Of a stretch of DNA of 43,959 nt, positions 1 to 43,959 are shown piece by piece. Below the pieces are notes generated by a model. It was not told where the DNA came from. It saw nothing but the letters and a program-made list of their open reading frames with translations, and did no database searches. Origin of the DNA: Dysgonamonadaceae bacterium (GTDB taxonomy: Bacteria > Bacteroidota > Bacteroidia > Bacteroidales > Azobacteroidaceae). The DNA lies in contig JAITQA010000046.1 of assembly GCA_031289145.1 (NCBI GenBank), positions 1 to 43,959 of the forward strand. Direction: 5' to 3'. Within the stretch, counting starts at the first letter, position 1, and each line of letters begins with the position of its first letter. The translations under genes were made by a program, and so were the position numbers.

Positions 1-147
1 TTTTAGTTTACTTAACACTACTTATTAATTCCATAAATCCTCAATGGGGTGATCTTTGGAATAAAATAAGTAAAATGATATATTGAAGTTTCATAGCACC
101 TCAAAAAAAGTTTTAGCCATATGCGCTCGTTTCTCTTTTCATTTGTC

Positions 148-259
148 TTGAACCATGATTTTAGTAAGATTCACTTGATTATCAAGATTTAATCCTGTAA
201 ATCTTCTTAATCTTGGCAATCTTTTCAATCTTGTAAAAATCCAGGTTCAGACTATTTTG
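148..259. repeat. Small dispersed element with terminal inverted repeats, copy A
   Basis: This AT-rich block starts at the stop codon of the FGE-like gene at 252 and runs downstream of it. It is nearly the same as 2356-2449, which lies at the same place after the paralogous gene. The ends are an imperfect inverted repeat: GAACCATGATTTT on the left against the complement of AAAATCCAGGTTC on the right, 11 of 13 matching. The interior is built from repeats of an AATCTT(G)-type word. Copy A has about 18 extra bases of that word compared with copy B. It resembles REP- or MITE-like intergenic repeats, and it could also act as the 3' end of the transcript. The rest of 1-251 shows no gene. Confidence 0.7.
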
Positions 260-1304
260 TGCTGGAGGCTAAGCGGAAGCCCAGATTGCTGTAGCTAAAG
301 TCAGGCGAATTGAAATAGCGATACGGAACACGCACGTTCTCTTCAATGCTGCTCAAACTACCGCCACGAAGCACGCGACCATGGCCATACGAAGGCCCTG
401 CCGGATTGGTCTGCGAATCGCTGCTATAAGCGCCGTACGGATCGCTGCACCATTCACGAACATTGCCGCTCATGTCATAAATGCCTAACTCATTCGGCAA
501 TTTCTGTCCTGCCGGATGCATTTGTCCACCACTGTTTTCTGTATACCATGCCACATTGTCTGCCGTATTGCTGCCACTGTATTTGTACAGAGCGGATCGC
601 GCTCCACCCCTACAGGCATACTCCCATTCCGCTTCCGTGGGTAAACGATAGTTCTTGCCGGTTTGGGTATTGATTTTCCGGATAAATGCCTGTACATCGT
701 TCCAACTTACCCGTTCTACAGGCAGGTTGTCACCCTTGAAATAGGAAGGATTACTGTCCATGACTGCTTTCCATTGCGCCTGCGTGACTTCGTATTTACC
801 GATGTAAAAATCGCTTAGCGTAACCCGATGCGCCGGTTTTTCACTATCATAGCAGTCGTTGCCCTGCTCGGCGGTGCAGCCCATGGTGAATGTGCCGCCC
901 GCGACATAGACCATGTCGATGCCATACTGATTGCCCGTCACATTGTCTATCAAATTGCCAGATGGTTTGCCTTGCGCAGTACACAAATCGTATTGTTTTT
1001 TGGCATTGCGATCTTTTGGGTTCAGTTTCAGTATTTCGTTGTACTGCTGCGCCGCTTTTTCGTAGTTTTTTTCTTCGAAAGCATAATTCGCAATTGCAAG
1101 ATACTGAGAGCATTTGATGGCATCGTTGATTTGCTGAGCGACGTTTTGGGTCGTGTTTTCTTGCATTTCGAATAATCGAAGGTTTTTTATGGCACACGCA
1201 TAGTCGCCTGCCTCTAAGCACTTGTCCGCTTCCTGCCGGTAGTCCTGGCTGTAGGCCAAGCTGACGGTGCAGCATAAAACCAAGAGGATTGGTATTTGTT
1301 TCAT
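252..1304 (-). CDS. Exported TPR / formylglycine-generating-enzyme-like (SUMF1) protein, copy 1
   Basis: The 350-residue product starts with a signal peptide (residues 1-19, ending LAYSQ). A TPR-like helical stretch follows (about 65-108, with FEEKNYEKAAQQYNEIL), then an FGE-sulfatase/SUMF1-type domain (about 130-350). Its hallmarks are GGTFTMG, YEVTQAQW, RLPTEAEWEYACRGG, YDMSGNVREW and a terminal GFRLA. The C-terminal stretch (VPYRYFNSPDFSYSNLGFRL) has no cysteine pair of the kind used by true formylglycine-generating enzymes, so a binding or adaptor role is more likely than sulfatase activation. It is the last gene of the minus-strand run, 84 bases after the caspase gene. It is a close paralogue of the product at 2442-3476, with shared signal peptide, TPR and FGE domain, so the two arose by duplication. 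Function is unknown. Confidence 0.88.
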   Translation of the reverse strand: MKQIPILLVLCCTVSLAYSQDYRQEADKCLEAGDYACAIKNLRLFEMQENTTQNVAQQINDAIKCSQYLAIANYAFEEKNYEKAAQQYNEILKLNPKDRNAKKQYDLCTAQGKPSGNLIDNVTGNQYGIDMVYVAGGTFTMGCTAEQGNDCYDSEKPAHRVTLSDFYIGKYEVTQAQWKAVMDSNPSYFKGDNLPVERVSWNDVQAFIRKINTQTGKNYRLPTEAEWEYACRGGARSALYKYSGSNTADNVAWYTENSGGQMHPAGQKLPNELGIYDMSGNVREWCSDPYGAYSSDSQTNPAGPSYGHGRVLRGGSLSSIEENVRVPYRYFNSPDFSYSNLGFRLASSTK

Positions 1305-1388
1305 ATTGAATAAATTATGAATTGTTGTTATTTACCTTCGTCGACTTCGTTCAGGGAACAGGGTTGTTTGATCTTCATATTTTGCTGT

Positions 1389-2261
1389 TTATTTGTAAGC
1401 CACAATAACCGTATTTTCGGAAAAACGGCCAAACATCACAGGGACTTGGCTTTTTCCCGTTCCGGATGAGACTTTATTTCTTACATACGTGTACATCTCT
1501 TTTGCCGTCACTTTCTTGTCTTTATTCGTATCTGCTTTGCCCTTAAAGGCTTCTATCAGGTAATAGGTAAAAACGCCTTGTCCCAATTCTGTGTGCTCTT
1601 CCGAATATTGATTGCCACGGGAAGACATGAAAACAATAATATTATTTGTTTTCAGTTTCGATTGGTCATTAAAGGCTTTATAGTACCCGGCAATCGTGTC
1701 TGGCGGCAATGTTTTACTTTGCCCTTTCTTGCGTATACTACCGGCGTGACAGGCATCTGCAATACAAATTTTCACCTTTGCTTTTGATTTTTTGAAAGCA
1801 GATTGAATTTCTTCATGTTCAAGAAAAGTGGTATAATCACCACAGTCGTACTGGCAAAAGGCTCCATTTATGCCGTGTCCCGAAAAGAAGAAGATAATCC
1901 GGTCGGACGCTTTGGCTTTGGCGAATTTAGCACGCATTTCATTCAAAATATTCTTTTCCGTTGCTTTTTCATTCAGCAACAGCGCCACGTTCGGATTTTG
2001 TTTTCCGGAAGTCAGTACTTTATAAAAAGCCTGGGCATCGGAAGCCGCATATTTTAAATTGTCTTCCGGGTCTTCGTAGCGTGAAACGCCCACAATAACT
2101 GCATAAACCTCCGCTTGTAGTGTGAAGCAAGTGAATAATGCGAAGATTAATAGATTGATTTTTCTCCTGCTTAAAATCCTCACCCCCGGCCCCTCTCCAG
2201 AAGGAGAGGGGAGCGTGGGGCTTTCATGCCCTGGGGCGTTTGTTGGACATTTCTGTTTCAT
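1389..2261 (-). CDS. Caspase-family (peptidase C14) protease with repeat-derived N-terminus
   Basis: This is a caspase/metacaspase-like cysteine protease of up to 290 residues. After a hydrophobic export segment (about 36-51, INLLIFALFTCFTLQA) the p20-like fold begins at VYAVIVGVSRY. The catalytic His sits in FFFSGHGING and the catalytic Cys in CIADACHAGS, so the dyad looks intact. The domain ends with EMYTYV and a final beta strand. Residues 5-30 are encoded by a GC-rich REP-like repeat (hairpin at 2190-2211) read in frame. Without it the protein would read MKQK joined to the signal peptide. The start is therefore uncertain: ATG at 2261, or GTG at 2183 inside the repeat, which would give a normal signal peptide. 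The gene lies between two FGE-like paralogues. Caspase/FGE pairs are known from bacterial conflict and cell-death-type gene sets, but the role here is inference. Confidence 0.87.
   Translation of the reverse strand: MKQKCPTNAPGHESPTLPSPSGEGPGVRILSRRKINLLIFALFTCFTLQAEVYAVIVGVSRYEDPEDNLKYAASDAQAFYKVLTSGKQNPNVALLLNEKATEKNILNEMRAKFAKAKASDRIIFFFSGHGINGAFCQYDCGDYTTFLEHEEIQSAFKKSKAKVKICIADACHAGSIRKKGQSKTLPPDTIAGYYKAFNDQSKLKTNNIIVFMSSRGNQYSEEHTELGQGVFTYYLIEAFKGKADTNKDKKVTAKEMYTYVRNKVSSGTGKSQVPVMFGRFSENTVIVAYK
2190..2211. repeat. REP-like GC-rich hairpin inside the caspase gene
   Basis: A perfect 9-bp inverted repeat (CCCCTCTCC, loop AGAA, GGAGAGGGG) sits in a longer GC-rich block (about 2175-2235) unlike the AT-rich surroundings. 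Similar GC-rich hairpin repeats are scattered through many bacterial genomes. It falls inside the reading frame of the caspase gene and adds a stretch rich in Pro, Gly and Ser. Confidence 0.75.
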
Positions 2262-2277
2262 ACGTATAATGAATATA

Positions 2278-2306
2278 CCCCGCAGCCCCTGAAGGGGGAG
2301 TCGGGA
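2278..2306. repeat. Second short GC-rich REP-like repeat
   Basis: This is a GC-rich patch (CCCCGCAGCCCCTGAAGGGG and following bases) with a short inverted repeat CCCCT-GA-AGGGG at 2286-2297. It lies just upstream of the caspase start, about 75 bases from the repeat at 2190. Its composition differs sharply from the flanking AT-rich DNA. It is probably a related dispersed repeat; no coding role is seen. Confidence 0.45.
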
Positions 2307-2355
2307 TTAGATTTATCAATTGCAAATGTAGTCATTTTTTTATATTTCAATTGTT

Positions 2356-2449
2356 TTGAACCGTGATTTTAGTAAGATTTACTTGATTACCAAGATTTAA
2401 TCCTGTAAATCTTCTCAATCTTGTAAAAATCCCGGTTCAGACTATTTTG
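2356..2449. repeat. Small dispersed element with terminal inverted repeats, copy B
   Basis: This is a near copy of 148-259, starting at the stop codon of the FGE-like gene at 2442. The end inverted repeats (GAACCGTGATTTT against the complement of AAAATCCCGGTTC) match at 12 of 13 positions. It lacks about 18 bases present in copy A. Its position at the 3' end of both paralogues fits co-duplication of gene plus element. Confidence 0.7.
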
Positions 2450-3476
2450 AATTGGCGGCTAAGCGAAAGCCCAGAACGCTGTTGCGAAGACTGGGCGGGA
2501 AGTTGAGGCGAAACGGAACACGCACGTTCTGCACACTGCCGTACCAACTGCCGCCACGCCCCACGCGATGTGAGCCTGATGAAGGCCCAGTCGGGTTGGT
2601 TTGCAAACCGCTGCTGTAAGCGCCTTTCCAGTCGCTGCACCATTCCCAAACATTGCCGCTCATATCGTAAAGACTCAACTCGTTCGGTGATTTTTGTCCT
2701 ATCGGATGCGTTTGGTCGCCGCTGTTTTCCTTATACCATGCTACATCGTCGACTGTATTGCTGCCGCTGTATTTGTAGTGAGCGGAGTACGCTCCACCTC
2801 TACATGCATACTCCCATTCCGCTTCCGTGGGCAAACGGTATTTTTTGCCGGTTTGGGTATTGAGTTTCTTTATAAAAGCCTGTACATCGTCCCAATTTAC
2901 GTTTTCTACCGGCAGGGTGTCGCCCTTGAATTGCGAAGGATTACTACCCATGACCGCTTTCCATTGCGCCTGCGTGACTTCGTACTTGCCGATATAAAAA
3001 TCACTTAGCGTTACCTGATGCACAGGATTTTCAGCATCATTGCAGTCGTTGTCTTGCTCGGCGGTGCAACCCATGGTAAATGTGCCGCCCTTGACATACA
3101 CCATTTCAATGTCATCCTGATGAGCGCTTACATTTGCCGTTGGCTTCAGTTGGGCAATGCATACATCATATTGTTTTTTTGCTGAGCTGTCTTTCGGATT
3201 CAGTTTCAGTATTTTGTCGTACTGTTGCGCCGCTTTTTCGTAGTTTTTTTCTTCGAAAGCGTCATCTGCCAAAATGCGGGCTATCAGGCAGGTTTCCACA
3301 TTCCAAACTTCTTGATTTACGTCTTTTCCCGTATCATCGTGATAAAGTAACAGGTTGCGTTTTGCGCAATTGTAGTCACCTGCTTCTAAGCACTTGTCTG
3401 CTTCCTGCCGGTAGTCCTGGCAATAGGCCAAGCTGACGGTACAGAATAAAACTAATAAGATTGTTATTTTTCTCAT
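2442..3476 (-). CDS. Exported TPR / formylglycine-generating-enzyme-like (SUMF1) protein, copy 2
   Basis: This is a paralogue of the product at 252-1304, with the same layout: signal peptide (MRKITILLVLFCTVSLAYCQ), TPR-like segment (FEEKNYEKAAQQYDKIL), then an SUMF1/FGE-like domain with GGTFTMG, YEVTQAQW, RLPTEAEWEYACRGG, YDMSGNVWEW and GFRLA. The C-terminal region (VPFRLNFPPSLRNSVLGFRL) lacks the FGE cysteine pair. I place the start at 3476, giving 344 residues. The frame is open to 3503, but that start would overlap the kinase stop at 3494 and put nine polar residues before the signal peptide; 3476 also matches the start of the paralogue. The gene is 17 bases after the kinase gene, so co-expression is likely. 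A sensor, ligand-binding or substrate-adaptor role at the envelope is possible but unproven. Confidence 0.87.
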   Translation of the reverse strand: MRKITILLVLFCTVSLAYCQDYRQEADKCLEAGDYNCAKRNLLLYHDDTGKDVNQEVWNVETCLIARILADDAFEEKNYEKAAQQYDKILKLNPKDSSAKKQYDVCIAQLKPTANVSAHQDDIEMVYVKGGTFTMGCTAEQDNDCNDAENPVHQVTLSDFYIGKYEVTQAQWKAVMGSNPSQFKGDTLPVENVNWDDVQAFIKKLNTQTGKKYRLPTEAEWEYACRGGAYSAHYKYSGSNTVDDVAWYKENSGDQTHPIGQKSPNELSLYDMSGNVWEWCSDWKGAYSSGLQTNPTGPSSGSHRVGRGGSWYGSVQNVRVPFRLNFPPSLRNSVLGFRLAANSK

Positions 3477-3493
3477 AAGATTGTATTTATTTA

Positions 3494-5389
3494 TCAATTG
3501 CAATCCAATAATGCGCGTCTGACCTCAGCGGTGTTATTGAGTTTTTTTGCGTATTCGAAATGTTCTTTGATGTTCGAATCACACACTCCATCATTGATTG
3601 CTTTCATTGCTTTTCCTTTTTCAAGAAATTTGTTGTACCCCGTTGTATTGCCGGGGGATAGCTGGGAAATTTTTTTATAGAGCCGGTATGCTTCCTCCCA
3701 TCTTTTAGTGTTGAATGCCGCATCGGCCTGGCGCAAAGTTGTATTTATTTCCGCCTGCTTTTGCTTTTCCTGCTCTTCCTTTGATACACTCGCAGTATTT
3801 CCACTATTATTTTCCACGGGAACTGATGCTTCTTGCTTCGGTTCAGGGGTAGCAATCGCGACCGGTTCGTCAATGACTTCTTCGGCGGGTTCGTCAGTGA
3901 CTTCTGCAACCGATTCATAAACGACTTCTTCGACAGGGGCATCGGATTTTTTAGGAAATAAGAGGAGAATCGCTATCACAATGACTATTGATACTCCGAT
4001 TATTACCGACCATGAGAAGGTATGCTTGCCGTTTTTTTTACCTGTTTTCGTAGCATCATTTGTTTCAGCGTGAGTATTAATTTTTGGAACTACAGGAGAA
4101 GGCGTGACAACTTTATCGGCAATTAATTTTGTTTTTTCTTTCAGCCTTGTATCGCAATCGGCAATTTTTTGTTGCGTATCCGAATCTTCCGGTTTGTATT
4201 TCAAAGCCTTATGAAAACTATTTTTTGCCTCTAAATAGTTTTTGCTTGCAAAATATGCCGCACCTTTTTGAATCAAATCACGGAATAGGAGATCATTTTG
4301 CGCCAGTTTTTCTTCCTCTTGTAGTGCTCTTTTACAATTTGCTATTTTCCTGTTTAAGTCGTCATTGGTATTTATCCAATAATAGGCTTTTTGAAACTTA
4401 CTTAATGCTTCGTTCCATTTGCCGACATCGAAAAGTTTTTCTCCTTCGCTCAGTGCATTAGTGTAATCGGCTTCTCCAGCCATTAAAGCATTTTTAAAAG
4501 AATGTGCATCTTGAAAACGGTCAATACTTTTTATATTCATCGCTTTAAGTACAAGAAAATCCAAAAAAGCAGAGATATTGTTGTCTATATCCGAGGGGAA
4601 TGCCAAACCGGCAAAACCGGCGCTAATTGAACCACTATCAGGCGGCACCATTCCGGTGAGGCTGAAATATAAACTTGCACCCAAGGCATAAGTATCAATA
4701 GTGGGGCTAAATATTTTAAGCGAATTAATGTGGCTTTGTTCCGGAGGCGAAAACCCCTCTTTTCTGCCTGACAATAATTTACTGGTTTGTTTTACGTTTC
4801 CGGTTTCATCGTAGCTTAACGATATGCCAAAGTCTATCAGCAATGCTTTGTCCGTACTGTTGTCGATCAGGATATTGCTGGGTGTAATATCCAAATGCAG
4901 AATTTTTTTTTGGTGTACAAGTTCCAAAGCCGAAGCAATTTGGCTGATGTATTTTACCGAATCCTCCACAGAACATTTGCCTTTATCTTCCAGATTGATG
5001 CCATCAATATAATCCATCACGATGTAAGCGGTGTTGTTTTCTTCAAACACATCTATCACGCGCACAATATGCGGATGCTCCAGTGAGTTCAAAATGTGCG
5101 CTTCACTAATCAGTTTTTTACGCAAGCGGGCAAAATCCTCGCTTTTATCTGTGTTGGTGAAAGAAATAGTGGTGGTAGCATCTTTTCGGTAACAGAATTC
5201 CTTATAAAAAAATTCTTTAATAGCTACTCTTTGTTCGCCGGATTTTTTTAATCCCAAGTTAGTTGTCACATAAGAAATCCACGTAGCACGATAGGTTATA
5301 CCAAAACCACCGCCCCCCAGGTGCGCATCAATTCTGTATTTTCCTTGTTGCAGGATTGTTCCCGGTAATAAAGCCGAACTATTTTCCAT
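3494..5389 (-). CDS. Transmembrane Ser/Thr protein kinase with TPR repeats (PknB-type)
   Basis: This 631-residue protein has a eukaryotic-type kinase domain at the N-terminus. The glycine loop LGGGGFG is at 24-30, Lys58 in VAIKEF, Glu96 in the C helix, the catalytic loop HLDITPSN at 165-172 (Asp167, Asn172), DFG at 186-188 and SPPEQ in the activation segment. The usual HRD arginine is Leu, as in non-RD kinases. TPR-like helices follow (about 313-420), then one membrane span (459-479), an acidic Pro/Glu-rich linker with repeated EEV-type units, and an extracytoplasmic TPR-like segment (about 550-600). Unlike mycobacterial PknB it has no PASTA domains. Its first 11 bases overlap the end of the PP2C gene, which suggests translational coupling. 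It probably phosphorylates proteins read by the nearby FHA domains. Confidence 0.93.
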   Translation of the reverse strand: MENSSALLPGTILQQGKYRIDAHLGGGGFGITYRATWISYVTTNLGLKKSGEQRVAIKEFFYKEFCYRKDATTTISFTNTDKSEDFARLRKKLISEAHILNSLEHPHIVRVIDVFEENNTAYIVMDYIDGINLEDKGKCSVEDSVKYISQIASALELVHQKKILHLDITPSNILIDNSTDKALLIDFGISLSYDETGNVKQTSKLLSGRKEGFSPPEQSHINSLKIFSPTIDTYALGASLYFSLTGMVPPDSGSISAGFAGLAFPSDIDNNISAFLDFLVLKAMNIKSIDRFQDAHSFKNALMAGEADYTNALSEGEKLFDVGKWNEALSKFQKAYYWINTNDDLNRKIANCKRALQEEEKLAQNDLLFRDLIQKGAAYFASKNYLEAKNSFHKALKYKPEDSDTQQKIADCDTRLKEKTKLIADKVVTPSPVVPKINTHAETNDATKTGKKNGKHTFSWSVIIGVSIVIVIAILLLFPKKSDAPVEEVVYESVAEVTDEPAEEVIDEPVAIATPEPKQEASVPVENNSGNTASVSKEEQEKQKQAEINTTLRQADAAFNTKRWEEAYRLYKKISQLSPGNTTGYNKFLEKGKAMKAINDGVCDSNIKEHFEYAKKLNNTAEVRRALLDCN

Positions 5390-6437
5390 TTTCCTTCTTT
5401 TTAGCTGTATTTTCTTTTACTTTTTCGGTTTGAGGGTTTCTTTTTTTCTTCTCATTGAAGACACCCTGATTATTGAGCATTACCCAAAATGCAGCGCTTA
5501 ATGCAATGACAATTGCAATTATTATTAGCAAATACTTATTATTAAAAGCGCGTTTTTCCTTATTTGAATGGCTTGGATTGATAGCCCTGTTGGGAGTTTC
5601 GACTATTTCCTCTTTTTCTGCTTTTTCTTCTTCTTCAAGCGGCTTTGTTAACTCTTGTTGAAGTGTTTCGTCTTGTTCCTCCAATTGGATAGATGCTACC
5701 TGGAGCAGGATACAGGAAAAATTATCGTTGGCATTTTCTTCACAAAGCGATTTAATCCGGTCGATTTTATCCTGATTGCTGATGTTTTCAAATAGAATCT
5801 CAATCAGATTTTCATCGGAAACAGCTTCCAATATTCCATCGGAACATAAAAAGAAATAGTCGCCCGGATCTATGTTTTGCGTTTCATAGACATCTACTTT
5901 TGTCGGGCGATTGGACTTCCCGGAAATAGCATGCAGCAGTATATTTCTTTCAGGATGCACCAATGCCTGTTCTTCGGTTATTTCACCGATATCTACCAAG
6001 TGGTTCACATAAGAATGGTCTTTTGTTTGAAAAATAATGGCATTACTTCTCAAATGGTAAATTCGGCTATCGCCTGTATGCACCAAACTTGCTCCCAACT
6101 TGTTGAAACAGGCAAGCGTGAGGGTAGTTGCCATCCCTTTGGCATTCGGATTATTTTCGATGTAATGATCAAATTCATTTTCAGCGTGGTCTAATGCTTT
6201 TGAAAAGTATGTTTGATCATATTTTTCTGTTGGGTTGGAAGAAATGTAGTTTACAAACGAATTAAGGGCTAATTCGCTTGCAACTTCCCCCTTTTCACTA
6301 CCGCCGACTCCGTCACAAACGAGGTACAAGCCTTTTAGCGGATTTTCCGTCTTTTCATTGGGATATATAGCATCTTCATTATTTTCCCGTTTCCCTTTGT
6401 TATGTAAAAACTGATGTGGATATAGTTTTATTTCCAT
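5379..6437 (-). CDS. PP2C-family Ser/Thr protein phosphatase with C-terminal membrane anchor
   Basis: This 352-residue protein has the metal-binding PP2C motifs in order: RENNEDA (Asp22), CDGVGG (Asp42-Gly43), TGDSRIYHLR (Asp123), FLCSDGILEAVSD (Asp200) and NANDNFS (Asp238). All metal-coordinating aspartates seem present, so it should be an active Mg/Mn-dependent phosphatase. After a Glu-rich linker comes one membrane span (302-322, LLIIIAIVIALSAAFWVM) and a short Lys-rich tail. It overlaps the kinase gene by 11 bases and is the obvious partner that reverses its phosphorylation. It plays the part that PstP plays beside PknB in actinobacteria. Confidence 0.94.
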   Translation of the reverse strand: MEIKLYPHQFLHNKGKRENNEDAIYPNEKTENPLKGLYLVCDGVGGSEKGEVASELALNSFVNYISSNPTEKYDQTYFSKALDHAENEFDHYIENNPNAKGMATTLTLACFNKLGASLVHTGDSRIYHLRSNAIIFQTKDHSYVNHLVDIGEITEEQALVHPERNILLHAISGKSNRPTKVDVYETQNIDPGDYFFLCSDGILEAVSDENLIEILFENISNQDKIDRIKSLCEENANDNFSCILLQVASIQLEEQDETLQQELTKPLEEEEKAEKEEIVETPNRAINPSHSNKEKRAFNNKYLLIIIAIVIALSAAFWVMLNNQGVFNEKKKRNPQTEKVKENTAKKKENGK

Positions 6438-6458
6438 TGTTTTAATTATTATGCCGGT

Positions 6459-7067
6459 TTAGACCAATACTGTTTTACCTTTCGGTTGGTTCGAAACTAA
6501 CAGGGTAGCTTCTTTCTCATTTTTTGCTGTTTTATTTGATTTGAACACAATCTTGGTTCTACCTGCCTGAATAATATCGCTGTCTTGCAAGATATACTCA
6601 TCCCCTTTTTTTAAGGCTTGTAGTGTCACGGTGTTAATGAAAGTTCCATTCAAGCTGTTACAATCGGAAAGATAATATTCATATACATTTCTTTTGTTCT
6701 GCTCAACAGCAATAATAAAATGGTTACGACTCATGTAATCATCATCCGTTTCAACCATAATATCACATGGGCGAGTAGTTGATTTTTTCCCGATAATCTG
6801 GCGTCCAATCTTCAAAGAATAGGTTTGAAGCGGTGCATTTTCATCATGAACTACTAACCATCCAATACCATTATTTTCATTGCTATTTTCAGACGTCGGA
6901 CGATTTTCTGCGTTTCCCTGTATGCCCTGTTTTTCTACCAAAGGCTTTACATCTTGAGGGACAAATGTTTTTTTGCATATCGGGCATAAAACCGTTGGCG
7001 TTCCTTTTTCAAAAGCCGAATCTGCAACCTTTATTCTTGAAGCGCAATGCTCGCATTTAATCATCAT
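6459..7067 (-). CDS. FHA-domain protein with N-terminal zinc ribbon
   Basis: This 202-residue, probably cytoplasmic protein starts with a zinc-ribbon-like segment: CEHC at 5-8 and CPIC at 28-31, resembling the small MJ0042-type finger. A variable linker (about 40-68) precedes a forkhead-associated domain (about 70-178) with GKKSTTRPCDI, the binding-loop motif SRNH (113-116) and NSLNGTFIN (137-145). FHA domains bind phosphothreonine, so this is a likely reader of the kinase encoded two genes downstream. Two Met codons open the frame; either may be used. The gene lies 21 bases before the phosphatase gene. Confidence 0.9.
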   Translation of the reverse strand: MMIKCEHCASRIKVADSAFEKGTPTVLCPICKKTFVPQDVKPLVEKQGIQGNAENRPTSENSNENNGIGWLVVHDENAPLQTYSLKIGRQIIGKKSTTRPCDIMVETDDDYMSRNHFIIAVEQNKRNVYEYYLSDCNSLNGTFINTVTLQALKKGDEYILQDSDIIQAGRTKIVFKSNKTAKNEKEATLLVSNQPKGKTVLV

Positions 7068-7094
7068 AATTTTCTGATATTATTAGTGTTGACA

Positions 7095-8210
7095 TTACGC
7101 CCAATCGATCATGTCTGCGTTGGGATCGAAATCCATAGCATTATCTGCGAGTAAATCATCCGAATAGGATGAAGTATCAATTGGGATAGAATCATCCGTT
7201 CGTACATCAATAATATCTCCGTTTTCTTCATCAATATCCATTTCTACGACTTCTCCGGTTACAATATCCGTTAAGCGGACTGCATCTACAAGACCATTGC
7301 CGTTGGTATCAATAAGTTCACCGTATACCAGTTCTCCATCTTCCAATTCGATCAAGCCTTCCTCAATAAGTTCTCCGGTCACAACATCTTCGTCGATGGG
7401 TTCTTCGGGTTCATAAATCAAATTGTCGGAATCGACTTCAATTAATGCGTAATCGCCTACATCCAAATCGGTTGTTTGTACATCGGTCGAAATATCCGCT
7501 CTTGCAACGGAATTGATAAATTGTTGGTGTTGTTCCGGGGTCATTCGTTCCAATTCACTTGGATAATAGGTGGAATAAACGGTTCCTTCGTGAACGAAAA
7601 GACCGCCTGCCCCAAGCTCCATCCGGGCAATCAGTTGTGCATCGGAAAGCGGCATATCATCTTGCACCCAGGTAGCGATCGGGGCTACATCGTGAATGAC
7701 GATACCGTCATTTTCGTAAAATTCATGATCGGGATGGTTATAAATAGCTGCTGAAAATTGGGTTTTTTCCGCAGGATTCATTTCCGCCCATTCCTCTTTG
7801 TAGTAAGTACCATACCATCCGTCATGGTATTGAAAATAGCCGCCCGGCCCCACTTCGGCTCTTGCGGCGGCAAATGCTTCACCAAAACGCATATCATCCG
7901 TTACGCAGGTTGCTATCGGCAATTCTCCGTTGATCACATATCCGGTTTCACCGACTTGTTGCACTTGTTCTGCGGGTGTCGTCGGACTTACCGGCGTCTC
8001 TTCCGCTATTGGCTCTTCAGCTGTCTGAGAAGGCTCATCTTCCGGGTCATTTTTAGCCAAATGCGTATTTAAACCGAGAAAAACAGCTCCGGCAGCAGCT
8101 CCGGCGCCTGCTAAACCAAGATTGCGGATCGCAGCGCCTGATTTGGCCGCTTTTGCAGGCTGAACGCCTGGTTGTTGGATTACTTCTTCCAATTTTGTTT
8201 CTTCTTTCAT
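7095..8210 (-). CDS. Acidic protein with two internal repeats, function unknown
   Basis: This 371-residue protein is not assigned to a family. After a charged start there is a Gly/Ala-rich hydrophobic stretch (about 29-48) that could be a membrane span or anchor. Two related repeats of about 60 residues follow: 98-157 (PIATCVTDDM, EVGPGG, WYGTYYKEEW) and 177-235 (PIATWVQDDM, ELGAGG, VYSTYYPSEL). Each ends in a helix around MNPAEKTQF or MTPEQHQQF. The C-terminal third is very acidic and has a calcium-loop-like DTNGNGLVDAV (301-311). It sits between two FHA genes with gaps of about 27 bases, so it is probably a component or substrate of the same system. The acidic, Thr-rich linkers are plausible phosphorylation sites, which is inference. 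Confidence 0.85.
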   Translation of the reverse strand: MKEETKLEEVIQQPGVQPAKAAKSGAAIRNLGLAGAGAAAGAVFLGLNTHLAKNDPEDEPSQTAEEPIAEETPVSPTTPAEQVQQVGETGYVINGELPIATCVTDDMRFGEAFAAARAEVGPGGYFQYHDGWYGTYYKEEWAEMNPAEKTQFSAAIYNHPDHEFYENDGIVIHDVAPIATWVQDDMPLSDAQLIARMELGAGGLFVHEGTVYSTYYPSELERMTPEQHQQFINSVARADISTDVQTTDLDVGDYALIEVDSDNLIYEPEEPIDEDVVTGELIEEGLIELEDGELVYGELIDTNGNGLVDAVRLTDIVTGEVVEMDIDEENGDIIDVRTDDSIPIDTSSYSDDLLADNAMDFDPNADMIDWA

Positions 8211-8237
8211 AACTTTCTATTTATTAATAATTTAACA

Positions 8238-8906
8238 TTACATATTGTTTTTCTTAAAACTTTTCTGACAATGCGGACATTTCCCTTCCTGCGCATAGTA
8301 ATCCCATGAGAATTGTGTTCCTAATGACTTGCTACATTCAGGACATTTAAAACTGCGTTGTAAATCTTCATTCAATTGTCGTAACTCTTCGCCACTACCG
8401 TTAGGAACAAAAGCGCTTGCAATTGCTCCTGCAACAACAGATATTACGATGAAGTATTCTCCGATAAAACTTTTGAAACAGAATCCCACGCCAATTATGC
8501 CTAACATAATTACCAGTCTGATGAATCCGGATTTGCGTTGATACTTTTTGGTAATATCTTTCCGCTTTTTCTGTGCGTTTTCCCAAACCGCTTTCAAGTT
8601 GTAGAATCCATCCGTATAAATGGTGTTTAAAGGTACCGGAATTGAAGGAATATTTCCAAAGATTTTATCAAGTTCAAGATAAGTATCTTTTGACAAACGA
8701 ATTTCGTCATTCGTACTCACATGTGCCCTCCTAACGGGATGTCCGTTAACAAAAGTGTGATTGGAAGATTTCAAGTCTTCAATCAAAAAATAATTCTCCT
8801 CTATGCGAGAAATTTTCAGATGATGTTCACTGATATCCGGTTTATCAATTTGGATATCGTTGTCTATTCCCCTGCCGATTGTTTTTATTTCCATTTTCTT
8901 TTCCAT
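8238..8906 (-). CDS. Membrane FHA-domain protein with C-terminal zinc ribbon
   Basis: This 222-residue protein has an N-terminal FHA domain (about 8-80) with IGRGIDNDI, the phosphopeptide-loop motif SEHH (26-29) and SSNHTFVNG. A basic helical linker is followed by two membrane spans (about 127-144 and 151-167). The C-terminal zinc ribbon has CPEC (188-191) and CPHC (210-213). It mirrors the Zn-FHA protein at 6459-7067: same two modules, opposite order, plus membrane spans. It lies 30 bases after the SEDS-PBP gene, so it may recruit or regulate that synthase in response to phosphorylation, as the FHA protein FhaA and its neighbours do in mycobacteria. Confidence 0.9.
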   Translation of the reverse strand: MEKKMEIKTIGRGIDNDIQIDKPDISEHHLKISRIEENYFLIEDLKSSNHTFVNGHPVRRAHVSTNDEIRLSKDTYLELDKIFGNIPSIPVPLNTIYTDGFYNLKAVWENAQKKRKDITKKYQRKSGFIRLVIMLGIIGVGFCFKSFIGEYFIVISVVAGAIASAFVPNGSGEELRQLNEDLQRSFKCPECSKSLGTQFSWDYYAQEGKCPHCQKSFKKNNM

Positions 8907-8936
8907 TTTACAAATATCGTTTCCTACGCTACATCT

Positions 8937-11900
8937 TTATTGATTCATATATTCATTAAATAATTGTGAGTTAATAATTTGAGTAAGTATATGCGAGCGG
9001 ATTTCTCCATAATTGCTCCAACTCACGTTTAAGAAAACCGTATAAAATTTTGCATTTTCCGGTTCACGTTCAGCGCCGGACAAGTCTTGATTTGAAATTA
9101 AGAAAATAGCCAAATGGTCGTCCCCAAAACGGCTGTTTTCCATATCTGCACTTGTGCCTGACTTGCCGTAAATAAAGAAAACTTGCCCATCATTGTTTCT
9201 GATTTTTGCTGTTTGATTATCCATAAATACACTTCCTCTGATTCCACGGAATGTACCATCATAAAAAATACGATTAAGGGCATAAACGATTGTATCCCTG
9301 TGATATTTGGCAAAGCCATTCCATGCGGATTCAAATTTAGAATAAGAAAGATTATCATTTTCAAAGAATGAGGGTACAAAATCTTTATTCAATGTCAATG
9401 TTCTTGCACAGTATACAGCCATATCCATTGGCGAGATGCGAATGGGCGAGCCTCCGCTTGTAGGGTTGGCAATGGCATCTCTGAAACTTTTTGCCCGGTC
9501 TTGCTGATAGAAAGTCGCTTGTTCCGGCAATATCCAGCCTGTGGTTGAATAATTGCGCTTTCCCTTTTTCTGCAAGAAATCGGCATGGGTGATATTGATT
9601 TTTCGAGATGGAAATGTCTCTTTGTTATCCGTGAGTATGCCGTAATTTGTTCTCAAACCTGTTGCCAATATGGATTGCTGATTGTTGAATAAACTGTCGT
9701 TCACTCCGGGCCAGTGAACAGAATCCAAATAACAAGTTGAATTGCCGATCCTCAATTCAGGAAACTTCCATGTATTGCGCACGGGATTGCGTTGGAAATT
9801 ATAATTGTCTAATTCCAAAGGTGTAAAAGACCCCAGAAACAACATCACCGAATTGTACAAATTACTTGATTTTGTGAGGTAAGTGACAGGTGTATAATGG
9901 GCATTGCTACTATAATGGGGAATTTTCCATTTGGCTTTGATGCGGCGACCGGCATAATTTTCCACATAATTAATGTTATTCGCATCATATTTTGCATTAC
10001 TATTATCCACCCCATTTTGTACGATTAGATTTCCCCATCCTCCGGGAAAATCGTATTGCGAAGTCATGGCGGTGTACATAATCGGTTTGGTGGTGGAACC
10101 GTTTCCCGGATTGTTGTTGATTAACAGGCTTCTGTCGCCAAATTTTTTGCGTTCGGTACCGGAATTGCCCATATTGATTATTTCGTCGATATAATTATAA
10201 CTTGCAGCCAAACGATTGGGGTTAAACTTGCGATTTTTGCCATGATCCATCATGATGCGCACATTGCCGTTTCCGTCCAACACGACCAAATTGACGAAAT
10301 TGTCGTTATACATTGCCTCTTCAATCAACGAATTGATGCGATTGTTTAAGGCAACGTAATTTTTTGCACGATAATATTGCCGCAATTGATAACCAAATTT
10401 TTGTAATTTCGTATTTATACTGTTGATTTTGGAATAAGTTGATCCGGTTACAGAAAAAATCCCATTCGTTTCGATTAATTGTAAATGTGAATTATTACGA
10501 CTTGTTTTAGCAGCATAATTCAAATTTTGGAATCTGTCCAACTGCAGGTAGAAACGTCTATCTGCCGGACGGTTCATCTGTTCGGTATTCAGGCCGGCAT
10601 AAGTTCGGTTCAACATGCCGCCGATAGCATCCTGCAAAGCCATATCCAAGGTTACGTTTAGATTTTGGTCGGATTGTTTCTTTACATTCGAACGTATATA
10701 TTCAGTCATATTGTATGCCCAGATAAGATTTTCTTTTCGGGGATAAACATGCCTGTTTTTGCCGTTTACCCACATATAGCGTGCCAATATTGCACCATTT
10801 TTATCCAGCAAATCGCCTTTCCAATATTTTTTATTGTCGAAAGGACTTGAAAGATTGTAGAATCGTTCATTCAAAGTGAGCAGGTATATACCGGACTTTC
10901 GTTTTAAATAAATAAAGTTGCTGCTGTTTGCCTTGTTTTTTATTTGTAGAAACTTTTGGTATTCATTGTTTAAGTAAGAAGGAATATATTCCATGGTATC
11001 CGGCTGTTCTTTCAGGTAACTGTCAAAATGAATAACCAATGAGTCCAAATTACGAAGCGATCTGTTGTCTTCCTGAAAAGGGACAAACCTGTCGTTGAGT
11101 TCATCAATAACACGCTCTGTTTTTTCCACAAAATCGCTCATGCCCAAATCCGTTGCATCGCTTTTATTCGGATTGATAAAGCGGATTATGCTCATACACG
11201 AACCCAGGGCAACAATAAGAACGCTTATAAAAAACAATCGTCTCCATTTGGGTGAGTGCTTTTGCACACTGCTCAATTCGCTGTAAATATATTTCTGATC
11301 GGAAGATTTCGTCCAAAGTGCAATAAAAAAGAAGATCAAGAGGTAACAAAGCGAAGCGCCCGAATTAAAGACAATAAATGGAAAATCCTGACCGATAAAG
11401 ATAAACCGGTTAGTAGCCGAAAGCCATACAACGAATGCCAACATGAATACCAGAATCAAAACAAACAAGTCAATATTCATGAATGTGTTGAGTTGGGTGC
11501 TTTTTTCATAATACGGCAATTGCTGCCGTTTGTCGAAATTGAAATAAATACGGCTGAATAAAGGAATCAATAGCAACAGCCATAGAAAAATGCCAACCAT
11601 CCAGCCATGTTCGGATATGACATAACGGATGCTTATCAAATCATTGGCTTGCGTAACATAATTTGAACCGATACCCGTATGCGGCTTGACATCCATAGTT
11701 GAAACCATGGGGCTTTTATGGCTATAAGTATTGATTAGCCATTGATTGTGAGCAGAATTAAAGAAACTGGCAGCATCCCGATTATTATCAATATCTTCGA
11801 TCATATCCGATACTTTTTCTTTAATTAACAAAGAACGGAAATGAGTGTTTCTCATCAGATCATTCACTTTATCGGATTTATAGAACATGCCGAGTACGAC

Positions 11901-14279
11901 TAACGACGAGAAAACGGCAGCAATAATCAGCATCCTTGTTTTAACTTTTTTCTTTACTTTTTCATTCCGACACTTGTATACATTGTAACAGAAAAAGTAA
12001 ACCAATGGAAAAACGATGAAGATAACATAGCAGATCACCATAATTGAAAGGTCTTTAATCCGTGAGGTTAAATTCCAAAATACAATTAGAAACGCAGGGA
12101 CTATAATCAGGACAAGAAGCGAGATCACGGTTAAGCGATGCGGTAATTTCTTCCATTTTTCATCCAAGTAATCATACCATCTTGCCACATTGCACAGGAC
12201 GTAATACGTTATGGAACTGAGGAGGAAAATAAAAGCAAAACCCATATCGCCCAGCAAAGAAAAAAGTACTAAAAACCACTGTACGTGGATTTGAGCCGTT
12301 GACTTTGCCAATTGTTTTTCCTGTTCCGGATTTGGTCGTGAGTAGGTGTATTTGAAGTAAAGCGCAGTGAGTAAAAAGACGCTTATCGGAATCAAAATAA
12401 TTGTTGTCGGAGTACGATAACTCCAAGCAGCAAAAATGGAAAGAATTTGAAAGACGAGCCAAAAATTCCAATGGGTTGATTTGGCTATTTTCGGCACAAT
12501 TTTTTCTATGATTTTGGGCAATTGATAAATTTTACAAAGGAGATATATCACTAAGAAAAAGAGTAATAAGAGGATAGAGGTACTGTATCGATACAAAAAA
12601 CCAATATGGGATAAAGAACCCACCGTGCTTTGCCGAAGCAATGCAAAATGATTTTCCGAAATACCTGACAATGGTGCAAAAACCCCTGCCCGCCATTGTA
12701 ATATAAAGCGTATGCTAATCAAAGTAAGAAGGATAAAAAGGAATGGCGCTTCAAAAATTTGGACAGTTTCAGTGCGTAAACTGCTTTGATTCTTCTTTTT
12801 GAATAATCGAGATGGAATAGCGTTAATCAGCAGAATCAAAATGCCGGTAAACAGGATTACAAATAAAACGGTATTTATGCCTAAACCGTTTGTACTGCGC
12901 AAATCTGTAATCTCAAATAAGCATTTTACACGGCTATCATTGGTGGATAGCGCAAATGTTTCTTTGCTTTCAATGGCTTTGCCTGAAACATTATTGTCGG
13001 GATTGTTCCGGTCAGACCAATTGATACGCAACGGTTCAAAGCTTGTTCCGATGGTGTAATTGATTGTTCCGTTGTAATAATATGCGGAATTTGGATTGCT
13101 TAATGCTCCCAGATAAAAAGCGTTCCTCGTATCAGCGTCTAACAAATGATCTTCGGAATTTGTAACGAGGACGCTGAAATTTTTGTCTTTGTTTCCTTCC
13201 TTAAAATGAAATTTAGGGCCAAAATGAACGATGATTTTATGTCCTGAATCACCTTGTTCATACCTGTAAATTAACGAGCGATAGTTCCCTGCAACACCGG
13301 TAAAGAAACGTTCGCCTTGTTGTAAAGGTACGTTAATGTTGGGAATTGTAGATTGATTGGGTATGATTTCTTCATCAATTGTAAGTCTCAATTGATTACT
13401 GTTCAGGATAAAATTCTCTCCGGGATAAAATAACAAATCGGCATCGGGATTAGGATATGCCGGATTGAAAGCGCTTCGCAATAACCATGCATTATCCAAA
13501 ATAGCCAATGCATCGTCGGAAAGAAATAACGAATCACATTTCTCAACTAAATCGGAAATTCTTATACCTCTTTTGATTACAATTCCTAAATCGCTATTTA
13601 AAGTATAATTTTCTGCGCCGTTACTTATTCTGTATTCATATTCAAAAACGTCCTTTTTAATTGCAAGACCCAAGAATTTTTTCGGCGTTTTATTAATTTC
13701 AATGGCAATAAGGGTATCCGTTTCATTATTGTTTATTTTCTCAATAGCGAAATGATTTCGGATTCCTTGCGTAAAGACCGGATTTTTGAGGTGAAATACA
13801 TTTCCTTGGTGTTCATCGCTATAAACAGGTTTTAAGAAATTACTTCCCTGTATTGAATTGCCTTGCAAAAACAGTTCCCCGACTTCATCCTCCCAGACAG
13901 CGCTACCCAGATTGTCGGAAACCAAATTCAAACGATCGGTATATTCAAATCCTTTTTGCGCCAAGCTATATACCTGCGTGTTGGAATAAAAACTGAATGG
14001 AGAATATTTGCTTCCGATGCCGAAGGCAAGCCAAAAGCAAGCAACAGTTAAGAAAATGCCATAAGTTGCTGTCCTGTTTTTATATGTCAATAATTCGAAA
14101 GCATTCTTTTTCCCCTGAACAATTCGATACCAATTGAAAAAATGCTGGATACAGATAAAAAGACAAAAAGCTACGACAGAAAAGAAAGTCGGATAAACCA
14201 AACAGAGAACGAAAAGCCCTAATCCAACTAAATCAAGGGGCGTAAACCAATTGCTTATCTTATTCATAGTGTTATTCAT
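8937..14279 (-). CDS. SEDS (RodA/FtsW-like) glycosyltransferase fused to class B PBP transpeptidase
   Basis: This 1780-residue membrane protein has several parts. There are membrane spans near 13-48 and 71-90, then a large beta-rich extracytoplasmic domain of unknown type (about 95-465). A polytopic region (about 468-1032) ends with SEDS-like features: TGIGSNYVTQANDL, whose Asp880 aligns with the catalytic Asp of RodA/FtsW, ISEHGWMVGI, and FIGQDFPFIVFNSGASL in place of the usual PLPFxSYGGSS. A class B PBP follows: GDLLDKNGAILAR (about 1155), NVTLDMALQDAI (about 1208), SxxK as GSTTKP (Ser1395, Lys1398), SxN as SSN (1471-1473), ISPMDMAVYCA (about 1616) and the KTG box as KSGT (1706-1709). It should therefore both polymerise and cross-link peptidoglycan. 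Its start overlaps the previous stop by one base. RodA and PbpA are normally separate proteins. Confidence 0.85.
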   Translation of the reverse strand: MNNTMNKISNWFTPLDLVGLGLFVLCLVYPTFFSVVAFCLFICIQHFFNWYRIVQGKKNAFELLTYKNRTATYGIFLTVACFWLAFGIGSKYSPFSFYSNTQVYSLAQKGFEYTDRLNLVSDNLGSAVWEDEVGELFLQGNSIQGSNFLKPVYSDEHQGNVFHLKNPVFTQGIRNHFAIEKINNNETDTLIAIEINKTPKKFLGLAIKKDVFEYEYRISNGAENYTLNSDLGIVIKRGIRISDLVEKCDSLFLSDDALAILDNAWLLRSAFNPAYPNPDADLLFYPGENFILNSNQLRLTIDEEIIPNQSTIPNINVPLQQGERFFTGVAGNYRSLIYRYEQGDSGHKIIVHFGPKFHFKEGNKDKNFSVLVTNSEDHLLDADTRNAFYLGALSNPNSAYYYNGTINYTIGTSFEPLRINWSDRNNPDNNVSGKAIESKETFALSTNDSRVKCLFEITDLRSTNGLGINTVLFVILFTGILILLINAIPSRLFKKKNQSSLRTETVQIFEAPFLFILLTLISIRFILQWRAGVFAPLSGISENHFALLRQSTVGSLSHIGFLYRYSTSILLLLFFLVIYLLCKIYQLPKIIEKIVPKIAKSTHWNFWLVFQILSIFAAWSYRTPTTIILIPISVFLLTALYFKYTYSRPNPEQEKQLAKSTAQIHVQWFLVLFSLLGDMGFAFIFLLSSITYYVLCNVARWYDYLDEKWKKLPHRLTVISLLVLIIVPAFLIVFWNLTSRIKDLSIMVICYVIFIVFPLVYFFCYNVYKCRNEKVKKKVKTRMLIIAAVFSSLVVLGMFYKSDKVNDLMRNTHFRSLLIKEKVSDMIEDIDNNRDAASFFNSAHNQWLINTYSHKSPMVSTMDVKPHTGIGSNYVTQANDLISIRYVISEHGWMVGIFLWLLLLIPLFSRIYFNFDKRQQLPYYEKSTQLNTFMNIDLFVLILVFMLAFVVWLSATNRFIFIGQDFPFIVFNSGASLCYLLIFFFIALWTKSSDQKYIYSELSSVQKHSPKWRRLFFISVLIVALGSCMSIIRFINPNKSDATDLGMSDFVEKTERVIDELNDRFVPFQEDNRSLRNLDSLVIHFDSYLKEQPDTMEYIPSYLNNEYQKFLQIKNKANSSNFIYLKRKSGIYLLTLNERFYNLSSPFDNKKYWKGDLLDKNGAILARYMWVNGKNRHVYPRKENLIWAYNMTEYIRSNVKKQSDQNLNVTLDMALQDAIGGMLNRTYAGLNTEQMNRPADRRFYLQLDRFQNLNYAAKTSRNNSHLQLIETNGIFSVTGSTYSKINSINTKLQKFGYQLRQYYRAKNYVALNNRINSLIEEAMYNDNFVNLVVLDGNGNVRIMMDHGKNRKFNPNRLAASYNYIDEIINMGNSGTERKKFGDRSLLINNNPGNGSTTKPIMYTAMTSQYDFPGGWGNLIVQNGVDNSNAKYDANNINYVENYAGRRIKAKWKIPHYSSNAHYTPVTYLTKSSNLYNSVMLFLGSFTPLELDNYNFQRNPVRNTWKFPELRIGNSTCYLDSVHWPGVNDSLFNNQQSILATGLRTNYGILTDNKETFPSRKINITHADFLQKKGKRNYSTTGWILPEQATFYQQDRAKSFRDAIANPTSGGSPIRISPMDMAVYCARTLTLNKDFVPSFFENDNLSYSKFESAWNGFAKYHRDTIVYALNRIFYDGTFRGIRGSVFMDNQTAKIRNNDGQVFFIYGKSGTSADMENSRFGDDHLAIFLISNQDLSGAEREPENAKFYTVFLNVSWSNYGEIRSHILTQIINSQLFNEYMNQ

Positions 14280-15286
14280 TACTTAATTTGATATTGAATT
14301 TTATTCTCTGAGATGAGTACATCCAAATCGGTTATTCCATAATGAAGGCAAAACAAAGAATATGACAGCAGGTTTGATGGAATATTTCTGCCGTCAAACT
14401 GCTGATTGTTTTGTTCTGCACTCATTTGCTGAACATGAAGGCCATTATTCATCATTTCGAAATTGTCGTGTCCTGCATTTCCGGTTTGTATCAGATTATT
14501 TTCGCGTCTGTTTCGGATATAATCACGGAAAATCACAGATAGTTCCAAACTGTTTTTTAAGAAAAGTAAACGGTCTTTCTCGTCCTTAACATTTAACCTG
14601 CCGGGATTTTGGATAAAAGATTCGTATCGTTCAAACACCTTGTTTAAGAATTGTTTATCCTGATTAAAGCGTTTTGTTTGCTCAATAATGCCTTTCAACA
14701 AAAGATAAAAACTTAATTTAATGTCTTTGTTTACAATTGGCAAATTGTTATATTCCTCCAACCATTGATTTCCGCTTTTTGAGATTCGTGCAAAATCTTC
14801 AGCAGAAACTGAAATATGTTTCTGAACGAAAAACCGGATAATCAGATTTTCATCTTCGGTTGTATTTTTTGGTTTACCTTCCTGTTTTATGGCTTTTAAG
14901 GCTTCTATTTCACTATAAAGTCTTTCATTCTCAATTTGGCATTGTTCTAAAGAATCATACAAATCCGTCTTGGTTTCTTTGTCTTCTAATGCTTTGGATA
15001 TTTTAGAATCAAGTTGGATAATTAATTCTTTGATTTCGTCATTATTGCTTTGCCTGCTTTTCTTCAATTCTTTTTTTAATTGATAAGAAATAAAAACCAA
15101 ATAAAGCAATAAGCCTAAGACGATTCCAAAAATAATAATGATTACAAGAGCGGTAGTATCGGTAAACAAATTTCTCTGCGTAGTTGACAAAGCCTCGTAT
15201 GGAGAAGCTACCAAAGTGTCTTTTGCAACTTTGAGCGAATCCAGAACTAATTTCACTGAGTCAGTTGATGTATTTAATGTGCCCAT
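14279..15286 (-). CDS. Single-pass membrane protein with coiled coil, function unknown
   Basis: This 335-residue protein has a short N-terminal extracytoplasmic segment (1-44), one membrane span (about 45-68, rich in Ile/Leu/Val) and a Lys/Glu-rich coiled coil (about 69-145). A mostly helical cytoplasmic domain (about 155-335) follows and I do not recognise it. The C-terminal part is Asn/Gln-rich around 270-300. The stop codon shares one base with the start of the SEDS-PBP gene, a TAATG-type junction, which implies coupled translation. It may be a scaffold or regulator of the synthase, comparable in layout but not in sequence to division or elongation accessory proteins. It starts 5 bases after the Hsp70-like gene. 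Confidence 0.85.
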   Translation of the reverse strand: MGTLNTSTDSVKLVLDSLKVAKDTLVASPYEALSTTQRNLFTDTTALVIIIIFGIVLGLLLYLVFISYQLKKELKKSRQSNNDEIKELIIQLDSKISKALEDKETKTDLYDSLEQCQIENERLYSEIEALKAIKQEGKPKNTTEDENLIIRFFVQKHISVSAEDFARISKSGNQWLEEYNNLPIVNKDIKLSFYLLLKGIIEQTKRFNQDKQFLNKVFERYESFIQNPGRLNVKDEKDRLLFLKNSLELSVIFRDYIRNRRENNLIQTGNAGHDNFEMMNNGLHVQQMSAEQNNQQFDGRNIPSNLLSYSLFCLHYGITDLDVLISENKIQYQIK

Positions 15287-15291
15287 AGTAA

Positions 15292-17925
15292 TTATATATT
15301 AAAAGGGAAAAATGATTCGTATAACATGTTACTTAAAAGACGGTTAGTGTCCTGCTTCCATGGGTCAAATTCAGCGAATTTCACTTGTCCTTCATTTCTT
15401 TTGTCCCGGTATTGAATTAAAAATCCTTTTCCGACAAAATAGCCTTTAGCGCCGTATTCCCTGTTTATTTCATCCGGCATTTCGTATCCGTTGAAACGAA
15501 TAGCAGAACTATTATCTCTTGTTGATTCGGTAATAAACTGATGTCCTTCATAAAACAATTTTCGTTCGTACTTATCCATATTATTTTTAATATCTGAAAT
15601 TATAGTGTTGGAGAATAATATTCCCGATAATTCGGAACCGTTGTTTACCCCAGCATCCTTAATGATAGCTCCAATGATGGAGGCATATTTAAAATAGTTT
15701 GTATCTCCATTTTCCATACTGATTGGATAAAAAGAGAAATGAACTGTTTTCCTAATCTCTTCTTTTAAGATAGCCGCTTCGTGTGCCGCAGTTTCATTAC
15801 GCTTTCTACTTCCCCAAACATTTCTTAACTTATTCTTAACGCTTCTCTTTTCAATCTCAAGTTCAAAATCAATAATTTTTTCTCTCAGACATTCTTCCAA
15901 GCGATTTTTTAATGGAACGTATAGAAAACATCGGCCACTGTAAACGGCAATGTCTATTTTATTTTTAGGATGTTCCGGATTCCAAAAGTCGGCGGAAGTT
16001 AGTTTGAACAGTACGGATGCTGTAATGTTATCAATCCGTTTTTTTATCTCTTCTGGAAGATGCTTATACTCATTACAAAAAAACATGGAAGCGTGTTTAT
16101 TGGCATTGAGAAGACCGATAAAACCGTCTAAATTTTCACTTTTCAATAAATTATATGCTTTCCAATAGAATGAATTTTCAAGTATGGCTTTTTCTTCGAT
16201 TGATGAGTTCTTTTTCATTTCATCAAAAAAGTTTATCAAGTGAAGTCTTTGCTGATACTTTAATCCACGGATATGTTCTTTAATTGTCGTAATGTTTATT
16301 GATGAAGCATCCCAAGCATCGCAATAGGACTTTAATAATTGTTTTTCATTATCGCTCTTGTCATCAGGGATTAAAAGAATGAACTCCCTAATACATTTTA
16401 TCTTCAGCCGAGGACTTGATTCCTGCTCACGGATTTTCTCATATTGATCTTTTAGGTAATGTTCATTTGCGAACTTTGATACTACCACTTGTACCAATTT
16501 ATCTATCTCGTTCATCAAACTTTCTTTTGATAATGATTTATTGAGTCGGTTAATAAAATAGTCAAAAAAAGCATAAGTAATCAAATCACCGGCTCCGGCA
16601 AACCCTGACCTGTACAACGAAAAAATATGTTTGTCATTTCCCTCTTTAACAAAACAAACGCCAATATCCATTGTGCCTTTTCCACCGTCAATCGTTAAGA
16701 CCATTTTACCACCAAAATGATTATTTCTATCTAACTTTATTTCTTTGATGATAGCCGCTTCGCTTTCCGCAATAACACTCACTTCAACAGCTATATCTAA
16801 TTGCCTGTCTTTCGATAAAACTTGTTCTTTTATTTGGTTAAAGTGGCGATAAGTATATTCAATCATATCAAATATTTCTTCGTGCCGATAAATATTCGGA
16901 GCTAAAAGACGAAGATTTATGCCTATCGTTTTTGCATTTGAATGATCAACCTCAAGTATGGATGATAATAATGTGCGTACAAGCGTCATCGTTAGTTGTT
17001 TCCTGATATTCTCGAATATCCTCTCCAGATGTACGGTTCCCCCACCTTTTCGGCTTAATGAAATATTGTCGTTAATTCTCCAACTATGGAAATCATTATT
17101 ATGTAGTTTATACAGCTTTAAATTCGGTAACAAATAACCCTCTGCATTTGTAGTTTCTGTACCCTCAAGTAAATGAATATCTTCGTTAAATTCTGCTGTT
17201 GAAAAGATTTTAGTTTTATCTTGGTGATCATGGCTCAAAATCGGACTTATCGGAAAGACAGAACGGTAAAGATCTTTTTTCTTCGAAGTGTCTTCTTGCC
17301 AAAATTCGGATGAAGTATTTTTTAATTCATCTTTGAGTTTTTCAATGATGTCAATTTTTTTTGCATACAAAGGATTGATTGTATCAGCGTTAATGTATTT
17401 TATCTGTGATGATTCGGAACCGAAATCGACAGCTCCATAATATATATGCGCTGCCTCAATAAATGTAAGAGAAAAGGTGTCATAATAACATTTTTCATTA
17501 GGACCCAATTTGATATTCACATTCAAAATTCCCTGGTATCTTACATCATTTTGATAAACAACAATCTCTTCGTCATATACTTTCATTGTGTATTGTTCAA
17601 CTTTAACCGGATCATCCTGTTGCTCATTTTTATCCGTCATTAACAGAGAAAGTGTATTCCCTTTTGAATCAAAATTCAGGTTAAATGATAAATCACTCAA
17701 TTTTATATTCAATTCTTCTTTTTCTTCTGAAATAAGGAAATATGAATCAATCCTGATACTAAACAATTGTAAATTTTGTTGATTGGGTTTACATTCAATT
17801 ATATAGTTACGTGTGACACCGGCATTATTATCTTGTGCGTTATCCGCTTTTAAGCAAGCATAATGAATCCGCCAATGTTTGCTATTGTCGGGGCGTATTG
17901 TTATCGGTAAATAAAACTTATCCAT
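15292..17925 (-). CDS. Hsp70/actin-fold ATPase-like protein
   Basis: This 877-residue protein has the two phosphate-binding motifs of the actin/Hsp70 ATPase fold. Phosphate 1 is VDFGSESSQIKY near residues 166-177. Phosphate 2 is TIDGGKGTMDIGV near 411-423, preceded by AESEAAI, which resembles the EPTAAA helix of Hsp70. GFAGAGD (about 441) matches the later Gly-Gly-Asp region. The first 160 residues are beta-rich and unlike DnaK, and the C-terminal half is a long helical region with no substrate-binding domain I recognise. The frame is open to 18057, but I choose the ATG at 17925. The longer form would overlap the upstream gene by 118 bases and add an odd aromatic-rich N-terminus; 17925 lies 14 bases after the upstream stop. 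It may be an ATP-driven scaffold or chaperone of the signalling complex. Confidence 0.8.
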   Translation of the reverse strand: MDKFYLPITIRPDNSKHWRIHYACLKADNAQDNNAGVTRNYIIECKPNQQNLQLFSIRIDSYFLISEEKEELNIKLSDLSFNLNFDSKGNTLSLLMTDKNEQQDDPVKVEQYTMKVYDEEIVVYQNDVRYQGILNVNIKLGPNEKCYYDTFSLTFIEAAHIYYGAVDFGSESSQIKYINADTINPLYAKKIDIIEKLKDELKNTSSEFWQEDTSKKKDLYRSVFPISPILSHDHQDKTKIFSTAEFNEDIHLLEGTETTNAEGYLLPNLKLYKLHNNDFHSWRINDNISLSRKGGGTVHLERIFENIRKQLTMTLVRTLLSSILEVDHSNAKTIGINLRLLAPNIYRHEEIFDMIEYTYRHFNQIKEQVLSKDRQLDIAVEVSVIAESEAAIIKEIKLDRNNHFGGKMVLTIDGGKGTMDIGVCFVKEGNDKHIFSLYRSGFAGAGDLITYAFFDYFINRLNKSLSKESLMNEIDKLVQVVVSKFANEHYLKDQYEKIREQESSPRLKIKCIREFILLIPDDKSDNEKQLLKSYCDAWDASSINITTIKEHIRGLKYQQRLHLINFFDEMKKNSSIEEKAILENSFYWKAYNLLKSENLDGFIGLLNANKHASMFFCNEYKHLPEEIKKRIDNITASVLFKLTSADFWNPEHPKNKIDIAVYSGRCFLYVPLKNRLEECLREKIIDFELEIEKRSVKNKLRNVWGSRKRNETAAHEAAILKEEIRKTVHFSFYPISMENGDTNYFKYASIIGAIIKDAGVNNGSELSGILFSNTIISDIKNNMDKYERKLFYEGHQFITESTRDNSSAIRFNGYEMPDEINREYGAKGYFVGKGFLIQYRDKRNEGQVKFAEFDPWKQDTNRLLSNMLYESFFPFNI

Positions 17926-17939
17926 TGTTATATTGAAAT

Positions 17940-18725
17940 TTATTTTCTTAGTAAATACATGATTGATATAACTATCAAAAAACCAGTTAGAAAACACAAA
18001 ACACCGACCAAAATATTTCTGATTGATTCGGATTTTATCCATTTTTTGAATGCGCAATTCTTTTTCGGCTTCTTGAATGGTTCTTCAGCTAAAATTTCTT
18101 CTCTTGTTTCGATTGTCTTAACACGAGGCTTGGATGGAAATTTAGCTGCAATCTTTTCCAATCTATCTTTATAAATGGCGGATTGCATGAACTCGTCATT
18201 TTCGCTGCTCACTTTATCAATAAAAATTTCAGGAAAAACCGCTTTGCTGCTGATCGCATTATAGTCAATTTCATTTTCTATTTCTTTTTGCAAAGCAATT
18301 ATTAGCACGTCATCCATTTCTACCGAAATCGTTTCCTTTGTAATACTATTAAAAATACCATTATGCCTTATCAAAAATTTATTTCCCCTGAAGTGTAAAA
18401 CACACAAATCGCCTGTTAATAAAATATTCATTTTGTCTTCGACCGGATAAATCACCGCCAGTCCATTCATCTGTTTTTTAACATTTTCGTTTAGAATCAG
18501 CGTATGGAAAATAGCGCTCTTCGTCTTTAGCGCTTCTTCGTCAAGATAAAAATCGTTGGCTTTTATTTCAGCTATTGAAGCAAGCAAGTCTGAATGCTCA
18601 ATGCTGTTGTTGGTAGATAAAAAAACGTATGAAGTTGCATCTTTTTCATTCTCAGAATTAAAAGGAAACTTTATTGTTGCCTTTACTCTTGAGATATTTA
18701 CATACAAAGAGTGTAGTGTAATCAT
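17940..18725 (-). CDS. Membrane-anchored protein resembling a degenerate PP2C phosphatase
   Basis: This 261-residue protein is probably the first gene of the minus-strand run. It ends in one membrane span (about 236-258, ILVGVLCFLTGFLIVISIMYLL), with a basic Pro/Lys linker before it. The middle resembles the PP2C core: GLAVIYPVEDKMNILLTGD-LCVL (Gly105-Asp106) fits the strand pair around the GDSR motif, and SVEMDDVLIIAL fits the PGDxLLLCSDG segment. The N-terminal Asp and the DGxGG motif are absent, so it would be a pseudo-phosphatase if this reading is right. I place the start at 18725 because a good TAnnTTTG promoter element (18753-18760) overlaps the earlier possible start at 18755. The PP2C assignment is tentative. 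Confidence 0.72.
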   Translation of the reverse strand: MITLHSLYVNISRVKATIKFPFNSENEKDATSYVFLSTNNSIEHSDLLASIAEIKANDFYLDEEALKTKSAIFHTLILNENVKKQMNGLAVIYPVEDKMNILLTGDLCVLHFRGNKFLIRHNGIFNSITKETISVEMDDVLIIALQKEIENEIDYNAISSKAVFPEIFIDKVSSENDEFMQSAIYKDRLEKIAAKFPSKPRVKTIETREEILAEEPFKKPKKNCAFKKWIKSESIRNILVGVLCFLTGFLIVISIMYLLRK

Positions 18726-18752
18726 TGTATTATTGGGATTTAAATTTAAATA

Positions 18753-18787
18753 CAAAGATATTATAATTTTTTATAATATATATACAA
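18753..18787 (-). promoter_or_regulatory. Likely promoter of the signalling gene run
   Basis: Reading the minus strand, TATCTTTG (18753-18760) is a perfect match to the Bacteroidetes -7 consensus TAnnTTTG. A CTTG lies about 24 bases upstream (18785-18787 holds its TTG), a weak -33 element at a somewhat long spacing. It would start transcription roughly 20 bases before the ATG at 18725. Confidence 0.5.
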
Positions 18788-18835
18788 GGGAACTGAAATT
18801 ACGGATTCATTATTTATCAATTCAATTAACCGCCT

Positions 18836-18934
18836 TTATCAAAAGAACACTTGCAACTGTGTAGCAAAAGCATTGTTTTTGCCAAGCGCCTTGTCGTTCG
18901 TATGAATATAATTCAACTGAATACGTACAAATGC
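18836..18934. repeat. Left copy of a 99-bp direct repeat flanking the pectin locus
   Basis: This stretch matches 40614-40713 in the same orientation with two substitutions (18884 and 18920) and one small difference near 18926. The right copy is the 3' end of an intact porin gene. Identity drops abruptly on both sides. The two copies bracket the whole sigma/FecR/Sus/enzyme locus. Confidence 0.9.
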
Positions 18935-18940
18935 ACCCAT
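18839..18940 (-). pseudogene. Orphan 3' fragment of the porin gene
   Basis: Read on the minus strand, this encodes a porin C-terminus ending in NNAFATQLQVFF and a TGA stop, in frame and almost identical to the last 30 residues of the porin at 40617-41699. It begins with an ATG at 18940 followed by Gly-Ala-Phe-Val-Arg, then joins the porin frame at RIQLNYIHTND. Without the rest of the barrel it cannot make a porin. It is best read as a remnant left by insertion or recombination. Confidence 0.85.
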
Positions 18941-18950
18941 TTAATCCACA

Positions 18951-18984
18951 TTTGCTTTATTTGATAATTTTATTCTTATATTTG
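18951..18984 (+). promoter_or_regulatory. Likely promoter of the ECF sigma gene
   Basis: TATATTTG at 18977-18984 matches the TAnnTTTG -7 consensus. TTTG at 18951-18954 lies 22 bases upstream, slightly longer than the usual 19-21. The predicted start would be roughly 10-15 bases before the ATG at 19005. It lies just outside the orphan porin fragment. Confidence 0.5.
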
Positions 18985-19004
18985 TGCTAAGTTAACATTC
19001 AATA

Positions 19005-19565
19005 ATGTCGGATAATAAACATATTGTTTTTGAAGAAATCTATCTCAACTACTTTTCCAAAATGAAGAATTTTGCCAAAGAGTATGTCCTGTCGGATGAA
19101 GATGCGGAAAATATTGTACAAGATATTTTTCTGGAGCTTTGGGAGAAAAGAGAAATACTCGGTATGCCGCTTAACATTATTGCGTACTTATTTACCGCGA
19201 TAAAAAACAGGTGTATCGATCTTTTGCGGCACAAAATACTTGTAAAAGAAGTGGCGGAAAAATTGCAAGAAGAACATCTCTTTACATTGCAAATGAAGTT
19301 TTATTCGCTGGAGGCATTCGATCAGAATTTGTTCGTGGAGAAAGATATAGAACAGATTATTACGCAGGCGATAGATGCGCTTCCGGAAAAATGCAAAGCA
19401 ATATTCATTAAAAGTAAAATCGAAGGAAAGAAGCAGAAAGAAATAGCTGCTGAGTTGAACATTTCGGTAAATACCATTGAAACACAGATGAGTATTGCCT
19501 ATAAAAAATTAAAATTACTATTAAAAGATTACTTCTTGATTTTCCTTTTTCTACTTTATCTGTAA
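19005..19565 (+). CDS. ECF-type RNA polymerase sigma factor
   Basis: This 186-residue sigma-70 family protein has region 2 near 10-75 (DEDAENIVQDIFLELWEKRE, binding the core enzyme and the -10 element). Region 4 is near 125-180 (LPEKCKAIFIKSKIEGKK, then KEIAAELNISVNTIETQM as the helix-turn-helix). There is no region 1 or 3, as is normal for ECF factors of the FecI-like group in Bacteroidetes. It is followed 69 bases later by a FecR anti-sigma factor and then an STN-domain SusC, the standard order for trans-envelope induction of a glycan utilisation locus. The C-terminus ends in a short very hydrophobic tail (FLIFLFLLYL), which is mildly unusual. Confidence 0.94.
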   Translation: MSDNKHIVFEEIYLNYFSKMKNFAKEYVLSDEDAENIVQDIFLELWEKREILGMPLNIIAYLFTAIKNRCIDLLRHKILVKEVAEKLQEEHLFTLQMKFYSLEAFDQNLFVEKDIEQIITQAIDALPEKCKAIFIKSKIEGKKQKEIAAELNISVNTIETQMSIAYKKLKLLLKDYFLIFLFLLYL

Positions 19566-19634
19566 AAAATGATTCCCTTTTTGGCGGAATTTACACCGTG
19601 GTTCGTTTATATTATATAGCAAGAAAAAGAATAG

Positions 19635-20606
19635 ATGGACGAACGAATACAGCAATATTTTCAAAAAGAATTAAATCCTGCGGAACGGTTAGCTTTTCTG
19701 CGAGAAGTGGAATCCAATGCTTCTTTAAAAAAAGATTTCATCGCATATCAAAATCTGGATGCAATGATGCATCTTTTTACCCCTGTTTCAAATGAAGATG
19801 AAAATAAAAGCGCTTATGTTCGTTTTGTGCGAAAAAGAAAGAAACGCCGGGTTCTCAGATTTGCCGTCAGCAGCATGAAATATGTGGCAACTGTTTTAAT
19901 CGTTGTTATATCGACGTATTGGACTGTTGAACGTTATATGGTTCCACACGACCGGACAGCAGCAACAAATACTTTGTATGTGCCTGTAGGACAACGAGCC
20001 AGAATTACTTTGCAAGATGGGACAACGGTTTGGCTCAATGCACAGTCTACCTTAACCTATCCATCTCATTTTGGAGGCAAAGAACGACGTGTTTCACTGA
20101 TAGGAGAGGGCTATTTTGATGTTGTGCACAATGAGAAAAAACCTTTTATTGTAAGTGCATCTCAGGTGGAAATGATGGTATTGGGAACCAAGTTTAACGT
20201 TTACAGCTATCCGGAGGCCGGTTATACACAGACCAGTCTGATTGAAGGCGCTGTCCGTGTGTCCCTTTCCGAATCACCTGATACGGGCATTGTCTTAAAC
20301 CCGAATGAACAGGTTTTGGTTCAGGAAGGGCAAATGACACTTGAAACAATCAAATATCCGGAAATCTTTTTATGGAAAGAGGGTATCTATAGTTTTAATG
20401 ACGAACGATTAGAGAATATTGTGAAAAAACTGGAACTCTATTACGATGTGAAAATTATCATTAAAACGCCTGAACTGGCAGACTTAAAATATACCTGCAA
20501 ATTTCGACAAAGAGATGGTATTGATGAAATTCTCCGGATTATCCGCAGGATACATAAGTTTAATTTTGAAAAGGATAAAGAAAAAAATACCATTACGCTC
20601 AGTTAG
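19635..20606 (+). CDS. FecR-family anti-sigma factor
   Basis: This 323-residue protein has a cytoplasmic N-terminus (1-75) expected to bind the sigma factor. A membrane span (about 80-96, ATVLIVVISTYW) follows, then a periplasmic FecR domain (about 114-215) with VPVGQRARITLQDGTTVWLNAQS-type sequence, GEGYFDV and MVLGTKFNVYSY. The C-terminal DUF4974-like domain (about 250-323) has FNDERLENIVKKLELYYDV and is thought to contact the STN domain of the transporter. It lies directly downstream of its sigma factor and 171 bases before susC. It should hold the sigma factor inactive until SusC signals substrate. Confidence 0.93.
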   Translation: MDERIQQYFQKELNPAERLAFLREVESNASLKKDFIAYQNLDAMMHLFTPVSNEDENKSAYVRFVRKRKKRRVLRFAVSSMKYVATVLIVVISTYWTVERYMVPHDRTAATNTLYVPVGQRARITLQDGTTVWLNAQSTLTYPSHFGGKERRVSLIGEGYFDVVHNEKKPFIVSASQVEMMVLGTKFNVYSYPEAGYTQTSLIEGAVRVSLSESPDTGIVLNPNEQVLVQEGQMTLETIKYPEIFLWKEGIYSFNDERLENIVKKLELYYDVKIIIKTPELADLKYTCKFRQRDGIDEILRIIRRIHKFNFEKDKEKNTITLS

Positions 20607-20691
20607 CAAACGCAAAAGAGAAAATAGATTGTTAAATTTTAAAAAGAAAAAGAATATGATATAAAAAAAAGAAAAACACAACAAAATAACA

Positions 20692-20719
20692 GGCGACAGA
20701 TGTACCACCATCCATCGCC
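20692..20719 (+). promoter_or_regulatory. Hairpin in the leader upstream of susC
   Basis: GGCGA-CA-GATG, loop TACCAC, CATC-CA-TCGCC forms a symmetric two-part stem in the AT-rich gap between fecR and susC. No U-tract follows, so it is not a classic terminator. It may be a leader or mRNA-stability element; the function is a guess. Confidence 0.35.
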
Positions 20720-20777
20720 CGGAGAAAAGTAAACACAGAAAAACACAATTAGTATTCACTTTACATTATGCAAAGAT

Positions 20778-23700
20778 ATGAAAAAAAATCCTTTGTTAGT
20801 ATCCTTTTCCACACAAACGCTGTGTGTTAAAGGTTTTTTAAGAATCATGAAAACATCCGTATTTTTCCTATTTGTCTTCATTTTCGAGTCGATGGCGATG
20901 AGTTTGGAAATTCAAGATGAGGTTATTACCCTAAAAAGCAATTCTTTATCTATTGGAGAATTGATTTCGGAGATTGAGAAACAGTCCGATTATCTGATTG
21001 TTTACAGTACCCGTGAGATAGACATTAACAGGAAGGTATCCGTAAAAAATCCGAAAGAAAAAGTTTCCACAATTCTGAAAGAAGCATTTGAAAAAACGGA
21101 TATCGGATATGAATTCACGAAAGATTATATTTTGTTGTCAACGAAAAAAAATCTATCGGAGAACAATGCTACACAACCGGTTCCTTCTACTACTGTTACA
21201 GGAACCGTTATAGACGAAAATGGTGAACCGGCAATCGGTGCGAAGATCAGTGTTGTTGGAAAATCCATAGGCACATCGACTGATACCAAGGGTTATTTTT
21301 CCGTAAATACCCCTTTGGGCAGTATTATTCAGGTTTCATACCTTGGGTATGTTACGCAAACGATTACAGCCACAGACCGGGTATTGAATATCGTGCTGAA
21401 AGAAGACACAAAGACTTTAGATGAAGTAGTGGTTGTGGGATACGGAACCCAGAAAAGAAGAGACCTTACCGGCTCTGTTTCATCCGTCAGCGCCAGTCAA
21501 CTAAGAGACATTCCCGTTACCTCGGCCGCACAGGCGATTACCGGGAGAATGGCCGGAGTGCAAGTGACGCAGACAGAAGGTTCGCCGGATGCGGAAATAA
21601 AAATCCGTATACGGGGAGGCGGGTCTTTAACGCAGGATAACTCGCCTTTGTATATTGTTGACGGATTCCCGGTGGACAATATCAATGACATTGCGCCTAC
21701 CGACATCGCCTCCATCGACGTATTGAAAGACGCTTCATCTACTGCTATCTATGGTGCACGCGGTGCAAACGGGGTAATTATTGTAAGCACCAAAAGCGGT
21801 TATGAAGGAAAACCCAAGGTCAGTTATAATATGTATTACGGAACGAAGAAAATTACCGGTTATTACGATGTCCTTGATGCTTATGAATATGTTGACTGGC
21901 AATGGGAATTCCAAATGCTGACCAGTTCCAATAACTTTACCTCGCTTGAAAGAACCTTCGGTAATTTCCAGGATATAGGATTGTACAAAGAGATGAGTTC
22001 TACCAATTGGCAAAAGAAAATCTTGGGACAAAACGGCAGCAGTCTCAACAATAACCTCTCGGTTAGCGGCGGCACAAAAGCCACAAAATATCATATCAGT
22101 CTTACACGTAGCGATGAAGATGAAATCATGTTAGGGCAGGGATACGACAGAACAAACTTGTCGGCTAAAACGGCCTTTCAGATCAACGACCGACTTTCTT
22201 TGGATTTGAATATCCGCATGTCGGATTATAACTTGGAAGGCGCCGGCACATCTTCCGGTGCACGTCTGAATCACATGGTGCAATTTCGTCCCGTGAACGG
22301 ACTATCGGGTTTTATTGAGCCGGACGATGAGTTTGAAATGGATACCGAGTTTATCCTTGATCCGTTGAAGCAGACTAACGATGACTACCGGCGTACGAAA
22401 AGATTGACTTTCAATTATGACGCTGCGGCCAATATTAAAATACTGAAAGATTTAATTTACAGGTTTGAATATGGTTACCAGTATTCGATGAATACCAACA
22501 AAAGATTCTATGGATTGAATACCAGTAATGCCCAAACATGGGGTTCTCAACCGCTGGCCAGTAATGAAAAGACGGACGGAAAAGGCTACCGGATAGCCAA
22601 TACGCTGACCTATAATAAACGAGATTTTCTTCCGGAACATAATCTGACAGTTATGCTCGGAGAGGAGTTGATCGATTCCAAGAGTGAAAATCTCTATACA
22701 GAGGTGAGGTATTTACCTAAATATATAGATGCAATCAGCGCTTTGAGTATGATGCAATTAGGTTCCACCCAACCCATCACCACCTACGACAGCCCCAATG
22801 TGATTACCTCTTCGTTCTTTGGTCGGTTGAACTACGATTATAAAGGAAAATACTTAGCATCGGCGACTTTTCGAACGGACGGGTCCAGCAAGTTTGCACC
22901 GGGGCATCGTTGGGGTTATTTCCCATCTGCCGCGCTGGCTTGGCGTATTTCCGACGAGCGTTTCATGGAGGTAACCAATGCCTGGATGTCCAACCTGAAA
23001 CTGCGGCTCAGCTATGGTACAGCAGGTAATAACCGGATTGGAAATGATTTGTGGAAAAAAACTTTTTCTATAGGAGGAGATGGCTTGCTATTTATGGAAG
23101 GGAACGAAACCACATCAACAACCTATTTGATACCCGGTAACAGCCTTTCCAATCCCGACCTGAAATGGGAAACAACGATTACACAAAACGTCGGCCTTGA
23201 TTTCGGATTTTTTAAAGACAGGCTTTCCGGTTCTGTGGAAGTGTATAAGAATATCACCAAAGACTTGCTGATACGCGCCACTGTACCCAGTAGTTCCGGA
23301 TATACCACGCAAATGCAGAATATCGGGCAAACATCCAACCGGGGAATTGAATTTGTTTTGAACGGAACAATTATTCAAACACATGATTTTCAATTATCCG
23401 CAAACTTCAATATTGCCTTCAACAAAAATCATATCGACAAATTAGGTGAAAACAAACGTTGGGAAGAGAGTTCAGGCTGGGCAGGCACAGACGGATCCGG
23501 TCCCACCGGAGATTATCTGATTGAAGAAGGCGGACAAATAGGACTGATGTACGGTTTTGTAACAGACGGAATGTACACTTTCGACGACTTTTATTACGAT
23601 GATACAACCGGTACTTATAAACTGAAACCGGGTGTTGCAGACAATCGCAATATCACGACGTCAAGGATATTTTGGCCGGGAGCATTGAAATATGTGAATC

Positions 23701-24338
23701 AAAATCCGGGAGAAGGTGAAACGGATGCGGAAAAAGTTTCGGTAGATCAAGCCAATGACAGAGTAATTATCGGAAATGCCAACCCGAAACATACCGGTGG
23801 CTTTGGACTGAACGGACAATACAAGGGATTTGACATGTCCGTCTTCTGCAACTGGGTATATGGAAACGATATATACAATGCCAATAAGTTGGAATATACG
23901 GCATCCCGTAGTGGACGCACCTATAAAAACCTGTTGACTACCATGAATCCAAATGATCGCTTCAGCTATCTTGACAGGACTACCGGGCTTTTGATAACCG
24001 ATTGGGAGCAATTGAAGGAAATGAATAAAAACGCCACTATCTGGTCGCCCGCCCATTCATTGACCCGTTTGCACTCATGGGCTGTTGAGGACGGTTCATT
24101 TTTGCGACTGAATAACCTCACCATTGGCTATTCATTGCCCTCATCCTTGTTATCCAAAATTAAAGTGGAACAATTAAGGATTTACGTCACAGGCTATAAC
24201 CTCTGGGTATGGACGAATTATTCCGGTTACGACCCTGAGGTAGATACGCGACGGTCTACACCCCTTACACCAGGAGTAGATTATAATGCTTACCCCAGAA
24301 GCCGTTCCTATAATGTTGGTTTGAATTTAACTTTTTAA
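20778..24338 (+). CDS. SusC/RagA-type TonB-dependent outer-membrane glycan transporter with STN domain
   Basis: This 1186-residue transporter has a signal region (about 20-45) and an STN domain (about 48-122, LSIGELISEIEKQSDYLIVY), which receives or transmits the inducing signal to FecR. A carboxypeptidase-regulatory-like domain (about 139-208, VTGTVIDENGEPAIGAKISV) follows, then a TonB box/SusC motif (DEVVVVGYGTQKRRDLTGS, about 215-233), the plug (with IYGARGANGVIIVSTKSG), and a beta barrel ending YNVGLNLTF. It imports oligosaccharides with SusD as lid. The presence of STN and the upstream sigma/FecR pair indicates ECF-type control. susD follows after 10 bases. Confidence 0.96.
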   Translation: MKKNPLLVSFSTQTLCVKGFLRIMKTSVFFLFVFIFESMAMSLEIQDEVITLKSNSLSIGELISEIEKQSDYLIVYSTREIDINRKVSVKNPKEKVSTILKEAFEKTDIGYEFTKDYILLSTKKNLSENNATQPVPSTTVTGTVIDENGEPAIGAKISVVGKSIGTSTDTKGYFSVNTPLGSIIQVSYLGYVTQTITATDRVLNIVLKEDTKTLDEVVVVGYGTQKRRDLTGSVSSVSASQLRDIPVTSAAQAITGRMAGVQVTQTEGSPDAEIKIRIRGGGSLTQDNSPLYIVDGFPVDNINDIAPTDIASIDVLKDASSTAIYGARGANGVIIVSTKSGYEGKPKVSYNMYYGTKKITGYYDVLDAYEYVDWQWEFQMLTSSNNFTSLERTFGNFQDIGLYKEMSSTNWQKKILGQNGSSLNNNLSVSGGTKATKYHISLTRSDEDEIMLGQGYDRTNLSAKTAFQINDRLSLDLNIRMSDYNLEGAGTSSGARLNHMVQFRPVNGLSGFIEPDDEFEMDTEFILDPLKQTNDDYRRTKRLTFNYDAAANIKILKDLIYRFEYGYQYSMNTNKRFYGLNTSNAQTWGSQPLASNEKTDGKGYRIANTLTYNKRDFLPEHNLTVMLGEELIDSKSENLYTEVRYLPKYIDAISALSMMQLGSTQPITTYDSPNVITSSFFGRLNYDYKGKYLASATFRTDGSSKFAPGHRWGYFPSAALAWRISDERFMEVTNAWMSNLKLRLSYGTAGNNRIGNDLWKKTFSIGGDGLLFMEGNETTSTTYLIPGNSLSNPDLKWETTITQNVGLDFGFFKDRLSGSVEVYKNITKDLLIRATVPSSSGYTTQMQNIGQTSNRGIEFVLNGTIIQTHDFQLSANFNIAFNKNHIDKLGENKRWEESSGWAGTDGSGPTGDYLIEEGGQIGLMYGFVTDGMYTFDDFYYDDTTGTYKLKPGVADNRNITTSRIFWPGALKYVNQNPGEGETDAEKVSVDQANDRVIIGNANPKHTGGFGLNGQYKGFDMSVFCNWVYGNDIYNANKLEYTASRSGRTYKNLLTTMNPNDRFSYLDRTTGLLITDWEQLKEMNKNATIWSPAHSLTRLHSWAVEDGSFLRLNNLTIGYSLPSSLLSKIKVEQLRIYVTGYNLWVWTNYSGYDPEVDTRRSTPLTPGVDYNAYPRSRSYNVGLNLTF

Positions 24339-24348
24339 TATATAAAAA

Positions 24349-26151
24349 ATGAAAATGTATCGTATTATGATAGTATTTGTATTGTCGATTATGCTGGTAG
24401 CGTGCGACAATATTTTGGATACGAATTCCAATTCGACCTTTACGGAAGAAACTTCCTTCAGTAATTATGATTTTGCCAAAAAGGCAGTAGCGGGTATATA
24501 CTTTAATTTCACAGCTTCCAATATGCATGCCAATGATTTAATATTCTATAAATTAGGATCGGACATTGAGCATAGAACCGGTACGCCGGATGGCGCACGT
24601 ATTTCTTTGGCGCAATATGCGGCTGATGATGGGAATACATTGGTTGCGAATTCTTGGAACCGGTTTTATCAGGGTATAGAACGCGCCAATATATGCATAG
24701 AAAATTTACCCAAAAGTCCTATGTGGGAAAACGAATTTGCAGAACAGGCGCAGGCATTGTACGCGGAAGCCGTGGCTTTACGGGCTTTTTGCTATTATGA
24801 ACTGATTTCCTTTTGGGGAGATATTCCTTTTAAAACACGTTCGACTCAAGCGGGCGATAATTTCTATCTTCCCAAAACAGAAAGGGATGAAATCTATGAG
24901 TTTTTGATACAAGACCTCAAAGATGCCGAAGCGTATGCTCCGTGGATGTCCGGTTCGGCCGAGAATATTACCAAAGGATTTATCAAAGGGCTGCGAGCAA
25001 GGATGGCTATGGCTTATGCAGGTTATTCGCTTCGTAACAAGGCCGAAGGATTTGTTACCCGGCGAGGCCGGAACTGGCAGGAATACTACAAGATTGCGAA
25101 TCAGGAATGTCGGGAACTGATGGAAAGCGGTCGTCATCGACTGAATCCCAGCTATATTGGTATATTCAAATTGCTTCATGCCTATAGTCAGGATATAACG
25201 AACAAAGAAGTTCTTTGGGAAATTGCTTTCGGCAGAGGTTACAGTGGCCGTTTTGGCCAGATGATCGGCATGCAATTTACGACCAATCCGGCAGAACCTA
25301 AATACGGAAGGGCGGCTGCAGAACCCACGGTTCCGTTGAACTATTTCTATTCCTTTGACCGGCAAGATCTCCGCCGGAATGTGAATGTTGAATTATACAA
25401 TTATGGAGATGCGAATAACCTTAGCAAGCAAAGGATGGCCAGTGTAACAAGTTTGAGGCCTTGCAAATGGCGTCGCTCCTGGATTGTCCCTTCCATGGGA
25501 GGTGATCTGGCTACTGTTCAGGTAACCGGCGTCAATTTTCCGGTGATGCGCTACACGGATGTCGTACTGTTGTTTGCTGAAACAGAAAATGAAATCAACG
25601 GTGCCCCTACCACGGATGCAAAAAATGCCTTGGCTTCGATCAGACAACGTGCTTTTCCACAAGAATTGTGGTCGGAAAAAGTAAGCCGTTATGTCGATTC
25701 CGTATCCGTCAGCAAAGAAGCCTTCTTTAATGCGCTTGTGGATGAACGAATGTGGGAATTTGGCGGCGAACTGATTCGGAAATTTGATCTTGTCCGGTGG
25801 AATTTGCTCGGTGAAAAATTAGACAAGATGAAATCGGATATTTCGAAAATTATTGATAATGACCCTGAATTCAATTGGGTGCCGGATCGTATTTACTGGA
25901 AACAGGGAGATGACGGAGAAACGATTGATATTCTGAATCCGGATTATCGTTGGACGGGTGCAGCCCCGGCAGGATACAGCAATTCTACCTGGGGAAGCGG
26001 TTTATCGGAAAGTAGCAAAACGTCTGCACGTAATTATGCAAATCAATGTGTTTCAGGTTACAATAGGGGAAAAAACAATCATTTGTTTCCGCTAAACCAG
26101 GCGATCATGAATGCCAGCAACAATGTGCTGCAAAATGATCTGATTCCATAA
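24349..26151 (+). CDS. SusD/RagB-family surface glycan-binding lipoprotein
   Basis: This 600-residue lipoprotein has its lipobox at LVAC (Cys19). SusD hallmarks include NTNSNSTFTEET-type start, WNRFYQGIERANICIENL, ALYAEAVALRAFCYYEL with a following FWGDIPF, a TPR-like helical scaffold, VLLFAETENEINGAPT, LASIRQRAF, DERMWEFGGELIRKFDLVRW and a C-terminal FPLNQ. It forms the lid over the SusC barrel and captures the glycan. The gene lies 10 bases downstream of susC and is followed by a small lipoprotein gene. The length is normal for the family. Confidence 0.95.
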   Translation: MKMYRIMIVFVLSIMLVACDNILDTNSNSTFTEETSFSNYDFAKKAVAGIYFNFTASNMHANDLIFYKLGSDIEHRTGTPDGARISLAQYAADDGNTLVANSWNRFYQGIERANICIENLPKSPMWENEFAEQAQALYAEAVALRAFCYYELISFWGDIPFKTRSTQAGDNFYLPKTERDEIYEFLIQDLKDAEAYAPWMSGSAENITKGFIKGLRARMAMAYAGYSLRNKAEGFVTRRGRNWQEYYKIANQECRELMESGRHRLNPSYIGIFKLLHAYSQDITNKEVLWEIAFGRGYSGRFGQMIGMQFTTNPAEPKYGRAAAEPTVPLNYFYSFDRQDLRRNVNVELYNYGDANNLSKQRMASVTSLRPCKWRRSWIVPSMGGDLATVQVTGVNFPVMRYTDVVLLFAETENEINGAPTTDAKNALASIRQRAFPQELWSEKVSRYVDSVSVSKEAFFNALVDERMWEFGGELIRKFDLVRWNLLGEKLDKMKSDISKIIDNDPEFNWVPDRIYWKQGDDGETIDILNPDYRWTGAAPAGYSNSTWGSGLSESSKTSARNYANQCVSGYNRGKNNHLFPLNQAIMNASNNVLQNDLIP

Positions 26152-26192
26152 AAATAAATTGCTATGTTATTAACGTATAAAAAAACAGAAAT

Positions 26193-26834
26193 ATGTTGAA
26201 TAGAATAAAAAACAAATATATGACCATCTTATCCGTTGTGATGCTATCTTTGTCATTGTTTTCATGCGAAGAAGATGAAGAAGTTGTAAAACAGCCGGGT
26301 CAAATGTTTCGTCCCGTCAGGTTTTCAGTTTTGGAAACACTTCCTGGGCAAGTTACTTTTTCGTGGATACCCATCAAAGATGCTAATTTTTTATTAGAAA
26401 TCAGCCGGGATGATCATGCGTTTGAAGTAGACTTGAAAACGCAGGCATTGGATGCCGGTACGAAAGAATATACCATTACAGATATATGGGGTGAGGTCAG
26501 ATATTCGGCAAGAATCAAAAGTGTGAGCAACAATCCGGAGGTCAAAGATTCGGAATATAGCGTCCTGTCTTTTGTATCCGCTGCCGAAAATATAGTCCGC
26601 TCGTGTGCTTCCGCCGAAAATTGGATAACAATAGAATGGGACGCCGCGATACCACTCACGCACATCAAGGTGACAGGTGGAGCGGAAACTACCATTCAAT
26701 TGACGGCAAGTGAAATCGCATCCGGACAGAAGAAAATAGAAGGACTGACTCCCGGTGCAACGTATACATTTACGCTTTATCAGGGCGAAAGAAACAGAGG
26801 AACAGTTTCAGTAACAATGGTTACCAATTCTTAA
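26193..26834 (+). CDS. Surface lipoprotein with fibronectin type III-like domains
   Basis: This 213-residue lipoprotein has its lipobox at SLFSC (Cys25) followed by acidic residues, typical of surface export in Bacteroidetes. Two FN3-like beta-sandwich domains follow: about 40-125 (PGQVTFSWIPIKDANFLLEIS, YSARIKSVS) and about 130-213 (WITIEWDA, LTPGATYTFTLYQG). It occupies the place of SusE-type or other surface glycan-binding proteins after SusD. In related pectin loci a longer protein with beta-helix domains after the FN3 part is common, so this may be a short version. A strong hairpin terminator follows directly. Confidence 0.8.
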   Translation: MLNRIKNKYMTILSVVMLSLSLFSCEEDEEVVKQPGQMFRPVRFSVLETLPGQVTFSWIPIKDANFLLEISRDDHAFEVDLKTQALDAGTKEYTITDIWGEVRYSARIKSVSNNPEVKDSEYSVLSFVSAAENIVRSCASAENWITIEWDAAIPLTHIKVTGGAETTIQLTASEIASGQKKIEGLTPGATYTFTLYQGERNRGTVSVTMVTNS

Positions 26835-26844
26835 TATATGTTAT

Positions 26845-26890
26845 AAATGCCTTGACTTATTGTGTTTTGTGTAATAAGGTCAAGGCATTT
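26845..26890 (+). terminator. Strong hairpin terminator after the SusCD/lipoprotein genes
   Basis: AAATGCCTTGAC-TTATT pairs with AATAAGGTCAAGGCATTT (one bulged C) around a loop near 26862-26872, followed by GTATTTTT. It begins about 10 bases after the lipoprotein stop. It separates the binding/import genes from the enzyme genes and overlaps the longest open frame of the next gene, so that gene must start later. Confidence 0.85.
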
Positions 26891-26938
26891 GTATTTTTCA
26901 AAATTAGCTGTAATATAAAAAAACAAATTATTATCATA

Positions 26939-28378
26939 ATGAAAATGTTCTTATTTTTCACGTTTATGTGTTTGGGTTTTTTGCAACTCAATGGTAAAGA
27001 AAATATATCACAATCAAATATTTACGCTGTTCGCGAATACGGTGCGAAAGGTGATGGACAAACCGTTGATACAAAAGCCATACAAGCTGCTATTGATAAA
27101 GCGGCTGCTGAAGGAGGCGGTATTGTGCTGTTCACTCCGGGAGAATATGTTTCCGGATCTATCATTCTGAAAGATTATGTTGTTCTCCGGTTCGAAAACG
27201 GCTCAATATTATTGGGAAGCCTTACTATAAGCGATTATCCCGAAGATTTGGGCGTACTTAAAATAGGAGAGCCTTATGTATGGAGAGGTCCTTTGATTTA
27301 TGCCGAAAATGCACGGTATATCGGTATCGAAGGGAGCGGTATTATTGACGGTCGCGGAACACGTGATAATTTTCCGCCTTTCCCGCGGGAAAACCATCGT
27401 CCGGGATTGGTGCGTTTTAAAGACTGTCGGTTTGTGACGGTCAAAGAAGTGACGATGCGCAATCCCGCTTGTTGGACTTTCCATTTGCGAAACTGCGAAG
27501 ACGTCATTATCCGTGATATTCGCCTCAACAGCAACTCTAACCGTAACAATGACGGGATTGATGTCGATGGCGGAAAACGTATCAGCATCATTGGCTGCAA
27601 TATCAATTCGGAGGATGATGCCATTGTGTTGAAATCTTTTGAGCGGGAGAAAGTCTGTGACATTGTTATTGCCGATTGTATTCTGGCAAGCACTTGTTCC
27701 GCGATTAAGATCGGAACGGAAACTGTTGGCGATTTTGAAAATATCAGTATCAGTAATTGCGTTATTTACGGTTCGCGTGGAATCAATTTGTTTTCCGTGG
27801 ATGGATCGGATATCAATAATGTAACGATTACCAATATCGCGATGCGCGATACGAAAGCGGCTATACAGCTTCGACTCGGCGCCCGCTTACGTCCTTATAA
27901 TTTGCCGAAAGACCAACAATTCAGTCAGCCGGGACGACTGCGAAATATCCGGATTGCGCATGTTCATGCTGTTATTGCCCAGGATCATGCCAGTACAGGG
28001 GTTGATAACAGTCAAAATTTTATTTCTGGTGTTCCCGGTCATAACATTGAAAATATTGATTTATCCGATATTTCCATTGGTTTTTATGGCAACGGAACTG
28101 CTCAACAGGCAAAACGGGAAATTCCGGAAGAGATCAAAGCATATCCGAAAATCGGTATGTTCGGCGATTTACCGGCTTATGGATTTTATATCCGTCATGT
28201 ACAGAATATTCGTTTGTACAACATTCAGTTTCAGTTGTTAAATCCGGATTTACGTTCAGCCATTGTTTTCGATGATGTGGATGGAATCAATATAGCGGAC
28301 TGTTTGCTTCAGAATAGCAACGCTACAGCTCCTCCAATCAGTTTGAAGAATGTAAAGAATTATCATAACAAAGAGTAA
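26939..28378 (+). CDS. GH28-family polygalacturonase-like enzyme
   Basis: This 479-residue exported enzyme has a signal peptide (MKMFLFFTFMCLGFLQLNG) and a right-handed beta-helix of the GH28 type. It opens with VREYGAKGDGQTVDTKAIQAAID. Active-site segments are NNDGIDVDG (near 203-211) and SEDDAIVLKS (Asp226-Asp227). CSAIKIGTE stands at the usual GHG position and IQLRLG at the RIK position. The altered GHG/RIK sites are shared with many Bacteroidetes GH28 proteins acting on rhamnogalacturonan or pectin side chains. The frame is open from 26852, but that region is the terminator hairpin, so ATG 26939 is the start. It should hydrolyse galacturonic-acid-containing linkages. Confidence 0.9.
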   Translation: MKMFLFFTFMCLGFLQLNGKENISQSNIYAVREYGAKGDGQTVDTKAIQAAIDKAAAEGGGIVLFTPGEYVSGSIILKDYVVLRFENGSILLGSLTISDYPEDLGVLKIGEPYVWRGPLIYAENARYIGIEGSGIIDGRGTRDNFPPFPRENHRPGLVRFKDCRFVTVKEVTMRNPACWTFHLRNCEDVIIRDIRLNSNSNRNNDGIDVDGGKRISIIGCNINSEDDAIVLKSFEREKVCDIVIADCILASTCSAIKIGTETVGDFENISISNCVIYGSRGINLFSVDGSDINNVTITNIAMRDTKAAIQLRLGARLRPYNLPKDQQFSQPGRLRNIRIAHVHAVIAQDHASTGVDNSQNFISGVPGHNIENIDLSDISIGFYGNGTAQQAKREIPEEIKAYPKIGMFGDLPAYGFYIRHVQNIRLYNIQFQLLNPDLRSAIVFDDVDGINIADCLLQNSNATAPPISLKNVKNYHNKE

Positions 28379-28406
28379 TTAATCCCCATTTTTAAGTCAA
28401 TGAATA

Positions 28407-30830
28407 ATGAAAAAAAATATTTATATAATACTGATATTACCGGCATTGTTGTTTTTCTCCTGTAACAGAAAAAACGATATTTCTTCTATTCCGGAAGGGT
28501 TTGTTCTTTTCCCCGAAAGTTATAGCTATTCAGAAGGGGATTCTGTAAAAATCGGTGCATTCGAGATCATGGATCATCCTGTCACCAACCGGGAATATGC
28601 TGCTTTTGTTTCCGCTACTGCTTATCCTTGTCCCATTCATTGGGAGAACGGGAAAATACCCGAAGGGTTTGCAGACTATCCGCTTATTTATATTGACCGG
28701 GAGGATGCATACGCTTATACCCAGTGGTTAAGCGCAACGGATCACCGTGTTTATGCACTTCCCACTGTCCAGCAATTTACTGTGGCCGCTCGTGACGGCG
28801 TCACAGGCAAGTATTTTTGGGGTGATGACGAATCGTTGATTACAGATGGCCTTATCAATTACGATGCCGATAATACTCGCTCATACGAACAATGGCAACA
28901 ATACCTGAAACCGGCGAAATGGGGCATGCAAAACAAAGCAGGACTTTACGGCATGTGTGGCAATGTGTGGCAAATAACGTTGAACAATCCCGATCCGGCG
29001 GTTAGGCTGTGGGTGTTCCGTATAGAAAGAGAAACGAATATGGACAAGACGCTTTTGACCGGCGGTTCATGGGCGCGTAGTAAGGAATACCTTAAATGCG
29101 GCTATGCCGCCTATCAATCCAGTAACATTAAGTCGCCGGATGTGGGCATTCGCTTGATCAGGGAACCGGAAGGTGCAAACTGGAAAGTTATTCCGCGCAA
29201 ACTAACGGCGGTGATGACAAAAGAGGGGACAGTAGCCCTGAGTTGGGCGGTGTTGAAAACCGACTACGCTACAACCGCTTATAATATCTACCGTATGAAA
29301 TCGGCAAACAGGGATACCGATGGCGCTAAAATTAACGAACAACCGGTTACGGCTGCTTCTTTTTACATAGATACTGATCCACCGGTCGCGGGTGAGCGTT
29401 ATCAATACCGTGTGGTTCAGGTGGATGAACAGGGAAAGGAAAAACACCCTTCCGAATGGACAGGCATCACGGTCGAGCCGGGAAAATATGCCGAGGCAGT
29501 GACTTTTCGCCCTGTATACCAAAAACCCGGATTTGTTCCTGTATTCGGTGATCTGGAAGGAAGTGGAAAAGCGGGTTGTGTGATTCGTTTATCAAACGGT
29601 TGTGAAGAAATGTCGCAAGACCCCGGTTTCCCGGTACAATTGGAGGCTTTCACCTCGTATGGACGTTCACTTTGGCGTAAGGATGTTGCCCGACACGGAA
29701 ATATATACGGAAGCGCGAGTAATTGTCCGTTCAATGTATGGGATATGGATGGCGATGGGAAAGCGGAGGTGATTACACTTCTGCAAATGAGTGAAGAAAA
29801 CCATCTGGCAATTTTAGATGGATTGACCGGGAAAGTAAAATACAGCACGCTTTGGCCTAAGATGGTATCGGACAATTCACGTTCCTCTACCCGTATACAA
29901 CTGTCGGTTGGATACTTGGACGGGGAAAATCCGGCAATAATCACACAAACAGGCATTTATGAAAATGAGGTCATCACAGCATTCGATGCTCAATTGCAAC
30001 ACTTATGGACATACAACAGCTTTGGCGCTACGAACGGATCGGGAGGCCATAAGGTGGAAATAGCCGATGTGGACGGCGACGGCAAACAAGAAGTGGTTTA
30101 CGGCACAACTTGTCTCAATTGGGATGGAACTTTTCGCTGGTCTATTTACAGAAAACACCCGGACATAATTTCCATACAGGATTATGATCCGGCGCTGCCC
30201 GGCCTTGAAATATTTTACCTGGTGGAAACAAACATGCATGCCGGAGCATACTTAGTGGAGGCTAATTCAGGAAAAATTATCTGGAAAAACAACCGCGAGG
30301 ATAACGACAAATGGACGCATGGACATTATGGATGGACGGCAGATATTTGGGACGGTTCACTGGGTAAGGAATGTGTGGTCAACAGAGCGGGACACAACGA
30401 CCGGCACTATGTTGCTTTCGCCTCAAACGGGAAGATATTGCAAGAGGGTTTTCCTTTCGGGTATTCCCCGATAGAATGGAATGGCGACCCTACTCGCGAA
30501 CTGATCACCCGCGACGGTTATCTGTTGGGTAAATGGAACGGAAAAGAAATTGTCGAAGAGAAAGACATACATCCGAATCCCCGACCTAACAGTAAACTTA
30601 TTTTTGTCGCCGACATTTATGGCGATTTCAGGGACGAATTGGTGATACAAACCCAAACAGAAGATGGCAGGGAGGCCATTACGGTGATTACTGCCACCGA
30701 ATCTATCTGTAAAAAATATATTGCGCCATCCGAAGAAAGGGACTATAAATTATGGTTGGCGCGAAACAAGGGTGGGGGATACGCTTCTATTTTCGATAAT
30801 CCGTATCTGGAACCCCAAGCGAAAAATTGA
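28407..30830 (+). CDS. FGE-like domain fused to PL11-like rhamnogalacturonan lyase
   Basis: This 807-residue lipoprotein has its lipobox at LLFFSC (Cys19). Residues about 30-255 form an FGE/SUMF1-like domain: MDHPVTNREYAAFV, YALPTVQQFTVAARDG, GLYGMCGNVWQIT, LTGGSWARS and VGIRLIRE. A FN3-like domain (about 265-360) follows with VALSWAVLKTDYATTAYNIYRM. The remainder (about 365-800) resembles the beta-propeller of PL11 rhamnogalacturonan lyases, with FGDLEGSGKAG, VWDMDGDGKAEVI, IADVDGDGKQEVVYG and HYGWTADIWDG, the D-rich loops being calcium sites in that family. It likely cleaves the rhamnogalacturonan I backbone by beta-elimination, feeding the GH105 enzyme. I am sure of the PL11-like fold but not of activity. 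The N-terminal FGE-like fusion is unusual. Confidence 0.8.
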   Translation: MKKNIYIILILPALLFFSCNRKNDISSIPEGFVLFPESYSYSEGDSVKIGAFEIMDHPVTNREYAAFVSATAYPCPIHWENGKIPEGFADYPLIYIDREDAYAYTQWLSATDHRVYALPTVQQFTVAARDGVTGKYFWGDDESLITDGLINYDADNTRSYEQWQQYLKPAKWGMQNKAGLYGMCGNVWQITLNNPDPAVRLWVFRIERETNMDKTLLTGGSWARSKEYLKCGYAAYQSSNIKSPDVGIRLIREPEGANWKVIPRKLTAVMTKEGTVALSWAVLKTDYATTAYNIYRMKSANRDTDGAKINEQPVTAASFYIDTDPPVAGERYQYRVVQVDEQGKEKHPSEWTGITVEPGKYAEAVTFRPVYQKPGFVPVFGDLEGSGKAGCVIRLSNGCEEMSQDPGFPVQLEAFTSYGRSLWRKDVARHGNIYGSASNCPFNVWDMDGDGKAEVITLLQMSEENHLAILDGLTGKVKYSTLWPKMVSDNSRSSTRIQLSVGYLDGENPAIITQTGIYENEVITAFDAQLQHLWTYNSFGATNGSGGHKVEIADVDGDGKQEVVYGTTCLNWDGTFRWSIYRKHPDIISIQDYDPALPGLEIFYLVETNMHAGAYLVEANSGKIIWKNNREDNDKWTHGHYGWTADIWDGSLGKECVVNRAGHNDRHYVAFASNGKILQEGFPFGYSPIEWNGDPTRELITRDGYLLGKWNGKEIVEEKDIHPNPRPNSKLIFVADIYGDFRDELVIQTQTEDGREAITVITATESICKKYIAPSEERDYKLWLARNKGGGYASIFDNPYLEPQAKN

Positions 30831-30851
30831 TAAAAAACAAATTATGTGCAC

Positions 30852-32828
30852 ATGAAAACACTTTGTAAAAATTTCTTTTTCACAGCAATATTGTTGTCCG
30901 TATCTCTGAATCCTTTATTCGCTCAAATGCAAGTAAAACAAACATTTGCATCATGTAGTGCGTATGTGCCCTACGAAGAGCCCGGAGGAGAATGTAGCTT
31001 GTTGTATAAAAAAGCGGGAGAAATTGTTTGGAAAGAAGGCTTTCCACCCATCTACGATAGCGCAAATAAAGAATTCAGAGGAAGTCTTGTACGCCTTTCC
31101 GAAAACACCGATTATCAGGTGCAAGCGGTCGTTTCTGTAAATGGACAAAAAAGAAAAGAGTTTACCGCTGAATTTAAAACATGGAATTCGAATCCGCCAA
31201 TTGCTAAAACATTAAAAATAAGCAGTTTCAAAGAACCGTTATCCCCCGGTTATCTGATAGAAAATATACAGGGCAGCGTGGATGGCTGGATCAAAATAAC
31301 AGGCGATTGTGAAGTGCAGGCCATAGATATGCAAGAAGAATATGCCATTAAAATTTTGAATTCCCATTACGTGATAGTAGAAAATGTTACCGTGATTGGG
31401 GGCGGCAGACATGGAATACATATTCCCGGAGGTTCTTCCCAAATACGAATTCAAAATTGCAATATCTCGAAATGGGGAAGAGTGAGTAAAATCCAAAATG
31501 AAAGAGGCGTTTACACGGATGATCAGAACAAAACGATTAATTATGACGGAGGTGTACGCTTGGATAGTGTAGGGGATATTGTGGTTGAGCGGTGTTATAT
31601 TCATGATCCGAAAGCCAAGACCAATCCGTGGAAAGGAGTCATTGAAGACGGACCTTACCGGGGAACTGCTTATCAGGGAACGCACCCGGAGGGACCAAGC
31701 GGCATCTATGTCAATCAAGCTCTCGGAGGTGTTGTGGTCAGGTATAACGATATAATAGGCAGCCAAGTTCATCGCTTCAACGATCCTGTCGAAACAGCCC
31801 AAAACCGCAACAAAGACGGCGGTTTTCACCGGGATGCGGATATTTATGGGAATGTACTGGCTTTCGGACAGGACGACGGGATAGAGTTAGACGGCGGTCA
31901 ATGCAATATCCGGTTTTATGATAACCGGATAGAGCAAGTGCTTTGTGGCATCAGTACGGCTCCCAATATACAAGGCCCGTCTTATATTTTCAACAATGTA
32001 GTCTGGAATTTGGGAGATGTAACCGAAGAAGCGTCTGTTGCCGTGAAAAACGGAGGCGGCGCTACTTTTTCCTTGGGACGACAATTTCTTTTCCACAATA
32101 CCATGATTGTCTCCAAAAACGGGATGACCGGAATAGGCTACGGGCGTGATGAGAACCGGGCTATGTTCAGGGCTACTACCCGTAACAATATCTTTGTTTC
32201 CGGACAGAAGCCGCTTATCGCCGAAGACAAGCGGTTGGGATTGTCTATCGACGACAGGCATCAGTCGCCATGGAACGATTTTGATTATGACCTGATTGGC
32301 AATACAAAAACGCCGGATGGCAAAGGAATGATATTGGCTCATGTCGGCGCCGAGCCTAATGGCGTATTTGCGTTACCGGAATTTGAAGACAAGACACAGG
32401 GTGTTTTCAGTTTGAAGCAAGCTGACAAAGGAATTGACAAAGGAACCGTGATCCCCAATTTTTCCGACAGGTTTTCCGGCAATGCGCCGGATATGGGCGC
32501 TTTTGAATTTTCGTCAAGGTATGGCATTCCTTTTCGTCCGCTTGACATCAGGTCGGATAAATATTATGTAAACTTACAAGCAGGTGTATCCGATAAAATC
32601 ATTTTAGCTGTAGGTGCAATTCCCCATCCTGACCATTTCACGGTTTATCAAAGCGATGATATGACTTGGCTTGAAGTTACGCCCCGCTCCGGAGAGATTG
32701 TATCCGATTCGAGCATAACTTTCTCCCTGAAAGCAAGGCAAACGGAAAGTAAAATCAAACAGCGCGGGATGATCATCATTCGGTTGGAAAATGGAATGTC
32801 TGTCCCTGTAACCGTATGTGTTGAATAA
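30852..32828 (+). CDS. Exported right-handed parallel beta-helix protein, probable pectin-active enzyme
   Basis: This 658-residue protein has a signal peptide (to PLFAQ). An N-terminal beta-sandwich-like region (about 25-115) precedes a long parallel beta-helix (about 130-480) with ladder-type repeats such as YVIVENVTVIGGGRHGIHI, IRIQNCNIS, VVVRYNDIIG and YIFNNVVWN. GMGAFEF-like sequence (PDMGAFEFSS) closes the helix, as in many exported polysaccharide lyase-like proteins. The last about 90 residues form a beta-rich C-terminal domain. I cannot assign a CAZy family. Acidic patches (GQDDGIELDGG, KDGGFHRDAD) on the helix could be the active site. I use ATG at 30852; an in-frame GTG two codons earlier is possible. 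Position inside the locus supports a role in pectin breakdown. Confidence 0.82.
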   Translation: MKTLCKNFFFTAILLSVSLNPLFAQMQVKQTFASCSAYVPYEEPGGECSLLYKKAGEIVWKEGFPPIYDSANKEFRGSLVRLSENTDYQVQAVVSVNGQKRKEFTAEFKTWNSNPPIAKTLKISSFKEPLSPGYLIENIQGSVDGWIKITGDCEVQAIDMQEEYAIKILNSHYVIVENVTVIGGGRHGIHIPGGSSQIRIQNCNISKWGRVSKIQNERGVYTDDQNKTINYDGGVRLDSVGDIVVERCYIHDPKAKTNPWKGVIEDGPYRGTAYQGTHPEGPSGIYVNQALGGVVVRYNDIIGSQVHRFNDPVETAQNRNKDGGFHRDADIYGNVLAFGQDDGIELDGGQCNIRFYDNRIEQVLCGISTAPNIQGPSYIFNNVVWNLGDVTEEASVAVKNGGGATFSLGRQFLFHNTMIVSKNGMTGIGYGRDENRAMFRATTRNNIFVSGQKPLIAEDKRLGLSIDDRHQSPWNDFDYDLIGNTKTPDGKGMILAHVGAEPNGVFALPEFEDKTQGVFSLKQADKGIDKGTVIPNFSDRFSGNAPDMGAFEFSSRYGIPFRPLDIRSDKYYVNLQAGVSDKIILAVGAIPHPDHFTVYQSDDMTWLEVTPRSGEIVSDSSITFSLKARQTESKIKQRGMIIIRLENGMSVPVTVCVE

Positions 32829-32846
32829 CATTATTACTATATTCGT

Positions 32847-35800
32847 ATGAAACAACTTATTTTTATCATTACATTTTGTATGTTACCAGTAGTCCTGTCG
32901 GCACAGAATAATCAGCTATCTGATTTTCCCGCCGGTTCTACTCCGCAGGAAATCGGCAATCTGATGGGAAAGCGGTTTATTCAACTGAACAAGCATACAT
33001 TGTACCGTGGTACATGTATCAACTATATGGAAGTCTGTAACTGGTTAGGTGCTTTGCGGTATGCGGAGCGTGTCGGGAACCGGGAATTGATACGTCAATT
33101 ACAGGACAGGTTTGCACCTTTGTTCGCCGTAGAAAAGGCGATTGTTCCGGAACCGCTTAATGTTGATTTGGCAGTATTTGGCGCGTTACCGCTTGAATTG
33201 TATAAAATAACCGGCGACAAGCGTTATTTTGATATGGGTCTGGCTTATGCCGATGCCCAATGGACGTTGCCGACCAATGCAACGGAAGCGCAAAAGACAT
33301 GGGCGGACAAGGGTTTTTCCTGGCATACCAGGCTGTGGATCGACGACATGTACATGATCACCATTTTACAGGCTCAGGCATACAAAATAACCGGCGACCG
33401 CAAGTATATCGACCGTGCAGCGAAGGAAATGGTGGTTTATTTGGATAGTCTGCAAAAATCCAATGGTTTGTTTTACCATGCTCCGGATGTACCGTTTTTC
33501 TGGGGCAGAGGCAATGGTTGGATGGCTGCAGGTATGACGGAACTATTGAATGCACTGCCCGCAGACAACCCGGACAGGCCCCGTATCATGAAGGCTTACC
33601 TGACTATGATGGAAAACTTAAAACGTTATCAATCGCCGAGCGGCATCTGGAACCAGTTGGTGGATGCTCCCGATTGTTGGGCAGAGACATCCGGTTCAGC
33701 CATGTTTGCCTTTGCGCTGATTAGCGGCGTCAAAGCAGGATGGTTGGAAGCGTCAGTATACGGTGACGCTGCCCGGCAAGCATGGCTGATGCTGGTATCC
33801 TGTATCAATCCCGATGGCGACATAACGGATGTTTGTGTCGGCACCAATAAAAAGAACGATCGCCAATATTATTACGACCGTCCGCGGGCGACAGGCGACT
33901 ATCACGGGCAGGCAGCCATGCTCTGGTGCGCCTATGCCTTATTATCCGATACACGGAAAGAACAAAGCGTTTGGGATGTTTATGATTATGGCGCTCAAGG
34001 CGATGGGGAAATAGTAGACACCAAGGCTATTCAGGCTGCTATTGATGACTGTCATTACGCCGGTGGAGGAACAGTCTGTTTACACAACGGACGTTTCCTT
34101 TCCGGAACCATCTATCTGAAAAGTCAAGTTTCCCTGCGCATAGAAAACGGAGCAACACTCTTGGGCAGCCGGTTTCCGCAAGATTATCCGGTAATTGAAT
34201 CGAAATATCCATCTTATCATGGCCGGTACATTACGAACCGGATGCTGATTTATGCGGAAGATGCTGAAAATATTTCTATTGAAGGAGACGGAATCATCAA
34301 TGGCCGGGGCGACGAGTTTGAAAATATCAACCGGCTGGATCCATTGACGGAACGACCAAAAATCATCCATTTGAGAGGATGCAAGCAGGTGAAAATACAA
34401 GACCTTACCTTGCGTAATTCAGCTTCGTGGGTACAATCTTATTTGATGTGCGCAGATCTGCTCATCAATGGAATCACTGTAGACAGCAGGGAAAACAAAG
34501 ATATTGAAAAAGCGCGTTATGCCGATGTTCCCGGCCGGAATACCGATGGATTAGACATCGTGGATTGTCGGAATGTACGAATTGCCAACTGTTATATAAA
34601 CAGCGGGGATGATGGGATTTGCCTGAAAAGTTTTTCCCGGAATGAAGTTTGCCGGAATATTACGATTACCAATTGTGTGATTACCACCAATGCTTCAGGT
34701 ATTAAGATGGGTACGGAATCGGTGGGTGGATTTCAGGACATTTCAATTTCCAATTGCTCTATCTATGATACGCGGCTCGGAGGCATTGATGTGATGTGTG
34801 TGGACGGTGCGAAAATTGAACGGGTAATTGTGTCGAATATAACACTCCGGAATATCAAAGGGACAGCTATTTTTGTAAGACTGGGTAACCGAGGAAGGCT
34901 TCACCGGGAAAATGAGGAAACAGGTATCGGCAGTGTCAAAGATATATCCTTTCAAAATATCTATGGTTCCGGAATAGGGCGCTATGGCTGTTCTATCACG
35001 GGCATACCCGGTGCACCGGTGGAAAATGTGACGTTAAACAATATCAACCTGATATTTGAGGGAGGAAATCAACCGCTTTTATTTGAGGGGACAGCAGGAA
35101 AGCCCGTCACGGAATTGACGGCAGATAACGTCCCTGAATTTGAAGAAAAACACCCTCGAGGCGACATGTTCGGCAAACTTCCTGCTTATGGATTTTACGT
35201 CCGCCATGTCCGCAATATACGGTTCGACGGCGTCCGGTTGAACACAGCGAAGGAAGATTCGCGCCCGGCTGTTATTTTCGATGATGTAAAAGACGTAACA
35301 ACCAATGGACTCATTACCGGAACGTCAGCCGTACCTGTCAATGAAAAAGATTCACCTATAAAAGAAAATGTCAAATCTTACAGTCGCGACATTCAATTAC
35401 TTAATGTATATAACCGCAGGCCTGTTTCATTGGACGGACAATGGCAAATCATAATTGACCCGATGGAAACCGGTTATTACGATTACCGTTATAAACCCAA
35501 GCCCAATGGATTCTTTCAGAATGAAAAGGTAAAGGATAAAACGGAATTAGTGGAATATCATTTCGATTCCGGCGATCATTTAAACGTTCCCGGTGATTGG
35601 AACAGCCAGAAACAGGAATTGTTGTGGTATGAAGGCACTATTTGGTACAAAAAGGATTTTACATTCCGGAAAAATCCGGATAAGCGTGTATTTCTTTATT
35701 TCGGCGCCGTAAACTACGAAGCCAAAGTATACTTGAACGGTCAAAAATTAGGCGAACATACAGGAGGTTTTACCCCTTTCAGTTTTGAAGTAACGGACGT

Positions 35801-38351
35801 TGTTCACGATGGGGAGAATTTTGTAGTCCTGAAAGTTGATAATACACGTCGCATAGAGGCTATCCCCACAATCAACAGTGACTGGTGGAATTATGGAGGC
35901 ATTACGCGGTCGGTCAATCTGGTAGAAGCGCCGAAAACGTTTATTTGCGATTATTTTATTCAGTTGGCAAAAGGGAAAAGTCAACAGATTGAGGGTTACG
36001 TTCGTTTATCCGGTGCAAGCGCTCAGCAAAAAGTAAGGATAAACATTCCGGAATTGAAATTTGCGCAGACCTTTACTACCGATGCCTCGGGATATGCAAA
36101 AATCAGTTTCACGCAGAAACCTATTTTATGGTCACCGGAAAATCCTAAATTGTACGATGTGTCGATAACAGCGGGAGATGATAGCATCATCGACCGGATT
36201 GGTTTCAGAACAATTGAAACCAAGGGACAGGATATCCTTCTCAATGGACAACCGATATTTTTGCGTGGCGTCTGTATCCATGAGGAAGCGGCCTACAGAG
36301 GCGGTCGTGCGCACAGTGCAGAAGATGCGCGGATACTGCTTACATGGGCCAAGGATATGGGTTGTAATTTTGTTCGCCTGACACATTATCCACACAGTGA
36401 GCAAATGATTCGGGAAGCGGAACGAATGGGAATTCTCGTATGGTCGGAAATACCACTCTACTGGACTATTCAATGGGAAAATCCCGATGTACTTGTCAAT
36501 GCGAAAAATCAGTTTTTCGAAATGTTTAACCGCGATAAAAACAGGGCTGCGGTCATCCTCTGGTCGCTGGCGAACGAAACACCTTTAGGAGACGCCCGGT
36601 TGACATTTTTGAAATCATTATCACAATACATTCGCAGTCTGGATTCGACGCGCCTGTTAACGGCAGCCCTGGAAACCCATAGCGAAAAAGACAATCCGAA
36701 TACAATTATCATAAACGATCCTTTGGGCGAATACTTGGATGTGCTCGGTTGCAATGAGTATTACGGCTGGTATAACGGGCTTCCGGACAAATCTCCAACA
36801 CTTTCATGGGAAACAACTTACGACAAACCGTTAATAATGAGCGAATTTGGAGCCGGAGCTTTATATGGAAAGCATGGTGATAAATTAGACCGGTGGACGG
36901 AAGAATACCAGGAATATTTCTTTGCGGAAAATCTGAAAATGCTGAAGAAAGTCCCATTTCTCCGTGGAACAACCCCCTGGGTACTGATGGATTTTCGTTC
37001 TCCCAAAAGACCTTTATCCGGCATTCAGGATTATTACAACCGGAAAGGCTTGATTTCCGATCAAGGCAATAAGAAAAAGGCATTTTATACCATGCGGAAT
37101 TTTTATCAGGAGATTACGCCCGACAATACTTCCATTGAGGCGGACGGACACAGCAAACTGTATGTGCCGGTCAAAAAGATTACCGCTCAACCGGGCTATC
37201 ACTGGTTTGCCTATTACGACAAAATACAGGTTGATCCGTCTAACCGGTATGTATTAGCTATGCAAACGACATTTGAACATCGATCGCCAACGCCGGAAGA
37301 TGTGATTGAAATCGGAATGATTGATTTGCACAATCGCTGTGAATGGATTAAATTAGGAGAATCGCATGCGTGGGGATGGCAGCAAGGATGCCAATTGCAA
37401 TTTATTCCGGGTTCAAAAAATGAAATTGTCTGGAATGACAAAGAAGGCGAGCGTTTTGTATGTCACATTATGAACATTGAAACCCGTCAAAAACGGACCA
37501 TTCCCTGGTCTATTTACGCCCTAAGTCCTGATGGGAAATGGGCTGTAACTACCGACTATCGCCGGGTAAACGACACCCGTCCCGGATACGGATACGCAGG
37601 TATTCCGGACCCGTATAAAGATCAATTGGCGCCTGACAGTTCCGGTATCTGGAAAATCGACATGCGAACAGGAGAAGCGCAATTGCTGATATCTATCGCT
37701 CAGGTAGCCGGCATTAAAAATCCTTATGACACAGAAACCGCCGATGCCAAACACTGGTTTAATCATTTGTTGGTAAACCCCGATGGTACCCGCTTTATTT
37801 TCCTGCATCGATGGAGATATCCGGATGCGGAACGAACAAGCAAATACGCAGATGTGGGTGGATGGGGAACCCGGATGTTGACTGCTGCCGCCGATGGATC
37901 CGATATCCGTATCATTGATCCGTATAATTACACATCGCATTTTATCTGGCGCGACCCATCGCATATCCTGGCTTGGACACGTATTCCGGATACCGGTTTC
38001 GGGTTTTTCCTCTTCAAGGATTCCGGAAAAGAAAGCATAGAACAGATAGGCAAAGGCGTGATGACGGTCAATGGTCATTGCACCTATCTTCCCGGCAACG
38101 AATGGATACTGAACGACACCTATCCCAGCAAAGATGCCCTTTTGCAATCGGTATACCTTTATCATGTACCTACCGGAAAACGGGTGCCCTTGGCCGATTT
38201 TTACGCTCCACCCGAATACAAGGGGGAATGGAGATGCGATACCCATCCGCGTAGCACCATTGACGGTAATTACGTAATTGTTGATTCGCCCAACCAGGAT
38301 GGGAGGCAGATGTATTTGCTGGATATCAGGGACATTGTTGGTAAAAAATAA
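32847..38351 (+). CDS. Four-module pectin enzyme: GH105 + GH28 + GH2 + beta-propeller
   Basis: This 1834-residue exported protein (signal to VLSAQ) has four parts. Residues about 30-368 are a GH105 unsaturated rhamnogalacturonyl hydrolase (RGTCINYMEVCNWLGAL, WIDDMYM with Asp166/167, FFWGRGNGWMAAGM, DCWAETSGSAMF). Residues about 375-850 are GH28 (VWDVYDYGAQGDG, NTDG at 565-568, SGDDG with Asp588-589, ASGIKMGTES). Residues about 858-1422 are a GH2 beta-glycosidase (LDGQWQI, LRGVCIHEE, acid/base Glu1244 in WSLANE, nucleophile Glu1333 in IMSEFGAG). Residues about 1425-1834 are a beta-propeller resembling oligogalacturonate lyase-type (PL22-like) repeats (ALSPDGKWAV, LVNPDGTRFIFLHRWR). No internal signal peptide or stop separates them. 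It could debranch and depolymerise one substrate in series. The propeller assignment is the weakest. Confidence 0.87.
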   Translation: MKQLIFIITFCMLPVVLSAQNNQLSDFPAGSTPQEIGNLMGKRFIQLNKHTLYRGTCINYMEVCNWLGALRYAERVGNRELIRQLQDRFAPLFAVEKAIVPEPLNVDLAVFGALPLELYKITGDKRYFDMGLAYADAQWTLPTNATEAQKTWADKGFSWHTRLWIDDMYMITILQAQAYKITGDRKYIDRAAKEMVVYLDSLQKSNGLFYHAPDVPFFWGRGNGWMAAGMTELLNALPADNPDRPRIMKAYLTMMENLKRYQSPSGIWNQLVDAPDCWAETSGSAMFAFALISGVKAGWLEASVYGDAARQAWLMLVSCINPDGDITDVCVGTNKKNDRQYYYDRPRATGDYHGQAAMLWCAYALLSDTRKEQSVWDVYDYGAQGDGEIVDTKAIQAAIDDCHYAGGGTVCLHNGRFLSGTIYLKSQVSLRIENGATLLGSRFPQDYPVIESKYPSYHGRYITNRMLIYAEDAENISIEGDGIINGRGDEFENINRLDPLTERPKIIHLRGCKQVKIQDLTLRNSASWVQSYLMCADLLINGITVDSRENKDIEKARYADVPGRNTDGLDIVDCRNVRIANCYINSGDDGICLKSFSRNEVCRNITITNCVITTNASGIKMGTESVGGFQDISISNCSIYDTRLGGIDVMCVDGAKIERVIVSNITLRNIKGTAIFVRLGNRGRLHRENEETGIGSVKDISFQNIYGSGIGRYGCSITGIPGAPVENVTLNNINLIFEGGNQPLLFEGTAGKPVTELTADNVPEFEEKHPRGDMFGKLPAYGFYVRHVRNIRFDGVRLNTAKEDSRPAVIFDDVKDVTTNGLITGTSAVPVNEKDSPIKENVKSYSRDIQLLNVYNRRPVSLDGQWQIIIDPMETGYYDYRYKPKPNGFFQNEKVKDKTELVEYHFDSGDHLNVPGDWNSQKQELLWYEGTIWYKKDFTFRKNPDKRVFLYFGAVNYEAKVYLNGQKLGEHTGGFTPFSFEVTDVVHDGENFVVLKVDNTRRIEAIPTINSDWWNYGGITRSVNLVEAPKTFICDYFIQLAKGKSQQIEGYVRLSGASAQQKVRINIPELKFAQTFTTDASGYAKISFTQKPILWSPENPKLYDVSITAGDDSIIDRIGFRTIETKGQDILLNGQPIFLRGVCIHEEAAYRGGRAHSAEDARILLTWAKDMGCNFVRLTHYPHSEQMIREAERMGILVWSEIPLYWTIQWENPDVLVNAKNQFFEMFNRDKNRAAVILWSLANETPLGDARLTFLKSLSQYIRSLDSTRLLTAALETHSEKDNPNTIIINDPLGEYLDVLGCNEYYGWYNGLPDKSPTLSWETTYDKPLIMSEFGAGALYGKHGDKLDRWTEEYQEYFFAENLKMLKKVPFLRGTTPWVLMDFRSPKRPLSGIQDYYNRKGLISDQGNKKKAFYTMRNFYQEITPDNTSIEADGHSKLYVPVKKITAQPGYHWFAYYDKIQVDPSNRYVLAMQTTFEHRSPTPEDVIEIGMIDLHNRCEWIKLGESHAWGWQQGCQLQFIPGSKNEIVWNDKEGERFVCHIMNIETRQKRTIPWSIYALSPDGKWAVTTDYRRVNDTRPGYGYAGIPDPYKDQLAPDSSGIWKIDMRTGEAQLLISIAQVAGIKNPYDTETADAKHWFNHLLVNPDGTRFIFLHRWRYPDAERTSKYADVGGWGTRMLTAAADGSDIRIIDPYNYTSHFIWRDPSHILAWTRIPDTGFGFFLFKDSGKESIEQIGKGVMTVNGHCTYLPGNEWILNDTYPSKDALLQSVYLYHVPTGKRVPLADFYAPPEYKGEWRCDTHPRSTIDGNYVIVDSPNQDGRQMYLLDIRDIVGKK

Positions 38352-38383
38352 TATAAATTCACTAAAAAATAAATTATATACAG

Positions 38384-39070
38384 ATGAAACAGTTTTTATT
38401 AAAAAAAACATTGCTATTAGTAGCCTGTTTGGCTTTAATGTCTTCAGGAGAACCTAAAAAAGAAATATTCTTGATTGGCGATAGTATTTCCGTTCAATAT
38501 TGGCCTTATTTAAAAGAATATTTGTCCGGTTGGGCGGAATTGGAAAGGAAAACAGACGATGGACAAGCGGAGAAAAACTTAGATGTTCCCGCTGGCGCCA
38601 ATGGCGGCGATTCGCGAATGGTAGTGGAATTTCTGCGTTCTAAATTCAAAGACCCTGCTTTTCGTCCCAACTATCTGCTTTTGAATTGCGGGTTACATGA
38701 TATCAAACATGATCCGCAGACCGGTGTCATACAGGTAACAGAAGCGGACTACCGGAAAAATCTGAATGAAATTATCCGCTTACTTCAAAAGAATAAAGTC
38801 AGTCTTGTCTGGATTCGGACAACATGGGTCGTGGATGAAATTCATAATTCAAAATCCGCTTCCATTAGACGTTATGAGGCAGATGTGTTAAAATACAATG
38901 CCATAGCCGATGAGGTTTGCCGAAAACATAAGATACCATCTATTGATTTATATAGTTTCAGTAAACAATTGGGGATAGAGCACATCATAGACCATGTCCA
39001 TTATGATGACGCTACCCGCTCTTTACAAGCGGCTTATATTGCAGGTTTTGTTCAGAATATCCTTTATTAA
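38384..39070 (+). CDS. SGNH/GDSL-family hydrolase, probable pectin acetylesterase
   Basis: This 228-residue exported protein has an N-terminal hydrophobic segment (about 9-20). SGNH blocks are visible: block I IGDSISVQYW with the nucleophile Ser34, block II around AGANGGDSR (Gly), block III LLNCGLHDIK with the Asn, and block V DHVH with Asp203 and His206. All catalytic positions look intact. In this setting it most likely removes acetyl groups from galacturonic acid or rhamnose so that the lyase and GH28 enzymes can act. Family CE12-like or other SGNH esterase families are possible; I cannot choose. The next gene begins 4 bases after its stop. Confidence 0.88.
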   Translation: MKQFLLKKTLLLVACLALMSSGEPKKEIFLIGDSISVQYWPYLKEYLSGWAELERKTDDGQAEKNLDVPAGANGGDSRMVVEFLRSKFKDPAFRPNYLLLNCGLHDIKHDPQTGVIQVTEADYRKNLNEIIRLLQKNKVSLVWIRTTWVVDEIHNSKSASIRRYEADVLKYNAIADEVCRKHKIPSIDLYSFSKQLGIEHIIDHVHYDDATRSLQAAYIAGFVQNILY

Positions 39071-39073
39071 TTC

Positions 39074-40555
39074 ATGACTTATTTTCCAATTAAAAAAAAT
39101 ATTCTCTACAAGACCGTCATAGTCGCATACATGCTGGTATTGTTGCTTTTATACGCCATAAACGGATTTTCTCAAACGATGGGTGTATGGGACGTTTATT
39201 CTTTCGGCGCCAAAGGTGATGGGAAAATTCCGGATACACAGGCAATACAGATGGCGATTGACGACTGTTATCGTGCCGGAGGAGGGAAAGTGCTTTTGCA
39301 TAACGGGCAATTTCTTTCAGGTACAATACACCTGAAAAGTCAGGTTACGTTACATGTTGCGTCCGGCGCTACCTTGCTGGGAAGCAATTCTCCGGTCGAT
39401 TACCCCCTTACATCAACACAATACATGTCGACTTCGGGTGATTATCTTATCGACAGAACACTGATTTTCGCTGAAGGAGCAGAGAATATCGCTATCACGG
39501 GAAACGGTATTATAAACGGCAATGGCGATGAACTGGACACAATGGAAAAACCACGTCCGCATATCATTCATTTCAGATACTGTAAGCATGTCAAAGTGCG
39601 CAACATCCACTTGTACAATGCCGCATTTTGGGTACAAAAATACCAATCGTGCGAAAACTTGCTGATTGACGGAATCACAGTAGATTCCAGGGAAAACAAG
39701 AATATAGAACAAGCCCGTTTTATTGATGTTCCCGGAGGTAGAAATACCGATGGTTGCAACATTGTGGACTGTAGAAACGTCCGTATTGCAAATTGTACTA
39801 TCAACAGCGGTGATGACGGCATTGTGTTGAAAAGTTTTGCGCAACCGGAAGGCTGTTACAACATTACAGTTACTAATTGCGTTATTTCCACCAACGCATC
39901 CGGCATCAAGATAGGAACGGAGTCGACCGGAGAATTTAAAGATATTTGCATAAACAACTGTACCGTATACAATACCCGGGGCGCTGCTATCGGATTGATG
40001 ACCGTTGACGGTGCAGCAATGGAACGAATTATTGTTTCAAACATCACACTCCTGAATATTAAAGGTGCAGCACTCTTTTTACGAATCGGTAACCGAGGTA
40101 AAATCTATCGGAAAGCGGATAAAAAACCCGGATTGGGAACAATGAAAAATATCCTGATACAAAATATATACGGATCAGAAATAGAACGTTACGGATGTTC
40201 CATAACCGGAATAAACAATTCGCCATTAGAAAATATTTCCATTAGGAATGTTTGTTTGACGTTTAAAGGAGGCGATAAACCCTTGTTTTTTGAAGGCTAT
40301 GAAGGTAGAATTGTTGAAGAATTAACGGTGGATAATGTTCCTGAAATGGAAGACAGTTACCCGAGGAGTGAGATGTTCGGCAAACTTCCTGCTTACGGGT
40401 TTTATGTGCGCCACGTAAACGGTATTGAATTCAATAACATCAAACTGCAATGTAAGGAAGAAGACAAACGTCCGGCATTAGTGACCGATGATGTTCAAAA
40501 CTTATTCATAGTTGATTTTCAGGCAGACACAACAAGCCGGTGCAAAACGTTTTGA
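39074..40555 (+). CDS. GH28-family polygalacturonase-like enzyme, second stand-alone copy
   Basis: This 493-residue exported enzyme has a signal peptide (about 15-35, ending NGFSQ). The GH28 beta-helix begins VWDVYSFGAKGDGKIPDT. NTDGCNIVDCRNV carries the NTD motif, SGDDGIVLKS the Asp pair, ASGIKIGTESTG the GHG-equivalent and LFLRIGNRGK the RIK-equivalent. It is much closer to the GH28 module of the 1834-residue protein than to the GH28 at 26939: the two share the opening, the VDSRENK(D/N)IE segment, DVPG-RNTDG and MFGKLPAYGFYVRHV. This points to duplication within the locus. It is the last gene of the plus-strand set and converges with the porin gene 61 bases further on. Confidence 0.91.
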   Translation: MTYFPIKKNILYKTVIVAYMLVLLLLYAINGFSQTMGVWDVYSFGAKGDGKIPDTQAIQMAIDDCYRAGGGKVLLHNGQFLSGTIHLKSQVTLHVASGATLLGSNSPVDYPLTSTQYMSTSGDYLIDRTLIFAEGAENIAITGNGIINGNGDELDTMEKPRPHIIHFRYCKHVKVRNIHLYNAAFWVQKYQSCENLLIDGITVDSRENKNIEQARFIDVPGGRNTDGCNIVDCRNVRIANCTINSGDDGIVLKSFAQPEGCYNITVTNCVISTNASGIKIGTESTGEFKDICINNCTVYNTRGAAIGLMTVDGAAMERIIVSNITLLNIKGAALFLRIGNRGKIYRKADKKPGLGTMKNILIQNIYGSEIERYGCSITGINNSPLENISIRNVCLTFKGGDKPLFFEGYEGRIVEELTVDNVPEMEDSYPRSEMFGKLPAYGFYVRHVNGIEFNNIKLQCKEEDKRPALVTDDVQNLFIVDFQADTTSRCKTF

Positions 40556-40613
40556 AATAAATTATTTGCAAGAAATGCATCGGACGGGCAAAACAACCGA
40601 CAAGAAGCATCAA

Positions 40614-40713
40614 TTATCAAAAGAACACTTGCAACTGTGTAGCAAAAGCATTGTTTTTGCCGAGCGCCTTGTCGTTCGTATGAATATAATTCAACTGGAT
40701 ACGGCACAAATGC
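40614..40713. repeat. Right copy of the 99-bp direct repeat (porin 3' end)
   Basis: This is the same sequence as 18836-18934, same orientation. It covers the last 31-32 codons and the stop of the intact porin gene plus three bases beyond it. See the left copy for differences. Confidence 0.9.
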
Positions 40714-41699
40714 GCAAAATAGTAGTTGATGCCCGCCGTAATATCCGTTGTTTCGTCTTGTGCCGTAGCGGTATTTTTGTCATAGAAATCACATTTTCCC
40801 AGTGCTTCCCATTTGCCCGGAATAAACTTCCAGACAGCCGAACCATAACAGCCTTTGCGTCGCAAACCGCCGTCATTGGCCGATAGGTATTCCGAACGGC
40901 CGTAAAAATCTTCGCTGTTATATTCCGCACTAAGAGCCAAGGTGTTGCGGACATGGTTGGCGACAGGCAAGTCGGCTGCGGCATAATACAATTTTCCGGA
41001 ATAGACCGAGCCACCTATCCTTAATCCTTTGATTGGCTGCAAATAAGCTGATCCCACAAAATCTTTGTGGTTATTGTTGTCTTTGATGTTCAAGCCGGTT
41101 CCGTTAAAAAGTCCCGCATAATATTCCAAGCGGAAAAAATCATTCTTTTTCAACAATTTACCCGACAATTGCAAGCCTGCATCACGGCCTGATTTGGACG
41201 AAGCAGCCTGTCCTCCCAGCGGTCCGGCAATCCCGAACTGATTAAAATCACCTGACCCTCCCGACATGGCCGTTACCGAGCGGGTAGTATTAATCGTTTC
41301 GATGCGGGTAGACGATATGGGATTCTCAATGGTGAACGGAATTTTGTATTGTCCGAAGCGGATATTCAAGGCATCCGTTGGGAGCCATTCGCCGTACAAT
41401 TCGTGGAGACAAGCATTGGGTCCGAAATCATACATCAGCATGTAGCCGAATTGGTTTTCAGAACCTAAACGGCCTGTTGCATAAATAATTACACGAGTTA
41501 AATCAATCGAATTATTTGCAGTAGTGCGAACTTGTCCTCTACCGGGATATTCGCTGACGTTCCAAACGAGTTGCCCGTAACCGGAAAGCTGAAAAACTTC
41601 ACTTGAAAAAGCATTTTTTGTACTTTGGATAACAGATTGTGCAAATGATGAAGCAAATAGCATCAACATGCAAGATAATAGCAGCAACTTAGGTTTCAT
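40617..41699 (-). CDS. Outer-membrane porin of the phosphate-selective OprO/OprP-like type
   Basis: This 360-residue protein has a signal peptide (MKPKLLLLSCMLMLFASSFAQ) and amphipathic beta strands throughout. These include FQLSGYGQLVWNVSEY, NQFGYMLMYDFG, LHELYGEWLPTDALNIRFGQYKIPFTIENP, and the final ITAGINYYFAHLCRIQLNYI strands ending in Phe, the usual barrel C-terminus. The FGQYKIPF region is typical of OprO/OprP-like porins in Bacteroidetes. The specificity (phosphate, polyphosphate or other) cannot be told. Two in-frame ATGs (41705 and 41699) exist; 41699 gives the cleaner signal peptide. A -7-like TACATTTG lies at 41734-41741. Its 3' end is duplicated at 18839-18940. Confidence 0.87.
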   Translation of the reverse strand: MKPKLLLLSCMLMLFASSFAQSVIQSTKNAFSSEVFQLSGYGQLVWNVSEYPGRGQVRTTANNSIDLTRVIIYATGRLGSENQFGYMLMYDFGPNACLHELYGEWLPTDALNIRFGQYKIPFTIENPISSTRIETINTTRSVTAMSGGSGDFNQFGIAGPLGGQAASSKSGRDAGLQLSGKLLKKNDFFRLEYYAGLFNGTGLNIKDNNNHKDFVGSAYLQPIKGLRIGGSVYSGKLYYAAADLPVANHVRNTLALSAEYNSEDFYGRSEYLSANDGGLRRKGCYGSAVWKFIPGKWEALGKCDFYDKNTATAQDETTDITAGINYYFAHLCRIQLNYIHTNDKALGKNNAFATQLQVFF

Positions 41700-41733
41700 T
41701 GTCATATTATTTTGTTTTTTTGAAATGAAACTG

Positions 41734-41741
41734 CAAATGTA
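41734..41741 (-). promoter_or_regulatory. Possible -7 promoter element of the porin gene
   Basis: On the minus strand TACATTTG matches TAnnTTTG about 35 bases before the porin start and just after the tracrRNA terminator. No convincing TTTG is seen at -33, so this is only a candidate. Confidence 0.38.
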
Positions 41742-41773
41742 CAGAAAATCCTTGAATAACGCTACTGAAACAT

Positions 41774-41800
41774 AAAAAAAAGCGAGATGTAAATCCCGCC
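41774..41800 (-). terminator. Rho-independent terminator of the tracrRNA
   Basis: On the minus strand, GCGGGAT, loop TTAC, ATCTCGC forms a 7-bp stem (41782-41799, one G-U pair), followed at once by eight T residues (41774-41781). This is both the last hairpin and the 3' end of the predicted tracrRNA. Confidence 0.85.
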
Positions 41801-41854
41801 CTCAATGTTTTCACAACGGAATAATCCTTATTGTGAATTGCTTCAAAAATTTGT
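41774..41854 (-). ncRNA. tracrRNA of the type II CRISPR-Cas system
   Basis: This minus-strand RNA of about 80 nt lies directly upstream of cas9 and points away from it. It begins just after a consensus promoter. Its first part (about 41829-41854; on the plus strand ATTGTGAATTGCTTCAAAAA and onward) looks like the complement of a Bacteroidetes type II-C CRISPR repeat, the anti-repeat. Next comes a small nexus-like hairpin (AAGGATTATTCC) and GTTGTGAAAAC, then a GC-rich terminal hairpin with a U-run. Layout, size and position all fit a tracrRNA that pairs with pre-crRNA repeats and loads Cas9. The array is not in the window, so pairing cannot be confirmed here. Confidence 0.82.
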
Positions 41855-41858
41855 GGGG

Positions 41859-41890
41859 CAAATATACGTATTTTTTTTGAATATTGCAAA
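41859..41890 (-). promoter_or_regulatory. tracrRNA promoter
   Basis: On the minus strand TTTG (41887-41890), a 20-base spacer and TATATTTG (41859-41866) match the Bacteroidetes -33/-7 consensus exactly. Transcription would start near 41854. It is interleaved with the opposite-facing cas9 promoter. Confidence 0.8.
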
Positions 41891-41906
41891 TTATATGTTA
41901 ATTTTA
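41876..41906 (+). promoter_or_regulatory. Likely cas9 promoter
   Basis: TTTG (41876-41879), 19 bases, then TAATTTTA (41899-41906) fit the -33/-7 pattern with one mismatch in the last position. The start would fall about 15-20 bases before the ATG at 41930. Its -33 box lies inside the spacer of the tracrRNA promoter, and the tracrRNA -33 box lies inside its own spacer. Confidence 0.6.
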
Positions 41907-41929
41907 CGGCAATTAAAAAACAAAGGATT

Positions 41930-43959
41930 ATGAAACGGATATTGGGATTGGATTTGGGGACTAATAGTATTGGATGGGCAGTCGTAAACGAAGCGGAAAA
42001 CAGCGAAGAAAAATCGTCTATAATAAAATTAGGCGTAAGAGTTAATCCATTGACTGTTGATGAACAGCAGAATTTCGAGAAAGGCAAAAGCATTACTACC
42101 AACGCCGACAGAACGCTTAAACGCAGTATGCGCCGCAATTTGCAGCGATACAAGTTTCGTCGTGAAAATCTGATAGAGATTTTGAAAGAATACAGTTTTA
42201 TTACTGATGAAACAATTCTTTCGGAAAACGGGAATCGCACCACTTTTGAAACCTATCGTTTGCGGGCAAAAGCGGCAACGGAAGAAATTTCACTCGAACA
42301 ATTCGCTCGCGTACTATTGCAAATAAACAAGAAACGCGGCTATAAAAGCAGTCGTAAAGCGAAAGGAACAGAGGACGGTACATTGATTGACGGAATGGAC
42401 GTTGCCAAAAAACTTTACAATGAAAACCTCACGCCCGGACAATTTTGTTTGCAACTTTTGCAAGCGGGGAAAAAATATTTGCCCGATTTCTATCGTTCCG
42501 ATTTGCAAACAGAGTTTGATAAAATTTGGGTAAAACAAACAGAATTTTATCCCGAAATTCTTACAGAGAATTTGAAAGAAGAATTAAGAGGAAAAAAAAG
42601 AGAAGCCGTTTGGGCAATCTGTGCAAAATCTTTTATTTGGAAAGAAACGCATACGGAATGGAATAATAACGAAAGCAGAAATGAGCAAATTGAGAAAGAG
42701 CATAAATTGGAAGGAATTTACAGCAAGCGAAAAAGAGATGAAGCCAAAATTGAAAATTTGATGTGGCAAAGTCAGGGCTTATCTGAAAAATTATCATTGG
42801 AGCAATTAGTGATTGTTTTTCAAGAAATTAACGGACAAATCAACGGCTCAAGTGGTTATTTGGGTGCAATTTCTGATAGAAGTAAGGAGCTCTATTTCAA
42901 CAAACAAACCGTAGGACAATATCAAATGTCTGTTTTGGCTCAAAATCCGAATGCAAGTTTGCGAAATATGGTTTTCTATCGTCAAGATTATTTGGACGAG
43001 TTTAATACGATTTGGGAAACGCAGGCAAAATTTCATGACCAATTAACCGAAAATCTGAAACAAGAAATTCGTGATGTGGTAATTTTTTACCAACGCCGCC
43101 TGAAAAGTCAAAAGGGGCTGATTAGTTTTTGTGAGTTTGAAAGCCGACAGATTGAAGTGGAAATTGATGGCAAGAAGAAAACCAAAACCGTTGGCAGTAG
43201 GGTAATTCCGCGCAGTTCGCCATTGTTTCAGGAATTTAAGATTTGGCAACGACTGAACGATATTGAAGTTTTTCCTGCAAGCGAAAAGAATAAAAAACGG
43301 AAACCAAATGCAAGACGATTAGAGCAGGACGAAAAAGATTTGTTATTTACGGAATTGTCGGTAAAAGAGAAACTATCAAAAGACAAAGTCCTTTCGTTGT
43401 TGGAATTGCAAGAATTTGATATGAATTTCAACAGCATTGACGGCAATAAGACGCAATATGAATTATTTAAGGCATACAAAAAAATCTTTGAACTGGCTGA
43501 AATTGAAATCGGCGATGATTTTACAATAGAAACAATAAAAGAAAATCTCGAAAAATTGAAAATAAACTCTGATATTCTGTATTTTGACAGTCAAAAAGAA
43601 TTAGACGAACAACCGATGTATAAACTTTATCATTTGCTCTATTCTTTTGAAGGCGACAAATCAAATTCAGGTATTGAAAATTTGCTCAATAAACTCAAAG
43701 AACTTTACGGGTTTGAGAAAGAATATGCAAGAATATTAGCGGGCGTTGAATTTCAAAACGATTATGGAAATTTAAGTGCCAAAGCGATTAGAAAAATTTT
43801 GCCATTAATGAAAATGGAACAAGATTATACAACCGCTTGCGCCAATATTTATGAACGACATTCCAAAAGTTCATTGACTACAGAAGAATTAGAAAACAAA
43901 GTTTATAAAAATCGCCTTGATATTCTACCTAAAAATTCTTTACGCAATCCTGTTGTAGA
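41930..43959 (+). CDS. cas9: Cas9 endonuclease, type II-C-like, 5' part (runs off the window)
   Basis: This is the first 676 codons of cas9; the frame is open to the window end. RuvC-I is ILGLDLGTNSIGWAVV with catalytic Asp8. The arginine-rich bridge helix is at about 60-85 (ADRTLKRSMRRNLQRYKFRRE), followed by INKKRGYKSSRK. The recognition lobe includes FYRQDYLDEFNTIW and FYQRRLKSQKGLISFCEFE, which is typical of large Bacteroidetes Cas9 proteins. The visible end, NRLDILPKNSLRNPVV, is just before RuvC-II, so HNH, RuvC-III and the PAM-interacting domain lie beyond the window. It cuts DNA matching crRNA spacers, guided with the tracrRNA encoded upstream. ATG at 41930 is the start because the RuvC-I motif follows immediately. 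Subtype II-C is inferred from sequence style; the neighbouring cas1/cas2 genes are not visible. Confidence 0.95.
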   Translation, partial: MKRILGLDLGTNSIGWAVVNEAENSEEKSSIIKLGVRVNPLTVDEQQNFEKGKSITTNADRTLKRSMRRNLQRYKFRRENLIEILKEYSFITDETILSENGNRTTFETYRLRAKAATEEISLEQFARVLLQINKKRGYKSSRKAKGTEDGTLIDGMDVAKKLYNENLTPGQFCLQLLQAGKKYLPDFYRSDLQTEFDKIWVKQTEFYPEILTENLKEELRGKKREAVWAICAKSFIWKETHTEWNNNESRNEQIEKEHKLEGIYSKRKRDEAKIENLMWQSQGLSEKLSLEQLVIVFQEINGQINGSSGYLGAISDRSKELYFNKQTVGQYQMSVLAQNPNASLRNMVFYRQDYLDEFNTIWETQAKFHDQLTENLKQEIRDVVIFYQRRLKSQKGLISFCEFESRQIEVEIDGKKKTKTVGSRVIPRSSPLFQEFKIWQRLNDIEVFPASEKNKKRKPNARRLEQDEKDLLFTELSVKEKLSKDKVLSLLELQEFDMNFNSIDGNKTQYELFKAYKKIFELAEIEIGDDFTIETIKENLEKLKINSDILYFDSQKELDEQPMYKLYHLLYSFEGDKSNSGIENLLNKLKELYGFEKEYARILAGVEFQNDYGNLSAKAIRKILPLMKMEQDYTTACANIYERHSKSSLTTEELENKVYKNRLDILPKNSLRNPVV

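Follow-up and report, generated by a model that had tools for sequence, protein, structure and literature searches.

One gene row of a Dysgonamonadaceae bacterium combines genes for a kinase, a phosphatase, two FHA proteins, a putative RodA-PBP synthase, and an Hsp70-like ATPase. This raises the question of whether the row is a single system that controls cell wall synthesis or a set of separable modules. The window, i.e., the whole stretch of DNA analyzed, comprises 43,959 nucleotides of contig JAITQA010000046.1.

Organization of the gene row

Twelve open reading frames, all on the minus strand, were located at 252..18725, and the tight packing described in the original prediction was borne out. 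From upstream to downstream, the genes are as follows.

17940..18725, minus strand: first gene of the row, 261 aa, C-terminal TM
15292..17925, minus strand: core gene 1, Hsp70/actin-superfamily ATPase (from motifs and hhalign), 877 aa
14279..15286, minus strand: core gene 2, one-TM protein, 335 aa, TM 38–71
8937..14279, minus strand: core gene 3, SEDS-PBP, 1780 aa, approximately 15 TM helices by hydropathy
8238..8906, minus strand: FHA protein b (PF00498, E 6.7e-17), hydrophobic stretch 125–171, Cys-rich C-terminus
7095..8210, minus strand: acidic repeat protein, 371 aa
6459..7067, minus strand: FHA protein a of the switch module (PF00498, E 7.4e-14), with a relative in L152
5379..6437, minus strand: PP2C phosphatase of the switch module (PF13672 and motifs), C-terminal TM 297–324
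3494..5389, minus strand: Ser/Thr kinase of the switch module, TM 455–484 with TPRs on either side of it
2442..3476, minus strand: FGE-like protein b (PF03781, E 1.9e-53), probable signal peptide, weak TPR match
1389..2261, minus strand: caspase-like protease (PF00656, E 6.1e-26), SGHG and DACH present
252..1304, minus strand: FGE-like protein a (PF03781, E 7.6e-52), probable signal peptide, weak TPR match

The gaps in this order were 14, 5, -1, 30, 27, 27, 21, -11, -10, 180, and 84 bp; nine of the 11 were 30 bp or less, and the two large ones flanked the caspase gene. The GC3 values of the core and switch genes were alike (0.31–0.40), and those of the FGE-like genes were 0.53–0.55. Promoter-like sites (58 against 57.7 in shuffles) and terminator-like sites (15 against 16.0) occurred at shuffle frequency and were thus uninformative on operon limits. 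The predicted kinase (with TPRs), PP2C, two FHA, caspase (C14), and two FGE-like domains were all confirmed by Pfam. A motif search found what we take to be their active-site or binding motifs in these genes, except for the FGE catalytic Cys pair. The Pfam search with the acidic repeat protein returned nothing over the cut-off.

Conservation of the core and separability of the switch

The original prediction had made the joint system depend on a gene order conserved in other genomes, and this held for one part of the row. The ATPase gene, the coil gene, and the SEDS-PBP gene stood in one order in all 24 loci laid out; a 25th core locus, in G1105, was cut by a contig end. Of the 23 other core neighbourhoods (19 extending at least 9.6 kb downstream of the core and four 0.1–2.7 kb), not one showed a kinase, PP2C, or FHA gene, so that the expected co-occurrence of the SEDS-PBP protein with these families in other genomes was not seen. 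Caspase or FGE-like genes occurred in 1/23 of these neighbourhoods. In Spirosoma, caspase and caspase-FGE genes adjoin the core. The switch beside the core was a single case, that of the window, and among the core loci FHA protein b was likewise confined to the window. In the same-family genome G1136 (L152:7844-10927), an FHA-PP2C-kinase set ordered as in the window occurred alone; unlike in the window, no synthase relative was found in that genome, and no other window gene was recognized within 20 kb.

The view that all twelve genes act as a single system for wall signalling, whose output might be proteolysis or cell death, agrees with the single strand, the short gaps, the similar GC3 of core and switch, and the Spirosoma arrangement. 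However, the empty neighbourhoods, the lone switch of G1136, and the 180 and 84 bp that set off the caspase and FGE-like genes, the latter with their own GC3, argue against it, and we regard it as unlikely. The joint reading stands as far as the synthase, ATPase, kinase, phosphatase, and FHA proteins are encoded together, whereas order conservation splits the locus. With the core order kept in other genomes and the switch also found alone, the window has the look of a row assembled locally from three parts: a synthase accessory to wall formation, a phospho-switch that can be separated from it, and a more loosely attached caspase/FGE tail. A cell-death output is possible and would depend on the one caspase gene with its looser spacing.

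The core was rare among the sampled genomes save in one family (20/195). A scan of genome contigs listed at least two loci and was not a census. Distances of the ATPase and the synthase were correlated, with r 0.964 for 23 loci and 0.904 for 11 deep loci (0/2000 permutations each). Deep branches disagreed between the ATPase and synthase trees, one joining the window with G993/G1068 (support 0.853) and the other with the G961 group (0.839). G1105, a genome of the same genus as the window, carried a different lineage of the core. Among the literature matches listed, whose coverage leaves out many subscription papers and preprints, no description of the cassette was found.

Putative synthase of the core

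The predicted RodA-PBP nature of core gene 3 was supported, although by profile-profile comparison rather than by Pfam, in which neither PF01098 (SEDS) nor PF00905 (PBP transpeptidase) matched up to E 0.1. The parts of the protein and its conserved residues are as follows.

12888..14012, minus strand: N-terminal domain, residues ~90–464, loop between TM3 and TM4
11313..12767, minus strand: SEDS-like part, residues ~505–989, 7 TM, 87-aa loop, 3 TM
11640..11642, minus strand: Asp880 of the large loop, a candidate for the catalytic residue of the polymerase, invariant in 25/25
8940..11240, minus strand: PBP part with its own leading TM, residues ~1014–1780, from hhalign
10086..10097, minus strand: SxxK (Ser1395, Lys1398), invariant in 25/25
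9861..9869, minus strand: SxN (Ser1471, Asn1473), invariant in 25/25
9153..9164, minus strand: K[ST]GT (Lys1706–Thr1709), conserved in 24/24 sequences reaching there

SEDS proteins have 10 TMs, the seventh and eighth of which are joined by a large catalytic loop. When the helix borders were drawn by hand, the hydropathy profile and the charges of the loops were broadly in line with 15 TMs in the synthase, and its SEDS part fitted the 10-TM layout, with the 87-aa loop between helices 7 and 8. By hhalign, this part matched RodA/FtsW with P 2e-6 locally over 157 columns and 1e-8 globally (probability 89–95%), against P 0.055 or worse for mismatched profile pairs. The catalytic SEDS residue is Asp262 in E. 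coli RodA according to PMC10449877. The hhalign alignment placed the canonical Asp at ~873/874, where the family varies, and not at Asp880; the candidate assignment of Asp880 is our own and goes against that placement. Glu890 was likewise invariant in the 25 sequences.

The PBP part matched Bacteroidales PBPs (PBP2/FtsI) in the catalytic region, with P 1.5e-7 over 277 columns and a probability of 94%, while residues 1040–1320, ahead of the transpeptidase region, gave no PBP match (P 0.095). The SxxK, SxN, and K[ST]G motifs stood in class B PBP order, the last being KSGT in the window and KTGT in the other 23 sequences. Homology to SEDS and PBP proteins was thus seen as profile-profile matches only, with hhalign probabilities of 88–95%, and a profile search of PDB sequences with the synthase gave nothing usable. 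The profiles were built from 18/24 synthases and 21/24 ATPases; 2/27 SEDS and 3/27 PBP rows were dropped by length beforehand, as was one of 15 MreB rows, which came from the window's genome and was truncated by its locus.

The N-terminal domain is probably extracytoplasmic and matched neither SEDS (P 0.055) nor PBP profiles (P 0.72) in hhalign. In G993 and G1068, the synthase is split inside the SEDS part; a separate gene for the outer domain was ruled out there, as the first protein (590–595 aa) also includes the first SEDS helices.

A search of the window's genome for SEDS proteins up to E 1 returned two canonical genes only, FtsW and RodA, encoded elsewhere, and an mreB-mreC-mreD-PBP2-RodA operon was located at G000:C63. 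It might be supposed that the SEDS-like part acts on a different lipid-linked glycan, by making or ligating it, or links the wall to something else, and that the PBP part anchors it to peptidoglycan. The canonical synthases, the 375-aa outer domain that precedes the SEDS part, and the distance of this part from RodA/FtsW, too large for Pfam, are in keeping with this, as is a comparison in PMC10449877 that sets the catalytic Asp of SEDS proteins beside His338 of WaaL, the O-antigen ligase. The complete transpeptidase triad in 24/24 judgeable sequences argues for a peptidoglycan substrate, and we consider the other-glycan explanation rather improbable.

Putative ATPase and coiled-coil protein

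As the start of the ATPase, the ATG at 17925 was preferred over the TTG at 18057. The predicted Hsp70/actin-like character found no Pfam match; it was upheld by invariant phosphate-type motifs and by matches to DnaK, MreB, and FtsA that were weak but in the correct place and exceeded those of unrelated controls. D167FGS..Q174 (D-F-G-S-x-x-x-Q) and D413xGKGTxD420 (D-x-G-K-G-T-x-D) were invariant in 21 aligned ATPases; in the G-R-x-F motif of the same proteins, G664 was invariant and R665 and F667 nearly so. We take these to be the phosphate-1, phosphate-2, and adenosine motifs of the ASKHA superfamily. With hhalign, DnaK gave P 8.8e-5 (probability 60%), FtsA 7.3e-4 (26%), and MreB 9.1e-4 (23%), the latter weaker than DnaK, while unrelated controls gave at least 0.19. 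These matches span 42–52 columns only, around one phosphate motif, and DnaK-like similarity along the whole protein with a substrate-binding domain was not found, 52 columns being matched. In PDB sequence searches, Hsc70 came up at E 0.051 with a 4-sequence profile, and unrelated hits followed at 0.17; with the 21-sequence profile, Hsp70 was absent and an unrelated Cag protein appeared at E 0.0047.

Core gene 2 encodes a protein with a probable coiled coil, judged by eye, and since positive charges follow the TM, the coil is suggested to be cytoplasmic. With filters off, a profile of 19 relatives picked out the window protein from 589 proteins at E 8.5e-5. The homology was weak in GMC9 (E 0.0033) and was not recovered for the intervening gene of G1068 (E 0.24). 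A single-sequence hhalign comparison with the genome's own MreC gave no match (P 0.2).

Proposed mechanism

We hold with moderate confidence that the core is an accessory peptidoglycan synthase cassette with a coil-coupled ATPase and a phospho-switch as its row-mate. This explanation starts from the observed genes, their order and conservation, the motifs, the hydropathy pattern, and the separate occurrence of the switch; the enzymatic activities, the polymer, the coupling by the coil, and the phosphorylation targets are predicted, as would be any trigger, time of use, or purpose. The SEDS-type polymerase, with Asp880 as the candidate catalytic residue, would polymerize glycan strands on the outer side of the inner membrane; the class B PBP attached in the same polypeptide would cross-link them through Ser1395. 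The one-TM coiled-coil protein may couple the synthase to the cytoplasmic ATPase, which would load, assemble, or gate it. The cassette would add to the canonical FtsW and RodA systems rather than replace them. Since cassette and switch lie in one tight gene row, the FHA-PP2C-kinase switch probably sets the activity of the cassette by phosphorylating threonines; the membrane FHA protein is the likely reader.

That the locus is instead a conflict or stress island, its core being a defence or self-destruction device and not a growth machine, has very little probability: it accords with the patchy distribution of the core, its different lineage in G1105, and scores of the kinase with PADLOC kinase models, PD-T4-6 among them, and of the caspase with a PADLOC caspase model, but the PADLOC kinase models are general in our judgement, PADLOC matched 0/3 core proteins, and no synthase relative was found in viral contigs, plasmids, or phages, nor an ATPase relative in plasmids. 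NTP-dependent conflict systems are built on a MoxR AAA+ with vWA or on a TRAFAC GTPase core in PMC7159879; neither core, nor a STAND or nuclease domain, occurred in the window genes scanned, i.e., those before the last 2 kb. SEDS, FtsW, RodA, and penicillin were absent from two conflict-system papers. A term search of PMC8195603 gave zero hits.

Comparison with known systems

In the SEDS-PBP pairs that have been studied well, the two activities mostly sit on separate proteins, which FtsZ or MreB filaments steer. The proposed accessory cassette resembles the Rod complex (mreB-mreC-mreD-pbp2-rodA) in its order: an ASKHA-type ATPase comes first, a one-TM coiled-coil protein second, and SEDS and class B PBP functions follow. 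Unlike in the Rod complex, the SEDS and PBP parts form one chain with SEDS first, a separate MreD gene is missing, the ATPase is nearest to DnaK among the three tested, the probably cytoplasmic coil has no MreC match, and the synthase carries a large outer domain at its N-terminus and measures 1780 aa, compared with 482 + 616 aa.

In the actinobacterial cluster, pknB, pstP, fhaA/B, rodA, and pbpA stand together. The likeness of the gene row to this cluster, drawn in the original prediction, is one of content: the functional classes are the same, but the SEDS and PBP parts are fused, the kinase has TPRs and no PASTA match, and the set was not seen to travel together, occurring jointly in 0/23 other neighbourhoods. 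PASTA was absent from the kinase in Pfam, and the PASTA-kinase model gave 138 bits against a cut-off of 450.

Natural single-ORF SEDS-PBP fusions exist, as noted in PMC10449877 with reference to the Rhodococcus RHA1 genome. The window synthase likewise unites both activities, here predicted, in one polypeptide; by description, it is set apart by ~4 TMs beyond the need of SEDS and PBP, by the 375-aa outer domain, and by its place in Bacteroidota beside an Hsp70-like ATPase. Tentatively, and with doubts outweighing confidence, the core may be a third class of wall-synthesis machine beside the divisome and the Rod complex, namely, a single-chain SEDS-PBP with its own outer domain and a dedicated Hsp70-family ATPase replacing the FtsZ/MreB filament, patchy in Bacteroidota and here under a Ser/Thr phospho-switch. 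If true, the conserved fused cassette would offer a compact, testable model of a cytoplasmic ATPase controlling wall synthesis. It also escapes present annotation, as none of the three core proteins of the window scored above the cut-off of any Pfam or NCBIfam model, and it illustrates that a gene row resembling a single signalling pathway can be put together from modules that are separable.

Accessory genes of the row

The first gene had been read as a pseudo-PP2C, which did not hold up: the PP2C profile comparison gave P = 0.07, and the motif search found one GD only. A Spirosoma protein (L018:17781-18932) was rejected as its relative (BLASTP E 9.6); the profile hit between the two was trivial because both were seeds. 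The PP2C of the switch matched a Stp1/IreP-type NCBIfam model at E 9.7e-54, under that model's cut-off, and FHA protein a has a zinc-ribbon-like N-terminal start.

Formylglycine-generating enzymes have a catalytic C-terminal Cys pair. This pair was missing in both FGE-like proteins, in which the last Cys was at 286 (a) and 289 (b) with none in the C-terminal NLGFR region, and the formylglycine-generating reading was rejected. The caspase-like protease is probably exported, and its true start probably lies inside 1389–2261. FGE-like protein b is a tandem copy and appears by eye to start at ~3476 rather than 3503.

Conservation of the core and composition of the gene row

The original prediction described twelve ORFs on the minus strand (window 252–18725), all of which were present at the predicted positions; the window is an entire contig (G000:C168, 43,959 bases) of a 3.94-Mb assembly. 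The source most likely belongs to the Bacteroidales: stretch L013 of G077, a genome assigned to the same order, is identical base for base to the initial 20,000 bases of L019 from GMC9, a Bacteroidales MAG. Genes were called as the longest ORFs of ≥60 aa, a procedure that can overlook small genes and misplace start codons. Gaps were ≤30 bp at 9 of the 11 junctions, and the caspase gene was bordered by gaps of 180 and 84 bp. Pfam supported the predicted caspase, the two FGE-like proteins, the kinase (with TPR), the PP2C phosphatase, and the two FHA proteins. Matches over a cut-off were absent for the ATPase, coiled-coil, SEDS–PBP, acidic, and first genes in Pfam, and for the ATPase, coiled-coil, SEDS–PBP, and first genes in NCBIfam. 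Near its 5' end (window 2178–2225), the caspase ORF reads ESPTLPSPSGEGPGVR, which by eye is possibly a repeat, and the signal-peptide start lies further in.

The distribution of the core, namely, the ATPase, coiled-coil, and SEDS–PBP synthase genes, was examined in overlapping whole-genome samples. Within the order, 1 of 197 other genomes had a synthase relative (with the window protein alone as query), as did 1 of 394 others in the phylum sample, 2 of 394 others in the class sample (one already found), and 20 of 195 genomes of one family, including the genome repeated in the class sample. The window's own family yielded 1 of 44 other genomes, the order of genome G862 yielded 1 of 22 (G862 itself), and a named-genome collection yielded at least two loci, one being the Bacteroidales genome G077 again. 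A total of 25 loci were collected, including the window, and in all 24 whose gene order was mapped the ATPase, intervening gene(s), and synthase followed in this order on one strand. In G862 and in GMC9 (the same genome as G077), ATPase and synthase are separated by an additional small ORF or an interrupted coil gene. G1105 retained the order with an apparent ATPase end, a coil-type protein of 923 aa, and a synthase that is truncated, and in G993 and G1068 the synthase was split into two genes, with the break inside the SEDS part.

The row had been proposed to be a single wall-signaling system. Gene order bears out the core, but the kinase, PP2C, and FHA genes (the switch) were detected in the window only when the 589 ORFs of 24 core neighborhoods were searched with small profiles. 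These profiles, like those for FGE and caspase, comprised 3 to 7 sequences each, with window and Spirosoma copies among the seeds. In the same search, caspase appeared only in the window and Spirosoma, as did FGE apart from a weak match in a polysaccharide lyase of the window. The window kinase lies within 5.5 kb of the core; the view downstream of the core extended ≥9.6 kb in 19 of the 23 other neighborhoods and 0.1–2.7 kb in four. G1136, of the same family, carries FHA–PP2C–kinase in the window's order and has no synthase relative, and contig C11 of the window's genome carries a second cluster (FHA–kinase–kinase–FGE...PP2C). The FGE-like genes and their flanks form a tandem duplication with 78–92% identity (window 137–1305 and 2345–3477, downstream flank included), and their GC3 was 0.53–0.55 versus 0.31–0.40 for core and switch. 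Because the switch was not seen traveling with the core elsewhere, the caspase and FGE genes accompanied it only in Spirosoma, the switch stands alone in G1136, and the FGE GC3 differs, the row has the appearance of an assembly. Similar in composition and spacing, core and switch may be co-transcribed, and the caspase/FGE end is looser.

Domain structure of the putative synthase

A profile was built from an alignment of 18 of the 24 synthases in these loci and compared with RodA/FtsW (25 sequences) and PBP2/FtsI-type proteins (24 sequences) drawn from 15 genomes in the order. The SEDS part matched RodA/FtsW (local P 2e-6 across 157 columns; global P 1e-8) and the PBP part matched PBP2/FtsI-type proteins (P 1.5e-7 across 277 columns), consistent with the predicted SEDS–PBP synthase; mismatched control pairs (SEDS part vs PBP, ATPase vs SEDS, and others) gave P 0.055 or worse. 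Homology of the SEDS part is thus predicted by profile comparison. The stretch directly before the transpeptidase region gave P 0.095 against PBPs, so a PBP pedestal is unsupported.

The SxxK and SxN residues were retained in 25 of 25 members and K[ST]GT in all 24 reaching it, the G1105 copy ending at a contig end. Asp880 and Glu890 were invariant. Although hhalign paired the canonical SEDS Asp with residue ~873/874, a variable position in this family, Asp880 is the preferred candidate because it is invariant and lies at a near-canonical distance from the conserved Glu.

Hydropathy suggests 15 helices, with borders placed by hand. From the N-terminus, three TMs would precede a 375-residue outer domain and a single TM; seven TMs, an 87-residue outer loop, and three more TMs come next, and a last TM leads into the PBP domain. 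This would be the RodA layout plus a PBP anchor and a new N-terminal part. Loop charges alternate broadly but imperfectly, the two long outer loops being net positive where counted.

ATPase and coiled-coil protein

Among 21 aligned ATPases, D-F-G-S-x-x-x-Q and D-x-G-K-G-T-x-D were invariant and G-R-x-F nearly so. Around the second phosphate motif, the ATPase matched DnaK (P 8.8e-5, probability 60%), FtsA (P 7.3e-4, 26%), and MreB (P 9.1e-4, 23%), with unrelated control profiles at P 0.19 or worse. By this comparison, it is most likely a member of the DnaK/FtsA/MreB superfamily.

The window's gene between ATPase and synthase encodes a product with a single clear TM and, probably, a coiled coil. 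A coil profile of 19 relatives matched the window copy (E 8.5e-5), the G862 copy (E 3.2e-4), and one ORF of the GMC9 gene, which is broken by a run of unknown bases (E 0.0033); the G1068 protein reached only E 0.24. Comparison with the genome's own MreC showed no resemblance (P 0.2).

Largely shared history of ATPase and synthase

Distances of ATPase and synthase, uncorrected for the species tree, correlated with r 0.964 over 23 loci (truncated G1045 and G1105 excluded; longer piece used for the split pair) and r 0.904 over 11 deep representatives, neither value being reached in 2000 permutations. The window grouped with G993/G1068 in the synthase tree (support 0.853) and with the G961 group in the ATPase tree (0.839). 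Given the uncorrected distances and the differing deep branches, the correlation shows largely shared history rather than interaction. G1105, of the window's genus, joined GMC9 and not the window in the synthase tree (0.949), which suggests transfer or old paralogy.

Proposed role of the locus

Judging from sequence, we consider it rather probable that the locus encodes an accessory wall synthase made as a single chain, together with a dedicated ATPase; in the window's genome, this synthase would be controlled by the phospho-switch. Canonical FtsW and RodA and an mreB-mreC-mreD-PBP2-RodA operon are encoded elsewhere in this genome; thus, the cassette is not the housekeeping machine. Both the Rod operon and the cassette run from an ATPase through a one-TM coil to SEDS and PBP, and by this analogy of gene order the cassette may work like the Rod complex. 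However, its coil has no MreC match and its ATPase is not recognizably MreB, so the parallel does not establish membership in the Rod complex. Natural SEDS–PBP fusions are already known, according to PMC10449877, and the fusion by itself is therefore not new. The ATPase-bearing cassette, the outer domain, and the Bacteroidota spread were undescribed in the literature searched, many subscription papers and preprints lying outside it.

Neighboring genes

Divergent from the row, window 19005–41705 holds an ECF sigma factor with FecR, SusC/SusD, and a pectin/rhamnogalacturonan utilization locus with two GH28 genes, an RGL11 lyase, a GH88–GH28–GH2 fusion (1834 aa), a GDSL esterase, and a porin O/P. 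At its N-terminus, the rhamnogalacturonan lyase (RGL11, 28407–30830) has a domain of the FGE-like type (PF03781, E 4e-27).

In 14 of 24 loci, of which the window is not one, the synthase gene is followed by that of a conserved ~150-aa protein (e.g., L021:5573-6022 and, in Spirosoma, L018:13434-13895); both copies checked had one N-terminal TM, and the two scanned had no Pfam match over a cut-off. A second family (~380 and 300 aa; L021:6033-8073), with no Pfam match in the one copy scanned, adjoins the core in 11 loci of one family. In GMC9, a DUF4407 membrane protein lies directly upstream of the core (L013:196-936), and a protein resembling it by eye lies downstream of the core in G862 (L049/L050). 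GMC9 also encodes a MotB-plug/OmpA-like protein with weak Pfam matches ~2.6 kb downstream of the synthase (L013:12881-13510).
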